From contig DWYC01000003.1 in the NCBI GenBank assembly GCA_019118925.1, forward strand, positions 1 to 51,275: a DNA stretch of 51,275 nucleotides, written 5' to 3'. The notes under the pieces were generated by a model. That model was not told the DNA's origin and searched no databases. It was given only the letters and a program-made list of their open reading frames with translations. The DNA comes from Candidatus Flavonifractor intestinipullorum. Its GTDB lineage: Bacteria > Bacillota > Clostridia > Oscillospirales > Oscillospiraceae. The position numbers and the translations under genes are program-made. Of this stretch, positions 1 to 51,275 are shown piece by piece (the first letter of the stretch is position 1; every line of letters begins with the position of its first letter).

Positions 1-288
1 CCGGTTTTCTTCCTCGCGCGTTACCACCGGCGTATGGGATGCGCCCTTGATTGCCGAATCCAGGTACTCCACTCCCGTCAGTTCCACGCCGTCGGGCAGA
101 TCGATGCCGAACTCCATGCCGGCAAACTTCTCCTCCTCGTTGACGTGGATGTCCACGGTAAAGGTGTTCTGATTCTCGTCCAGCTCCACCTTCACGGTAG
201 AGGGGGTGATCTCGGCGGCCTGGGCCATACTGGCCAGCATCGCCGTAGCCAGCACAGCGGCGCCGGCCCGTTTTCCAATCGTGTTCAA
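1..288 (-). CDS. Secreted protein with N-terminal cohesin-like domain (partial, cut by window edge)
   Basis: The 96 visible codons run off the left edge of the window in an open frame. The start is a TTG at 288, with GGAGG seven bases upstream; no ATG gives comparable spacing. Residues 1 to about 25 form a signal peptide ending near MAQAAE. The following stretch (VKVELDENQNTFTVDIHV, then AGMEFGIDLPDGVELTGVEY) has the beta-strand pattern of cohesin-type domains. It lies downstream of the dockerin-bearing xylanase on the same strand, without a T-rich terminator between, so the two are probably co-transcribed. Cohesins bind dockerins in cellulosome-like assemblies. Cohesin-like modules also occur as plain surface domains, so binding to the neighbouring dockerin is inference. 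Confidence 0.7.
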   Translation of the reverse strand, partial: MNTIGKRAGAAVLATAMLASMAQAAEITPSTVKVELDENQNTFTVDIHVNEEEKFAGMEFGIDLPDGVELTGVEYLDSAIKGASHTPVVTREEENR

Positions 289-320
289 AGGGATTCCTCC
301 ATTCCTACATTCCTAGTCCG

Positions 321-354
321 GCAGGGCGAAGCCTCCTGCATGGCTTCGCCCTGC
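321..354 (-). other. Intercistronic hairpin between xylanase and cohesin-like gene
   Basis: A perfect 13-bp inverted repeat (321-333 with 342-354, 8-nt loop) lies between the two genes. No T-run follows on the minus strand, so it looks like an RNA-processing or stability hairpin within an operon rather than a terminator. Confidence 0.5.
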
Positions 355-404
355 GGTGTTCTCCGTTATTTGCGCTTGAATCTCAGTTCGCAGGGAAACT
401 CAGC

Positions 405-2771
405 TCAGCCCAACACTTCCAGCCAAGCGGTGGCCAGCTCCACCAGATCGGCGAGATCCACCTTGCCATCGGCGTTTACGTCAGCCTTTTGGGCTTCGGC
501 CCAGTTGGCGTCACCCTCGGCAGCCTGGTAATAGGTCTGCGCCGCGGTGATATCCGCCTGATCAAAGTCGCCGTCGCCGTCGATGTCATAGGGATTTCCG
601 GCAGCCACGGTAGTGCGGGCCACAGCGCCGGTCGTGTCGGCATAGTACGTCTCGTTGTCACCGTAGTAAGTAAACATTGCCTGCTCCACGGAGACCTCGA
701 TGTCGCCCTCGTCCTGGGCGGAGGAGCGGATCACATAGGTGAACATATCCTCCAGCTGATCTTCCATCGCGTTGGCTTCCAGCGCGTTGGGCAGGCTGTC
801 CATGGCATAAGCCAGGACCACCTTCACCCGGCGGGACCCGTCAGGCAGGTTCTCTTCCTCCATCGCGTACTTGGAGAACGCTCCCTCGGGCTCAAACGCG
901 CCGCCGGTAAAGAGGCCGGTCTTGTCGCTCTTGATGTTGAAGATCACGGTCACATTGCCCAGCCCCTCGTTCTCGCCGGAGAAGGAGAAGGTGTAGGGTA
1001 CGCGCTGATCCTGGCCGGCGGTAGCGGCGGCCGAGACGTCCACGCTCAGGTTCTTCTCGCCGGGCTCCACGGGCTCATCCGTAGGAACCAGGCCCTCGGT
1101 GGCGGCGATCAGGGCGTCGGTGGCGTCCTTCACTGCATACACACCGTCCGCGTCATAGATACGCTTCTCTGCCAGGGCCTGGGCAGTGGCCAGAGCCACC
1201 TCATAGGCGTCCCAGCTCTCGGCCGTATACTTGTCCGCATCCGCCGCGTCGGGGCCGGCGGCGATGGCCTCTTCCATCTTGGCCCGGCTGGGAGCGCCGG
1301 CCACGGCGTAGAAGGAGTACTTGGGCGTGCCGTCGTTTTTCCACATGGTGCAGCCGGTGGTCCGGTTGAAGGTGCCCCAGTCGGTGGTGCCGTCCCACTG
1401 ATAGGCCACGACGTCCTTGTCTTCGTACTTCTGGTCCATCTCAATGAGCAGGTCCATCAGGTCGGCGGCGTAGTCGGCCTGGGCGGTCATCTTCTCAGGC
1501 GTGGCGGCCAGCTCATAGTTGGCGCCGTAGCCCCACTCGGGGTCACGCATCACGGGGGAGTTGTATACGTCAAAGGTGTTGCCGTTGGCGTCGCCGATGT
1601 GAGTGTAGGAGCCGGAGCTCTCAGGCCACTCGGGGTCGCCCTCCTGCATACGGCGGGTGGGCTGGCTGGGATCATAGTTGGGGTTGGGGATGAAGTCGCT
1701 GCGGATATCCGACTCGCTGAAGGAGATCTCGTCGGCCACGGTGAAGCCCAGCTCCATCTGCTCCCGGAGCTGATCAATGGAAGGATAGGCATAGGACAGG
1801 CGGCCCTGCATGCCGTAGCCGTCGATGTTGCCGGCCTCATAGATGGGCTTGAGCATCTTGATGGTCTGGCTCATCTTGGGCTCATAGAGCTTGTTGGAGT
1901 CCTGGAAGTCGTTGTAGTAGAGCTTCCAGTCGCAGCCGTAGTACTCGGACCACTTGCGGGCCGACTCAAACGCCTGGCGCACCCAGGCGGACTCGGCTTC
2001 CAGCCGGGCGTCGGGGTCGTCGTCCAGCTCCTCATGGCGGAACACGGTGCCCCACTGGCCGACCTGATAGTCCTCGGAGTTGCGGATCTGGCCGGAGTAG
2101 TCGTCGATGGCCTCGTTGACCACGTCCCAGCAGATGATGACGTCTTTGTACTGGGAGTAGAACTCCATCATCTTCATGATGTAGTTGTCCAGGCGGGCCA
2201 GCATGGTCTCCTCATCGGTGACCTGCTCCGCCAGAGGCTTGGACTGGTCGAAGTAGAAGCCGTCACAGAAGAAGTAGTTGGGCTGCTGTCCGCCGTGCCA
2301 GGCCAGCACGTGGGCGCGGATCTTCTTGGGCCGGTCGGGGTGCTCCTCATTCCACGCGCGAGCTTCTTCCAGCATCCGAATGCCGGTCTGCTGGCGGCCG
2401 GAGTCCAAAATCACGTTTGTGTTGGCCTCAAAGAGCTTGGCCTCCTTCTCCTCCTCGGTGAGGGTCTCGTCGGCCTCGATCTCCTCCACTGCGGCCAGAT
2501 ACGTCTGGCGGGAGAGGCTGTTGGTATTGCTGTTGCCGATCTGGCTGTCCAGCTTCAGGGCGTTACCCGGGGCGCTGACGTTGCCCTGGGTCTTCCACGG
2601 CTCGTTGCTCCCGTCGCCGAAGGTACCCATCAGGAAGTAGTCTTCATACTCGTCCGCCAGGATCAGGTCCGCCCGATCGCCCTCGGCCGCCAGCGCGGCG
2701 CCGGGCAGCAGAGACATGGCCATCGTGGCCGCCAACAGCATAGATAACCCTTTTTTCTTCATCTGTTTCAC
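405..2771 (-). CDS. Endo-1,4-beta-xylanase, glycoside hydrolase family 10, with cohesin-like and dockerin modules
   Basis: This 788-residue secreted enzyme is predicted to cut the beta-1,4-xylan backbone outside the cell. The GTG start at 2771 has a TAAAGGAGG site 9 nt upstream; the ATG at 2762 is too far from it. A signal peptide spans residues 1-29 (ends ALAA). The GH10 catalytic domain covers about 40-500: WDVVNEA holds the general acid/base Glu220, YYNDF is at 285-289, and ISFSESDI holds the probable nucleophile Glu354. A FIVAR-like helical module follows (about 506-575), then a cohesin-like beta domain (about 590-715). The C-terminus is a type I dockerin (about 722-785) with two calcium-loop repeats, DIDGDGDFDQADI and DVNADGKVDLADL. 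Carrying both a cohesin-like module and a dockerin is unusual for a xylanase. A sigma-A promoter lies at 2938-2966. Confidence 0.93.
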   Translation of the reverse strand: MKQMKKKGLSMLLAATMAMSLLPGAALAAEGDRADLILADEYEDYFLMGTFGDGSNEPWKTQGNVSAPGNALKLDSQIGNSNTNSLSRQTYLAAVEEIEADETLTEEEKEAKLFEANTNVILDSGRQQTGIRMLEEARAWNEEHPDRPKKIRAHVLAWHGGQQPNYFFCDGFYFDQSKPLAEQVTDEETMLARLDNYIMKMMEFYSQYKDVIICWDVVNEAIDDYSGQIRNSEDYQVGQWGTVFRHEELDDDPDARLEAESAWVRQAFESARKWSEYYGCDWKLYYNDFQDSNKLYEPKMSQTIKMLKPIYEAGNIDGYGMQGRLSYAYPSIDQLREQMELGFTVADEISFSESDIRSDFIPNPNYDPSQPTRRMQEGDPEWPESSGSYTHIGDANGNTFDVYNSPVMRDPEWGYGANYELAATPEKMTAQADYAADLMDLLIEMDQKYEDKDVVAYQWDGTTDWGTFNRTTGCTMWKNDGTPKYSFYAVAGAPSRAKMEEAIAAGPDAADADKYTAESWDAYEVALATAQALAEKRIYDADGVYAVKDATDALIAATEGLVPTDEPVEPGEKNLSVDVSAAATAGQDQRVPYTFSFSGENEGLGNVTVIFNIKSDKTGLFTGGAFEPEGAFSKYAMEEENLPDGSRRVKVVLAYAMDSLPNALEANAMEDQLEDMFTYVIRSSAQDEGDIEVSVEQAMFTYYGDNETYYADTTGAVARTTVAAGNPYDIDGDGDFDQADITAAQTYYQAAEGDANWAEAQKADVNADGKVDLADLVELATAWLEVLG

Positions 2772-2937
2772 TTACATGACCCTCCTTTAAAAAACATTCC
2801 GCTTTTTGGTACGGTACGGGGTATATGCGCCGGTTCACCTCCTCTTTTTTGGCGTTTTTATGCAACTCTCTTTTCCTTCTGAAAACAGATCTTTCTCACA
2901 CTCACTTTAACAAAAATAATTTCTTTAACTATTCTTT

Positions 2938-2966
2938 AATTTACACATTTTGCCCCGCTGTGTCAA
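2938..2966 (-). promoter_or_regulatory. Sigma-A promoter for the xylanase gene
   Basis: On the minus strand a perfect TTGACA (2961-2966) is separated by 17 nt from TAAATT (2938-2943). It sits in an AT-rich 380-bp gap and would give a 5' leader of about 160 nt ahead of the GTG at 2771. Nothing else clear is visible in the gap 2772-3089. Confidence 0.7.
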
Positions 2967-3089
2967 TAGATTTTTTGTTTAATTTCCATATTTGTAAATC
3001 CGCATAAAATAAGCCTCTCTCTTTTTACTTCTTAACATTGCGTATTTAATAAAAGTCCCTTTCGATTCTGCACTTATTGTGTAAATGCC

Positions 3090-3125
3090 GGCGCCCTTCT
3101 CTCCCGCGCGGAAGAGAAGGGCGCC
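3090..3125 (-). terminator. Hairpin terminator candidate after the sensor kinase gene
   Basis: A 13-bp GC-rich perfect stem (3090-3102 with 3113-3125) lies 26 nt beyond the kinase stop codon. The following minus-strand sequence is only moderately T-rich, so termination may be inefficient. Confidence 0.5.
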
Positions 3126-3151
3126 GTATCATGCTCTTCGTATGCATTTTC

Positions 3152-4156
3152 TCAGGATAGCGGCAGAACGACCCGGAAGGTACTGCCCGCACCCGGGGTG
3201 CTCTCCACCTCGATCCGCCCGCCGCACAGCTTCAGAATTCCCTGTACAATAGGCAGGCCCAGTCCCATTCCCCGGCGGGTGTGCCCGGGGTCGGCCTGAT
3301 AATAGCGGTCAAAAATATGGCTGCGGACCTCCTCCGTCATGCCGATGCCCGTATCGGCAATGGTGAACACGGCCTGTGTCCCGAGCTGCTTTAAGACGAC
3401 CGAAACGGCCCCGCCCGGCGGCGTATATTTGATGGCGTTGCTCACCAGGTTCGTCCACACGTGGGAGAGCAGCTCTTCGCTCCCCCGCAGCTCCACCGGC
3501 TGGAGGTCCGCCGAGAGGGTCAGTCCCTTCTCCCGCGCGCTCCCCTCCAGGAGGGTCAGGCAGCGGCTGACCTGCTCATCCAGCCAGAACGTCCGTTTGA
3601 CCACGGGGAGGTTTTCATTGTCCAGCTTGCTCAACAGCATGGCGTCGTTGGCCAGGTCCGCCAGCTGGCAGGACTCGTCGGCGATGAGCCGGAGATATTT
3701 TTTCTGCTCCTCCTCGGTAAACCCGGGCTCCTGGAGCAGTTCGGCAAACCCCCGGATCGCCGTCAGCGGCGTCTTGAATTCATGGGTAAACGTGTTGACA
3801 TATTCATCCCGGCGGGTTCGCACCGACTGGAGCTCCCGGGCCATACGGTTAAAGTCGGAATAGATTTCGGAAAAAGTCCCGCGCTCCTCCTCGGGCAGGC
3901 GGACGGACAGATCGCCGTCTGTGATGGTCCCAAACGCCTCCCGGAGCTGCCGGAGCCGCCGCAGCGCCGCTCTCACCGCCCGGAGCGCAGTCAGCGCGCC
4001 CAGCGCCGCCGGGGCAGCCAGGGCCAGGACATACGCCGCCCAGCCCAGATGCAGGCCCTTGAGCAGCAGCACGCACCCGGTGTAAAGTCCGGCTCCAGCG
4101 GCGCTCCACAGTGCCCCCGCCGCCGCCAGACGGCCCAGCCGGGAGATCTGTTTCAT
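3152..4156 (-). CDS. Membrane sensor histidine kinase (orphan)
   Basis: A 334-residue two-component sensor kinase that would autophosphorylate on histidine. The ATG at 4156 is preceded by GGAGGAGG at good spacing; an in-frame start 27 nt upstream lacks such a site. Two membrane segments (about 12-32 and 40-60) are joined by a very short loop, so little lies outside the cell. A HAMP-like linker follows (about 65-115), then the HisKA domain with FTHEFKTPLTAI (His125), and a HATPase domain with NLVSNAIKYTPP, DTGIGM and GMGLGL. All catalytic boxes are intact. No response regulator gene is adjacent. The gene has its own promoter at 4204-4232 and appears monocistronic. Confidence 0.9.
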   Translation of the reverse strand: MKQISRLGRLAAAGALWSAAGAGLYTGCVLLLKGLHLGWAAYVLALAAPAALGALTALRAVRAALRRLRQLREAFGTITDGDLSVRLPEEERGTFSEIYSDFNRMARELQSVRTRRDEYVNTFTHEFKTPLTAIRGFAELLQEPGFTEEEQKKYLRLIADESCQLADLANDAMLLSKLDNENLPVVKRTFWLDEQVSRCLTLLEGSAREKGLTLSADLQPVELRGSEELLSHVWTNLVSNAIKYTPPGGAVSVVLKQLGTQAVFTIADTGIGMTEEVRSHIFDRYYQADPGHTRRGMGLGLPIVQGILKLCGGRIEVESTPGAGSTFRVVLPLS

Positions 4157-4203
4157 GGTTATCCTCCTCCAATCGGATCTCATGCGCTTCTTCGTGCAGT
4201 TTG

Positions 4204-4232
4204 ATTATAGCGAACAAGACGCCGTTCGTCAA
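4204..4232 (-). promoter_or_regulatory. Sigma-A promoter for the sensor kinase
   Basis: Minus strand: TTGACG (4227-4232), 17-nt spacer, perfect TATAAT (4204-4209). Transcription would begin near 4197, about 40 nt before the ATG at 4156. Confidence 0.75.
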
Positions 4233-4336
4233 AGCCCTTTCTCACCGCTCCGATGTTCCTTCGCGGTACGGTCCTTCTTTTGGAACATGCCCAAACTTCT
4301 CTCCCCTTTGTTCTACAGAATGTTTACAATTTCCAC

Positions 4337-4366
4337 TTGACTTCTCCCGTTTCGACGCACTAAAAT
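4337..4366 (+). promoter_or_regulatory. Sigma-A promoter for the activase leader RNA
   Basis: Plus strand: TTGACT (4337-4342), 18-nt spacer, TAAAAT (4361-4366). The start would be near 4373, giving an unusually long leader of about 216 nt before the ATG at 4589. Confidence 0.6.
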
Positions 4367-4372
4367 AAAGGT

Positions 4373-4588
4373 ACAAAAAGTTACGGGAGTAAAATACCCA
4401 GGCAAGCAAGCGCCCGCCGCAGGCCGGGCCGGATTTGTCCGCTCGTCTGACCGCCGCCCCCGGTTGACAGGCACACGCTGTGACGTGTGCCTGTTTTGCC
4501 GCGCGGGAGGTCGAACGGTACTCATGTTTCATCTACGCGGACCGGCCCTGTGGACCGGTCCGCACGCATTTTTAAAGTGGGGAAATTT
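4373..4588 (+). promoter_or_regulatory. Structured 5' leader with two hairpins, candidate attenuator
   Basis: Two strong hairpins lie between promoter and gene. The first is a 10-bp perfect stem (4468-4477 with 4484-4493) followed directly by TTTT, which looks like an intrinsic terminator that would release a short RNA of about 120 nt. The second is a 9-bp perfect GC-rich stem (4537-4545 with 4555-4563) followed after five bases by TTTTT (4569-4573), just ahead of the ribosome binding site. The 5' part also contains a small GGG/CCC hairpin near 4385-4399. I do not recognise a known riboswitch consensus. Confidence 0.45.
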
Positions 4589-7500
4589 ATGAGAGAAAAC
4601 CTGTTGTTTGTCGGTGTGGACGTGGGGTCCACCACCACCAAAGTGGCTGCTCTGGACGCGGCCGGCCAGCTTCTATACGCAGACTATCAGCGCCATCACG
4701 CCGCTCAGGTCAAGAGCGTCCGGGAGGCCCTGGAGAAGCTGGAGGCGGCCTTTCCCGGCGTGGAAGTCCGGCTGGCCCTCACCGGGTCGGGCGCCAAGCC
4801 TCTGGCCGAGGCCCTGAACGTATCCTACGTGCAGGAGGTGGTGGCCAATTCCATCGCTCTGCGGGCCGACTATGACCGGGTGGGCACCGCCATCGAGCTG
4901 GGCGGACAGGACGCCAAGATCATCTTTTTCCGCCGCAATCCCACCACCGGCGCGCTGGATGTGGCCGACATGCGCATGAACGGCAGCTGCGCCGGAGGCA
5001 CCGGGGCCTTCATTGACGAGGTGGCCTCCATCCTCAACGTGCCGGTGGAGGAATTCGACGCCCTGGCCGCCCAGGGGAGCTGCGTCTACGACGTATCCGG
5101 CCGCTGCGGCGTCTACGCCAAGACCGACATTCAGCCCCTGCTCAATCAGGGCGTCTCCAAGGCCGACCTGGCCCTCTCCGCCTTCCACGCCATCGCCAAG
5201 CAGACCATCGGCGGCCTGGCTCAGGGGCTGGAGATTCAGGCTCCGGTGGCCTTTGAGGGCGGTCCCCTCACCTTCCACCGCACTCTGGTGAAGGTCTTTT
5301 CCCAGCGTCTGGGCCTGGGCGAAGGCGATATGCTCCTCCCCCAGCGGCCGGAGATCATCATCGCCCGGGGCGCGGCCCTCTCGCTGGGAGAGATGTACCG
5401 GGGGAGGAGCCCGGAGAAGCTCTCCAGTCTGCTCCGCCGCATTGGGCAGTTGGAGGCCCATGGGCCCCTCCACACCGCCGGAGAGGCCCGGCCGTTCTTC
5501 TCCTCCCCGGAAGAGCGGGCGCGCTTCCAGGCCGAACACGCTCTTCCGGAGGTCCGTCCCCCCGTCCTCCACGCGGGCGAGACCGTGCGGGCCTGGCTGG
5601 GCATCGACTCAGGGAGCACCACCACCAAGTTCGTCCTTCTGGACGAGGAGGAGAACCTTTTGGACTCTTTCTACGCCCCCAACCAGGGCGAACCCCTCCT
5701 GGTGGCCCAAAAAGCCCTCATCGCCCTGCGGGACCGCTACCGGAAGGCCGGCGTCACCCTGGAAATTCTGGGCGCCGGCACCACCGGCTACGGCGAGCAG
5801 CTCTTCGCCCGGGCCTTCTCGGCCGAATGCCACGTGGTGGAGACGGTGGCCCACGCCCGGGCCGCCACCAAGTATTTTCCCGACGCCACGTTTCTGCTGG
5901 ACATCGGCGGACAGGATATGAAGGCCATCTGGCTGGACCACGGCGTGGTTACCAATATCGTAGTCAATGAGGCCTGTTCCTCCGGCTGCGGTTCTTTTTT
6001 GGAAAATTTCGCCGCCACCCTCCATATCCCGGTGGACCAGATCGCCGAAGCGGCCTTCTCCTCCCGGAGTCCGGCCCATCTGGGCAGCCGCTGCACCGTC
6101 TTTATGAACAGCAGCATCGTCACCGAGCAGCGCAACGGCAAGCAGCCTCAGGACATCATGGCCGGCCTGTGCCGCTCCATCATCGAGAATGTCTTCACCA
6201 AGGTCATCCGTATCTCCAATCTGGACAGTCTGGGCGACCGGATTGTGGTCCAGGGGGGTACTTTCCGCAACGACGCGGTGCTGCGCGCCCTGGAGCAGTA
6301 CACCGGCCGGACGGTGGCCCGCTCCCCTTACCCCGGCCTGATGGGGGCCATCGGGGCGGCCCTGCTCACCCGGGACCGGATGCCCGGGAAAGCGCGGACG
6401 TTTCTCGGCCTGGACGCGCTGGACACGTTCTCCTACACGCAGGAGGCCAACGCTCCCTGCCCCTTCTGCGGCAACCACTGCCGCCGGACGGTGGTCACCT
6501 TTTCCAACGGCAGCTCGTGGGTGACCAACAACCGCTGCGAGCGGGGTGAAGTGGTGGGCGACCCCAGGGACGCCGCCGTCCAGGCCCGTCTGCGGGAGCG
6601 CTCCAGCCGGAAGGCCCAGGTTCCCAACCTCTTCCCCCTGCGGCGGAAGCTCCTGTTCCAGGACTACCCCTGTCCGGAGCTCTCGCCCAAACGGAACACG
6701 GTCATCGGCATTCCCCGGGTGCTCTCCTTCTGGGACTCCATGCCCTTCTGGAACGCATTTCTGCGCTCACTGGGCTTTACGGTCCAGCTCTCCGACTACA
6801 GCACCCGGAAGATGTACGAGAGCGGCCTGTCCGCCGTCACCTCGGACACGGTGTGCTTCCCCGCCAAGCTGGTCCACGGGCACCTGCGGAATCTGGCGGA
6901 GAAGAAGGTGGACCGGATTTTTATGCCCTCGGTGACCACGGTGCCCTCGGAGAATACCGAACAGACCAGCCAATCCATGTGCGCCGTGGTAAAGGGCTAT
7001 CCCATTGTGGTGCGCAACTCCGACAACCCGGAGCGGCTGTGGGGCATTCCCTTTGACGCCCCCCTCTTCCACTGGTACTCGGATGCCGACCGGCTGGACC
7101 AGCTCTCCCGGTACATGCAGGACACCTTCCAGATTCCGCCCGAGCTCACCCGGGCCGCCGTTCAGGCCGGCGACGCGGCCCAGGCGTCCTACCACGCCCA
7201 GCTCACCCGGGCCGGGCAGCAGGTGCTGGACCAGGTCCAGGCCCAGGGAAGTTATGCCGTTGTGCTGGCCTCCCGCCCGTATCAGAACGACGCGCTGGTC
7301 AACCACGACCTGCCCGAGCAGTTCACCGCCATGGGCATTCCGGTGCTCACGGTGGACTCCCTGCCCCAAGTCAACGAGGTGGACCTGAAGAAAAGCACCC
7401 TGGATATCGTGAACAACTACCACGCCCGGATGCTCTCGGGGGCCGTTCTGGCCGCCCGGAGCCCCCATTTGGAGTACGTACAGATCGTCAGCTTTGGCTG

Positions 7501-9037
7501 CGGGCACGACGCCTACCTCTCCGACGAGATCACCCGCCTGATGAAGAATATCTCGGGAAAAACGCCCCTGATTCTGAAATTGGACGAGAGCGATGTCCAG
7601 GGGCCTCTCCGCATTCGGGTGCGCTCCTTTGTGGAGACGCTGAACATGCGCCGGGCCCGGGAATCCCAGGCCGAAATCCACCCCCTGAAGGACCCCTATC
7701 CGGTCAAATTCACCGCCAGAGACCGGAAGGAGCGGGTGGTCCTCTTCCCCAATACCTCCCACGCGTTCTGCCGCCTGCTCTCGGCGGCCATGGGCACCCA
7801 GGGCCTGCGCACCGAACCCCTGGAGATCGGCCGGGAGGAGGCCATCCGCCTGGGCCGGGAGTACGTCCACAACGACATCTGCTTCCCCGCTCAAATCGTC
7901 ATCGGCGAGGCCCTGGCCGCTCTGCGCAGCGGCAAATACGACGGCCAGGAGGTGGCCATCGCCATGGCCAAGTATGTGGGCGACTGCCGCCTGACACACT
8001 ACAGCGCCCTGCTGCGCAAGGCGCTGGACAGCGCCGGATACGCCCATGTGCCCATCCTCACCAACGACGGCGAGGACAGCCACAACCTCCACCCGGGGTA
8101 CAAGATGAATCTGGCCGCCTCTGTGCGGGTGGCTCTGACGCTGCCTATGATCGACGTACTGGAGGAGCTGCTGCGGAAAATCCGCCCCTATGAGACCCAG
8201 CCCGGCCGCGCTCAGAGGGCCTTTGACGAGGGTCTGGACCTGGTCATCGACGGCCTCAAGCGGCACGGGGCGGCGGGGGCCCGCCGGGGCTTCCGCAAGG
8301 CCATCGACCTCTTCCGGGCCGTCCCCTACGACCGCTCCCACCCCAAGCCCCGGGTGCTCATCGTGGGTGAGTATCTGCTCAACTTCCACCCGGGCGCCAA
8401 CCACGACATTGAGGCCTATCTGGAGCAGAACGGGCTGGAGGTCATTGAGGCCCGGATGACCGACGTGATCCGCAAGACTTATTTTTATAAGGATGCTCAG
8501 ATAAAAGAGTACCATGTCCACAAACCGCTGGGCGAAAAAATCTGGTACCGGGCGGCCGACGATTTCTTTGAACTCGGCCATGCCATCACCGACCGGATCG
8601 CCCGAAAACACCCCCTGTATGAGCGGGCGGTCCGCCTGCCCGAGCTGGTTCAGGCCAGCGATCCCATCATTCACCACACCTTCGACGCCGGGGAGGGCGT
8701 GCTCATCCCGGGCGAGATTCTCCACCATGCCGCCCGCGGCTGCCGGGCGTTTGTGATCCTCCAGCCCTTCGGGTGCCTTCCCAACCACGTGGTGGGCCGG
8801 GGCATTGTCAAGCGCCTGAAGGAGCTCTACCCCGACGCGCAGATTCTCCCCCTGGACTACGATCCGGATGTGAGCTTTGCCAACGTGGAAAACCGCCTGC
8901 AAATGCTGATTATGAATGTAAAGAACGCCGCGCCCGCCCCGCAGGCCGCCCCGTCCGCTGCGGAACAGAAATCGACGTCTGCCGGACGTCGGCAGCGTTC
9001 CTCCACCCACCGCCGGAAAGCCGCCTCCCCCACCTAA
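4589..9037 (+). CDS. Large acyl-CoA dehydratase activase-type protein (two BadF/HgdC ATPase modules plus DUF2229)
   Basis: This 1,482-residue protein belongs to the family related to activators of 2-hydroxyacyl-CoA dehydratases. Those activators use ATP to drive an electron into a radical enzyme in amino-acid fermentation. The ATG at 4589 has a GGGGA site upstream and begins directly before GVDVGSTTTK. The first ASKHA-type ATPase module (about 1-310) has ELGGQDAKII and NGSCAGGTGAF. The second (about 335-610) has GIDSGSTTTK, DIGGQDMK and NEACSSGCGSF. Cysteines in both NGSCAGG and ACSSGCG suit an Fe-S cluster site, as in HgdC. A cysteine cluster CPFCGNHCRR...CERGE follows (about 623-650), then DUF2229 (from about 703) and an HgdB-like C-terminal part. 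The basic, Pro/Ala-rich tail is not conserved-looking. No dehydratase subunits are adjacent, so the partner is unknown. Confidence 0.88.
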   Translation: MRENLLFVGVDVGSTTTKVAALDAAGQLLYADYQRHHAAQVKSVREALEKLEAAFPGVEVRLALTGSGAKPLAEALNVSYVQEVVANSIALRADYDRVGTAIELGGQDAKIIFFRRNPTTGALDVADMRMNGSCAGGTGAFIDEVASILNVPVEEFDALAAQGSCVYDVSGRCGVYAKTDIQPLLNQGVSKADLALSAFHAIAKQTIGGLAQGLEIQAPVAFEGGPLTFHRTLVKVFSQRLGLGEGDMLLPQRPEIIIARGAALSLGEMYRGRSPEKLSSLLRRIGQLEAHGPLHTAGEARPFFSSPEERARFQAEHALPEVRPPVLHAGETVRAWLGIDSGSTTTKFVLLDEEENLLDSFYAPNQGEPLLVAQKALIALRDRYRKAGVTLEILGAGTTGYGEQLFARAFSAECHVVETVAHARAATKYFPDATFLLDIGGQDMKAIWLDHGVVTNIVVNEACSSGCGSFLENFAATLHIPVDQIAEAAFSSRSPAHLGSRCTVFMNSSIVTEQRNGKQPQDIMAGLCRSIIENVFTKVIRISNLDSLGDRIVVQGGTFRNDAVLRALEQYTGRTVARSPYPGLMGAIGAALLTRDRMPGKARTFLGLDALDTFSYTQEANAPCPFCGNHCRRTVVTFSNGSSWVTNNRCERGEVVGDPRDAAVQARLRERSSRKAQVPNLFPLRRKLLFQDYPCPELSPKRNTVIGIPRVLSFWDSMPFWNAFLRSLGFTVQLSDYSTRKMYESGLSAVTSDTVCFPAKLVHGHLRNLAEKKVDRIFMPSVTTVPSENTEQTSQSMCAVVKGYPIVVRNSDNPERLWGIPFDAPLFHWYSDADRLDQLSRYMQDTFQIPPELTRAAVQAGDAAQASYHAQLTRAGQQVLDQVQAQGSYAVVLASRPYQNDALVNHDLPEQFTAMGIPVLTVDSLPQVNEVDLKKSTLDIVNNYHARMLSGAVLAARSPHLEYVQIVSFGCGHDAYLSDEITRLMKNISGKTPLILKLDESDVQGPLRIRVRSFVETLNMRRARESQAEIHPLKDPYPVKFTARDRKERVVLFPNTSHAFCRLLSAAMGTQGLRTEPLEIGREEAIRLGREYVHNDICFPAQIVIGEALAALRSGKYDGQEVAIAMAKYVGDCRLTHYSALLRKALDSAGYAHVPILTNDGEDSHNLHPGYKMNLAASVRVALTLPMIDVLEELLRKIRPYETQPGRAQRAFDEGLDLVIDGLKRHGAAGARRGFRKAIDLFRAVPYDRSHPKPRVLIVGEYLLNFHPGANHDIEAYLEQNGLEVIEARMTDVIRKTYFYKDAQIKEYHVHKPLGEKIWYRAADDFFELGHAITDRIARKHPLYERAVRLPELVQASDPIIHHTFDAGEGVLIPGEILHHAARGCRAFVILQPFGCLPNHVVGRGIVKRLKELYPDAQILPLDYDPDVSFANVENRLQMLIMNVKNAAPAPQAAPSAAEQKSTSAGRRQRSSTHRRKAASPT

Positions 9038-9070
9038 GCCGGGCCGCCGAACCCGTTCCCGGAAACCAGC

Positions 9071-9116
9071 ACAGCGCCCCGCCGGACTATGCCGGCAGGG
9101 CGCTGTCTTTCTTTTA
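9071..9116 (+). terminator. Rho-independent terminator of the activase gene
   Basis: The stem pairs 9071-9079 with 9098-9106 and continues 9081-9085 with 9092-9096 across one mismatch. A T-rich tract follows at 9107-9116. It lies between convergent genes but has no good T-run on the minus strand. Confidence 0.85.
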
Positions 9117-9132
9117 TTTGTTCCGGTTGGGA

Positions 9133-12100
9133 CTAATCCTCCCCGTCCAGCGTCAGGAACACCGCCAGACGGTGGAGCAGTGCGGCCAGCTCCGCCCGGG
9201 TGGTGGCTCCTTCCGGGTCCATGACGCCGTTCCCCTTACCCTGGAAAATTCCAAGATGATAAAGAATCTGGAAGGCCTCGGCCTCTTCGGCGGTCATAGC
9301 GGAGGCGTCGGCAAAAATCGTCGCCGTCTCCGGTTTGGTATAGGGCACCTGCATGGCCTCCAGATAGCGCACCAGCATGATGGCCAGCTCGCCCCGGGAC
9401 TGAGGCCCCTGGGCCGAGGAGAAGCTCCCATCCAAAAGGTCCGTATTCTCCGCCCATGCTACGGCGCTGCTGTACCACGTTCTGTCGGAACCAGTCTCCT
9501 CGTACTGACTCAGGTCCGCTTCGGCCAATCGGGCCAGAGCAGTCACCGTCATAGCCTCCGAAATCAGGCCGTTGGGATCGAAGCGATTGCCGCCCACACC
9601 TACCATCAGCTCTTTCTCATAGACCCAGACTACCTCCGGATAGTACCAAGCGGAGGGATAGGTGTCCAGGAAGGTCTCCGGCTGCTCGGCCGGCTCCGGC
9701 GTGGGTGTCGGAGTAGGCGTGGGTGTCGGAGTAGGCGTGGGCGTCGGAGTAGGCGTGGGCGTCGGAACCGGAGTGGGAGCCGGCCCGGAGGAAGAGCCGC
9801 CGCTGGAAGGCAGATCCAGCTTATAATTCTGGGCTGCACGCTTGAGTTCCCCGCGTTCGCTGCCGCCTTCACGGAATTCGGCGGCAATGGTGTGACTGCC
9901 CTGGCCTGCTTTGCGGATGGTTTGAGAGCGGATGGTGATGCGGGTGCTGCCCTCTTCCGAGGTATAGTCCTCACCCTCCACCAGCCTCTCGCCGTCCAGC
10001 CAGAAACCCTGGAATTCGCCATAGGCGCCCTCCGAAACAAAGAGCACATCCTGATACTCGGTCAAATCGGGCACCCGGGTGCTGACCTCATAGCCCGAGT
10101 CGGTGGCCATCTCCACGTTCTGATCGGTGTTGTTCAGAATGGTCATGGTAAATTCCGCCGTATCAGAGAGCGTCTCGTCTTCCAGATAGGTGGCCCGGAC
10201 AGTAAAGGTAAACTCGCCGTACTCTCGAGGCGCGCCGTAGAGCTCGCCGTTGGGCCGCAGCTCCACGCCGTTGGGCAGGCTGCCCTCCACCAGAGTAAAC
10301 TGAATGGCGTCGGCGGCAGCCATGCTGTTGGTCTGGATCACACTGGAGTAGGGTACGTATTTTACACCGTCCAGCACATCGGTGGTGGTAATCTCCGGCA
10401 CGCCGCTGACGCCGGTTAACTTGATGACCACCGGCTCCTGACCGTCGGCCTGAATCGTCAGCGTACCACTGATAATGCCCATGCTGTTCTCATCGGGAAC
10501 CAGGCGGATTTTGGCGATGTTGTCCATCTCACTGGTGCTGTCAAAGGCCGCCAGGGTAGTCACTCCATCCTCCTGAATGGTCCAGTAGTCGTCCAGTTTC
10601 ACGTTCTGGGCGTTTAATGTGACCTTCAGTCCGGTGAGAGGCTGGTCGCCGATATTGGCCAGGAAAATATCATGGTGATAGCCGTGCTCCTCATCCAGGT
10701 AGACCGTGCGGATGGGGAGGTTGTCCGTCTCGTCATAGTGACCCGGGTAGTTGGTGGCGTTGACGAAGAGCTTCGGCCCGCTCTGCTGGGTCAGGAAGGT
10801 CACCCAGTAGTTCTTCAGATGCCGTCCATCCTCTGCCGCAGCCGAATACTGCACCGGCGCGCCAGAGGTGAACGGGATGGCCGTCTCACCGCTGACCTGA
10901 AGGGCACCGCTGGTGGTATCGGTTCCGGCATAGACATTTACCTTGGAGCCGGTGGTGAACTCCGGAATGATTTCCCCGTCGGTCACCGGGCCTTCGTTCC
11001 ACTCGTCATCCCGAGCTAGGAGGAACACCGTCTGATAGCCGCCCTCATAGTAGTAGCTGTCATCCGCATAAGACATCACGCTGTAGGTGTAACCCGGCAC
11101 GCCGCTGCCCTGGGCGGGGGTGGCGCTGTTCATTCGGAAGTAAGTGTCCGGTGAGTCAGGCTGGGGAGGGTTCGGAAGTTCTTCCGGAGCTTCGACCGTC
11201 TGCAGGCCGAAGTGGTGGACGTTCCCCCGCATATCGAAGACCGTAAAGACCACGCCGCCACTGTAGTCGGCGCCATACCCTCCTCCGCTGTAGGCGTCGG
11301 AGAAAAGCTGATCCTTGATGTCGTCTGCACCGGCGGCTTCCTCCAGTCTCTCATAATAGCCCACAACAGCCTTGTTTACATATTCTATTCCATTGTCGTT
11401 GATATACTCGTCCACCGGGTTGCGCATTATCAACTCGAAATAATAGGTTCCGTTGGCCGGATAGCCGTTGTCCGGTGTTACCGTTAACGTAGTATAGCCG
11501 TTCTCATAGTTATATGACCAGTTATTTCCAATCTCTCTGCGGGAATCTGTGCCCTGGTCGGCATAAAGCGAATGGCTATGGGAGAGGCTCATTTCATCCT
11601 CATACAGATAAAGAATAACGGCGCAGGTATGGACTGCCTGGCCATCCCGTTTCAGGATCACCGTCACCTCGGGCATTCCTTCATAGCCGGACTGATAGCT
11701 GTAATCCGCCCGGTAGCCGCCCGCTACAGCCAGATTGGACTGATTCCAAATCTGCGCGGTGAGGTCGGCCGCTCCTGCGGCCTGGGCCTCCGCTTCACTC
11801 TCATAGAGGCCCTCATAGACTGTGGCGGTCAGGCTTTCATACCCTTCCGCCGGTTTCATGCTCAGATAAACCTCTTCCCCGCGGCTCCAATCCATAGGGT
11901 CCACGCCGATCTCATAGATTTGGGTGGAGTCCTCCCCCCGGTCCCACAGGTAAGAGTCATAGACGTCCACCACAGCCCGGGGCTCATCCACACTGTAGAT
12001 CTCAAAAGCGAGAAATTGGTTGCCGGGCGTGACGGAGATATCTACTGTATAGCGCACATTGTCCATGTCCAGCTGGTCCACCGTGCCCACAATGAGCTCC

Positions 12101-12885
12101 AGCTCTAAAGAAGAGCTGCTCTCATATTCCGGCGTCAGGTCCATGGTTCCGGTCCGGTCCAAAATCTGAAAGGCATCGCTGTTATAGCCTTTGGCCCAAA
12201 CTACTGCGTCGGACACATCAATGGCGGGCTCGCTGCCGCTGAGATCGCCGTTTACACCGCTGAGGACGGTCTCCACCTGCATAGCTGCCAGCTCGCCAGG
12301 GAGACGGCCCGTCAGGTCCAGATAGACCCGCACCTCCTCCAGTGGGAGCAGGGAGAAGGGAGCCATTTTCGGCTCGGTAGTGAATTCCTTAGGCTCCGGA
12401 TAGGCCGCTATGTACTCCCCGCCGATGGTCACGCCAATTTGAGTGAGCCTGGTGGGGTCGGTGCTCTCCGAGCGCACATAGAAGGGGTGTCCGCCCACCT
12501 CCACACAGTCTTCGGGCGTCTCAAACCAAGCGGTAAACGTCTCGCCGCCATACTGAAACTGTACTTCATAGGGGAAGAACGCGTTGTCCTCCAGCAGAAT
12601 GGTATAGCTTCCGTCGGCATCAAAACATTTGTATTGGGTGGGATCGGTCTGAGCCCGGTCCGCATCCGTGCCCACAGTGACAGCCATGCTCTCCAGATTG
12701 TAAATGACCTGATCCAAAGCCTCCTGCTCCGCCGGAACAGTGCTCTCCTCTGCCGGGGCAGGAACGAGGACGCCGGTCTCCTCCTCGGATGGCTCCGCTG
12801 GAGCCGCCAGCACCGCCGGCGGCAGAGCTGTGGTCAGCATCAGTGTCGTCATCAGCGCCGCTAACACTCGTTTCCATCGTTTCAT
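9133..12885 (-). CDS. Large surface protein with Ig-like domains, Pro-Thr linker and three SLH domains
   Basis: A 1,250-residue exported protein, predicted to be anchored to secondary cell-wall polymer. The ATG at 12885 has GAGGAGG about 10 nt upstream. The signal peptide covers residues 1-28. A long beta-rich region follows; within it, about 860-960, is a putative Ig (He_PIG-like) repeat with LPNGVELRPNGELYGAP. A Pro-Thr repeat spacer lies at about 1035-1075. Three SLH-like segments end the protein: DTYPSAWYYPEVVWVYEKEL, then one starting RTWYSSAVAWAENTDLLDG, then one ending ATTRAELAALLHRLAVF. It starts 76 nt after the kinase stop with no terminator between, so it is probably the last gene of the kinase/FHA operon. 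Ligand or substrate is unknown. Confidence 0.85.
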   Translation of the reverse strand: MKRWKRVLAALMTTLMLTTALPPAVLAAPAEPSEEETGVLVPAPAEESTVPAEQEALDQVIYNLESMAVTVGTDADRAQTDPTQYKCFDADGSYTILLEDNAFFPYEVQFQYGGETFTAWFETPEDCVEVGGHPFYVRSESTDPTRLTQIGVTIGGEYIAAYPEPKEFTTEPKMAPFSLLPLEEVRVYLDLTGRLPGELAAMQVETVLSGVNGDLSGSEPAIDVSDAVVWAKGYNSDAFQILDRTGTMDLTPEYESSSSLELELIVGTVDQLDMDNVRYTVDISVTPGNQFLAFEIYSVDEPRAVVDVYDSYLWDRGEDSTQIYEIGVDPMDWSRGEEVYLSMKPAEGYESLTATVYEGLYESEAEAQAAGAADLTAQIWNQSNLAVAGGYRADYSYQSGYEGMPEVTVILKRDGQAVHTCAVILYLYEDEMSLSHSHSLYADQGTDSRREIGNNWSYNYENGYTTLTVTPDNGYPANGTYYFELIMRNPVDEYINDNGIEYVNKAVVGYYERLEEAAGADDIKDQLFSDAYSGGGYGADYSGGVVFTVFDMRGNVHHFGLQTVEAPEELPNPPQPDSPDTYFRMNSATPAQGSGVPGYTYSVMSYADDSYYYEGGYQTVFLLARDDEWNEGPVTDGEIIPEFTTGSKVNVYAGTDTTSGALQVSGETAIPFTSGAPVQYSAAAEDGRHLKNYWVTFLTQQSGPKLFVNATNYPGHYDETDNLPIRTVYLDEEHGYHHDIFLANIGDQPLTGLKVTLNAQNVKLDDYWTIQEDGVTTLAAFDSTSEMDNIAKIRLVPDENSMGIISGTLTIQADGQEPVVIKLTGVSGVPEITTTDVLDGVKYVPYSSVIQTNSMAAADAIQFTLVEGSLPNGVELRPNGELYGAPREYGEFTFTVRATYLEDETLSDTAEFTMTILNNTDQNVEMATDSGYEVSTRVPDLTEYQDVLFVSEGAYGEFQGFWLDGERLVEGEDYTSEEGSTRITIRSQTIRKAGQGSHTIAAEFREGGSERGELKRAAQNYKLDLPSSGGSSSGPAPTPVPTPTPTPTPTPTPTPTPTPTPTPEPAEQPETFLDTYPSAWYYPEVVWVYEKELMVGVGGNRFDPNGLISEAMTVTALARLAEADLSQYEETGSDRTWYSSAVAWAENTDLLDGSFSSAQGPQSRGELAIMLVRYLEAMQVPYTKPETATIFADASAMTAEEAEAFQILYHLGIFQGKGNGVMDPEGATTRAELAALLHRLAVFLTLDGED
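9666..9780 (-). repeat. Tandem repeat encoding the Pro-Thr spacer of the SLH protein
   Basis: Near-identical short units of the type GGAGTAGGCGTGGGTGTC repeat across about 100 bp and encode alternating Pro-Thr. Unit gain or loss stays in frame because units are multiples of six bases, so spacer length could vary between strains without breaking the gene. Confidence 0.7.
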
Positions 12886-12961
12886 TCGTCTCTTGCCTCC
12901 TCTTTTAATTTAATCGGACACGTTTGGGAAATCGCCCTCTTCTTCGCTCCTTTCTTTGGGC

Positions 12962-15787
12962 TTAGTTCTCCCCCTCCTGTGCCAGGGACAGAAGCTCCTC
13001 TATCGAATAAATGCGGCTACTCCGCAAGCTTCCCGTTCCGTCGTCAAATATCAGCGTATCCCCCACGACGTCGCACAGCGCGGGCAGGCGGGCCAGTGTT
13101 TCACAAGCCTCGTTCAAGAGAAGGCCATACCGCTCCCCCTGGGAAGAGATGTACTCGGTAATAACATAGGGGCCCGTCTGAGTCACATAGGTAAGATAGG
13201 CATCCTGCTCCAAAGTCCGGATGCGTTTTCCGCTTGTTCGGTCATAGGCCACCGGTGCCTCGTGAAGTGGAGAGGCAATGCGCAGCTTCTCGGTATAAAA
13301 CTCTTCATAGAGGCCGGAATCAGGGGCCTCTCCCGCTATCTCGTTCAACAGTTCCCCCGTCGCGGCCGAGTAAGTCCGCACCGTCCCGTCGTAGTAGGTC
13401 ACCTCCAGCCGGGACGCTCCATCCTCCCGGCGGTACTGCTGGTCGTAAACCTGCTCCGGATCGGGAAGATTCACCTCCCGGATAACCGTCCCGTCCAGAG
13501 CGCACAACCGGAAGCCGTCATAGCGGAAAAGCATCACAGTGTTCCCATCGGCGCTCAGACGCGCCTCGTCATGGAGGTAAGACGGGTCATAGACGGCAAT
13601 TTGCGCCTGCGTATGAGTCTCCAGCTCCAGCCGCCGGACGAAAGGGGTGTTCCGGCTCCCCACCAAGGCCCGCTCGCCCGCCAAGCAGAGAAAGTCACTG
13701 GGCACACCCATCTCCACCCGATCCATCTCCCGGGCCTGCTGGTCAAAAAAGTGGACCGCACCGTTCTCTGTGACCGCCAAGGTCCGGCTCCCATCCCAGA
13801 CAAAGCCGGTGATATCCCCCTCGGTATAGGCCAGCTCCATCTGCTCGCCTGTCACCGGGTCCAATTTTACCGCCAGATTCTCAGTGGCCAGACACACGCC
13901 CTGTTCGTCAGCCTGGACCAGGAAGGGCAGCGCAGAGGCAAATCCTCCCGTCTGGGTGAACGTATCCATATCTACCACCGCAAAGGCGCCCGTCTCTCCG
14001 TCGTAGGCGGAAAAAGCAAAGTAGGGTCCATAAAACCCACCTTCAAAGTGATAAAAGGCAGAAGTATCATAGATCTCGAGGTGATTTCCCTCATCGTATA
14101 CATCAAAGATAGTCAGCGAACCGTCGGCAAAACTTACTGCAAGGCGGGTACCGTCCCCGTTGAGGGCGAATAGGTTGTCTTCTGGGTCGGTGAGGCTGGT
14201 GTTATAGGCCGTCTCTTGGCTCTTCCCCATGGGAATGGCCGCCCGCATTTTCCCCGTAGCCGTGTCGTATACGACCGCTACGCTCTCGCCCTGATGGACC
14301 GCTGCCACAGTGCTACCGTCGGCGGAGAGAGACAGGCAGGTAGCCGGTCCCCCCGCCCAGAGTTCCTCTCCTACTTCCAGATCATAGGCCCGCACACCCC
14401 CCTCTCCCGCGTAGATAAGGATATCCTCCCCTGAGAATACCGCATCAGAGAGGGCGGAGGGCTCCAGCGGCAACACCGCCTGAGTCTCTCCTGTCTCCGA
14501 ATCAAAGACCCGCACCGCATAGGCGTAAAGGGCCGCGCCCCGGCTTCCTCCGGGGGATAAAATCAGATCAAAAGGCTCCGAGGGCAATTCCAGGGTCCCC
14601 GTCGGCCGAAAGCCGTCGGTAAGGTCATACACCCCCAAAGCGTCGGTGAGTGCTTTCTGAGCCTGAGGCGTATACGGAGCGGTAAAGATACCTGGCTCGG
14701 GCAGGGCCTGAAGCGCGAACTCCAGCGCCTGACCGACATTCCCATTCTGAAGGGCTCTGGCAGAGTATTCGGCCAGAGCATAGGCGCTCTGGCGCTGTTC
14801 CATCTGTTTAAGGCCCACAAAAGATACCGTTCCGCCCGCCAGAAAGGCCGCGACGCACACCAGTGCAGCGCATATCGCCCGTCGGCGGTGGCGGCGGGTG
14901 CGGGGGTCATTCTCATGCAGATGCAGGAACGCTTGGCGCATCTCCTCCGCCGTCTGATAGCGCCGGGCCGGGTCAGGGGCCATTGCCTTGGCCACGATGG
15001 CCGCCACCTGAGGGCTGCATCCGGTGAGGGGCTCCACATCTTTGGCATCGGGAGCGGGCCGCCGGCCGCTGAAGAGGTGGTAGAGGGTGGCCCCCAGGCT
15101 GTAGATATCTGAGCGCACGTCCAGCAGCACCGCACGGCTGCTCCGGGAACGTGAGAGGCTGTCGCTTCCTTCTGCTATGCCTGGGCGCTCGGCAAGTTGT
15201 GTGGTCGCTTTTTCCCCCGCCTCCCGAGTCTCGCTTAAACCGGAGTAGTCCAGACCGTAGTGCTCCGGAGAGGCATAGCCCCGGCTGAAGCCCACCTTCA
15301 CCGCTCCCTTTTCCCCAAGGATCAGAGCGATGTTGAAGTCAATGAGGCGGATGTCTCCCTCTGGAGTGCGCATAATGTTGGCAGGCTTGATATCCCCGTG
15401 GAGGATGCCGTGAGGGGGTCGGCTGTGGAGATAGCACAGGGCCTCCAACAACTGGAGGGCCCAGCGTATCACCTGGGGCTGAGCAAAATGCTCGCCCCGG
15501 GCCAGAGAGCGGTCCAGGCTCTCCCCCTCAATGTAGTCCATAACGGTATAGACCACCCCGTCTTCCTCCAGAAAGTCATAGACCTGGGGAATATAGGTGT
15601 GACTCAGATTTTTGAGGGCGTCCACCTCCCGGCGTAGCACCTCCGGCCGGGCGGTGAGGGTGCGCTTGTCCGCTTTCAGGACGACCTCCTTGCCTAGGCG
15701 CAGGTGCCGGGCCAGATATACGATACCGCCGCCGCCGGAGCCCAGCTCTCGCTGAACTTCGTAAGTCGATGCAATGATTCTCGCCAT
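12962..15787 (-). CDS. Membrane Ser/Thr protein kinase with C-terminal beta-propeller domain
   Basis: This 941-residue protein has a cytoplasmic PknB-type kinase (about 1-290), a membrane segment (about 305-325) and a long extracytoplasmic region of WD40/PQQ-like beta repeats (about 380-935). Kinase features are the glycine loop ELGSGGGGIVYLA, Lys38 in VVLK, the catalytic loop HGDIKPANIM (Asp132, Lys134, Asn137) and DFN (150-152). HGD in place of HRD makes it a non-RD kinase, and DFN replaces the usual DFG. The metal- and phosphate-binding residues are kept, so activity is likely. There are no PASTA repeats; the propeller is the likely sensor. The ATG at 15787 has GGGGGGAG just upstream and follows the small membrane gene by 16 nt. 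Confidence 0.9.
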   Translation of the reverse strand: MARIIASTYEVQRELGSGGGGIVYLARHLRLGKEVVLKADKRTLTARPEVLRREVDALKNLSHTYIPQVYDFLEEDGVVYTVMDYIEGESLDRSLARGEHFAQPQVIRWALQLLEALCYLHSRPPHGILHGDIKPANIMRTPEGDIRLIDFNIALILGEKGAVKVGFSRGYASPEHYGLDYSGLSETREAGEKATTQLAERPGIAEGSDSLSRSRSSRAVLLDVRSDIYSLGATLYHLFSGRRPAPDAKDVEPLTGCSPQVAAIVAKAMAPDPARRYQTAEEMRQAFLHLHENDPRTRRHRRRAICAALVCVAAFLAGGTVSFVGLKQMEQRQSAYALAEYSARALQNGNVGQALEFALQALPEPGIFTAPYTPQAQKALTDALGVYDLTDGFRPTGTLELPSEPFDLILSPGGSRGAALYAYAVRVFDSETGETQAVLPLEPSALSDAVFSGEDILIYAGEGGVRAYDLEVGEELWAGGPATCLSLSADGSTVAAVHQGESVAVVYDTATGKMRAAIPMGKSQETAYNTSLTDPEDNLFALNGDGTRLAVSFADGSLTIFDVYDEGNHLEIYDTSAFYHFEGGFYGPYFAFSAYDGETGAFAVVDMDTFTQTGGFASALPFLVQADEQGVCLATENLAVKLDPVTGEQMELAYTEGDITGFVWDGSRTLAVTENGAVHFFDQQAREMDRVEMGVPSDFLCLAGERALVGSRNTPFVRRLELETHTQAQIAVYDPSYLHDEARLSADGNTVMLFRYDGFRLCALDGTVIREVNLPDPEQVYDQQYRREDGASRLEVTYYDGTVRTYSAATGELLNEIAGEAPDSGLYEEFYTEKLRIASPLHEAPVAYDRTSGKRIRTLEQDAYLTYVTQTGPYVITEYISSQGERYGLLLNEACETLARLPALCDVVGDTLIFDDGTGSLRSSRIYSIEELLSLAQEGEN

Positions 15788-15803
15788 CGTCTCCCCCCAA
15801 GCA

Positions 15804-15959
15804 TCAGCGCTGTTTTTCGCCGTATTCTTCCCGCAGCCGCGAGCGCAGCCGCCGGCCTGTCACGCGCAACACCACCGCGGAGATTAATCCACCCACCACA
15901 GCTGCTGCGGCCAACGCCGCCCCGCCATAGCATAAAAGCTCGCTGCCTGTCAGTTCCAT
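15804..15959 (-). CDS. Small single-pass membrane protein, kinase operon
   Basis: A 51-residue protein with one hydrophobic helix (about residues 8-32) and a basic C-terminal tail (GRRLRSRLREEYGEKQR). The ATG at 15959 overlaps the last codons of the upstream FHA gene by 10 nt, and its GGGAGG site lies inside that gene, pointing to translational coupling. It ends 16 nt before the kinase gene. The protein matches no family I can name; its position suggests it is an accessory of the kinase or FHA protein. Confidence 0.7.
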   Translation of the reverse strand: MELTGSELLCYGGAALAAAAVVGGLISAVVLRVTGRRLRSRLREEYGEKQR

Positions 15960-16852
15960 CCCGATTCCTCCCAAATATAATCGGCCCCGGCGTCTCCAAA
16001 GGATACCCGGCACCCTGCCGTCAGGCGGCAGGGGACGCCGGGGCGCAGCCGCCGTCCGTCCACAAAGGTCCCGACCTTGGAACCCTGATCCGACAGATAG
16101 TACCCCCTCCCGTCTCGCCCGATGAGAGCGTGGCGGCGGCTCACCGCCCGGGTGCGCCGGTCGAACTCGAAATCGGACTGGGGGACTCCCAGGGTCACAT
16201 CGAAGCGCCCGATGGTAAACGATTCTCCCGGCCGGATGGAGACCGCGATCTGCCGGGGCATGGCGGGACTGCCCACCAGACGCAGGCGGGGCGCACCGGA
16301 GGGTCCGGCGCTCTCCAGGGGCTCTGTGGGACAGCTCTCCGCCGTCGGCGGCCGGGTCTCCCGAACCGCCCGCTCCAGCCGCCTCAGCAGGGCCTCCGGC
16401 CCCTCCTCCGCCAGCAGGCCCCGGAGCAGCACGTTTTCCAGCCGCAGGTCGGCGGCGGGAAAGGCCTCCATCAACGCCAGCGCCATGCGCCGGAAGTCCC
16501 GCGCCTCAAAGGCAGGCCGGCGGGCCGGCACATAGAGATAGCTCACTCCCCGGCCGTCGGGCGAAGCAAAGAGCGCGTCGGCCTCCAGCAGAAAGCCGCC
16601 CGGATGCAGTCCCCACGCCCGGCATGTCCCCAGCGGCATGAGCACGCCCTCCCACAGGGCCCGGTCTTCCGCCGCGCTCCGGGGACGCCGTGCCCCCTCC
16701 AAAACCCGGCGGCGCCCCTCGGTCCGATAGGTAATCTCTACCATCCCCTCCGCCCTCCGGACCTGGAACGGTACGAGAAACGGCGGGAAGCCTCTCTCCA
16801 GCCCGCAGAGCGCCTCCAAATCCAGCGCCTCCTCAGGGATTCGTCTGGTCAT
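15950..16852 (-). CDS. FHA-domain protein with DUF6382-like N-terminus
   Basis: A 300-residue protein whose C-terminal part (about 205-295) is a forkhead-associated domain. It has FTIGRFDVTLGV, then SRRHALIGRDGRGYYLSDQG and GTFVDGRRL, including the Arg, Ser-Arg-Arg-His and Gly-Thr residues typical of phosphothreonine binding. The N-terminal 170 residues resemble the DUF6382 region often fused to FHA in Firmicutes. The ATG at 16852 has AAGGAGGG seven nt upstream; longer starts would run through the terminator at 16988-17017. It is the first gene of the operon with the Ser/Thr kinase, so the kinase or its targets are likely binding partners. It is cytoplasmic, with no membrane segment. Confidence 0.85.
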   Translation of the reverse strand: MTRRIPEEALDLEALCGLERGFPPFLVPFQVRRAEGMVEITYRTEGRRRVLEGARRPRSAAEDRALWEGVLMPLGTCRAWGLHPGGFLLEADALFASPDGRGVSYLYVPARRPAFEARDFRRMALALMEAFPAADLRLENVLLRGLLAEEGPEALLRRLERAVRETRPPTAESCPTEPLESAGPSGAPRLRLVGSPAMPRQIAVSIRPGESFTIGRFDVTLGVPQSDFEFDRRTRAVSRRHALIGRDGRGYYLSDQGSKVGTFVDGRRLRPGVPCRLTAGCRVSFGDAGADYIWEESGWN

Positions 16853-16987
16853 GGGGGGGCCCTCCTTTTTTGAGTAGACGGAAACCGGTTCGCTCTGATC
16901 GCAAAATTTAAGTTTATTGTACTCAATCCGGCCCCGGCCTGCATTAACGCAGGTTAAGTTTTCGGGAATTTCTCCCTCTTTTCGAGC

Positions 16988-17017
16988 AAAAAAGCGGAGC
17001 GGGAAATCCCGCTCCGC
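16988..17017 (-). terminator. Rho-independent terminator of the DUF4317 gene
   Basis: A 10-bp perfect GC stem (16994-17003 with 17008-17017, 4-nt loop) is followed on the minus strand by TTTTTT (complement of 16988-16993). It lies 20 nt beyond the DUF4317 stop and isolates the FHA operon. Confidence 0.9.
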
Positions 17018-17037
17018 CCTCCGGCCCAAGTTGAAGA

Positions 17038-18168
17038 TTAAGAGATCTGAATGTCCACGCCGTTGACCCGGACGCCCTCGTCGGCCCGGATGAGGATGTA
17101 CCGCACGCCGTCAATGACCCGTGTCTCCACCAGGTCGCCCCGGTCGGGGTCCACCTGGATGGTGACGCTGGGGGTGCGCACCTCCAGCTTGCGGATGTCC
17201 AGCAGGTTCTGGGGGGCGAGCCGGGTCCCCGGGCCGAAGGCCTCGTCATAGCGCTGCTCAAAGGCGGCGATGTGGGTCTGGGCCACGCCGCAGGCGGAGA
17301 GAACCTGCCCCACTTCCTGCCGGGAGACCGCCAGGGGCTCTTCTTCCCGGGCGCTCTTATAGGCCTCCACCCGCTCCCGCAGCTGGTCCCGGATGGCCTG
17401 CACCACCTCATAGCTGCCCTCTTCCTCCAGGCTCTCCCCCAGCAGGGCCTGGAAGGTCTCCATCTGGGCCTGCGCGGGCATGGGCGCCGGCGTGTGGAAC
17501 ACCGCCTCCACAAAGTCCGGATGGTTGTCCTCCCCGTCCCGGGTGTAGTACAGCGCCCCGTACAGGTTGGTGCTCCGGTCGTCAAAGGCCGGGAAGAGGA
17601 AGCCCAGCGCCGGAGGCGAGAGCAGGTCGTCCACCCCCCGGTTGTGAAGCTGGTTTTCCACGGGGTAGTAGCTTAACGCGGGCTTGGTCTGCTTCACCGG
17701 GCACAGGGCGCACACCAGGTAGGTGAATACTTCCTCAGAGGCGTCGGCCTGCTCCGCCCCGTCCCGGCCCCGATAGGGCACGTCGTAGGTGTCCCGGGCC
17801 AGAAGGATGAGATAATTTCCCTCCAGCGGCGCGGAGCGGATGACCGTCTGGAAAAAGTCTTCTACCGCCCCCTCGTCCTCCAGCGCCGAGTCCCGCAGCG
17901 CCATGAGCCGCCTGTGCTCCGGGCCGTCCACTACCTGGGCCGTCTCAAAGGTGATATCCAGCAGATTCCGCCCCGGCGTTCCGGAGAGGGTCCGCTTGAG
18001 CAGGGCGAGCAGCTTCTCCCCCTCCTCGGCCGACATGGCGCCCAGGGACTGGCGGAAGCGGGAGACGATCTCCCCGTTCTCGTTCACATAGCACCCCAGC
18101 ACACAGGTGATGCCGCTCTTATCCGGCCGGAACCGGCGGCGCAGCTCTGCAATCTCTTTTTCGTTCAT
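17038..18168 (-). CDS. DUF4317 family protein
   Basis: A 376-residue cytoplasmic protein with the family's characteristic N-terminus MNEKEIAELRRRFRPDK, followed by CVLGCYVNENGEIVS. The family is widespread in Clostridia and has no assigned function. The ATG at 18168 has GGGGAGG nine nt upstream. It sits between two minus-strand terminators and so appears monocistronic, but I found no convincing promoter in the short stretch (18169-18208) before it. Low-level read-through of the upstream terminator, or a promoter overlapping it, would be needed. Confidence 0.85.
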   Translation of the reverse strand: MNEKEIAELRRRFRPDKSGITCVLGCYVNENGEIVSRFRQSLGAMSAEEGEKLLALLKRTLSGTPGRNLLDITFETAQVVDGPEHRRLMALRDSALEDEGAVEDFFQTVIRSAPLEGNYLILLARDTYDVPYRGRDGAEQADASEEVFTYLVCALCPVKQTKPALSYYPVENQLHNRGVDDLLSPPALGFLFPAFDDRSTNLYGALYYTRDGEDNHPDFVEAVFHTPAPMPAQAQMETFQALLGESLEEEGSYEVVQAIRDQLRERVEAYKSAREEEPLAVSRQEVGQVLSACGVAQTHIAAFEQRYDEAFGPGTRLAPQNLLDIRKLEVRTPSVTIQVDPDRGDLVETRVIDGVRYILIRADEGVRVNGVDIQIS

Positions 18169-18208
18169 GAATCAGGACCTCCCCGCTTTGTTTGGACGCT
18201 GTCGAATG

Positions 18209-18243
18209 AAAAACGCCCGGTCCCCCAGCGGAGGGACCGGGCG
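18209..18243 (-). terminator. Rho-independent terminator of the membrane protein gene
   Basis: An 11-bp stem (18214-18224 with 18233-18243) is followed on the minus strand by TTTTT (complement of 18209-18213). It lies 20 nt beyond the membrane-protein stop. Confidence 0.9.
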
Positions 18244-18263
18244 TACCCGCCGGGCTGTAACGC

Positions 18264-19037
18264 TCACATCAAACGGACCGTGTAGTAGACCGCCATGGCC
18301 AGCAGCCACACGATCACCACGCCATAGAGCACCATCAGGGACCCCAGGGCTAGGGCCGCCCCCTGCACCAGCACTGCCACCGCGCAGGAGAGATAGAGCA
18401 TATTATAATTGGCGTTTTTGGAAAAGACGCGCACCGGCTTCCCCTTCCAGGTCAGCAGGCCGCCGGTTTGCTGGAGCTTCCGCCCCACCGCCGCCACCGC
18501 CACGATCAGGAGCAGTTCCACCACCAGATAGCTGTAGGCAATGACCGGATGGCCCACCCGCCGGGCGATGAGCCAGAGTCCCAGAGCGCTGGCCGCCCCG
18601 AGCAGGGTCACCACGAAAAATTCATGCTGATAGAGGTAATAGACCAGGGCCAGCACCGCCAGGCAGGGTACCCCGACGTACAGTGCGCTCACCCCCGTCT
18701 GGTTGGGGTAGAGCCGGGCCACCACCGCGCACACCGAGAGCACCGCAAACGCCGTAACGCCCGCCCCGGCGAGCGCACGGGGCTTGTCCTTGCGCCAGGA
18801 GGTAAACCACCACACGGCGCAGAGCACAAAGCAGATGGGAAATACAATGGCCAGTACGCCCATGACCTGATACAGCGCCTGCTGGATGGGGAGTTCTTTG
18901 ATTCTATAATTTACATAATAACGATCGAGGAGCAACAGCAGAGCTTCCAGCACCACGGCTCCGGCAATCCACGCCAGCACCCGGTTGAGGAGCGCATCCT
19001 CCTGCTTGGCTCTCTGTGCCCGTTCTCTCTTATCCAT
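18264..19037 (-). CDS. Polytopic membrane protein of unknown function
   Basis: A 257-residue protein with about seven hydrophobic helices and a charged N-terminus (MDKRERAQRAKQED). I do not recognise a transporter or enzyme motif. The ATG at 19037 has AGGAG nine nt upstream. It has its own promoter (19082-19110) and terminator (18209-18243) and is transcribed divergently from the apbE cluster. Confidence 0.75.
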   Translation of the reverse strand: MDKRERAQRAKQEDALLNRVLAWIAGAVVLEALLLLLDRYYVNYRIKELPIQQALYQVMGVLAIVFPICFVLCAVWWFTSWRKDKPRALAGAGVTAFAVLSVCAVVARLYPNQTGVSALYVGVPCLAVLALVYYLYQHEFFVVTLLGAASALGLWLIARRVGHPVIAYSYLVVELLLIVAVAAVGRKLQQTGGLLTWKGKPVRVFSKNANYNMLYLSCAVAVLVQGAALALGSLMVLYGVVIVWLLAMAVYYTVRLM

Positions 19038-19081
19038 GTGTTCATCTCCTGTGCAGTGATCGTTTGGTCTCGCATTTGTAT

Positions 19082-19110
19082 ATTTTAGCAGAACCCAGCG
19101 CATTTTGCAA
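19082..19110 (-). promoter_or_regulatory. Sigma-A promoter for the membrane protein gene
   Basis: Minus strand: TTGCAA (19105-19110), 17-nt spacer, TAAAAT (19082-19087), about 45 nt before the ATG at 19037. Confidence 0.7.
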
Positions 19111-19113
19111 CAC

Positions 19114-19144
19114 AAGATTTCACACCCTTTGGGGGAGAAATCTT
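19114..19144. promoter_or_regulatory. Dyad between divergent promoters, candidate operator
   Basis: The half-sites AAGATTTC (19114-19121) and GAAATCTT (19137-19144) form a perfect 8-bp inverted repeat with a 15-bp centre. It sits between the minus-strand promoter and the apbE promoter and touches the -35 of the latter. A regulator bound here could control both genes; no regulator gene is adjacent. Confidence 0.4.
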
Positions 19145-19172
19145 TACTCCGGCGGCGGTTCTGTGTTACAAT
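19143..19172 (+). promoter_or_regulatory. Probable promoter of the apbE cluster
   Basis: Plus strand: TTTACT (19143-19148), 18-nt spacer, TACAAT (19167-19172). The -35 is a weak match, which would suit a regulated promoter. Confidence 0.5.
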
Positions 19173-19252
19173 AAGGCCCATGGGCTCCGCCCAGTTTTCG
19201 TTATTTTTGCCCGGGGCCGCCGGCCCCGGAGGTCCCGGGAGGGATGTTCATT

Positions 19253-20317
19253 ATGTCAAGCCGCCCCGTTCTCTTCCCCGCCCTGCTCTGCGCCGCCCTG
19301 CTGGCGGGGTGCTCCGCCGCACCGGGCGCGCCCTCCGGCGGAGGGAGCGCCCAGCGCACCCTGTTCGCCATGGATACGCTCATGAACCTCCAGATCACCG
19401 GCCCGCAGGCGCAGGAGGCCCTGGAGGCCGCCGTCGGGGAGCTGGGCCGCCTGGACCGGCTTCTCGACCGCAACGAGCCGGAGAGCGACATCTCCCGCCT
19501 CAACGCCCACGCCGGCGACGGAACGTTTGTGACCCTGGACGGCTCGACTCTGGAGCTGCTGGAGCTGTGCCGGAGCTGTTATGAGACCTCCGGCGGGGCC
19601 TTCGACTGCACCATCGCCCCCGTCATGGACGCCTGGGGGTTCGGCGGCACAGGCGAGGACTACCACGTCCCGTCTCAGGCGGAACTGGACGTACTCCTGC
19701 CCCTGGTGGACAGCGCCGCGCTGGATGTGGACGCCGGGATGGGCTCGGCCCGCCTGACGGCTTCCGGCATGGCCGTGGACCTGGGCGGCATCGCCAAGGG
19801 TTACGCCGCCGACCGCCTGCTGGATTTGCTGGAGGACTACGAGGTGGACTCCGCCCTTCTGGACCTGGGGACCAGCACCATTGCCGCCCTGGGCGAGCGG
19901 GACGGAGGCGGCCCCTGGCGCATCGCCCTGCGGGACCCCTCCGACGGGGAGCGGCAGCTGGGCGTTCTGGCCCTGAGCGGACAGGCGCTGTCCACCTCCG
20001 GCGGCTACGAGCGGCAGTTTGAGGAAAACGGGGTCACCTATCACCACATTCTGGACCCCCGCACCGGCTACCCCGCCGAGACCGGGGTGCTCTCGGTCAC
20101 CGTGGTGGGGGAGAGCGCCGCCGTGGCCGACGCCTGGTCCACCGCGCTGTTCGTACTGGGGCCCGAAGAGGCCGAGGCGCTCTGGCGCGGGAGCGACTCC
20201 TTTGACTATATCCTCTGTCGGGCCGACGGCCAGGTCCAGGTCACCGAGGGCCTGGAAGATTCCTTTACCTTCTGGGGGGACGAGTATGGCTACACCTGTG
20301 AGATCCTCCGGCGCTGA
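19253..20317 (+). CDS. apbE: FAD:protein FMN transferase (ApbE family lipoprotein)
   Basis: A 354-residue lipoprotein that would attach FMN from FAD to threonine side chains of exported redox proteins, such as RnfG/NqrC-type or extracellular electron-transfer flavoproteins. The ATG at 19253 lies nine nt after GGGAGGG; an ATG nine bases earlier abuts the site. The lipobox LLAGC (about 15-19) predicts a lipid anchor. Family motifs visible are TLFAMDTLMNLQI, VDLGGIAKGYAADRL, LSTSGGY and HHILDPRTGYP (flavin and metal binding). The downstream NusG-domain-II gene overlaps its 3' end. Confidence 0.93.
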   Translation: MSSRPVLFPALLCAALLAGCSAAPGAPSGGGSAQRTLFAMDTLMNLQITGPQAQEALEAAVGELGRLDRLLDRNEPESDISRLNAHAGDGTFVTLDGSTLELLELCRSCYETSGGAFDCTIAPVMDAWGFGGTGEDYHVPSQAELDVLLPLVDSAALDVDAGMGSARLTASGMAVDLGGIAKGYAADRLLDLLEDYEVDSALLDLGTSTIAALGERDGGGPWRIALRDPSDGERQLGVLALSGQALSTSGGYERQFEENGVTYHHILDPRTGYPAETGVLSVTVVGESAAVADAWSTALFVLGPEEAEALWRGSDSFDYILCRADGQVQVTEGLEDSFTFWGDEYGYTCEILRR

Positions 20318-20711
20318 GCGCCTGCGCCCTACGCCGGGGGACCTGCTGGTGGCCCTGGCTATCCTCCTCTCTGCGCTGGTCCTGGCCTGGGCGCTCCGGC
20401 CCGCCGGGAGCGGGGAGGCCCTCTCGGTCCGGCTCACGCTGGACGGGGAGACCCTGGCCCAGTACGATCTGACCGCTCTGGACGGCCCCACCCGGGTGAC
20501 GGTGGACCAGGTCTCCTGGCCCATGGTGCTGGAGCTCTCTCCCGACGGCGTACAGGTGGTGGAGAGCCGGTGCCCCGGGCAGGACTGCGTGCACACCGGC
20601 GCCATCCACACCGCAGGCGCGCAGATTGTCTGTCTGCCCAACCGGCTCATCATTGCTCTGGAGGGCTCCGCGCCGGAGCCTACGCCTGAGTTTGACGTAA
20701 TTGCCGGGTAA
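20286..20711 (+). CDS. NusG domain II-containing membrane-anchored protein
   Basis: A 141-residue protein with one N-terminal helix (about residues 19-38) and an extracytoplasmic NusG-domain-II fold. It contains the conserved pair in SRCPGQDCVHTG and the segment GAQIVCLPNRLIIAL. The ATG at 20286 follows GGGGGGA by six nt and lies 32 nt inside the apbE gene, so translation is coupled. This small family commonly accompanies ApbE and Gx transporters in Clostridia. Its function is unproven; a role in exported flavoprotein maturation or membrane redox complexes is inference from context. Confidence 0.85.
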   Translation: MATPVRSSGAERLRPTPGDLLVALAILLSALVLAWALRPAGSGEALSVRLTLDGETLAQYDLTALDGPTRVTVDQVSWPMVLELSPDGVQVVESRCPGQDCVHTGAIHTAGAQIVCLPNRLIIALEGSAPEPTPEFDVIAG

Positions 20712-20765
20712 AAGTTCCCGGTCCGGCCTATCTTTTCCGCTCTTTTTATTTAAGGAGGCGATTCC

Positions 20766-21281
20766 TTGTCTGTCCGCCGGCTCACCCGCTGCGCCGTCCT
20801 CACCGCTCTGGCCCTGGCTCTGTCGGTGGCCGAGGGACTGGTCCCTCTGACGGTGCTCATCCCCCTGCCCGGCCTCCGGCTGGGGCTGGCCAATCTGGTT
20901 ACCCTTTATGCGCTGTACGCCCTCTCCGGGCGGGACGCCCTGCTGATTCTGGTGGCCCGCTGCCTGCTGGGCGCTCTGGTGGGCGGAAATCTGATGGCCC
21001 TGGCCTTTTCCCTCACGGGCGGACTGCTGTCCCTGGGCGTCATGGCCCTTCTCCGCCGCGTGCCCGGCCTCTCTCTCTTCGGGGTGTCCATGGCCGGCGC
21101 CGCCGCCCATAACACCGGGCAGATTCTCTCAGCCCTGGTGGTCCTGGGCAGCCTCTCTCCCCTGGTTTATCTGCCCCCCCTCCTCCTGTGTTCTCTGGTC
21201 ACTGGGGCCTTTACCGGCGCGGTGGCCGCCCTGCTGGTGCGGTACGTACCCTCTCCCGTGGAATCCGAAAGAAAAACTTAA
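20766..21281 (+). CDS. Gx transporter family protein (HepS component I-like)
   Basis: A 171-residue integral membrane protein with five or six hydrophobic helices. The stretch PGLRLGLANLVTLYAL and the later AHNTGQILSA are typical of the Gx/heptaprenyl-diphosphate-synthase-component-I family. Members occur next to ApbE and Rnf-type genes and in the Listeria extracellular electron-transfer locus. The start is TTG at 20766 with AAGGAGG about eight nt upstream. It is the third gene of the apbE cluster. The substrate is unknown; a precursor for quinone or flavin metabolism is a guess from relatives. Confidence 0.82.
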   Translation: MSVRRLTRCAVLTALALALSVAEGLVPLTVLIPLPGLRLGLANLVTLYALYALSGRDALLILVARCLLGALVGGNLMALAFSLTGGLLSLGVMALLRRVPGLSLFGVSMAGAAAHNTGQILSALVVLGSLSPLVYLPPLLLCSLVTGAFTGAVAALLVRYVPSPVESERKT

Positions 21282-21367
21282 GGTTTTGTAACTGCTCTGA
21301 GATTTCTTTCCCCCTTTTTTGTTGTATGATGGTGACATAAATCAACATGTAGAAAGCAGGCGATCTT

Positions 21368-22633
21368 ATGTCTTTAGTCTATAAAGGTCTGGCCCTGGGG
21401 CTCTCTCTGGCTCTGGTTCTCCCTCTGGCCTCCTGCGGGAGCGGCGACCCGGCCAACTCCAGCGGCCCGGCCTCTCCCTCCCCCACCGTGGAGGCCACGC
21501 CCACTCCGACGCCCACCCCCGATCCCTACGAGGCGGTACGCACCTACTGGAGTGAGGACGAGCTCACCCAGGCGTGGGGCCCCAATCAGGTGGTGGAGCA
21601 CCTCTTCTTCCATCCGGTCATCGCCTACCCGGAATTTACCTTCTCCTCCGCCGTGCCGGAGAACCGGCAAAAGGGCCTGGACGACTGGATGGTGACTGCC
21701 GATGAGTTCAAGGCCATCCTCCAGAGCGTCTATGACCAGAATTACATTCTGGTGCCCATGGAGGACGTGTGGAGTGAGTACACCACCGACGACGGCCAGC
21801 AGCGGATGCAGCGCAACACCCTGATGCTTCCCGAGGGGAAAAAGCCCCTGGTGATCTCCTTCGACGATGTGAACTATTACGAATATATGCTGGAGGAGGG
21901 CTTTACCTCCAAGCTGGTGCTGGGGGACGACGGCCAGATCTGGGCGGAGACCCGGGACCCCTACACCGGGGAGGTCTCCCTCACCCGGGACCTGGACGCC
22001 ACCACAATTCTGGACGACTTCGTGCTGGAGCATCCCGATTTCTCCCTCAACGGCGCCAAGGCCATCTACTCCCTCACCGGATATGAGGGCATTTTGGGCT
22101 ACCGCACCCAGAACGATATCGACATTGCCGCCGACGACCCCGCCCGGCCCGCCTTTGACGCCAAGCGGGCCGCAGAGATCGAGGCCGTCAAGCCGGTGAT
22201 CCAGCGTCTGAAGGAGACCGGCTGGACTTTCGGCTCCCACACCTGGGGCCACATCAACCTGGATTCGCCCAAGGTGGACCTGGCCTGGATCCAGCGGGAC
22301 ACCGTCCGCTGGGCCGAAGAGGTCGGAAGTCTGGTGGGTCCCACCAACATTCTTTTCTACCCCCACGGCGCCCGGCCTGACGGGGACGACTGGCACAGTA
22401 CCGGTCCCAAATTCCAGTATCTCCAGAGCCAGGGGTTCCGCATCTTCGCCAGCGTGGGCATCAACTCCTTCTCCTATATCAAGAAGGACATCTCCGCCGT
22501 CATCTGCGACCGGCTCCACCCCGACGGCACCACCCTGCGTTCGGTGCGGGCCCGGGAGTGGTACAAGCAGTTCTACGACCCCACCCAGATCATCGATCTC
22601 AACGTCCGGCCCGACTACGGCTGGTATAAGTAA
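21368..22633 (+). CDS. Polysaccharide deacetylase-like lipoprotein
   Basis: A 421-residue lipoprotein with lipobox LPLASC (Cys24), a Ser/Pro/Thr-rich spacer (about 25-52) and a NodB-type fold. The segment KPLVISFDDVNYYEYM matches motif 1 with paired aspartates, FGSHTWGHINLD matches motif 2 with two metal-binding histidines, and FYPHG is the third motif. It probably removes acetyl groups from a cell-wall or extracellular glycan. An insertion of about 70 residues lies between motifs 1 and 2. The ribosome binding site (AGCAGG) is weak. No clear sigma-A promoter is visible in the 86-nt gap, although a TATGAT occurs at 21325. Confidence 0.85.
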   Translation: MSLVYKGLALGLSLALVLPLASCGSGDPANSSGPASPSPTVEATPTPTPTPDPYEAVRTYWSEDELTQAWGPNQVVEHLFFHPVIAYPEFTFSSAVPENRQKGLDDWMVTADEFKAILQSVYDQNYILVPMEDVWSEYTTDDGQQRMQRNTLMLPEGKKPLVISFDDVNYYEYMLEEGFTSKLVLGDDGQIWAETRDPYTGEVSLTRDLDATTILDDFVLEHPDFSLNGAKAIYSLTGYEGILGYRTQNDIDIAADDPARPAFDAKRAAEIEAVKPVIQRLKETGWTFGSHTWGHINLDSPKVDLAWIQRDTVRWAEEVGSLVGPTNILFYPHGARPDGDDWHSTGPKFQYLQSQGFRIFASVGINSFSYIKKDISAVICDRLHPDGTTLRSVRAREWYKQFYDPTQIIDLNVRPDYGWYK

Positions 22634-22656
22634 CCTTTCCGCCTTTGCCGCGCGGC

Positions 22657-22691
22657 GCCCCCCGGGTGTTCCCATACCCGGGGGGCTTTTT
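22657..22691 (+). terminator. Rho-independent terminator of the deacetylase-like gene
   Basis: An 11-bp perfect GC stem (22657-22667 with 22676-22686, 8-nt loop) is followed by TTTTT (22687-22691). The end of the sigK 3' part lies directly beyond on the other strand. Confidence 0.92.
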
Positions 22692-22694
22692 CTG

Positions 22695-23051
22695 CTACTC
22701 CTCCTCCATGGCCGCGCGCAGTTTCCCCAGCGCCTTTTTTTCGATCCGGGAGACATAGGAGCGGGAAATTCCGCAGCGGGCGGCGATCTCCCGCTGCGTC
22801 AGCGGGCGCTCCCGGTCCAGGCCGTAGCGCAGGCGGATGACCATGGCCTCTCTTCCCTCCAGGCAGCGGTCCACGCATTGTCTGACCCGGGCGCAGGAGT
22901 CCCGGGCGTCCAGGTCCTCCAGCATGGTGTCGTCCACCTTGATGGTGTCAAGAATGGAGAGCGCGTTCCCCTCCCCCTCTCCGTCCAGAGAGTCGGAGAG
23001 CGACACCTCCCCCTGGAGCTTGCGCTGGGACCGGAAATGCATCAGGATCTC
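22695..23051 (-). CDS. sigK: RNA polymerase sporulation sigma factor SigK, 3' part (interrupted gene)
   Basis: This encodes the last 118 residues of SigK without a start of its own in the sigma frame. It begins at the element junction with EILMHFRS, the start of the sigma region 2/3 border. Region 4 follows, with VIRLRYGLDRERPLTQREIA and the helix-turn-helix CGISRSYVSRIEKKALGKLR. SigK directs late mother-cell gene expression during sporulation. The missing N-terminal part lies about 16 kb away on the same strand (38981-39313). Joining the two at the shared core gives CIENEILMHFRS, the expected SigK sequence. An ATG at 23042 falls inside the conserved region and is not a real start. Confidence 0.93.
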   Translation of the reverse strand, partial: EILMHFRSQRKLQGEVSLSDSLDGEGEGNALSILDTIKVDDTMLEDLDARDSCARVRQCVDRCLEGREAMVIRLRYGLDRERPLTQREIAARCGISRSYVSRIEKKALGKLRAAMEEE

Positions 23052-23057
23052 ATTTGC
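23044..23057 (-). other. Recombination half-site at the sigK 3' junction
   Basis: The plus-strand sequence AGGATCTCATTT (23044-23055) matches AGGATTGCATTT at the other junction in 10 of 12 positions. The recombinase stop codon TGA (23050-23052) lies within it. Crossover inside CATTT joins SigK codons in frame. Confidence 0.75.
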
Positions 23058-24789
23058 TATCCTCTCCTAACGGCTCCGCAGCGCCCCGTTCCGCCGCTTC
23101 ATCAACATCTCCTTGCCGGTTCGGCGTTTGGGGAAACTTGTATTCGTACTCCGAGCCGAACAGCACCACATGGGCGTCCGTCCCATCCCAGATGATCTCC
23201 TTGACAAAGGTTCGGATGGCCGCCCTTTTCTGCTCCACCGTCATTCCGTCAACGGTGTTCTGGAACGTGGCCAGCATCTGCGCCAACAGGTCAAACTCGA
23301 TGTCCGACAAGGCCTGGCTGGAAGTCAGCTCGTTCAGCTCCGCCAAATGCCGCTTCAAGCCCTCACCCTTCTCGTAGAGGTCATCGATCTGCTGCATGAT
23401 ATAGCGTTCGGCAGAGGTGCCGGAGGATCTGCCCAGAGCAGAGACAAGCCCCTTGATCTCCTCCTCGTTTGCGGTGATCTCGGACTCCAGCCTGGAGATC
23501 TCCGCGTCATAGCTTTGCCGGCTGCCCGGCAGCGCCCGCTTGCTCTGTTCCAGCTGTTGGATAAAATCGGAACCGTCCTCGCTCAGGTGCTTCAACTGCT
23601 CCACAACATCGGCGTCCAGCGTATTGCCGTTGCAGTTTTTCATGTTGCAGACATGGCCCCGGCTGCGCTCCTTCATGGAACAGAGGTAGGTATAAATCGT
23701 CTCCCCCGTTGCGTTCCGCCGCTGGGACAGCTTGGGGCGCATGAACTCGCCGCAGTTTCCGCAGATCAGCAGACCGGAGAGCAGGGCCACATTGCTGCGG
23801 GGCCTGCGGTAGCTTTTGGATCTGTTCTGCTCCAAAGCCGTCTGTACCCTGACCCACGCCTTCCCCTCAATAACGCCCTGGTGCCCGCCCACTGAGACGA
23901 TCCACTCCTCCATGGGCCTGATCTGATGGGCCTTTCCCGGCTGCTGCAAGGTGCGGTTATAGGCCATGATGCCGTGGACGCCGTCAAAGTCGCGCTGCTC
24001 GGAAAAGAGATCCACATGGTTTTTCGTCAGGTAGTCATAGGCGGATTCGTCCGCAATCAGATAAACCGGATTGGACAGGATCCCCTTGACGGCAAAGCGG
24101 GTGAACTGTTTTCCGTTTTTTGTGGTATAGCCATTCTGCAGCAGGTAGGTCTCCGTCTTTGTCAGAGAGCCGGTTTCAAGAAACTTGTCGTAGATCCGCT
24201 TGACAATGCCGATCTCCTCCGGGAGAATCTTCAGCTTGCAGGCCCTCTTGGTCTTTCCGTCGATGGTCACATGGGAGACGCTCTCCGATTCATAGCCGGT
24301 GGGGGTGTTGCCGCCCAGCCAGCGCCCGGTTTTGGCCAGCTCATGCATATTGTCCCGGATGCGCTCGGCGATGGTCTCCCGCTCCAGCTGGGAAAAAACC
24401 GAGGAAATATACATCATGGCCCGTCCCATGGGGGAGGACGTATCAAACTGCTCCTTGATGGAGATGAAGTCAATCTTCATCCCGTTCAGCTGTTCGATCA
24501 GCTTGGCGAAATCGCCGATGTTGCGGCTGATGCGGTCCAGGCGGTAGACCACGATGGCCCGGAAGTGTTTGCTCTTTGCGTCGGCCATCATCTTTTTGAA
24601 TTGGGGGCGCTCCAGCGTGCCGCCGGAGAAGCCCTCGTCCTCATATACCAGGGCCTGCTCCGCAGCATCGTCTCCGAACTGCAGCCGGATATACTGCCTG
24701 CACATTTCGATCTGGTTTTCGATGCTCTCCCCCTTGCCGGTGAACTTGGATTTTCGGGAGTAAATGACGATTGGACCGGCCGCAATCAT
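23050..24789 (-). CDS. Large serine recombinase of the sigK element (SpoIVCA-like)
   Basis: A 579-residue site-specific recombinase, predicted to excise the element and restore sigK in the mother cell. The resolvase domain (about 6-150) has VIYSRKSK with catalytic Ser11, EDEGFSGGT, and YRLDRISRN with the active-site arginines. A recombinase domain (about 170-290) follows, then a zinc ribbon with CGNCGEFM and a second Cys pair in YLCSMKERSRGHVCNMK. A coiled-coil region lies at about 420-510. Length and layout fit SpoIVCA of B. subtilis and the C. difficile skin recombinase. The ATG at 24789 has a GGTGA site five nt upstream. The gene ends exactly on the junction core, and its base composition looks somewhat less GC-rich than the flanks. 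No separate directionality factor is obvious. Confidence 0.93.
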   Translation of the reverse strand: MIAAGPIVIYSRKSKFTGKGESIENQIEMCRQYIRLQFGDDAAEQALVYEDEGFSGGTLERPQFKKMMADAKSKHFRAIVVYRLDRISRNIGDFAKLIEQLNGMKIDFISIKEQFDTSSPMGRAMMYISSVFSQLERETIAERIRDNMHELAKTGRWLGGNTPTGYESESVSHVTIDGKTKRACKLKILPEEIGIVKRIYDKFLETGSLTKTETYLLQNGYTTKNGKQFTRFAVKGILSNPVYLIADESAYDYLTKNHVDLFSEQRDFDGVHGIMAYNRTLQQPGKAHQIRPMEEWIVSVGGHQGVIEGKAWVRVQTALEQNRSKSYRRPRSNVALLSGLLICGNCGEFMRPKLSQRRNATGETIYTYLCSMKERSRGHVCNMKNCNGNTLDADVVEQLKHLSEDGSDFIQQLEQSKRALPGSRQSYDAEISRLESEITANEEEIKGLVSALGRSSGTSAERYIMQQIDDLYEKGEGLKRHLAELNELTSSQALSDIEFDLLAQMLATFQNTVDGMTVEQKRAAIRTFVKEIIWDGTDAHVVLFGSEYEYKFPQTPNRQGDVDEAAERGAAEPLGEDSK

Positions 24790-24822
24790 TAAATCACCGC
24801 CCTATGATATGTTTTCCAAATC

Positions 24823-24850
24823 AGTATATGATAGGGTGTCCCTTGGTAAA
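24823..24850 (-). promoter_or_regulatory. Candidate promoter of the recombinase gene
   Basis: Minus strand: TTTACC (24845-24850), 16-nt spacer, TATACT (24823-24828). The -10 region reads CATATACT and also partly resembles the sigma-E -10 (CATACAAT type). Mother-cell sigma-E control, known for B. subtilis spoIVCA, is therefore possible but unproven. Confidence 0.35.
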
Positions 24851-24852
24851 CG

Positions 24853-24874
24853 CGGTATTGTCTATACCGGTATC
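24853..24874 (-). promoter_or_regulatory. Inverted half-sites upstream of the recombinase promoter
   Basis: CGGTAT (24853-24858) and ATACCG (24864-24869) form an inverted repeat, and a third CGGTAT overlaps at 24868-24874. The cluster starts three bases upstream of the proposed -35 and could be a regulator site. Confidence 0.35.
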
Positions 24875-24936
24875 TGAGGTGGTGTACAGGGTATCGATTC
24901 TATGAATGCGTGTTGTCGTCTGAGGACGAAGGAATT

Positions 24937-25005
24937 ATGGCCGATCCCCTCCTCCGTGTCGAGGTGTGCGGAGGCATCCGGCTCCGCTGTCTGCAACGGG
25001 CATGA
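24937..25005 (+). CDS. Tiny ORF in the sigK element
   Basis: A 22-codon frame (MADPLLRVEVCGG then IRLRCLQRA) begins at an ATG with AGGA five nt upstream. It could be a leader peptide or the remnant of a small mobile-element gene. No domain can be recognised. Confidence 0.25.
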   Translation: MADPLLRVEVCGGIRLRCLQRA

Positions 25006-25056
25006 AGGCTAGGCATTGACGCATATACTGCACAGCCAGGGAAGAGGGTATGTGCG

Positions 25057-25239
25057 TTGGGCGTTATCCTACATTATCCGACAACTCCGGAAAGCCAGAA
25101 AGAACTTTCCAAAAAAGTTGCCGCGGTCCATGCGCAGACGGTCGTCGAGCAAATCAGATCCATGTCCTGCCCCGCAGAGCAGAAGGCGGAGTTGGTTGAG
25201 GCAATCAAGCGGATACATCAGCAGAGGGATGGGGCTTGA
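25057..25239 (+). CDS. Small hypothetical protein in the sigK element
   Basis: A 60-residue frame starting with TTG at 25057 (GVILHYPTTPESQKELSKK, then VVEQIRSMSCPAEQKAELVE). It is predicted to be mostly helical. Similar small acidic-helical ORFs, as I recall them, accompany recombinases in Clostridia mobile DNA; this recollection is not checked. The ribosome binding site (AGAGGG) is modest. A hairpin terminator overlaps its stop. Confidence 0.45.
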   Translation: MGVILHYPTTPESQKELSKKVAAVHAQTVVEQIRSMSCPAEQKAELVEAIKRIHQQRDGA

Positions 25240-25251
25240 CCCCATCCCTTT
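25225..25251 (+). terminator. Hairpin terminator overlapping the small ORF stop
   Basis: A 10-bp perfect stem (25225-25234 with 25240-25249, 5-nt loop) is followed by only two further T residues. It separates the left-end ORFs from the cargo promoter. The stretch 25252-25378 shows nothing else. Confidence 0.5.
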
Positions 25252-25378
25252 GCGCTATCCTCTGCCTTCCCGTCTGATCCATGCCTGACTGCCGATCTGT
25301 ACCCGGTCCTGCTCCCCTACGTGCAGCGTGCCAGGTGGGACGCCGCGCCGCCTTTTTCAGGAAATTTTTCCCATACTA

Positions 25379-25407
25379 TTGACGAAAAAGAGCGTTTCGT
25401 CTAAACT
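25379..25407 (+). promoter_or_regulatory. Sigma-A promoter of the first cargo operon
   Basis: Plus strand: TTGACG (25379-25384), 17-nt spacer, TAAACT (25402-25407). It would start transcription near 25414, 40 nt before the DUF1177 ATG. A small CAGG/CCTG hairpin (25421-25432) lies just ahead of the ribosome binding site. Confidence 0.7.
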
Positions 25408-25453
25408 TATAGAGTCAACGCAGGGAATCCTGCATATTAAGGAGGATACCACT

Positions 25454-26392
25454 ATGTTATTAAAGCAGGTCATGGATCTTTTTGAGCTTCTGGACACTCC
25501 CCGCGCCTGCGGCGAGACGATCAAGGAAGTCATGTTGGCCAACGGCGCCGACGAGGTGAGCGTTCAGACCGTCACCGGCGAAAAGGGGTCCACCGATTCC
25601 ATTAAAATTCTCATCAAGGGCCGCAACGGCAAGTCCAGCGGCGGCACCGCTCCCACGCTGGGCATCATCGGCCGTCTGGGCGGGCTGGGCGCCCGGCCGG
25701 AGGTCATCGGCTTCGTCTCCGACGGCGACGGCGCGCTGGCCGCCCTGTCCGCCGGTCTGAAGCTGGCCCAGATGCACAAAAACGGCGACGTGCTGGAGGG
25801 CGACGTGCTGGTGGCCACCCATATCTGCCCCCACGCCCCCACCCAGGAGCACTTCCCCGTGCCGTTTATGGACTCCCCCATCGACATGCAGCTGTGCAAC
25901 CGCATGGAGGTGGACGAGCGCATGGACGCCATTTTGTCCATCGACACCACCAAGGGCAACCGGGTCATCAACCTCAACGGCATCGCCATCTCCAACACCA
26001 TCAAAGAGGGCTATATTCTGGAGGTCAGCAACGATCTGATGGACGTGATGACCCGTGTCACCGGCCAGCTGCCCGCCATCTTCCCCTGCGCCCAGCAGGA
26101 TATCACCCCCTACGGCAACGACCTGCACCACCTCAACAGCATTCTCCAGCCCGCCACCGCCACCAACGCCCCCGTGGTGGGCGTGGCCATCACCACCGAG
26201 CAGGCCGTGGCCGGCTGCGCCACCGGCGCCAGCCACCCCCTGGACGTGGAGACGGCCGCCCGGTTCGCCGTGGAGGTGGCCAAGGGCTACGGCGCGGGAC
26301 AGGTGTCCTTCTACAGCGAGAAGGAGTACGCCCACCTGCTGGAGCTCTACGGCCGGATGAACCACTTCCAGACCTTCGGCAAGCAGGACTAA
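25454..26392 (+). CDS. DUF1177 family protein
   Basis: A 312-residue cytoplasmic protein of the DUF1177 family, whose genes typically sit beside AroM and dipeptide transporter genes. The ATG at 25454 has GGAGG eight nt upstream. Visible conserved stretches are THICPHAPTQEHFPVPFMDS, SIDTTKGNR and ATGASHPLDVETAARFAVE. The histidine- and aspartate-rich motifs suggest a metal-dependent hydrolase, but no activity is established for the family. It is the first gene of the cargo and ends 3 nt before aroM. Confidence 0.85.
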   Translation: MLLKQVMDLFELLDTPRACGETIKEVMLANGADEVSVQTVTGEKGSTDSIKILIKGRNGKSSGGTAPTLGIIGRLGGLGARPEVIGFVSDGDGALAALSAGLKLAQMHKNGDVLEGDVLVATHICPHAPTQEHFPVPFMDSPIDMQLCNRMEVDERMDAILSIDTTKGNRVINLNGIAISNTIKEGYILEVSNDLMDVMTRVTGQLPAIFPCAQQDITPYGNDLHHLNSILQPATATNAPVVGVAITTEQAVAGCATGASHPLDVETAARFAVEVAKGYGAGQVSFYSEKEYAHLLELYGRMNHFQTFGKQD

Positions 26393-26395
26393 CCC

Positions 26396-27076
26396 GTGAG
26401 CGAGCCTAAACTCCTGGCCGCGATTACCATTGGACAGGCCCCCCGCACCGACGTTACCGCGGATATTCTGCCCATGCTTCCCCCGCATGTGACTCTGCGG
26501 GAGTACGGCGCGCTGGACGAGCTCACCTGGGAACAGGTCATGGACGCCTTCCACCCCGCCCCCGGAGAACAGGTTCTGGTCTCCCGGATGCGGGACGGGC
26601 GCCAGGTCCGCATGACGGAGGGCTATGTCCTCCCCCGGCTCCAGGCGAAAATCCGCCAGGCGGAGGAGGAGGGGGCGGACGCCATTCTGCTTCTGTGCAC
26701 CGGGTCCTTTCCCGCCTTTCCGCACCGGGTGCTGCTGCTGGAGCCCCAGGAGATGCTCCATGCCGTGGTGGCCAAACTGGCCGGCGGGCAAAAGGTGGGG
26801 CTGCTGGTCCCCATGCCCGACCAGGTGGAGCAGGCCTACCGCTTCTGGGGGGAGCACGGCGTGGACGTCACCGTGGCCTGCGCCTCCCCCTATCTGGACT
26901 TTGAGGGCGTGCGCCGGGCGGCGCAGCAGTTCCGGGGGCAGGATCTGGCCTTTGTGTGTACCGACTGCATGGGCTATACCGTGGCCATGAAACGGGCCAT
27001 TCAACAGGAGACCGGGCTTCCGGTGATCCTTCCGCGCACCCTGGTTGTCCGGGTTCTTGGCGAGCTGCTGGATTAA
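26396..27076 (+). CDS. AroM family protein
   Basis: A 226-residue protein of the AroM family, start GTG at 26396, only three bases after the DUF1177 stop. The N-terminus LLAAITIGQAPRTDVTADI is characteristic. Two cysteine motifs, ILLLCTGSF and FVCTDCMGYT, sit in the two halves in the way catalytic cysteines do in Asp/Glu/hydantoin racemases. A racemase-like role on amino acids or peptides is therefore plausible but is inference. E. coli aroM itself has no proven function. Confidence 0.85.
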   Translation: MSEPKLLAAITIGQAPRTDVTADILPMLPPHVTLREYGALDELTWEQVMDAFHPAPGEQVLVSRMRDGRQVRMTEGYVLPRLQAKIRQAEEEGADAILLLCTGSFPAFPHRVLLLEPQEMLHAVVAKLAGGQKVGLLVPMPDQVEQAYRFWGEHGVDVTVACASPYLDFEGVRRAAQQFRGQDLAFVCTDCMGYTVAMKRAIQQETGLPVILPRTLVVRVLGELLD

Positions 27077-27089
27077 CGCGGAACTTCAC

Positions 27090-27114
27090 AGGCGGCGGGT
27101 CTTTCCCGCCGCCT
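27090..27114 (+). other. Intercistronic hairpin after aroM
   Basis: A perfect 10-bp GC stem (27090-27099 with 27105-27114, 5-nt loop) is followed by GGTTTCATTT. The T content is too low for an efficient terminator, so it may be partial attenuation or mRNA protection within the operon. Confidence 0.45.
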
Positions 27115-27146
27115 GGTTTCATTTGACTTTCAGGAGGTAATGTCCC

Positions 27147-28469
27147 ATGAGCGACATCAATCAGGAGCTCTTATCCTTCATCCAGCGCAGCCCCAGCTGC
27201 TACCATGCGGTGGAAACCATCGCCCGGGAGCTGACGGAGGGCGGCTTTACCGAGCTCTCCGAGGGGGAGCGCTGGACTCTGGAGCGGGGCGGGCGGTACT
27301 TTGTGCGCCGGAACCTCTCCACCATTCTGGCCTTCCGGATTCCCCGGGAGGAGATCCGGGGCGTTCAGATCGCCGCCTCCCACAGCGATTCTCCCGCCTT
27401 CAAGCTCAAGGAGAACATGGACATCGTGCGGGACGGTGCCTACACCGAGCTGAACGTGGAGAAATACGGCGGGATGCTCTGTGCGCCCTGGTTCGACCGG
27501 CCGCTGTCGGTGGCCGGCAAGGTGGTGCTCTGCCGGGAGGGCCGGCTGGAGTCCCGCCTGGTGAACCTGGACCGGGACCTGCTGATGATCCCCAACCTGG
27601 CCATCCACATGAACCGGAGCGTCAACGACGGCTATGCCTACAGCGCCCAGCGGGACATGCTCCCTCTGCTGGGGGATGAGACGGCCAAGGGCAAACTGAT
27701 GGAGCTGGTGGCCCAGGCCGCCGGAGTGGCCCGGGAGGAAATTTTGGGCAGCGACCTGTTCCTCTACTGCCGCAGCCGGGGCACCGTCTGGGGCGCCGGC
27801 GGGGAATACCTCTCCTCGCCCAAGCTGGACGACCTCCAGTGCACCTTCGCCAATCTGAAGGGGTTCCTGGCGGCCGGGGAAAATCCCCATGCCCTCTCCG
27901 TCTATGCGGTGTTCGACAATGAGGAGGTGGGCAGTACCACCAAGCAGGGGGCCGCCTCCACCGTGCTGCTGGACACCCTCACCCGCATCAACGAGTGCCT
28001 GGGCCGGAGCCGGGAAGACTATCTGCGGATGCTCGCCTGCGGCTTCATGGTCTCGGCCGACAACGCCCACGCCGTCCATCCCAACCACCTGGACGCCGCC
28101 GACCCCACCAATCACCCCCATATGAACCGGGGAATTGTCCTCAAGTTCAGCGCCAACCAGAAGTACGGCACCGACTCGGTGTCGGCCGCTCTCTTCCGGG
28201 AGCTCTGCCGCCGGGCGGACGTGCCCACCCAGGTGTTCCACAACCACTCGGACATTCTGGGCGGGAGCACCCTTGGAAACCTCTCCAACGCCCAGGTATC
28301 CCTGAATATGGTGGACATCGGCCTGCCCCAGCTGGCCATGCACTCCCCCTATGAGACGGCGGGCGCCCGGGACACCGCCTATCTGGTCCGGGCCATGGAG
28401 GTCTTTTTCAACAGCTATCTTCAGGACGAGGGACAGGGCGCCTACACCCTGCACACCTGCCGTGTATGA
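27147..28469 (+). CDS. M18 family metallo-aminopeptidase
   Basis: A 440-residue aspartyl-aminopeptidase-type enzyme that would remove N-terminal residues from peptides in the cytoplasm. The ATG at 27147 has AGGAGG nine nt upstream. Metal and catalytic motifs are AASHSDSPAFKLKEN (His79), FDNEEVGSTTKQGA (paired Glu), SADNAHAVHPN (Asp) and LAMHSPYETAGARDT (His near the C-terminus). Length is normal for M18. It lies in the first cargo operon and would act on peptides imported by the Dpp transporter downstream. Confidence 0.93.
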   Translation: MSDINQELLSFIQRSPSCYHAVETIARELTEGGFTELSEGERWTLERGGRYFVRRNLSTILAFRIPREEIRGVQIAASHSDSPAFKLKENMDIVRDGAYTELNVEKYGGMLCAPWFDRPLSVAGKVVLCREGRLESRLVNLDRDLLMIPNLAIHMNRSVNDGYAYSAQRDMLPLLGDETAKGKLMELVAQAAGVAREEILGSDLFLYCRSRGTVWGAGGEYLSSPKLDDLQCTFANLKGFLAAGENPHALSVYAVFDNEEVGSTTKQGAASTVLLDTLTRINECLGRSREDYLRMLACGFMVSADNAHAVHPNHLDAADPTNHPHMNRGIVLKFSANQKYGTDSVSAALFRELCRRADVPTQVFHNHSDILGGSTLGNLSNAQVSLNMVDIGLPQLAMHSPYETAGARDTAYLVRAMEVFFNSYLQDEGQGAYTLHTCRV

Positions 28470-28479
28470 GGTGAAGAAC

Positions 28480-29136
28480 ATGTATTACTATGTCAATCAG
28501 ACCCGCTATCCCCATGTCCCCTATCCCACTCTGACCGCCATTCCGGAGCTGGCCCGGAACGACACCACCGTGCGCTCCGCCGGGTGCGGGCTGTGTTCGG
28601 TCTCCATGGTGGTCACTAATTTGACGGGGACGGAATTTCCGCTCATCGACGCGCTGGAGCTCTCCCTGGCGGTAAACGCCAACCACAGCCCCGGCACCGA
28701 TATGGACCGTCTGGCCCCCTATGTGGCCGAGCGCTTCGGCCTGAAGCTGGTGATGACCGACGACCCGGAGCAGCTGCGCCAGAGCCTGCTGCGGGGAGGC
28801 ATGGCCGTGGCCAACGTGACGGGAGACCGGCCGGAGGAGAACTATGTGGGGCTCTTCTCCCACGGCGGCCACTATGTGGCGGTGGTGGCCATTGAGCCCG
28901 ACGGCGAGCATGTCACCGTCCTGGACCCCTCCCAGCTGCCCGACAAATTCCACGAAGCGGGCCGGGAGGGCAAGGTGGTGGAAAACGGATTCTGCCTGCA
29001 CACCACGCTGTCCATTCTCGCGGAGGACTGCCGGTTCCGCCCGGCGGAGTGCTACCCGGAGGGAGAATTCAAATCCTGGATGGAATTCGACCGCCGGACC
29101 GTCCACAACCGATATTATCTCTTTGAAAAGGAATAG
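28480..29136 (+). CDS. C39-like cysteine peptidase
   Basis: A 218-residue protein with a papain-like C39-type core and no signal peptide. SAGCGLCSVSMVV carries the probable nucleophilic Cys, SHGGHYVAVVAI the His and VLDPSQ the Asp. The ATG at 28480 has GAGGTG six nt upstream, 10 nt after the M18 stop. Without an ABC exporter fusion it is unlikely to be a bacteriocin leader peptidase. An amidase or peptide hydrolase role fits the neighbouring genes. Confidence 0.8.
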   Translation: MYYYVNQTRYPHVPYPTLTAIPELARNDTTVRSAGCGLCSVSMVVTNLTGTEFPLIDALELSLAVNANHSPGTDMDRLAPYVAERFGLKLVMTDDPEQLRQSLLRGGMAVANVTGDRPEENYVGLFSHGGHYVAVVAIEPDGEHVTVLDPSQLPDKFHEAGREGKVVENGFCLHTTLSILAEDCRFRPAECYPEGEFKSWMEFDRRTVHNRYYLFEKE

Positions 29137-29295
29137 AACCTGGTTTTGACGGAATGTTTATCCATCGCGATTCCCTGTTTCCGGTGAACTGCGCCGATTT
29201 CCGGCCAAATGTTCCGTATTTGTTCTTTTTGCGAATTATAATGTCTTATTTTCCCATCCTTTCTCTGTTATTTTCTGCAATTTCCTTGTAAACAC

Positions 29296-29324
29296 TTGAA
29301 AAATGATGTTCAATATAGTATGAT
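29296..29324 (+). promoter_or_regulatory. Sigma-A promoter of the second cargo operon
   Basis: TTGAAA (29296-29301), 17-nt spacer, TATGAT (29319-29324), within an AT-rich gap of about 270 bp (29137-29404). Nothing else clear is visible in that gap. Confidence 0.75.
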
Positions 29325-29404
29325 TAGTTTTATTAAAATACGAAATGTAGAGCGGTTTTTTTATCCCTCCGGGCCGGCCGTTCTGCGGGAGGAGTTGCGT
29401 CAGC

Positions 29405-30580
29405 ATAGAACGTGAGATTTATCAGGAAGCTCTGTCTCTGCGGGACGAGCTGGTTGCGTGGCGGCGGCAGCTTCACCGCCACCCGGAGCTGGGCTTTGAT
29501 CTGCCGGTGACGCGGGCTTTTGTCTTTGAAAAACTGCGTGAAATGGGCTATGAGCCCCAGGACGTGGGGCGGGCCGGCATCACCTGTACCATCGGCCGGG
29601 GCGCTCCGGTCTTTCTGCTGCGGGGGGATATGGACGCCCTGCCCATGCAGGAGGAGACCGGACTGCCCTTCGCCTCGGAAAACGGGTGCATGCACGCCTG
29701 CGGGCACGATTTCCACACCACCGCCCTGCTGGGCGCCGCCCGGCTGCTGCGGCAGCACGAGGGAGAGCTGCGGGGCACGGTAAAGCTGCTCTTTCAGCCG
29801 GCGGAGGAGACCATGGACGGCGCGCAGGATGTCTTTGACGCCGGAATTCTGGAACACCCCCACGTGGACGCCGCCATGGCCCTGCATGTGGTTCAGGCGC
29901 CCTTCGGAACGGTAAACTACACCCCCGGCTCCGCCTGCGGCTCCAGCGACGTGTTCACCATCACCGTCAACGGCCGGGGCGGGCACGGCGCCGCGCCCCA
30001 CCGGAATATCGACCCCATCAACGTGGCGGCCCATATTGTGCTCTCTCTCCAGACCATCAACAGCCGTGAGGTCAACCCCAATGAGATGATTGTCCTCACC
30101 ATCTGTTCCCTCCACGCCGGCAGCGCCGCCAACGTGACGCCGGCTCAGGCGGTGCTGAAGGGCACCATCCGCACCATGAATCTGGAGGTCAAGGAGTTCG
30201 CCCGGCAGCGGCTGACGGAAATCTGCCGGGATGTGTGCCGCACGTTCCGGGCCGAATGCGACATTGCGTTCACCGGAGCGGGCATTCCCCCCATGATCAA
30301 TGATCCCGCCCTTACCGAGGAGTTGAGCGGCTATATCGATGCGCTCCTGGGCTCCGGTTCGGTCCGCCATATTGAGCGGATGACCGGGTCGGAGGATTTC
30401 TCGGTCTTTTCCCACCACGTGCCCTGCGCGCTGTACTGGTTCGGCACCGGCAGCGCGGAAGAGGGGTATCCCTATGGTGTTCACGATCCCAGGGTCACAT
30501 TCCGCGAGGATGCGCTCCCTGAGATGGCGGCCGTGTATGCTCAGTCCGCCATCTGCTGGCTCGCGAACCACCATCAGTGA
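29405..30580 (+). CDS. M20 family amidohydrolase (N-acyl amino acid/peptide hydrolase type)
   Basis: About 391 residues. It resembles the IAA-amino acid hydrolase/hippuricase group that splits N-acyl amino acids. Motifs are AWRRQLHRHPELGF near the N-terminus, LRGDMDALPMQEETGLPF, MHACGHDFHTTALLGAARLL, QPAEE and GSEDFSVF. The start is odd: the first in-frame canonical codon (GTG at 29507) would delete the conserved HRHPELGF segment. The frame is open back to 29351 without ATG, GTG or TTG. The GGGAGGAG site (29387-29394) points to an ATA at 29405 as the initiator, or to a sequence error. Motifs are otherwise intact. Confidence 0.82.
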   Translation: MEREIYQEALSLRDELVAWRRQLHRHPELGFDLPVTRAFVFEKLREMGYEPQDVGRAGITCTIGRGAPVFLLRGDMDALPMQEETGLPFASENGCMHACGHDFHTTALLGAARLLRQHEGELRGTVKLLFQPAEETMDGAQDVFDAGILEHPHVDAAMALHVVQAPFGTVNYTPGSACGSSDVFTITVNGRGGHGAAPHRNIDPINVAAHIVLSLQTINSREVNPNEMIVLTICSLHAGSAANVTPAQAVLKGTIRTMNLEVKEFARQRLTEICRDVCRTFRAECDIAFTGAGIPPMINDPALTEELSGYIDALLGSGSVRHIERMTGSEDFSVFSHHVPCALYWFGTGSAEEGYPYGVHDPRVTFREDALPEMAAVYAQSAICWLANHHQ

Positions 30581-30614
30581 TAGATGTGTAAGACCCAAAA
30601 CGAACAGGAGTGAA

Positions 30615-32243
30615 ATGAAAATGAAGAAAAAGATCCTTGCACTGAGCCTGGCCTGCGCCATGTCCCTGGGCCTTCTGGCCGGCTGCTGCGGCGGCAGCGA
30701 AGCCAGCCCCGACCCCAGCGCGGCGCCGTCCGCCGCCGCCGGGTCCTCCACCCCTGCGGAGAGCGGGACCCTGACCGTCTCCCTCTCCTCCTCCCCCAGC
30801 AAGCTGGACCCTATCCACTACACCGGCACCTATGAGAGCCAGATCATCGGTCAGGTCTGCGACCGTCTGATCGAGTACAACGACGACCTGGACACCTATG
30901 TTCCCTCGCTGGCCACCAGCTGGACCATTTCGGAGGACGGTTCCACTTACGTCTTCCAGATCCGTCAGGGGGTCCATTTCCAGAACGGCCAGTACAGCCA
31001 GGGCCGTGAGATGACCGCCGAGGACGTGGCCTGGTCTCTGAACCGCTCTGCCCAGTACTCCGACATGGCCCGCCTGTCCATGCTGGACAAGGCGGAGGTC
31101 ACCGGCGAGTGGGAGGTCACCTGTACCCTGAAGAGCCCCAACGCCGCCTTCCTGACCGCTCTGACCGACGCGGGCAACTCCATCATTGCCCAGGAAGAGG
31201 TTGAGGGCTGGGGCGACGACTTCGGCTATCACCTGACCGGCACCGGCGCGTTCATCATGGAGGACTTCCAGCTGGACGAGCAGGCCGTTCTGGTGGCCAA
31301 CGAGGACTACTGGCTGGGCGTGCCCAACATCCAGAAGCTGGTCTTCCGCTTCATCTCCGATCCCACCCAGACCGCCAACGCCCTGCTGGCCGGCGAGATT
31401 GATCTGGCTACCCAGCTCTCCGGCGAGGCCATCAACACCGTGGACCAGGCCGGCGGCGACGTGAGCCTGATGAAGGTGGAGGCGCTGCAGATCAACTACG
31501 TCCGCTTCAACATGCAGAACGGCCCCACTGCCGATCCTCTGGTCCGCCAGGCGCTGATCCAGGCGGTGGATCTGGACGCCGTGCGCACCGCCCTGTACCA
31601 GTACGGCGAGGCGGAGGCCGCCTGCCTGCCCCTGCCCTACGGCTCCTGGGGCTATGACGAGTCTCTGGAGTCCCTGGCCCTGCCCTATGACGTCGAGGCC
31701 GCCAAGGAGAAGCTGGCCCAGTCCGGCTACCCCAACGGCTTTGAGGTGGACATCTACGTCTCCAACACCCAGGAGCGCACCACGCTGTGCACCCTGCTGC
31801 AGGCCTACTGGTCTCAGATCGGCGTCACCACCAACATCCACGCCAACGAGTGGGGCACCTTCTCCGACATGGCGGCCTCCGGCAACGCCGACATCTACGC
31901 CATGAGCTGGACCTGGTATCCCGACCCCTACTTCTTCCTGAACAACCTCTTCTCCTCCAGCCAGACCAGCTCCAACGGCAACGGCGCTCTGTATATCAAC
32001 GATGAGGTCGATGCCGCTCTGCAGGCCGCGGTGGAGACCACCGATCAGACCGAGCGCGCCGCCTACTACAGCGAGGTCATGCGCCACGCTATGGAGGACT
32101 ACACCGGCATTTACTACGCCGTGCCCTACAACTGCTACGGCATTAACAGCCGCGTGCAGGACTTCACGCCCAGAGCCGACGGCACCCTGCGTTTCATCGT
32201 CTCCGACGGCGAGAAGATCGTCCGCAATACCTCCGTTGCCTGA
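30615..32243 (+). CDS. Peptide ABC transporter substrate-binding lipoprotein
   Basis: A 542-residue extracellular lipoprotein of solute-binding family 5, which captures peptides for the DppBCDF-type importer encoded downstream. The lipobox LLAGC precedes Cys-Gly-Gly (about residue 22), followed by a low-complexity Ser/Ala/Pro spacer to about 50. The family signature region is at VPSLATSWTISEDGSTYVF followed by IRQGVHFQNG. The ATG at 30615 is only four nt from AGGAG and the second ATG at 30621 is ten nt away; either may be used. A large hairpin separates it from the permease genes. Confidence 0.92.
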   Translation: MKMKKKILALSLACAMSLGLLAGCCGGSEASPDPSAAPSAAAGSSTPAESGTLTVSLSSSPSKLDPIHYTGTYESQIIGQVCDRLIEYNDDLDTYVPSLATSWTISEDGSTYVFQIRQGVHFQNGQYSQGREMTAEDVAWSLNRSAQYSDMARLSMLDKAEVTGEWEVTCTLKSPNAAFLTALTDAGNSIIAQEEVEGWGDDFGYHLTGTGAFIMEDFQLDEQAVLVANEDYWLGVPNIQKLVFRFISDPTQTANALLAGEIDLATQLSGEAINTVDQAGGDVSLMKVEALQINYVRFNMQNGPTADPLVRQALIQAVDLDAVRTALYQYGEAEAACLPLPYGSWGYDESLESLALPYDVEAAKEKLAQSGYPNGFEVDIYVSNTQERTTLCTLLQAYWSQIGVTTNIHANEWGTFSDMAASGNADIYAMSWTWYPDPYFFLNNLFSSSQTSSNGNGALYINDEVDAALQAAVETTDQTERAAYYSEVMRHAMEDYTGIYYAVPYNCYGINSRVQDFTPRADGTLRFIVSDGEKIVRNTSVA

Positions 32244-32265
32244 TTAACTGCGATAAGCCGCTATC

Positions 32266-32297
32266 ACCTATGGGGCGCGCACGCGCGCCCCATAGGT
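32266..32297 (+). other. Strong intercistronic hairpin between binding protein and permease genes
   Basis: Two 15-nt arms (32266-32280 and 32283-32297) are perfect inverted repeats. With no T-run it is not a full terminator. Such hairpins commonly keep the binding-protein mRNA more abundant than the permease mRNA. The rest of the gap (32298-32514) shows no further gene. Confidence 0.6.
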
Positions 32298-32514
32298 TGC
32301 TGTCAGGGGGACTTTTTCATCCCGAGCAGCACAAATGTACATCCGCGCGGATAATAGTTCGCCATACAGGTACAGGAGGCGATCTCTCTGCGGATGGAAC
32401 CTCCTCCATGCGGCAGGGTTTCGGCCGGATGGCCGCGTGGAAAAACCGCAGAGGTCGGTTTATATCCACCAAATGAACAAAACTATCACATGTATTGATA
32501 TGGCGGTGATGTGA

Positions 32515-33471
32515 GTGTTAAAAACTATCTTAAAACGTATTGTGCAGTGTATTCCCACGCTCTTCATCGTGGTCACATTCACATTTATTTTGACCCGCGC
32601 GATCCCGGGCAACCCGGCGCAGACGCTGCTGGGCCCCCAGGCCACAGCGGAAGATATCGCGGCCATGGAGATCAAGCTGGGCCTGGATCAGCCCAAATGG
32701 AAGCAGTACATCGACTATATGGGCGACGTGCTTCACGGTGATTTCGGGACCTCCTATATGTATAATCAGCCCGTTCTGGAGCTGATCGGGCAGCGCATCG
32801 GTCCCACCCTTCAGATTACTCTGACCGCGCTGATCATCGCACTGATCATCGGTGTGGGCGTGGGTATGTTCTCCGCGCTGCACCAATATTCCGCATTCGA
32901 CTATATCTTTATGGTCCTGGCCCTGGTGGGCGTATCCATGCCCATCTTCTGGCTGGGCATGATGCTGGTCAACTTCTTCTCGGTGAACCTGGGACTTCTC
33001 CCGGTGTCGGGCCGGGGCGATATTGCAAACGGATTGTGGGACGTGATCTCCCACATGATCCTGCCCTGTCTGTGCCTGTGTACCATTCCCATGGCCACTT
33101 TCGCCCGGATCACCCGCTCCAGCATGCTGGAGGTCATCCGCAGCGACTCCATTAAGGCCCTGCGGGCCCGCGGCATCAGCGAGCGCAGCGTGATTTTCAA
33201 GCACGCCCTCAAAAACGCCCTGCCCCCCATTATCACGGTCCTGGGCCTGCAGCTGGCCAGCTGCTTCACCGGCGCCATCCTGACGGAGAACATCTTCTCC
33301 TGGCCTGGACTGGGCACCATGATCGTCAACGGCATCAACAACCGCGACTATATGCTCATCCAGGGCATGGTCCTGTTTTTCGCCATGGTCTTTGTGGTCA
33401 TTAACCTGATCGTCGATCTGGTCTATATGGTCATCAATCCCAGAGTCAGTTATGAAGGAGGCGGCGCGTAA
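32515..33471 (+). CDS. Dipeptide/oligopeptide ABC transporter permease (DppB type)
   Basis: A 318-residue inner-membrane permease with six predicted helices. It has the family N-terminus LKRIVQCIPTLFIVVTFTF and the EAA-like coupling loop ALRARGISERSVIFKHALKN. The GTG at 32515 has GGTGA nearby. Its stop codon overlaps the DppC start (TAATG). Together with DppC it forms the membrane channel of the importer. Confidence 0.95.
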   Translation: MLKTILKRIVQCIPTLFIVVTFTFILTRAIPGNPAQTLLGPQATAEDIAAMEIKLGLDQPKWKQYIDYMGDVLHGDFGTSYMYNQPVLELIGQRIGPTLQITLTALIIALIIGVGVGMFSALHQYSAFDYIFMVLALVGVSMPIFWLGMMLVNFFSVNLGLLPVSGRGDIANGLWDVISHMILPCLCLCTIPMATFARITRSSMLEVIRSDSIKALRARGISERSVIFKHALKNALPPIITVLGLQLASCFTGAILTENIFSWPGLGTMIVNGINNRDYMLIQGMVLFFAMVFVVINLIVDLVYMVINPRVSYEGGGA

Positions 33472-34391
33472 TGAAGAAGAAACAGAACATGGGGGAGGCT
33501 ATCACCGACGCCCTCGGTACCGCCTCCAACGAAGAGCTGCTGAAAAAGGAGCGCCGGGCCAACAGTGCCTGGAGCAAGCTCAAACGCAATAAAACGGCCA
33601 TGGTGGGTCTGATTATCGTGTGCATCATGATCTTTATCGCGGTCTTTGCACCCCTGCTGGCCCCCTATGACCCCACGGCCATCAGCCCCCTGGAGGCCTA
33701 CGCCCGGCCGGGTGAGAACGGCCACATTCTGGGCTGCGACCACATCGGACGGGACCTTCTCTCCCGCATTATCTACGGCTCCCGGGTATCCCTGCTGGTG
33801 GCCTTTGGCGGCACGGTGGTGGCCGGCATCATCGGCGTGCTCCTGGGCCTGATCGCCGGTTACTTCGGCGGCATTGTGGACAGCATCATCATGCGCATTA
33901 TGGACGGCATGCTCTCCTTCCCCTATATCCTGCTGGCCATGGTGCTGATGACCGTGCTGGGCTCGAGTATCTTCAACGTCATCCTGGCCGTGGGCATCGG
34001 CAACATCCCCAGCTTTGCCCGTGTGGTCCGGGGCGAGGTGCACATCATCAAAAATGAGGAGTACTGCAACGCCGCCCGGGTCATCGGCGTGTCCAACGCC
34101 CGGATGCTCTTCACCCACATCCTGCCCAACACCATCTCCCCCCTGATCGTCTACGCCACCCTGGGCATCGCCGGCGCCATCATCTCCGAGGCCGCCCTGA
34201 GCTTCCTGGGCCTGGGCATCAGCGAGCCCACCGCCTCCTGGGGCAGCATCCTCCAGACCGGCAAATTCTATCTCAATACCGCCCCCCATATCGCCACTTA
34301 CTCCGGCATCTTCATTCTCATCACCGTGCTGGGCTTCAATCTGCTGGGCGACGGCGTGCGCGACGTGCTGGACCCCAAGATGAAGAAGTAA
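33471..34391 (+). CDS. Dipeptide/oligopeptide ABC transporter permease (DppC type)
   Basis: A 306-residue permease with an N-terminal cytoplasmic arm and six helices. The conserved GCDHIGRDLLSRIIYGSRVS and the coupling loop NAARVIGVSNARMLFTHILP identify the DppC/OppC group. It starts at an ATG overlapping the dppB stop and has an AGGAGG site inside dppB. Confidence 0.95.
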   Translation: MKKKQNMGEAITDALGTASNEELLKKERRANSAWSKLKRNKTAMVGLIIVCIMIFIAVFAPLLAPYDPTAISPLEAYARPGENGHILGCDHIGRDLLSRIIYGSRVSLLVAFGGTVVAGIIGVLLGLIAGYFGGIVDSIIMRIMDGMLSFPYILLAMVLMTVLGSSIFNVILAVGIGNIPSFARVVRGEVHIIKNEEYCNAARVIGVSNARMLFTHILPNTISPLIVYATLGIAGAIISEAALSFLGLGISEPTASWGSILQTGKFYLNTAPHIATYSGIFILITVLGFNLLGDGVRDVLDPKMKK

Positions 34392-34403
34392 CGGAGGAGC
34401 AGA

Positions 34404-35588
34404 ATGGACAAGTATAAAGAACGCGTGCGCCAGCGCGTGGCGGACATTCTGCCCGAGCTGGTGGCCCTCTCGGATACCATCTGGTCCCATCCGGAGTATA
34501 ATTTTGAGGAACACCACGCCTGCGCCGCCATGAGCGAGCAGCTGCGGCGCTTCGGTTTCCAGGTGGAGACCGGGGTGGGCGGCGTCGCCACCAGCGTCAA
34601 GGGCGTGTATGAGAGCGGCAAGCCCGGCCCCAACATCGGTATCTTCGGCGAGTTCGACGCGGTGCCCGGCATGGGCCACGCCTGCGGCCACAACCTGATG
34701 TGCGCCATGGCGGTGGGCGCGGGCGAGGCGCTGCGCAGCGTCCTGGACGAGCTGGGCGGCACGGTGAGCGTCTTCGGCTGCCCGGCGGAAGAGGGCGGCG
34801 GCGGCAAGATCATCATGCTCCAGAACGGCGCCTTCGCCGGGCTGGACGTGGCCATGCTCCTCCACTCGGCCAGCGATACGGTGGTGCAGGACATCTCTTA
34901 CTCCAGGACCGACGTGCTGGTCCACTTCTACGGCAAGAAGTCCCACGCGGCCACCTGGCCCGAGGAGGGCGTGAGCGCCCTGACCCCGGTGCTGGAGCTG
35001 TTCAACACCGTCAACGCCCTGCGTCTGGAGATCGCCGACCGGGGCAAGATCCTGGGCGTGATCCGGGACGGCGGAGAGGAGCCCATCTACATCCCCGACC
35101 ACTGCTCGGCGGAGTTTACCATCCGCTCCTTCTCCATGAAAGACAAGCTGGACCTGCTGGACCGCTTTTTGAAGATCTGCCAGCACCTAGCGGAGATCAC
35201 CAATACCCGCTTCTCCTACGAGCCCGTGGGGCTCCCCTACGAGGACATCCGGAACAACCCGGTGCTGGAGGAGCTGCTGGAGCGGAACTTTACCGCCCTG
35301 GGCGAGCAGGTAAAGCCCCGGGAGCGGGAGCTGGGCATCGGCTGCACCGATATGGGCAACGTGACCCACGAGATCCCCGGCCTGCAGTCCTACGTGCTGG
35401 TGGTGCCGGAGACCCGGGGGCATACCCCGGAGTTCGAGGCGGCGGTGGGCGGCCCGGCGGGCCACAAGACCATCGCCGTGGGCTCCAGCGCCATGGCCAT
35501 GACGGCGGTGGATATCCTCACCGATCCGTCGCTGCTGGGCCGGATCCGGGACGCCTTTGCCGAGATGAAGGCCCGGTACGAGCGGTAA
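34404..35588 (+). CDS. M20 family peptidase/amidohydrolase (AbgB/ACY1L2-like)
   Basis: A 394-residue metallohydrolase set between the permease and ATPase genes of the transporter, so its substrate is probably what the transporter imports. Motifs are WSHPEYNFEEHHA, GEFDAVPGMGHACGHNLM, GCPAEEGGGGK and the lid-domain segment VHFYGKKSHAATWPEEG. This subgroup includes p-aminobenzoyl-glutamate and dipeptide hydrolases. The ATG at 34404 has GGAGGAG upstream, 12 nt after the dppC stop. Confidence 0.9.
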   Translation: MDKYKERVRQRVADILPELVALSDTIWSHPEYNFEEHHACAAMSEQLRRFGFQVETGVGGVATSVKGVYESGKPGPNIGIFGEFDAVPGMGHACGHNLMCAMAVGAGEALRSVLDELGGTVSVFGCPAEEGGGGKIIMLQNGAFAGLDVAMLLHSASDTVVQDISYSRTDVLVHFYGKKSHAATWPEEGVSALTPVLELFNTVNALRLEIADRGKILGVIRDGGEEPIYIPDHCSAEFTIRSFSMKDKLDLLDRFLKICQHLAEITNTRFSYEPVGLPYEDIRNNPVLEELLERNFTALGEQVKPRERELGIGCTDMGNVTHEIPGLQSYVLVVPETRGHTPEFEAAVGGPAGHKTIAVGSSAMAMTAVDILTDPSLLGRIRDAFAEMKARYER

Positions 35589-35600
35589 GGAGGTTGTGCT

Positions 35601-36617
35601 ATGAGTGATACATTGCTGAAAGTCAGCGGATTGAAAACCTATTTCTTTACGGCCAGCGGCGTGTCCAAAGCAGTGGACGGCGTCAGCTTTGAGCTCAAGC
35701 GCGGGGAAGTGATGGGCATTGTGGGTGAGTCGGGCTCGGGTAAGAGCGTCACCTCCAACTCCATCATCCGCCTGCTGCCTCCTCAGACCGGCCGGATTGT
35801 GGACGGCGAAATCACCTTTGAGGGCCGGGATATTCTGGCCATGAGCCATAAACAGCTGCTGGAATTCCGCGGCAAGGAGATCGCCACCATCTTCCAGGAC
35901 CCCATGACCTCTCTGGACCCGGTGTTCAAAATCGGCAAGCAGATGGTGGAGATGATCTGCGCCCATCAGGACGTCAGCAAGAAGGAGGCGTGGGACATGG
36001 CGGTCCACGCCCTGGCCCGGGTGGGTATCCCGGAGCCCGAAAAGCGCATGGAGGCCTACCCCTATGAGCTCTCGGGCGGCATGTGCCAGCGCGTGATCAT
36101 CGCCATGGCGGTGTGCTGCAAGCCCAAGTTCATCATCGCCGACGAGCCCACCACCGCTCTGGACGTGACCGTCCAGGCCCAGGTGCTGGATCTGCTCAAG
36201 GATCTGCAGAAGGACATGGACACCTCCATTCTCCTCATCACCCACAACCTGGGCGTGGTGTGGGAGATGTGCGACAAGGTGATGGTCATGTACGCAGGCA
36301 ATACGGTGGAGAGCGCCGACACCAAGGAGCTCTACTCCAACCCCCTGCACCCCTACACCTGGGGCCTGCTGGACTCCATCCCCCGCCTGTCCGACCACGC
36401 CAAGGAGGACCTGCGCACCATTCCCGGTACGCCCCCCGACCTCCGCTTGACCGGAAAATGCTGTAATTTCTACAACCGCTGCCCCTATATGACCAAGCAA
36501 TGCTGTGAATCCGTGCCCCCTCTGGTGGAGGTGGAGCCCGGCCATTTCGTGGCCTGCCACCGCCAGAACGGCGTGGAGCGGCTGGTGAGAGGAGAGGTAA
36601 CTCATGACGCAGAATGA
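35601..36617 (+). CDS. Dipeptide/oligopeptide ABC transporter ATP-binding protein (DppD type)
   Basis: A 338-residue ATPase with Walker A GESGSGKSVTSNS, signature LSGGMCQRVIIA and Walker B FIIADEPTTALD. The C-terminal extension CCNFYNRCPYMTKQC is the family's cysteine motif, often an Fe-S site in DppD/OppD. The ATG at 35601 has AAGGAGG upstream. It overlaps the next gene by 14 nt. Confidence 0.95.
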   Translation: MSDTLLKVSGLKTYFFTASGVSKAVDGVSFELKRGEVMGIVGESGSGKSVTSNSIIRLLPPQTGRIVDGEITFEGRDILAMSHKQLLEFRGKEIATIFQDPMTSLDPVFKIGKQMVEMICAHQDVSKKEAWDMAVHALARVGIPEPEKRMEAYPYELSGGMCQRVIIAMAVCCKPKFIIADEPTTALDVTVQAQVLDLLKDLQKDMDTSILLITHNLGVVWEMCDKVMVMYAGNTVESADTKELYSNPLHPYTWGLLDSIPRLSDHAKEDLRTIPGTPPDLRLTGKCCNFYNRCPYMTKQCCESVPPLVEVEPGHFVACHRQNGVERLVRGEVTHDAE

Positions 36618-37590
36618 GACGCGCCAGCCCATCATGAAGATCCGCAACCTGACCAAGGAATTCAAGATCAAGAGCAAAAAGCTGGGCGCCAAGCCCCAGA
36701 TTCTCCACGCCCTGACCGACGTGTCCCTGGATGTGTACGAGGGCGAGACTTTGGGCATCATCGGCGAGTCCGGCTGCGGCAAGTCCACGCTGGGCCGCAC
36801 CGTCATCCAGCTCCACAAGGCCACCTCCGGTTCGGTGGAGTACCTGGGCAAGGACCTGTTCTCCCTGACCGGTGCGGAGCGCAAGGCCATGAAGCGGGAC
36901 ATCCAGATGGTCTTTCAGGACCCCTACTCCTCCCTGGATCCCCGCAACACCTGCGAGCAGCTCATTGCCGAGCCCCTGAAGGTCCACGGGATTATTTCCG
37001 ACAGCAAGGCCCGGCAGGATCGGGTCCTGGAGCTGATGCGGGAGGTGGGCCTGGACATCCAGCACATGAACCGCTATCCCCACGAGTTCTCCGGCGGCCA
37101 GCGCCAGCGGATCAATGTGGCCCGGGCTCTGGCCCTCCAGCCGAAGATCATCATCTGTGACGAGCCGGTCTCCGCTCTGGACGTGTCCATCCAGGCCCAG
37201 GTGCTCAACCTCTTCAACCGCCTGCAGCGGGACCACAACCTGACGTATATCTTTATCTCCCACGATCTGGGCGTCATTAAGCACGTCAGCGACCGCATCG
37301 CCATCATGTATCTGGGCCGGGTGGTGGAGCTGTGCAAGGCCTCCCAGATCTACGACAATCCCCTGCACCCCTATACCCGGGCGCTGCTCTCCGCCATTCC
37401 CCCGGAGTCCCCCTTTGAAAAGAAGCAGCGCATCGTCCTCAAGGGCGAGATCCCCAGCCCCATCGGCGACCAGGTGGGTTGTCCTCTGGCCGGCCGCTGC
37501 CCCAACTGCACCGAGCGGTGCACCCGGGAAATCCCGAAGCTGAACGATACCGGAGACGGCCATCAGGTGGCCTGTTTCCTGTACGACTGA
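36604..37590 (+). CDS. Dipeptide/oligopeptide ABC transporter ATP-binding protein (DppF type)
   Basis: A 328-residue ATPase with Walker A GESGCGKSTLGRT, signature FSGGQRQRINVA and Walker B IIICDEPVSALD. The C-terminal motif CPLAGRCPNCTERCTRE has the spaced cysteines seen in this group. The ATG at 36604 lies inside dppD, so translation is coupled. With DppD it forms the heterodimeric motor of the importer. Confidence 0.95.
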   Translation: MTQNETRQPIMKIRNLTKEFKIKSKKLGAKPQILHALTDVSLDVYEGETLGIIGESGCGKSTLGRTVIQLHKATSGSVEYLGKDLFSLTGAERKAMKRDIQMVFQDPYSSLDPRNTCEQLIAEPLKVHGIISDSKARQDRVLELMREVGLDIQHMNRYPHEFSGGQRQRINVARALALQPKIIICDEPVSALDVSIQAQVLNLFNRLQRDHNLTYIFISHDLGVIKHVSDRIAIMYLGRVVELCKASQIYDNPLHPYTRALLSAIPPESPFEKKQRIVLKGEIPSPIGDQVGCPLAGRCPNCTERCTREIPKLNDTGDGHQVACFLYD

Positions 37591-37611
37591 TGAAAAGAGG
37601 TCTTTTTACCC

Positions 37612-38874
37612 ATGGAACAAGTATCGCGTGAAATGTTGCACCGCCTGGCTGTGGAGCGCAGCGGTGAACTGGTCCAGCTGGTCTCCGACCTGATCCACAT
37701 CCCCAGCGAAAACCCCACCGGCACCCAGCGGGAGGTAGTGGACTTTGTGGAGAACTATCTCCGTCAGGCCGGAATCTCCTATGAAGAGGTGGGCGAGAAC
37801 CCGGACTTTCCCTGCATTGTGGCCAAAATGGGCGCCGACGAGGGCTTCAGTATCATCCTGAACGGCCATCTGGACGTGGTGCCCGCCGGCGACCGGAGCC
37901 AGTGGGACTTCGATCCCTTCGCGGGGACCGTCACCGACACGCAGATTTTGGGCCGCGGGACCTCTGATATGAAGGCCGGTGTGGCCGGACTGCTCTTCGC
38001 CATGAAGCTCCTGAAGGAGTCGGGCGCCGAGCTCAAGGGCAACATCCGCCTCCACCTGGTCTCCGACGAGGAGAGCGGCGGCGAGTTCGGCTCCCGCTGG
38101 CTGTGCGACCACGGCTATGCCGAGGGGGCCAACGCCTGCCTCATCGCCGAGCCCACCTCCGCCAACGACATTGAGATCGGCCAGAAGGGCGGCCTTACCG
38201 TCATCCTGAAGGCCGCCGGTAAATCGGCCCACGGCAGCCTGGGCGGCTTCAAGGGGGATAACGCCATCCTGAAGCTGGCCAAGGTACTGGAAGAGCTCCC
38301 CCGCCTGACTACCATCGAGGGGCATTTCAAGCCCAGCCAGGAGCGGGCCCTGAACAACTCCATCCAGCGGGCCCAGTCGATCCTGAACGAGCCCGGCGTG
38401 GGCGAAGTCATCCGCCATGTCTCGGCCAACGTCGGCCTCATCCAGGGCGGAACCCGGCCCAACATGGTCCCCGACTACTGCGAGGCCATTGTGGACGTGC
38501 GTCTCCCCATCGGGGTGGACCACCAGGAGATCGAGGACATGCTCGCCTCCATCGTGGCCGAGAGCGGCGTGGAGGGCGTGACCTACGAGCTGCAGTGGAA
38601 GAGCGAGGGCAACTACACCGAAGAGGACGAGGCCATCGTTCAGACCGTCAAGCGCAATGCGGAGGCCGTGTGGAACATGGAAGTGATCCCCGCCTATCAG
38701 TGGGCCTCCTCCGACGCCCGGGACTACCGCCGCGTGGGCATCCCCACCATCCAGTACGGCCCGGCCAATACGGCCGGTATCCACTCGTACAATGAAAACG
38801 TGGACATTCAGGACGTGGTCAACGCGGGGCAGATCTATGTGCTGTCTCTGTGCGACCTGCTGGGCGTCCAGTAA
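37612..38874 (+). CDS. M20 family ArgE/DapE-type deacylase
   Basis: A 420-residue metallohydrolase. Motifs are ILNGHLDVVPAGDRSQWDFD (metal His and Asp), GRGTSDMKAGVAG (bridging Asp), SDEESGGEFGS (catalytic Glu pair) and the C-terminal GPANTAGIHSYNENV with the last metal His. It would cleave N-acyl or small peptide bonds. It is the last gene of the second cargo operon. The ribosome binding site is modest (AGAGG). A strong terminator follows, and the element end lies about 100 nt downstream. Confidence 0.9.
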   Translation: MEQVSREMLHRLAVERSGELVQLVSDLIHIPSENPTGTQREVVDFVENYLRQAGISYEEVGENPDFPCIVAKMGADEGFSIILNGHLDVVPAGDRSQWDFDPFAGTVTDTQILGRGTSDMKAGVAGLLFAMKLLKESGAELKGNIRLHLVSDEESGGEFGSRWLCDHGYAEGANACLIAEPTSANDIEIGQKGGLTVILKAAGKSAHGSLGGFKGDNAILKLAKVLEELPRLTTIEGHFKPSQERALNNSIQRAQSILNEPGVGEVIRHVSANVGLIQGGTRPNMVPDYCEAIVDVRLPIGVDHQEIEDMLASIVAESGVEGVTYELQWKSEGNYTEEDEAIVQTVKRNAEAVWNMEVIPAYQWASSDARDYRRVGIPTIQYGPANTAGIHSYNENVDIQDVVNAGQIYVLSLCDLLGVQ

Positions 38875-39313
38875 TCCCAATCCCATCGGAATGGAACAAA
38901 GAGCGGAGAGACCTGTGTCTCTCCGCTCTTTTTGGTTCTGATCCGGTTATTCTCCAAACACGCCGTTGTGTGAGGATTGCATTTTCAATACACCGTGAAG
39001 CATAGGTGGCCAGACGCACCTTTTTGTCCGGCTTGAAGGTGGCGATTCCTTTAATCAGCCCGATGGTCCCGATGGAAATCAAATCGTCCTGATCTCCGTT
39101 GGGCGTATAATACTTTTTGACAATATGGGCCACCAGACGCAGGTTATGCTCAATGAGCCGGTCCCGGGCCCCCATGTCTCCGGCCGCCATGGCCTCCAGT
39201 TCCCGCTGTTCCTCCTCCGGCTTGAGCGGCCGCGGGAAGGAACTCTCCCCTCCCGAGAGCCGTAGCGTCACAAAGAGACTGTTGAGCATCAGTGCCAGCC
39301 AGACAGGCAGCAT
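38819..39313 (-). CDS. sigK: RNA polymerase sporulation sigma factor SigK, 5' part (interrupted gene)
   Basis: The first 111 codons (39313 to 38981) encode the N-terminal part of SigK. Region 1.2/2 is clear: LIEHNLRLVAHIVKKYY, DDLISIGTIGLIKGIATF and LATYASRCIEN. After that the frame runs into element DNA and stops at 38819, giving a non-functional tail. The ATG at 39313 is six nt from GGAGGAG; the ATG at 39319 is too close to the site. The first 20 or so residues are hydrophobic (LPVWLALMLNSLFVTLRL), as in the pro-sequence of B. subtilis pro-SigK. That suggests a second control by proteolytic processing. The 3' part is at 22695-23051. Confidence 0.93.
   Translation of the reverse strand: MLPVWLALMLNSLFVTLRLSGGESSFPRPLKPEEEQRELEAMAAGDMGARDRLIEHNLRLVAHIVKKYYTPNGDQDDLISIGTIGLIKGIATFKPDKKVRLATYASRCIENAILTQRRVWRITGSEPKRAERHRSLRSLFHSDGIGITGRPAGRTETAHRSAPR
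38898..38933 (+). terminator. Terminator of the cargo operon just inside the element end
   Basis: A 15-bp perfect stem (38898-38912 with 38917-38931, 4-nt loop) ends in a T-run (38929-38933). It shields the sigK 5' part from antisense transcription. Confidence 0.9.
38973..38986 (-). other. Recombination half-site at the sigK 5' junction
   Basis: The plus-strand sequence AGGATTGCATTT (38973-38984) is the partner of 23044-23055. On the sigma strand it reads GAA AAT GCA ATC CT. Exchange inside CATTT yields the codons GAA AAT GAG ATC CTG. Confidence 0.75.
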
Positions 39314-39500
39314 TCCCATCTCCTCCTCCCATTGCGCCTCATTCAGGTCCGTTTTTCCATTCTATTCGAGCCCGGCCCGTCCCTATGTGCCGCTCCGGCT
39401 GCAAGTCCGCTTCGAATTATCCTGTCCATAAAATTTTTACAAAAATTTTACACCCTATTTATTCGAAACGTAAATTTTGTGCAAAGTCTTTACATTCCCA

Positions 39501-39529
39501 TTTACGGACTGCCGCAAATCAGATATAAT
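39501..39529 (+). promoter_or_regulatory. Sigma-A promoter for the Na/Pi symporter gene
   Basis: TTTACG (39501-39506), 17-nt spacer, perfect TATAAT (39524-39529), 75 nt before the GTG start. The 291-bp gap between sigK and this gene is AT-rich. I could not find a convincing sigma-E promoter for sigK in it. Confidence 0.75.
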
Positions 39530-39604
39530 TTAGGTGCTTTTTGGGAGAAAATCAGAACTCTGCACGAATGAGAACGTGCGTACGGACTTAAGGGAGGCTG
39601 TCTT

Positions 39605-41386
39605 GTGAGCATATCAGATGTAATCGTCCTGTTCGGCGCGGTGGCCACATTCCTCTTTGGCATGACCACGATGACCGACGGTCTGGAGAAGCTCTCCAGC
39701 GGACGTCTGGAGGGCATTCTGGAGCGGCTGACCAGCAATGTATTCAAAGGTGTGCTTCTGGGGGCCCTGGTCACCGGCCTGATCCAGAGCTCCGCTGCCA
39801 CCACCGTCATGTGCGTCGGCTTTGTCAACGCCGGTATCATGAAGCTCCGCCAGACGGTGGGCATTATTATGGGCGCCAACATCGGCACCACAGTGACCGC
39901 CCAGCTCTTGCGGCTGGGGGACATCTCCTCCGATAACTTTTTCCTGTCCCTGCTCAACCCCGCCACACTGGGCCCCATCCTGGCCACGGTAGGCATCATT
40001 TTCTATATGTTCATCACCGGCGGCCGGAAAAAATGCGTGGGGCAGATCGTGCTGGGTCTGGGCCTGCTCTTCATCGGGATGGAGACCCTGGAGAACGTCG
40101 TCGCCCCCCTCCAGGACCTCCCCGCCTTCCGGGACCTGTTTGTGGCGTTCTCCAACCCCTTCCTGGGGGTGCTGGTGGGCGCTCTGGTCACCGCCATCAT
40201 CCAGAGCTCCTCGGCCTCCATGGGTATCCTGCAGGCCATGACCTCCACCGGCGTCATCACGTTCCGAATTGCAGTCCCCCTGATTATGGGCCAGAATATC
40301 GGAACATGCATTACCGCCATCCTCTCCAGCATCGGCGCCAGCAAAAATGCCAAGCGCACCGCCTGCCTGCACCTGCTTTTTAACATCCTCGGCACCCTCT
40401 TCTTCCTGGTGGTGCTCTACGGCGGAAACGCCCTGTTCCACTTCTCGTTCTGGGATGCCCTGATGGACCGGGGCACCATCGCCAACCTGCACCTGGGCTT
40501 CAATGTGTGCTGTACCGCCCTGCTGCTCCCCTTCAACCGGCAGCTGGTGTGGCTGGTGGAGCATCTGATCCCCGGCTCTGCCGACCAGAAGGAGGTCTCG
40601 GTTCTGGACGAGCGCTTTTTGTCCACCCCGGCTCTGGCTCTGGAAAAGGCCCATGAGGCGGTTGTTCAGATGGGCTGCCTGGCCCAGGAGAATTACCGCC
40701 TGGCGGTGGAGCTGCTCTCCCACTTCGACGCCAAGAAGCTGGAGCGCATCAACGAAACGGAGGCCGCTTTGGACAAGTTGGAGACCAATTTGGACAACTA
40801 TCTGGTCCGGCTGAGCGGACATCCCCTCACCGCCGGGGACAGCGCCAAAGTCTCCGAACTGCTCCACACCCTCTCCGATTTTGAGCGCATCGGCGACTAT
40901 GTCATCAACCTGGCCCAGTCCGCCCATACGCTGCACGAGCGGAACCTGGTTCTCTCGGATGCGGCCCGGGAGGAGCTCTCCGCCCTCTGCGCCGCCGTCG
41001 ACGGGGCCGTGGACCAGGTGCTGGACTGCTATACCCAGCGCTCTCCCGAGCTGGCCCAGGAGGTGGAGCCCATCGAGGAGGTCGTGGACCTGATGGAGAA
41101 CGACCTGCGCAGCCGCCACATTGAGCGCCTGAAGGCCGGACAGTGTACGGTGGAGATGGGAGCCCAGTATTTGGAAATTCTCATTAATCTGGAGCGCATC
41201 TCCGACCACTGTTCCAACGTGGCCCTGTACATTTTGCAGGAGACCTCGCCCGCCGGCTCTCTCATCCGGACCGACGCCCACGCCTATATGCACGCGCTCC
41301 ACCACGGAGAGGACCCGGTTTTTGATGAATATTTCCAGTTCTACCGGGACAAATATTATGCCCCCATCGAGCGCACCGGCTGCTGA
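39605..41386 (+). CDS. Na+/phosphate symporter with C-terminal PhoU-like domain
   Basis: A 593-residue membrane protein of the Na/Pi cotransporter (NptA/YjbB-like) family. The two inverted repeats each carry the QSS motif (LIQSSAATTVM and IIQSSSASMGI) and the matching GANIGTTVTA and GQNIGTCITA. About eight to nine helices precede residue 330. A PhoU-like helical bundle (about 350-555) has FERIGDYVINLAQ and LERISDHCSNVA. The GTG at 39605 has GGGAGG seven nt upstream. It likely moves phosphate across the membrane using the sodium gradient, with the PhoU part regulating it. Confidence 0.92.
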   Translation: MSISDVIVLFGAVATFLFGMTTMTDGLEKLSSGRLEGILERLTSNVFKGVLLGALVTGLIQSSAATTVMCVGFVNAGIMKLRQTVGIIMGANIGTTVTAQLLRLGDISSDNFFLSLLNPATLGPILATVGIIFYMFITGGRKKCVGQIVLGLGLLFIGMETLENVVAPLQDLPAFRDLFVAFSNPFLGVLVGALVTAIIQSSSASMGILQAMTSTGVITFRIAVPLIMGQNIGTCITAILSSIGASKNAKRTACLHLLFNILGTLFFLVVLYGGNALFHFSFWDALMDRGTIANLHLGFNVCCTALLLPFNRQLVWLVEHLIPGSADQKEVSVLDERFLSTPALALEKAHEAVVQMGCLAQENYRLAVELLSHFDAKKLERINETEAALDKLETNLDNYLVRLSGHPLTAGDSAKVSELLHTLSDFERIGDYVINLAQSAHTLHERNLVLSDAAREELSALCAAVDGAVDQVLDCYTQRSPELAQEVEPIEEVVDLMENDLRSRHIERLKAGQCTVEMGAQYLEILINLERISDHCSNVALYILQETSPAGSLIRTDAHAYMHALHHGEDPVFDEYFQFYRDKYYAPIERTGC

Positions 41387-41394
41387 TGCAATTT

Positions 41395-41425
41395 ATCCCC
41401 CGCTCCAAATGGAGCGGGGGATTTT
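41395..41425 (+). terminator. Rho-independent terminator of the Na/Pi symporter gene
   Basis: A 12-bp perfect stem (41395-41406 with 41411-41422, AAAT loop) is followed by TTTT. Confidence 0.9.
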
Positions 41426-41434
41426 GTTCCTTTC

Positions 41435-41463
41435 TTGCCAGAAGGGGACGGGTATGGTATGAT
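41435..41463 (+). promoter_or_regulatory. Sigma-A promoter of the cytidine deaminase gene
   Basis: TTGCCA (41435-41440), 17-nt spacer, TATGAT (41458-41463). A small CGGCGG/CCGCCG hairpin (41471-41486) lies in the short leader. Confidence 0.7.
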
Positions 41464-41504
41464 AAACATACGGCGGACCACCGCCGCAGACAGGAGGAAT
41501 GTTC

Positions 41505-41921
41505 ATGTCGATGAGCGATCAGGCCCTGGTGGAGCTGGCATTTACCATGCTGGAGCGCTCCTATGTCCCCTATTCCAAATTCCCCGTGGGGGCCGCGCTG
41601 GAGTGCGCCGACGGGAGCGTTTTCACCGGCTGCAATGTGGAGAATGCCGCCTATGGCTCCACCATCTGCGCCGAGCGCACCGCTCTGGTGAAGGCTGTCA
41701 GCGAGGGGCATCGGGACTTTGTGCGCCTGGCGGTGGTGGGCAACTCGGAGGACTACTGCTGGCCCTGCGGCTCCTGCCGCCAGATGCTCTATGAGTTCGC
41801 CCCCGATCTGACCGTGCTGGTGGCCCGGGCCAACCATGAATTTGTGCGCCTCTCCCTGGGGAGGGACCTGCTCCCCTACGGGTTTGGCCCCCTCTCTCTG
41901 ACGCAGCAGGAGAAGTCCTGA
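41505..41921 (+). CDS. cdd: Cytidine deaminase
   Basis: A 138-residue zinc enzyme converting cytidine and deoxycytidine to uridine and deoxyuridine in pyrimidine salvage. Motifs are SKFPVGAAL, GCNVENAAYGSTICAERTA (zinc Cys and catalytic Glu of CAE) and PCGSCRQML (two zinc Cys). The ATG at 41505 is seven nt from AGGAGG; an upstream ATG at 41499 is too close. It is monocistronic between its own promoter and terminator. Length is normal for the small homotetrameric class. Confidence 0.96.
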   Translation: MSMSDQALVELAFTMLERSYVPYSKFPVGAALECADGSVFTGCNVENAAYGSTICAERTALVKAVSEGHRDFVRLAVVGNSEDYCWPCGSCRQMLYEFAPDLTVLVARANHEFVRLSLGRDLLPYGFGPLSLTQQEKS

Positions 41922-41938
41922 TCCATCCGGCGCCAAAC

Positions 41939-41975
41939 GCGGGCGGGAGACTGTGTCTCCCGCCCGCCTCTTTTT
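41939..41975 (+). terminator. Rho-independent terminator of cdd
   Basis: A 13-bp perfect GC stem (41939-41951 with 41955-41967) is followed by TTTTT at 41971-41975. The T-run overlaps the last codon of the convergent gene. Confidence 0.9.
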
Positions 41976-42480
41976 AGTATGTCCCCTCCCAGAGGAGGCT
42001 GCCCGCCTGGTCCCGGACCTGGAAGGTCTGCTCCAGGTCCTCCCACCCCAGCTCCAGAACCATTATGTCTCTGTTCCAGTCGCTGGAAGAGCCCCCCTTC
42101 CAGGCCACAGTCTCCACCGCCGGATTCAGGCGCAGAAGGACGGCATTGACCGTCTCTCCCCCGCCGGTCCAGTAGCCGTTCAGCAGGCCGGGGGCCATCT
42201 CCCGGCCCTGCCCGCAGCCGTCCGTCCGCCAGAAGAGGCCCATACTCCGCTGGACCCGGCTGTAGCAGAATTCCCCATCCGGAGTAGCGAGGGCATAGAT
42301 CCGCCTGCCCCCGGGCAGGTCTGCCCAGCCCCGGGCGGTGCACCCCCCGTAGTAGAGCTCCCGGGCCGTGGCCAGGGCGCAGCGCTCCGGAGAGAGGTAG
42401 AGCCCGAAGAGCAGGAAATACGCCCCGAAAATGGCCAGAATCACCGCCAGATTGCGGATCAGTTTTCCCTTCCGGGTCAT
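41974..42480 (-). CDS. Membrane-anchored hypothetical protein, PadR operon third gene
   Basis: A 168-residue protein with one N-terminal helix (about 9-28) and an extracytoplasmic domain. It has several cysteines and the stretch ALATPDGEFCYSRVQRSMGL. I do not recognise the family. The start overlaps the upstream gene by four bases (ATGA), so the two are translated together. It is likely a partner of that HAAS-domain protein. Confidence 0.75.
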   Translation of the reverse strand: MTRKGKLIRNLAVILAIFGAYFLLFGLYLSPERCALATARELYYGGCTARGWADLPGGRRIYALATPDGEFCYSRVQRSMGLFWRTDGCGQGREMAPGLLNGYWTGGGETVNAVLLRLNPAVETVAWKGGSSSDWNRDIMVLELGWEDLEQTFQVRDQAGSLLWEGTY

Positions 42481-43214
42481 GGTGCTCCCTCCTCTCCCGA
42501 CAGGTCCACCGTCACCACCGCCGCCGGGTCGATGGAGGGCCAGCCCAGGGTGAAGGTGGTCTCCCCCGGTTCCGGGGTGAAGTCATAGATCTCCCAGCGG
42601 ACCAGGCCCCCCAGCGAGGTACTGCCGCAGGGGTAACCCTCTCCGCTCTCCCCCCGGATCTGCAGGTTGGGCGGGGTCCAGGTCACCCGGGGCTCCCCCC
42701 AGCTGTGGACCCGGACCACCACATCGCCGCTCTCCAGCAGGGCCGCCTCGTTGATGGTCATGGTGTGGGCGCCCAGGTCGAAGGTCCGGTCCACCTCCAC
42801 CACCCGTTCCACCGGTTCGCTGTAGCGGTAAAAAACGCCGTACTCCAGCCAGCGGACCAGGGACATCGCGCTCAAACTCACGATGTAAAAAACCAGGTAC
42901 AGCCCCAGGGTGACCACCGTGAAGACGCACAGGCCCCGGCTCACCCACCAGGCCCAGCCCAGAGCGGGATTGTGGGTCAAATTGAGTCCCTCTCCCACCG
43001 CCGCCGGGTCCCCCATACGCTTGAGGGCCTCCGCCTTGGCCTCTTCTGGAGAGAGGCCCTCCGCTTCCTCCAGGTCCCGGGCGCTCTCGTCCAGGTGGGC
43101 GCGCAGTTCCTCCGCGATGGCCGCCCGGTCGGGTCGGAAGCGCACCTGCCCCGTCACCGCTTGAAGAAAGGCCTCCTCCGGGTCCACGGGGTCCGCCGCC
43201 CTATGCCAGGCCAT
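42477..43214 (-). CDS. HAAS-type (permease prefix/DUF1700-like) membrane protein
   Basis: A 245-residue protein. The N-terminal helical region (about 1-75, RAAIAEELRAHLDES then GLSPEEAKAEALKRMGDP) is the HAAS/DUF1700-like fold that often pairs with PadR regulators. One or two membrane segments follow (about 88-115) and then a beta-rich extracytoplasmic domain. The ATG at 43214 has GGAGGGG inside the padR gene, which it overlaps by 14 nt. The function may be sensing envelope state; that is inference from PadR-HAAS pairs. Confidence 0.8.
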   Translation of the reverse strand: MAWHRAADPVDPEEAFLQAVTGQVRFRPDRAAIAEELRAHLDESARDLEEAEGLSPEEAKAEALKRMGDPAAVGEGLNLTHNPALGWAWWVSRGLCVFTVVTLGLYLVFYIVSLSAMSLVRWLEYGVFYRYSEPVERVVEVDRTFDLGAHTMTINEAALLESGDVVVRVHSWGEPRVTWTPPNLQIRGESGEGYPCGSTSLGGLVRWEIYDFTPEPGETTFTLGWPSIDPAAVVTVDLSGEEGAP

Positions 43215-43542
43215 AGGCTTCCCCTCCGATCACCCGGTCTACCGCCCATTGAAAGGCGCGCCACTGGGCCTTCTCCTCCTCCAGCTGTTTTCGGCCCCGT
43301 CCGGTCAGGGTGTAATACCGCCGTCGGCGGCCCTCGCTCTCCTTCTCATAAGAGCGCACACAGCCGTCCTGCTCCAGCTTGTGGAGCACCGGGTAGAGGG
43401 TCCCCTCCTGGAAGGCAAAGACCTCCTCGGAGCGCCGGGCCAGGGTACGGATGATCTGATAGCCGTAGCAGTCCCCCTCGGCCAGCAGGGCGAGCACCAG
43501 CAGCCGGGTGCTGCCGCTGAGCAGACTCCGGTCGAATTTCAT
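43201..43542 (-). CDS. PadR family transcriptional regulator
   Basis: A 113-residue winged-helix repressor. Typical motifs are LLVLALLAEGDCYGYQI, FQEGTLYPVLHKLEQDG and RRRRYYTLTGRGRKQL. The ATG at 43542 has AAGGAGG seven nt upstream. It heads a three-gene overlapping operon. A perfect inverted repeat lies in its own promoter spacer, so autorepression released by an envelope signal is the likely mode. Confidence 0.93.
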   Translation of the reverse strand: MKFDRSLLSGSTRLLVLALLAEGDCYGYQIIRTLARRSEEVFAFQEGTLYPVLHKLEQDGCVRSYEKESEGRRRRYYTLTGRGRKQLEEEKAQWRAFQWAVDRVIGGEAYGLA

Positions 43543-43585
43543 GCCGTCTCCTCCTTTCCACAAGATACCTTGATCTTCTAAGTAT

Positions 43586-43614
43586 AATATACCTGGATGT
43601 TCCAGGTATGTCAA
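43586..43614 (-). promoter_or_regulatory. Sigma-A promoter of the padR operon
   Basis: Minus strand: perfect TTGACA (43609-43614), 17-nt spacer, TATATT (43586-43591). The operator palindrome fills the spacer. Confidence 0.8.
43589..43609 (-). promoter_or_regulatory. PadR operator palindrome
   Basis: ATACCTGGA and TCCAGGTAT form a perfect 9-bp inverted repeat around a 3-bp centre, covering the space between -35 and -10. The ATAC...GTAT ends match the usual PadR-family half-site style. Repressor bound here would block RNA polymerase. Confidence 0.75.
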
Positions 43615-43618
43615 GGCC

Positions 43619-43649
43619 AAAAAAGCGCCCGGTGCAGAGCACCGGGCGC
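43619..43649 (-). terminator. Rho-independent terminator of the secreted-protein gene
   Basis: An 11-bp perfect stem (43625-43635 with 43639-43649) is followed on the minus strand by TTTTTT. It separates this gene from the padR promoter. Confidence 0.92.
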
Positions 43650-43654
43650 GCTTG

Positions 43655-44155
43655 TCATGCAATGGTGTAGTCCCCCCGGACCATGAGGGTCACGGCGGTG
43701 GAGGCCGTGACGCCCCGGCCCTCGATGGTGGCCAGATAGAGGTGATTGGCCGTCAGGGTCCCTCCGCCGGCCAGCGTGGTGGCGGCCGTCATGTCCACCA
43801 GGCCGGGAGAGGTGTCGGACACGCACACCGCCGTGCCGCTGCGGAGCAGAATCTCACAGGAGCTGCCCGCCGTCAGCGTCTGCCCCTGGCTGAGGGTGAC
43901 CACCTGGTAGACGCCCCCGCTGGCGTCGGAGCCTTCCGCCGCGTCCTCCAGCTGCTGCGTGAGGGCGTCCTCCCGGGCGGCAATCTTCTCGTCGACCTGC
44001 TGGAGGATGGAGGGGGTGAACTGGTCGGTCAAATAGCTCAGGGAAATGAGGGGGTCGGTCTGGCTTCCCTGACTCCCCGCCGCCAGAGCCGCCAGGCTCA
44101 GTGTTCCGGCCACCAGCGCTCCCGCCGCCAGGCGGATGGGCCATCTGTGTTTCAT
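43655..44155 (-). CDS. Secreted conserved hypothetical protein
   Basis: A 166-residue protein with a signal peptide (about 1-26, ends ALAAGS). A short helical part (LTDQFTPSILQQVDEKIAAR) follows, then a beta-rich domain with VVTLSQGQTLTAGSSCEILL and HLYLATIEGRGVTA. I recall similar uncharacterised proteins in gut Clostridia but cannot name a function. The ATG at 44155 has AGGAGG seven nt upstream. No clear promoter is seen in the 119-nt gap to the mazF gene, so read-through is possible. Confidence 0.75.
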   Translation of the reverse strand: MKHRWPIRLAAGALVAGTLSLAALAAGSQGSQTDPLISLSYLTDQFTPSILQQVDEKIAAREDALTQQLEDAAEGSDASGGVYQVVTLSQGQTLTAGSSCEILLRSGTAVCVSDTSPGLVDMTAATTLAGGGTLTANHLYLATIEGRGVTASTAVTLMVRGDYTIA

Positions 44156-44274
44156 ACGTTTCCTCCTATGTATGGCTGTGTCCGTAGTTCCGCCCGGGCG
44201 GTCCGCGGCGGCGGCTGCATCTTATGTAGCCTCCCGCCGTGGGCGCCCCGGCCTTATCGGTGTCTGAGGGTCAA

Positions 44275-44640
44275 TCAGACCATCTGTTGTGGATGCAGGC
44301 CAAAGCTCACCGCGATGGCCGAATCGACCTGCTTCATCAATGCGCTGTCCAGCCGCCCCATATGCTCCCGCAGACGCCGCTTATCCAGCGTCCGAATCTG
44401 CTCCAGCAGGACCACTGAGTCCTTGGGCAGGCCATAGCTCCCGGCGGGGAATTCAATATGGGTCGGCAGGCGCGCCTTGCCGGTCTGCGAAGTGATGGCG
44501 GCGGCGATGACCGTGGGACTGTGGCGGTTGCCGGTATCGTTCTGCACGATGAGCACGGGCCGCACACCCCCCTGCTCGCTGCCCACCACCGGGCTCAGGT
44601 CGGCATAGAAAATGTCTCCTCGTTTCACGCTGTTGTCCAC
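44275..44640 (-). CDS. MazF/PemK family (EndoA-like) endoribonuclease toxin
   Basis: A 121-residue protein very like B. subtilis EndoA (NdoA), an mRNA interferase. Conserved stretches are [47 protein letters not shown] and [13 protein letters not shown]. The start is GTG at 44640 with a distant GGAG site; a GTG at 44628 is an alternative. In B. subtilis the order is alr, antitoxin, toxin. Here the 198-nt gap between alr and this gene has no antitoxin-sized ORF, so the toxin appears to be unpaired locally. Confidence 0.9.
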
Positions 44641-44838
44641 CAGTTCTCACACTCCGCGGTCAGATAGTAGCGCTCGTCACGAGGGCCTCTCCCCTCGGCG
44701 CCGGGCTACTATGATTCTCCCACGGGGCGGCGGGATTTATACACGGCTCCGGCAAAATCCAACCGGTCCGGAGCCTCCGCCGCCGGTCCGGCGATACTCT
44801 CCCCGGACCAGTGTATGCGCGCCGGGCCGGAAGGGTGC

Positions 44839-45963
44839 CTAGCCCAGATAGACCCGGGGCACCCGGCGGCCCACCGCCGTGAGCAGCTCGTACGAGATGG
44901 TTCCCGCCAGGGCGGCGGCCTCCTCCACCGGCTGGCTGGGGCCGTAGACTTCGGCCACGTCCCCCACCTGCACGTCCTCCCCCGCCGGGACCATGCACAG
45001 GTCCATGCACACCCGTCCGGTGATGGTGCGGGGAACTCCGCGAATGGTGATCCGTCCCCGGTTGGACAGGCACCGGAACAGCCCGTCCCCATACCCGATC
45101 GGGAGCACGGCCAGACGGGTTTCCCGCTCCAGACGCGCCGTGCGGCCATAGCTCACCGTGGCCCCCGCCGGAACCGTGCGCACATCCACCACCCGGGTGC
45201 AAAGGCGCATCACCGGCCGGAGGACCGGGCTGCCCGGGCCCTTGCAGGAGGGGTCCGGGTAATGGCCGTACAGGGCAATCCCCGGGCGCACCATATCCAG
45301 ATAGGCGGCGGGGTATTTCAGCGTGGCCGCGCTGCCGGCGCAGTGCCGGATGGCCGGGACGATCCCCCGGTCCCGCAGCCCCTCCAGCAGCGCCTGAAAG
45401 CGCTGGAGCTGGAGCATGGTAAAGGCCTCGTCTCCGTCGGCGTCGGCGAAGTGGGTGAACACCCCCTCCACCTCCAGGCCGGGCAGGGCGGCAATGGCCG
45501 CCATCTCCTCCACGGCGGCGGAGAGGTGCGCATGGTCGCACACCAGCCCCAGGCGGGACATGCCGGTATCGGCCTTCAGGTGGATCTTCAGCGTCCGCCC
45601 CGCCGCCACCGCCGCCGCCGACAGGGCCCGGGCGTTTTCCCAGTGGCAGACCGTGGCCGTCACATTCTGTGCGGCGGCCTCTCCCGCCTGTTCCACCGGG
45701 ATGGGGCCCAGCACCAGGATGGGGGCAGAGATGCCCGCCTCCCGGAGCTCGGCGGCCTCATCCAGGCAGGCCGCCGCCAGATATTCCGCCCCCAGCGCCT
45801 CCAGACGGCGGGCCGCCGGCACGGCCCCGTGTCCGTAGGCGTTGGCCTTGACCACGCCCAAAAAACGGCACCCCGCAGGGAGAAGCCCCCGCAGCGCCCG
45901 GTAATTCTCTTCCAGCGCACCCAGGTCGATCTCCGCCCAGGTGCGCATCTGCTTTTCTTCCAT
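44839..45963 (-). CDS. alr: Alanine racemase
   Basis: A 374-residue PLP enzyme interconverting L- and D-alanine for peptidoglycan. The PLP lysine is Lys39 in GVVKANAYGHG. The second catalytic residue is the Tyr of ATVSYGRTARL (about residue 270). HLKADTGMSRLG, GVFTHFADAD and RPGIALYG are also family motifs. The ATG at 45963 has only a weak AGG-type site. A good promoter lies at 46038-46066. The mazF-like gene follows on the same strand. Confidence 0.95.
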   Translation of the reverse strand: MEEKQMRTWAEIDLGALEENYRALRGLLPAGCRFLGVVKANAYGHGAVPAARRLEALGAEYLAAACLDEAAELREAGISAPILVLGPIPVEQAGEAAAQNVTATVCHWENARALSAAAVAAGRTLKIHLKADTGMSRLGLVCDHAHLSAAVEEMAAIAALPGLEVEGVFTHFADADGDEAFTMLQLQRFQALLEGLRDRGIVPAIRHCAGSAATLKYPAAYLDMVRPGIALYGHYPDPSCKGPGSPVLRPVMRLCTRVVDVRTVPAGATVSYGRTARLERETRLAVLPIGYGDGLFRCLSNRGRITIRGVPRTITGRVCMDLCMVPAGEDVQVGDVAEVYGPSQPVEEAAALAGTISYELLTAVGRRVPRVYLG

Positions 45964-46037
45964 AAACCTGCACGCCTTCCTTGCGCCATTGCGTGATTGG
46001 GGGAGGGACCGCCCGGCGGCCCCTCCAGCTTCCTCCT

Positions 46038-46066
46038 ATCATAGCACAATCCCTCCGCCGGCTCAA
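46038..46066 (-). promoter_or_regulatory. Sigma-A promoter of alr
   Basis: Minus strand: TTGAGC (46061-46066), 17-nt spacer, TATGAT (46038-46043), giving a leader of about 70 nt. Confidence 0.7.
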
Positions 46067-46105
46067 CCAAAAATCCGGCGAACGTGCGCGCAGGCTCCAT
46101 TCCGT

Positions 46106-46969
46106 TTATACCACCGCCACCAGGGGCGCTTTGGTCTCCTGGACGGCGATGGCGGCCGAGAGCTGGCGAAGCATCTTCTCCCGCTGCCCGGGCAGGTTCC
46201 CCCGCACCCGGAAGGGAATGACGTCGTGAAATCCGTCGTACTCCACCGGCGTCTCCAGCAGCTCCAGCAGCAGCCGTTCTTCCCGCAGGTTCTCGGTCTC
46301 GTCGGCCGGGCGGAAACGGCCCTCCTCCACCAGGCGGTACAGGGGCGACTGCCGGTGGATGAACAGCGAAAAATTGACAATCCGGCCGGGGTGCGTACGG
46401 TTGTAAAAGGCCGCGATGGCCCGGGCGTTCTCCTCGCCCCGCCCCTGCCCGGCGATGCCGGTCATCATGTGCGCGTCGTAGACCATGCCCGCCGCCTGAA
46501 GCCGTCCAATGGCCTCATAGGCCTGGGCCAGCGTGTGGTCCTTGTGCATCAGGCGCAGCACGTCGTCCAGGCCGCTCTCAATCCCCAGATAGAGGTGCCG
46601 CACCCCCGCCCGGGCGAGGGCGCGCAGCTCCCCGTCTCCCTTGCTCAAAATGCTCTCCACGGTGGCGTCCATATTGACGCCGGTACAGGCGGGAAAATAC
46701 CGGTGTACCAGCTCCAGAATCCGCAGCAGGCGCTCCGTGCTCAGGTGGAACGCATTCCCGTCCCCCAGAAAGACCCGCTCCGGGTTTCCGCCCGCCCGCT
46801 GGACCCGCTGGAGCTCGCCCTCGATCTGCTCCAACGGGAGCTCCCGATAGCGCAGGTGTTTAAAGAGCATACAGAAATAGCACTGATTGTACGAACAGCC
46901 CACCGAAACCGGCAGCATAAACGCCCCCCGCTCCATGGGTGTGCGGCAGATCTGTCCTTCGTATTCCAT
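46106..46969 (-). CDS. Radical SAM protein
   Basis: A 287-residue enzyme with the radical SAM cluster motif CSYNQCYFC near residue 26, from which a 4Fe-4S cluster would generate the 5'-deoxyadenosyl radical. Further TIM-barrel features are VFLGDGNAFHL, LYLGIESGLDDVL and DAHMMTGIAGQG, which place it near the HemN/elongator-like group. The ATG at 46969 has GGAGGG about seven nt upstream. It has its own promoter. The substrate cannot be told from sequence or neighbours. Confidence 0.9.
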   Translation of the reverse strand: MEYEGQICRTPMERGAFMLPVSVGCSYNQCYFCMLFKHLRYRELPLEQIEGELQRVQRAGGNPERVFLGDGNAFHLSTERLLRILELVHRYFPACTGVNMDATVESILSKGDGELRALARAGVRHLYLGIESGLDDVLRLMHKDHTLAQAYEAIGRLQAAGMVYDAHMMTGIAGQGRGEENARAIAAFYNRTHPGRIVNFSLFIHRQSPLYRLVEEGRFRPADETENLREERLLLELLETPVEYDGFHDVIPFRVRGNLPGQREKMLRQLSAAIAVQETKAPLVAVV

Positions 46970-47032
46970 AAAATCCCTCCGATCCAGCGGCGTCCATTCC
47001 GGGCCCGGGCCGGGCCCCTTCTCTCGTCTTTT

Positions 47033-47061
47033 ATTATAAACCGGCACAGAGGAAGATTCAA
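47033..47061 (-). promoter_or_regulatory. Sigma-A promoter of the radical SAM gene
   Basis: Minus strand: TTGAAT (47056-47061), 17-nt spacer, perfect TATAAT (47033-47038). Confidence 0.75.
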
Positions 47062-47169
47062 ACGCTTTCCACCGGCTCTGGAGCGCCCCTCTAATGAAAT
47101 TTTAATCTTCTGTTCACGCAAACTCAAAGACATTTGGCCCGCCATGGGCTATACTAGGTTCAGAACAGG

Positions 47170-47186
47170 AGGAGAACCGTTCTCCT
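47170..47186 (+). promoter_or_regulatory. Short dyad in the leader of the phasin-like gene
   Basis: AGGAGAAC and GTTCTCCT form an 8-bp inverted repeat around one base, upstream of the real ribosome binding site (AGGAGG near 47204). It could mask a decoy AGGAGG (47168-47173) or bind a regulator. No convincing sigma-A promoter is visible upstream, apart from a TATACT near 47150. Confidence 0.35.
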
Positions 47187-47217
47187 GGAATTGGAATCCA
47201 AACAGGAGGTACCTCTT

Positions 47218-47598
47218 ATGTGGGACGATTTTGGTAAAGTACTGCGGAATGTGGCTTACGCCGGCGTAGGCGTGGCCGCCCTGGCGGTGGAAAAGGCCGG
47301 GGAGGTGGGCAAGGTTCTGGTGGAAAAGGGCGAGATTGCCGTGGAGCAGGGCAAGCAGTTCAACGAGGAATTGCAGCAAAAGCTCCAGGACGCCGCTCAG
47401 AAGCGGCAGGAGGAGCGTTTCAATGAGACGGTCTCCTCCATGACCGCCCAGGAGCGGGAGGAGCTGCGCCGCCGTCTGGCGGAGCTGGATGAGCTGGAGC
47501 GGGAGGCCGAGGCCTGCGCCCAGGGCGAAGTTCCGCCCGACGCGCCCGGCGCCGACAATGTGACCCCCCTCCACCCGGAGGACGAGCCCAAGGATTAA
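47218..47598 (+). CDS. Small coiled-coil (phasin-like) hypothetical protein
   Basis: A 126-residue protein. An N-terminal amphipathic stretch (WDDFGKVLRNVAYAGVGVAA) leads into a long charged helix (about 25-100, rich in Glu, Lys and Gln) and a flexible acidic tail. The shape recalls phasin-like or stress-associated helical proteins, but no domain can be named. The ATG at 47218 has AGGAGG eight nt upstream. It is monocistronic, with a strong terminator. Confidence 0.75.
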   Translation: MWDDFGKVLRNVAYAGVGVAALAVEKAGEVGKVLVEKGEIAVEQGKQFNEELQQKLQDAAQKRQEERFNETVSSMTAQEREELRRRLAELDELEREAEACAQGEVPPDAPGADNVTPLHPEDEPKD

Positions 47599-47611
47599 CC
47601 CGGCAGACAGG

Positions 47612-47650
47612 ACCGGGGCGCGTTGCCAATAGCAGCGCGCCCCGGTTTTT
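47612..47650 (+). terminator. Rho-independent terminator of the phasin-like gene
   Basis: An 11-bp perfect stem (47612-47622 with 47636-47646) is followed by TTTTT. The convergent PBP gene ends 22 nt away and may share the hairpin. Confidence 0.88.
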
Positions 47651-47671
47651 CTCTGTTTTGTTTCGTCGGGT

Positions 47672-50278
47672 TCAACCGGCCATGGCCTCCGGCGGGAGCT
47701 CCGCGCTGGGCAGTTCGCTCTCCGCCGGCTCCTCCGGGTCGGTGGAGGGCTCCTCTCCGCCGGACGGGGACTGGGAGGGCTGGGGGCTGGACGACGGCGT
47801 GTCCAGCGGCCAGGTAGCCGGGTCAAAGGGGTCGAAGTCCGGATACAGGTCCGCCGGAGGGTACGTGCTCGGGTCCTCCGGGTCAAAGGTCATGGGGTCG
47901 TACTCGCTGGGCTCGGTGGGCTCCGCCGCCTCCGTGTGGACCGGGCACTCGGTCACGCCCGACCAGAAGTACCCCGCGTCCCGGGTGCCCCGGGTGGCGG
48001 CCACGCCCTCCCGCACATAGTTGAGCAGCGCCATCTCACTCACAGTGGGCTCCACACCGGCCTCATTTCCCTCCCGGGGACAGTAGGGCCCCGCCAGGTA
48101 GTAATTCGTACTGCTCTCTCCGGCCTCATTGGTGGTGGTCACCGTACACACCTCCCGGGTCTCGTGGAGGCCGCAGCTCTCCTCCGGGGCGTCCGAGGCG
48201 AAGAAGTAGGCCTGCTTGACCCGGCTGCCCCGGGGGTCCAGCGTACAGGCCGTGGTGGCCCGCAGCCCGCTGTCCATACAGATGGGCACCGTCACCAGCT
48301 CGCCGGGCGCGTCGCTGAAGCCCACGTCCTCCAGTCCCTCGTGGATGGGCTCCATCACCTTCCGCCACATCTGGGCGGCGGGGTTGGTGGCGCCGTTGTT
48401 GATGCGCTCGGGATACTGGGCATAACCCGTCCAGACCGCGGCCGTATAGTAGGGCGTGTAGCCCACAAACCAGCGGTCCCGGTAGTCGTTGGTGGAACCC
48501 GTCTTACCGGCAATGGACATTCCCGAGAAGCGGGCCTCGGTACCCGTGCCCACGCCGTTGGGGCTGCTCACCACATTGCGCAGCATTTGATTGACATACC
48601 AGGCGGTGGTGGCTTTCACGGCGGTCTGGGGCTCGGTATCGGTGTTGTCCAGGAGGATTTTCCCGTTGGAGTCCACCACCTGGGTATACGTGTGAGGCTC
48701 CAGATACACGCCGTCCCGGGGGAACACCGAATAGGCCGCCGCCATGTCCAGCACCGTGACGCCGTTGGTCATGCCGCCCAGGCCCAGCTGGGAGAGGCCG
48801 TAGTCGTCCTCCGAGATCTCCCCGAAGCCGAAGTGGTCCTCCAGGTAGGCCACGGCCTGTTCGATCCCCAGCTCCTGAAGGACCCGCACCGCCACGGCGT
48901 TGGAGGACTGCTCCACCGCCTTGGATACCTGCTCCAGGCCCCAGTAATAGCCGTAGGAGTTGGAGGGCCAGGGGCCGTCCAGATCCAGCACCGGCGAGTC
49001 GTCAAAGGTCGAATTGGGGGTGATGAGCCCCAGGTCGATGGCCGGCGCATAGGCCGCCAGAATCTTCATGGCCGAACCGGGCTGGCGCGTGGTCTGGGTG
49101 GCCAGGTTGAGGAGCTGATTGCCCTCCTTCTCGCCCATGCTGCCCGCCAGGGCCACCACGTTGCCCTTGTTGTCCAGGACGACGATGGCCGACTGGAGCT
49201 GCTCCCCGCGGGAAGAGGTCTGAGGCAGGTTATCCCGGTTCTCATAGACCTCTTCCACCACGGCCTGAATCTCCGGGTCTACACTGGAGTAGATCTTCAG
49301 CCCGCCGCTGTAGACCATGCGGCTGGCCACCTCGTAGGTATACTCGTATTCGGCCATCAGGTCGTCGATCACGTCCTCCACCACCTGCTCCTCATGCCAG
49401 CTGAGGATGGTGGAGGCGGTCTCCTCACTCTCGCCCCGGGTAAAGTTGAGCCCCGCGTCGATCTGGGCGGAGGCCTCGTCGTGCTCGGCCTGGCTGATCT
49501 TGCCCTGCTCCAGCATGGCGTCCAGCACCAGATTGGCCCGGTAGGCGTTGTTCTCCGGATAGCGGTAGGGATTGTAGCCCGAGGGGTTGTTGGTGATGCT
49601 GATGAGGCTGGCGCACTCGGCCAGATTCAGCTCCCGCACATCCTTGCCGAAGTAGTACTCCGAGGCGGTGGACACCCCGTAGCAGTTCTGGCCCAGGTAG
49701 ATATAGTTCAGGTACATCTCCAGGATCTCCGCCTTGGAGTGGTCCTTCTCGAAGTCCAGGGCCCGGAAGATCTCCAGAATCTTGCGTTTGACCGTTACAT
49801 CGTCGTACTGGGTCATGTTTTTGAGCAACTGCTGCGTGATGGTGGACCCACCCTGAATCCGGTCGCCGGTCATCATACTCAGCACGGCCGCGCCGGTGCG
49901 CAGCCAGTCCACCCCGTGGTGCTGGTAAAAGCGCTTGTCCTCAATGGCGATGGCCGCGTTGATGAGATTCTCCGGAATCTCGTCGTAGGGGATCCAGACC
50001 CGGTTTTCCGTGCCGTAGAGGGACTGGAGCTCCACCTCCTGTCCGTTCTCGTCCACCCGGCAGATGGTGCTGGCCAGGGCGGTGGAGTAGGACTGGGCCT
50101 CCACATGGGCGTTGGGCAGGATCACATTGCGGATATACACCGCCGCGAAGCAGGCCAGGAAGGCCGCCGTCATGACTCCGATGAGCAGCAGGGTGCCCAG
50201 TACCTTCAGCACCCCGCGGCCCACGGCCCCGGCGCGGCCGCTGCGCCGTTTCTGATTGGAATTGTTTGTCGTTGCCAA
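47672..50278 (-). CDS. Class A penicillin-binding protein (PBP1A-type transglycosylase/transpeptidase)
   Basis: An 868-residue bifunctional peptidoglycan synthase. The start is TTG at 50278 with GGAGG seven nt upstream; longer frames run through the promoter. A cytoplasmic basic tail and one membrane helix (about 23-48) precede the GT51 domain. That domain has IEDKRFYQHHGVDW (catalytic Glu113) and GGSTITQQLLKN. The transpeptidase domain has SAMK (nucleophile Ser in QPGSAMKIL), SSN in EQSSNAVAV and KTG in AGKTGSTND. The last 120 residues are a Pro/Ser/Glu/Asp-rich extracellular tail. Cys residues in VPICMDSG, ACTLD, ESCG and GPYC may form disulfides. Confidence 0.95.
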   Translation of the reverse strand: MATTNNSNQKRRSGRAGAVGRGVLKVLGTLLLIGVMTAAFLACFAAVYIRNVILPNAHVEAQSYSTALASTICRVDENGQEVELQSLYGTENRVWIPYDEIPENLINAAIAIEDKRFYQHHGVDWLRTGAAVLSMMTGDRIQGGSTITQQLLKNMTQYDDVTVKRKILEIFRALDFEKDHSKAEILEMYLNYIYLGQNCYGVSTASEYYFGKDVRELNLAECASLISITNNPSGYNPYRYPENNAYRANLVLDAMLEQGKISQAEHDEASAQIDAGLNFTRGESEETASTILSWHEEQVVEDVIDDLMAEYEYTYEVASRMVYSGGLKIYSSVDPEIQAVVEEVYENRDNLPQTSSRGEQLQSAIVVLDNKGNVVALAGSMGEKEGNQLLNLATQTTRQPGSAMKILAAYAPAIDLGLITPNSTFDDSPVLDLDGPWPSNSYGYYWGLEQVSKAVEQSSNAVAVRVLQELGIEQAVAYLEDHFGFGEISEDDYGLSQLGLGGMTNGVTVLDMAAAYSVFPRDGVYLEPHTYTQVVDSNGKILLDNTDTEPQTAVKATTAWYVNQMLRNVVSSPNGVGTGTEARFSGMSIAGKTGSTNDYRDRWFVGYTPYYTAAVWTGYAQYPERINNGATNPAAQMWRKVMEPIHEGLEDVGFSDAPGELVTVPICMDSGLRATTACTLDPRGSRVKQAYFFASDAPEESCGLHETREVCTVTTTNEAGESSTNYYLAGPYCPREGNEAGVEPTVSEMALLNYVREGVAATRGTRDAGYFWSGVTECPVHTEAAEPTEPSEYDPMTFDPEDPSTYPPADLYPDFDPFDPATWPLDTPSSSPQPSQSPSGGEEPSTDPEEPAESELPSAELPPEAMAG

Positions 50279-50438
50279 TGTCACACCTCCGAAGTGAGTG
50301 GGAAGGCGGGCGCCTTCCCGCGGGCCGGCTGTCATATCGCCGTGGGCAGATGCATTGATTAGAACTGCGCCAAACTCCCGCTCTCCTCCGCCCGTCCGGC
50401 CGGGCGCATCTTTGTTCGAGTTTTGGTGGTATGGGGAT

Positions 50439-50466
50439 ATTATACCATAGGCCGCCCAGTTGTCCA
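50439..50466 (-). promoter_or_regulatory. Sigma-A promoter of the PBP gene
   Basis: Minus strand: TGGACA (50461-50466), 16-nt spacer, perfect TATAAT (50439-50444). The leader is about 150 nt. Confidence 0.6.
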
Positions 50467-50528
50467 CCCTATATTATTCCTTTATATCCTTATATTAGGA
50501 ATATTCAAAAATTTGGCCCGCTCCCGTC

Positions 50529-50557
50529 TTGCATTTTCCGCAACTTCGGGTTACAAT
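50529..50557 (+). promoter_or_regulatory. Sigma-A promoter of the DUF1292 gene
   Basis: TTGCAT (50529-50534), 17-nt spacer, TACAAT (50552-50557). The leader (about 50564-50632) has a CCCC/GGGG hairpin near 50591-50607, flanked by further short pairings (GGTT with AACC). Confidence 0.65.
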
Positions 50558-50632
50558 AGGGACACAGCAAATCGCTCCGGCGGTTTGAGCCCCCTTCCCA
50601 AAAGGGGAACCCAACCGAAAGCGGTGAAACCA

Positions 50633-50938
50633 ATGAGCGAAGAATTTGGCGGCGATTTCATTACCCTGACCGACGAAGAGGGCAACGAGTTCGAGCTGGA
50701 GTACTGCACCACGGTGGAGCACAACGGCACGGTGTACATGGCCTTCCTCACTGTGACCGAGGGGGATGAGGATACCTCCGAGGAGGCCGCCGACGAGGAC
50801 GGCGGTCTGGTCATTCTGAAGGTGGAACAGGTGGACGGCGAGGATCTTCTGGTCACCCTGGAGGACGAGGAAGAGCTGGACGCCGTCTATCAGCAGGTCA
50901 TGGAAGATCTGTTCGCGGAAGATGAGGACGGGGAATAA
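50633..50938 (+). CDS. DUF1292 family protein
   Basis: A 101-residue very acidic cytoplasmic protein (ITLTDEEGNEFELEYCTTVE; VILKVEQVDGEDLLVTLEDE). It matches the DUF1292 family that in Firmicutes is usually found near yrrK/ruvX and mreB-like genes; its function is unknown. The ATG at 50633 has a GGTG site seven nt upstream. It precedes the structured RNA at the right edge, with which it may be co-transcribed. Confidence 0.88.
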   Translation: MSEEFGGDFITLTDEEGNEFELEYCTTVEHNGTVYMAFLTVTEGDEDTSEEAADEDGGLVILKVEQVDGEDLLVTLEDEEELDAVYQQVMEDLFAEDEDGE

Positions 50939-50959
50939 GCGCCTGTTCCGGCGCGCCCC

Positions 50960-51191
50960 TTCTGATTTCCTGCTCGGTGCGTGATGGGCTTGATTTAAAC
51001 CCACATCTCTTAAACGGGATGTCGCCCTCATGCCGTGGATTGCAGGCCTCCCGGTCTCTCTTACGGGGAGATTGGAAGTTGGAAGCAAGGAAGCGGCATG
51101 GAGACAACCCACCTGCCATCTTTGTGCAGGTTTTAAATGGGTCCACACGGCCAGAGCGGGGCCCCCACGAGTTTCGGCTCGTGGGGTTTTT
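50960..51191 (+). ncRNA. Multibranched structured RNA, candidate raiA-motif RNA
   Basis: No ORF is credible here, but many complementary arms nest consistently. A closing stem joins GCTCGG (50972-50977) with CC-A-GAGC (51151-51157). Helix 2 pairs GGGC (50986-50989) with GCCC (51024-51027) and, inside it, ACATC (51003-51007) with GATGT (51018-51022). Helix 3 pairs CATGCCG (51029-51035) with CGGCATG (51094-51100). Helix 4 pairs ACCCA-CCTGC (51107-51116) with GCAGG (51126-51130) and TGGGT (51138-51142). An intrinsic terminator follows at once. Size, junction shape and host group resemble the raiA-motif RNAs of Clostridia. 6S RNA is an alternative, but the branched fold argues against it. No separate promoter was found. 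Confidence 0.6.
51163..51191 (+). terminator. Rho-independent terminator of the structured RNA
   Basis: A 9-bp perfect stem (51163-51171 with 51178-51186) is followed by TTTTT at 51187-51191 and a further CTTTT. Confidence 0.93.
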
Positions 51192-51249
51192 CTTTTGTCC
51201 AAAAAGGGGGTTGCGCTGCGCTCCCGGCTGTGCCGCCATACAGGGGAGA

Positions 51250-51275
51250 AGGGCCGCCCGGTATCGGGCGGCCCT
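51250..51275. terminator. Hairpin at the window edge, possible terminator
   Basis: An 11-bp perfect stem (51250-51260 with 51265-51275, GTAT loop) reaches the last base. On the minus strand it is followed by TTCTCCCC, a weak T-run, so it could end a gene beyond the window. Plus-strand context is not visible. Confidence 0.4.

Follow-up and report, generated by a model that had tools for sequence, protein, structure and literature searches.

Whether a sigK gene that lies in two pieces can still serve sporulation, and how it would be made whole, is the question raised by contig C19 (DWYC01000003.1) of Candidatus Flavonifractor intestinipullorum; the whole stretch of 51,275 nucleotides that was analysed is called the window here. 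Programmed excision of DNA in the course of sporulation is documented in a small number of Bacilli and Clostridia. The evidence set out below confirms that sigK is split in the window and supports its reading as a gene interrupted by a sigK-intervening (skin) element, which is very probably functional; its excision is deduced from sequence comparisons. In all likelihood, the window carries a live skin element, for which an excision mechanism is proposed.

Both parts of sigK are encoded on the minus strand, in the order N half, element, C half. The 5' part (38981..39319; 113 codons) ends with ATYASRCIEN, and the 3' part (22695..23051, stop codon included) starts with EILMHFRS. For either half the top NCBIfam model is SigK, with E values of 1.4e-41 for the N half (best SigE model, 3.5e-33) and 6.2e-33 for the C half (best SigE model, 2.7e-20). 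These model matches, together with the coordinates, bear out the claim of a preliminary description that sigK is split by about 15.9 kb into collinear halves on one strand. The 5' part has a hydrophobic N terminus that can be aligned to where the SigK model begins, which suggests that the N half opens with a pro-sequence-like stretch. The split falls between the codons AAT (ending at 38981) and GAG (starting at 23051), 15.9 kb apart, and the two junctions have AAATG in common, with a core-to-core distance of 15,929 bp. Fusion of the halves at AAATG in silico yields a single SigK frame reading ...CIENEILMHFRS...; the join is in frame as had been anticipated, and the product comprises 231 amino acids rather than the about 229 given earlier.

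The host genome is a 2.25-Mb bin of 94 contigs that is 81% complete, with an estimated 19% missing. Such fragmentation, along with the occurrence of the cargo operon elsewhere in congeners, might suggest that sigK or the element was fused with unrelated DNA during assembly, an explanation that we regard as extremely improbable in view of contig C90 of another bin, G008. This contig is 99.0% identical to positions 24347-41355 of the window over 17 kb and crosses the 5' junction unbroken, so that this junction and most of the element do not represent a misjoin, although the comparison is less independent if the samples are related. C90 stops short of the 3' junction; that junction recurs in the genomes of relatives, and the joined frame is exact. 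Bin G008 also contains, on contig C156, an uninterrupted sigK whose flanks on either side match those in the window (81-83% nucleotide identity), and thus a relative with an intact gene in the same neighbourhood, as sought in the preliminary description, does exist. Because two sigK loci are found in bin G008, one of the two contigs, probably C90, may be a stray from the window's species. A SigK search of the host bin returned four matches, of which three are listed, namely both halves and a SigE-like gene at 46% identity; among the matches listed for this 81% complete genome, no second intact sigK was found.

Both sigK halves and the recombinase of the element are under purifying selection. 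Relative to the intact sigK of five congeners, dN/dS amounts to 0.07-0.14 for the N half and 0.05-0.35 for the C half, and for the recombinase the value is 0.12 with the two closest relatives and 0.21 with a further one. Thus, sigK is apparently still used, which implies excision, and the element must very probably leave precisely before the spore is completed. A dead insertion, with sigK broken for good in a strain that no longer completes sporulation, would agree with the lack of any observed excision, with an incomplete bin as host and with a cargo that has seemingly replaced most of a neighbouring element gene, but it would have to be reconciled with the low dN/dS ratios, which extend to a 60-aa ORF of the element (0.19-0.23 against two relatives), although a very recent loss leaves no trace in such ratios, with the intact joined frame, and with the retention of SpoIIID and SpoIVA. 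We consider it very unlikely. The sporulation genes found in the host are the SigE-like gene and those of SpoIIID (2.6e-35) and SpoIVA (6.5e-117).

The preliminary description had placed a large serine recombinase at the 3' junction, and the corresponding ORF (23050..24789, minus strand; 579 aa) does end there. Its product contains the Pfam domains Resolvase (3.7e-35), Recombinase (4.7e-18) and zinc ribbon (3.6e-11) and matches a PHROGs integrase family at 1.2e-112. Since the stop codon TGA straddles the junction, the recombinase frame would run on in the circle predicted in silico. On the minus strand, attL (38958..39000) consists of a sigK left arm, the core AA (38983-38982) and the element right arm TGCAATCCTCACACAACGGCG, and attR (23035..23075) of the element left arm AGCCGTTAGGAGAGGATAGCA, the core AA (23054-23053) and a sigK right arm. 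The exact crossover would lie at this position inside AAATG, with both arms starting with TG. In the window, the element-side arms form a 21-bp inverted repeat with matches at 16 of 21 positions, a value reached by none of 20,000 random pairs of element stretches. Aligned N-side junctions (nine, from the window, the G008 contig that is nearly identical to it, and seven further genomes) and C-side junctions give consensus sequences of about GTATTGAAAATGCTATCCTC for attL and GAGGATAGCAAATGAGATCC for attR, from which an element site of about GAGGATAGCA-AA-TGCTATCCTC follows, a near-palindrome centred on AA. As these alignments show, each junction is a hybrid that combines part of the near-palindromic site of the element with part of the site in sigK.

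In eight of nine aligned recombinases the frame stops at attR, the ninth (G033) being reversed; in G032 and G041, which are outside this alignment, the recombinase end lies off the junction. Further elements inserted in reverse at the same sigK codon bring the reversed set to L086, L087, L148 (= L071, G033) and L278, all with a recombinase that reads into the N half. Their central att bases are still AA when read on the sigK strand. Given the near-symmetric arms, the two central bases may set the orientation of the element. Taken together, in-frame halves, an internal recombinase, hybrid att sites, an uninterrupted sigK in the same neighbourhood in the bin of one congener, purifying selection and the presence of sporulation genes support the skin-type reading proposed in the preliminary description. 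A search of viral contigs for the attP pattern expected of the excised circle matched two contigs, neither of them genuine, and no excision product was seen there; both were rejected as perfect terminator-like palindromes with no match to the recombinase, sigK or the 60-aa protein.

Other genomes reveal a second sigK insertion site at about codon 67-69 (IVKKYY). The 3' parts there follow a common TCCTTTTGCT (L077 near 9772 in G040, L078 near 5972 in G039, L053 near 835 in G059), and 5' parts end at the same place in G039, G040, G046 and G059 (N parts L160-L163). Adjoining these parts is an opposite-strand ORF that, by eye, resembles another serine recombinase. In G040, L077:3000-6800, which precedes the second-site sigK part by a few kb, holds a long array of regular repeats and, by eye, a Cas2-like small protein, and is probably a CRISPR locus.

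The insertion in the window is one of many at the same codon. Among 99 genomes, the host's own included, 25 contain a recombinase match at 1e-40 or better. Eleven have a long match with at least 47% identity (G000, G002, G004, G009, G014, G031, G032, G033, G038, G041 and G092), and all of these carry a sigK half on the same contig. For the best 80 of 513 confirmed loci in named genomes, a sigK half was located within 0.4 kb of the recombinase end in 76; of the other four, L119 has an N half at the far end only, two (L085 and L135) are cut off by contig ends, and none was seen at L114. When 295 species were drawn evenly from the order, a recombinase at 1e-120 or better was present in 21, with a sigK half at 19 of the 21 loci. 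In a tree of 62 recombinases, 52 sigK-linked rows plus L114 group apart from nine other recombinases; support for this group is 92/86, below the strongest class, and several of its branches are long. The recombinase of the window thereby falls, by sequence, into a sigK-linked group of gut Clostridia, and the comparisons show related recombinases at the same sigK codon in close as well as distant relatives. Insertion into sigE in the distant relatives was considered and rejected, as SigK was the best model for all ten C halves tested from the 80 loci.

Divergent from the recombinase is an ORF of 60 codons (25057..25239, plus strand), which we propose as a candidate recombination directionality factor because of its association with the recombinase. 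An alignment of 27 members was built for its family. The family occurs in 11 of the 99 genomes, all of which have the recombinase (G008 through the stray contig; Fisher 9.5e-14, uncorrected for relatedness). In the 295-genome draw, 16 genomes have both, five only the recombinase, five only the family and 269 neither (Fisher 3.7e-18, again uncorrected for relatedness); of the five with the family only, the sigK N half adjoins in two and a recombinase fragment in one, with two left without explanation. Family members L291 and L292 (G234, G265) have common neighbours, with neither a sigK half nor a recombinase in reach.

The protein matches no Pfam or NCBIfam family at 0.001, and scans with the 27 members gave weak, scattered matches only (best PHROGs 0.015, best Pfam 0.0049). 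A structure model shows a two-helix hairpin (mean pLDDT 90, pTM 0.62). Searched against solved structures, the family profile had a single match below 0.01 (a 173-aa chain, 2.5e-4), of which no stretch passed alone. Upstream of the ORF lies a possible sigmaE-type promoter (25000..25029, plus strand), with GCATGAA, 15 bases and CATATACT. For the sigmaE-type pattern, the score in the window corresponds to p 0.055 against shuffles; upstream of 33 family members p is below 0.05 in three and below 0.1 in eight, and the combined p of 2e-5 is taken over related sequences whose single values are mostly above 0.05. A sigmaE-type promoter ahead of the 60-aa ORF is therefore suggestive only.

That the 60-aa ORF is an element gene of some other kind, such as a regulator, and that a different protein or the recombinase alone decides excision is a real possibility, if not a probable one. 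Small genes beside recombinases can be regulators, the protein is set beside known factors by size and not by sequence likeness, and among the eleven genomes with a long recombinase match G032, the only one without the family, nonetheless has a complete element. Such a role is harder to square with the 17 of 17 named complete elements (both sigK halves in one locus) that hold the ORF, the 2.65-kb ones included; 18 named loci had matched both halves, and L100 was left out since its N-like match (52%) adjoins another C-like match, which lies in an adjacent sigma gene. The smallest elements, L124 (2655 bp) and L134 (2671 bp), contain, besides the recombinase and the 60-aa ORF, a single additional likely gene, which in L124 encodes a cytochrome b5-like protein (Pfam 4.3e-9) and in L134, by eye, is a similar ORF. 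A two-helix protein of 60 aa is moreover close in size to Skr (64 aa) and CD1234 (72 aa), and we retain the directionality factor as the preferred role.

Next to the 60-aa ORF, positions 25246..25353 on the minus strand hold what appears by eye to be the remnant of an HTH-regulator-like gene; in G009, a longer frame occupies this place beside the 60-aa ORF. About 100 bases past the remnant starts an operon of 13.4 kb for peptide transport and peptidases (25453..38876, plus strand; Pfam and NCBIfam). All on the plus strand, its genes encode DUF1177 (25472-26392), AroM (26396-27076), an M18 aminopeptidase (27147-28469), a weakly matched C39-like protein (28462-29136), an M20 peptidase (29507-30580), a solute-binding protein of family 5 (30615-32243), two permeases (32515-34391), a second M20 peptidase (34404-35588), two oligopeptide ABC ATPases (35601-37590) and a third M20 peptidase (37612-38874). 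Among ten element proteins compared with PHROGs, a set without the two ABC ATPases and the last M20 peptidase, only the recombinase matches a phage function; four transport or peptidase proteins match families of unknown function, and phage structural or replication genes were not found. By its annotation, the cargo is a peptide-transport/peptidase operon and not a prophage.

Copies of the operon exist away from sigK in G008 (contig C24; 88% nucleotide identity over 11.9 kb, cut at the contig end) and G009 (C11; 85-87%), with different flanks and with no match to a sigK half, the recombinase or the 60-aa protein found in these stretches. An M20 gene used as probe at 1e-60 was detected in three of the 99 genomes, namely the host's own, G008 and G009. 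A recent transfer of the cargo was also considered; synonymous divergence (dS) is 0.27-0.67 for the cargo genes against the G008 and G009 copies and 0.51-0.59 for two flanking genes against G008. The remnant and the copies elsewhere suggest that a chromosomal operon has seemingly moved into a skin core.

For the live element, we propose the following sequence of events. During growth, and in the forespore, the element would stay in place and SigK would not be produced. A sporulation signal in the mother cell, for which sigmaE/SpoIIID operating via the 60-aa protein as directionality factor is the most likely candidate, would allow the recombinase to join attL with attR. The 15.9-kb element would leave as a circle, sigK would become one gene of 231 codons, and pro-SigK could then be made. 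The spore would inherit the uncut copy and so retain the element together with the peptide-uptake operon. If the 60-aa protein were absent, integration would be the only reaction of the recombinase, and circles could thereby enter the sigK of other species.

Records named Pseudoflavonifractor, Anaeromassilibacillus, Faecalibacterium and Ruminococcaceae D5 contain recombinases with 95-97% protein identity and about 90% DNA identity to that of the first-named, yet the SigK C halves beside them are only 40-63% identical (five pairs measured). Likewise, recombinases from Mediterraneibacter, Holdemania, Tyzzerella and a Clostridiaceae bin share 90% identity with the first, and the SigK C halves 42-53% (four pairs). 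Recombinases so alike beside such dissimilar SigK proteins are read as recent movement, which indicates that sigK-linked recombinases have probably passed between families. Faecalibacterium is a genus usually regarded as non-sporulating. The record labelled Faecalibacterium prausnitzii APC923/61-1 (L104) contains a split sigK 3' part (SigK best model, 1.7e-22) beside a 95% identical recombinase; the label or the strain may be misassigned.

Phages and plasmids were considered as sources and rejected, the top match in a phage collection being only 38% identical (a Terrisporobacter phage) and the best plasmid match 50% identical (a Ruminococcus albus plasmid). Of 80 loci retained from 142 on viral contigs, three (L191-L193) contain a C half of sigK, and these probably represent skins located in host DNA. 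A C. difficile plasmid record (NZ_CP149669.1; L272) is a 24-kb circle that carries microcompartment genes and a serine recombinase of 40% identity; its divergent 59-aa ORF showed no match to the 60-aa family (hhalign probability 1.2%). The record may represent a chromosomal element that was excised and then catalogued as a plasmid.

A broader interpretation, for which we would claim plausibility but not quite likelihood, is that of a distinct, non-phage lineage of elements that has specialised, in gut Clostridia, on a single sigK codon and passes from one bacterial family to another. At its smallest (2.65 kb), the machinery would consist of a recombinase, the 60-aa protein as directionality factor of a new family, and one gene more; host operons would be taken up as cargo, and sigK would serve as a docking site kept harmless by mother-cell excision. 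The same excision event is predicted from sequence in many gut commensals, as 19 of 295 evenly drawn species have the recombinase beside a sigK half. The elements offer a candidate directionality factor and very small representatives for bench work, such as the 2.65-kb one of Clostridium sp. HBUAS56010; Flavonifractor sp. An92 and An112 are isolates with this recombinase next to sigK. The window provides a case of a metabolic operon, located elsewhere in congeners, that sits within such an element. Automatic annotation may call such a sigK broken and the species unable to sporulate.

The element belongs to the sigK-intervening kind that is already known; in the open-access literature we found none described for this lineage, and among the titles listed none concerned skins of Oscillospiraceae or Lachnospiraceae. 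Abe et al. (2013) is cited for how skin elements are distributed. The two sigK passages found in a sporulation survey of gut bins (PMC11536998) are not about interruption. With the skin of B. subtilis, the element of the window shares a split sigK whose halves rejoin in frame, a large serine recombinase and a small gene beside it, the 60-aa ORF being comparable by size with skr, whose 64-aa product is described as a small factor beside the recombinase SpoIVCA (PMC6957869). The core AAATG also fits the AATGA motif given for the recombination site of the B. subtilis skin (PMC10745906). By contrast, the B. subtilis skin is referred to as a 48-kb defective prophage (PMC13141910), whereas the window holds a metabolic operon. 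Furthermore, the recombinase gene adjoins the 5' part of sigK in B. subtilis and the 3' part in the window, and the skr gene overlaps spoIVCA, whereas the 60-aa ORF is divergent from the recombinase.

The skin of C. difficile resembles the element in that the recombinase CD1231 is stated to lie immediately upstream of the sigK 3' part (PMC5025042), and in att sites with inverted repeats. Its 72-aa small factor CD1234 is reported to be controlled by sigmaE and SpoIIID (PMC5025042). It differs in the sigK insertion site and in cargo, and C. difficile SigK lacks a pro-sequence, whereas the N half in the window appears to start with one. Phage structural genes are likewise lacking, and a serine recombinase is present, in gin, which interrupts the Bacillus cereus gene gerE, and in island IV, an insertion in the sigK gene of B. 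cereus biovar anthracis, for both of which excision in sporulation is reported (PMC5595907, PMC10745906). Gin, however, thus lies in a gene other than sigK and has three recombinase genes, and island IV occupies another position in sigK and carries restriction-modification genes.
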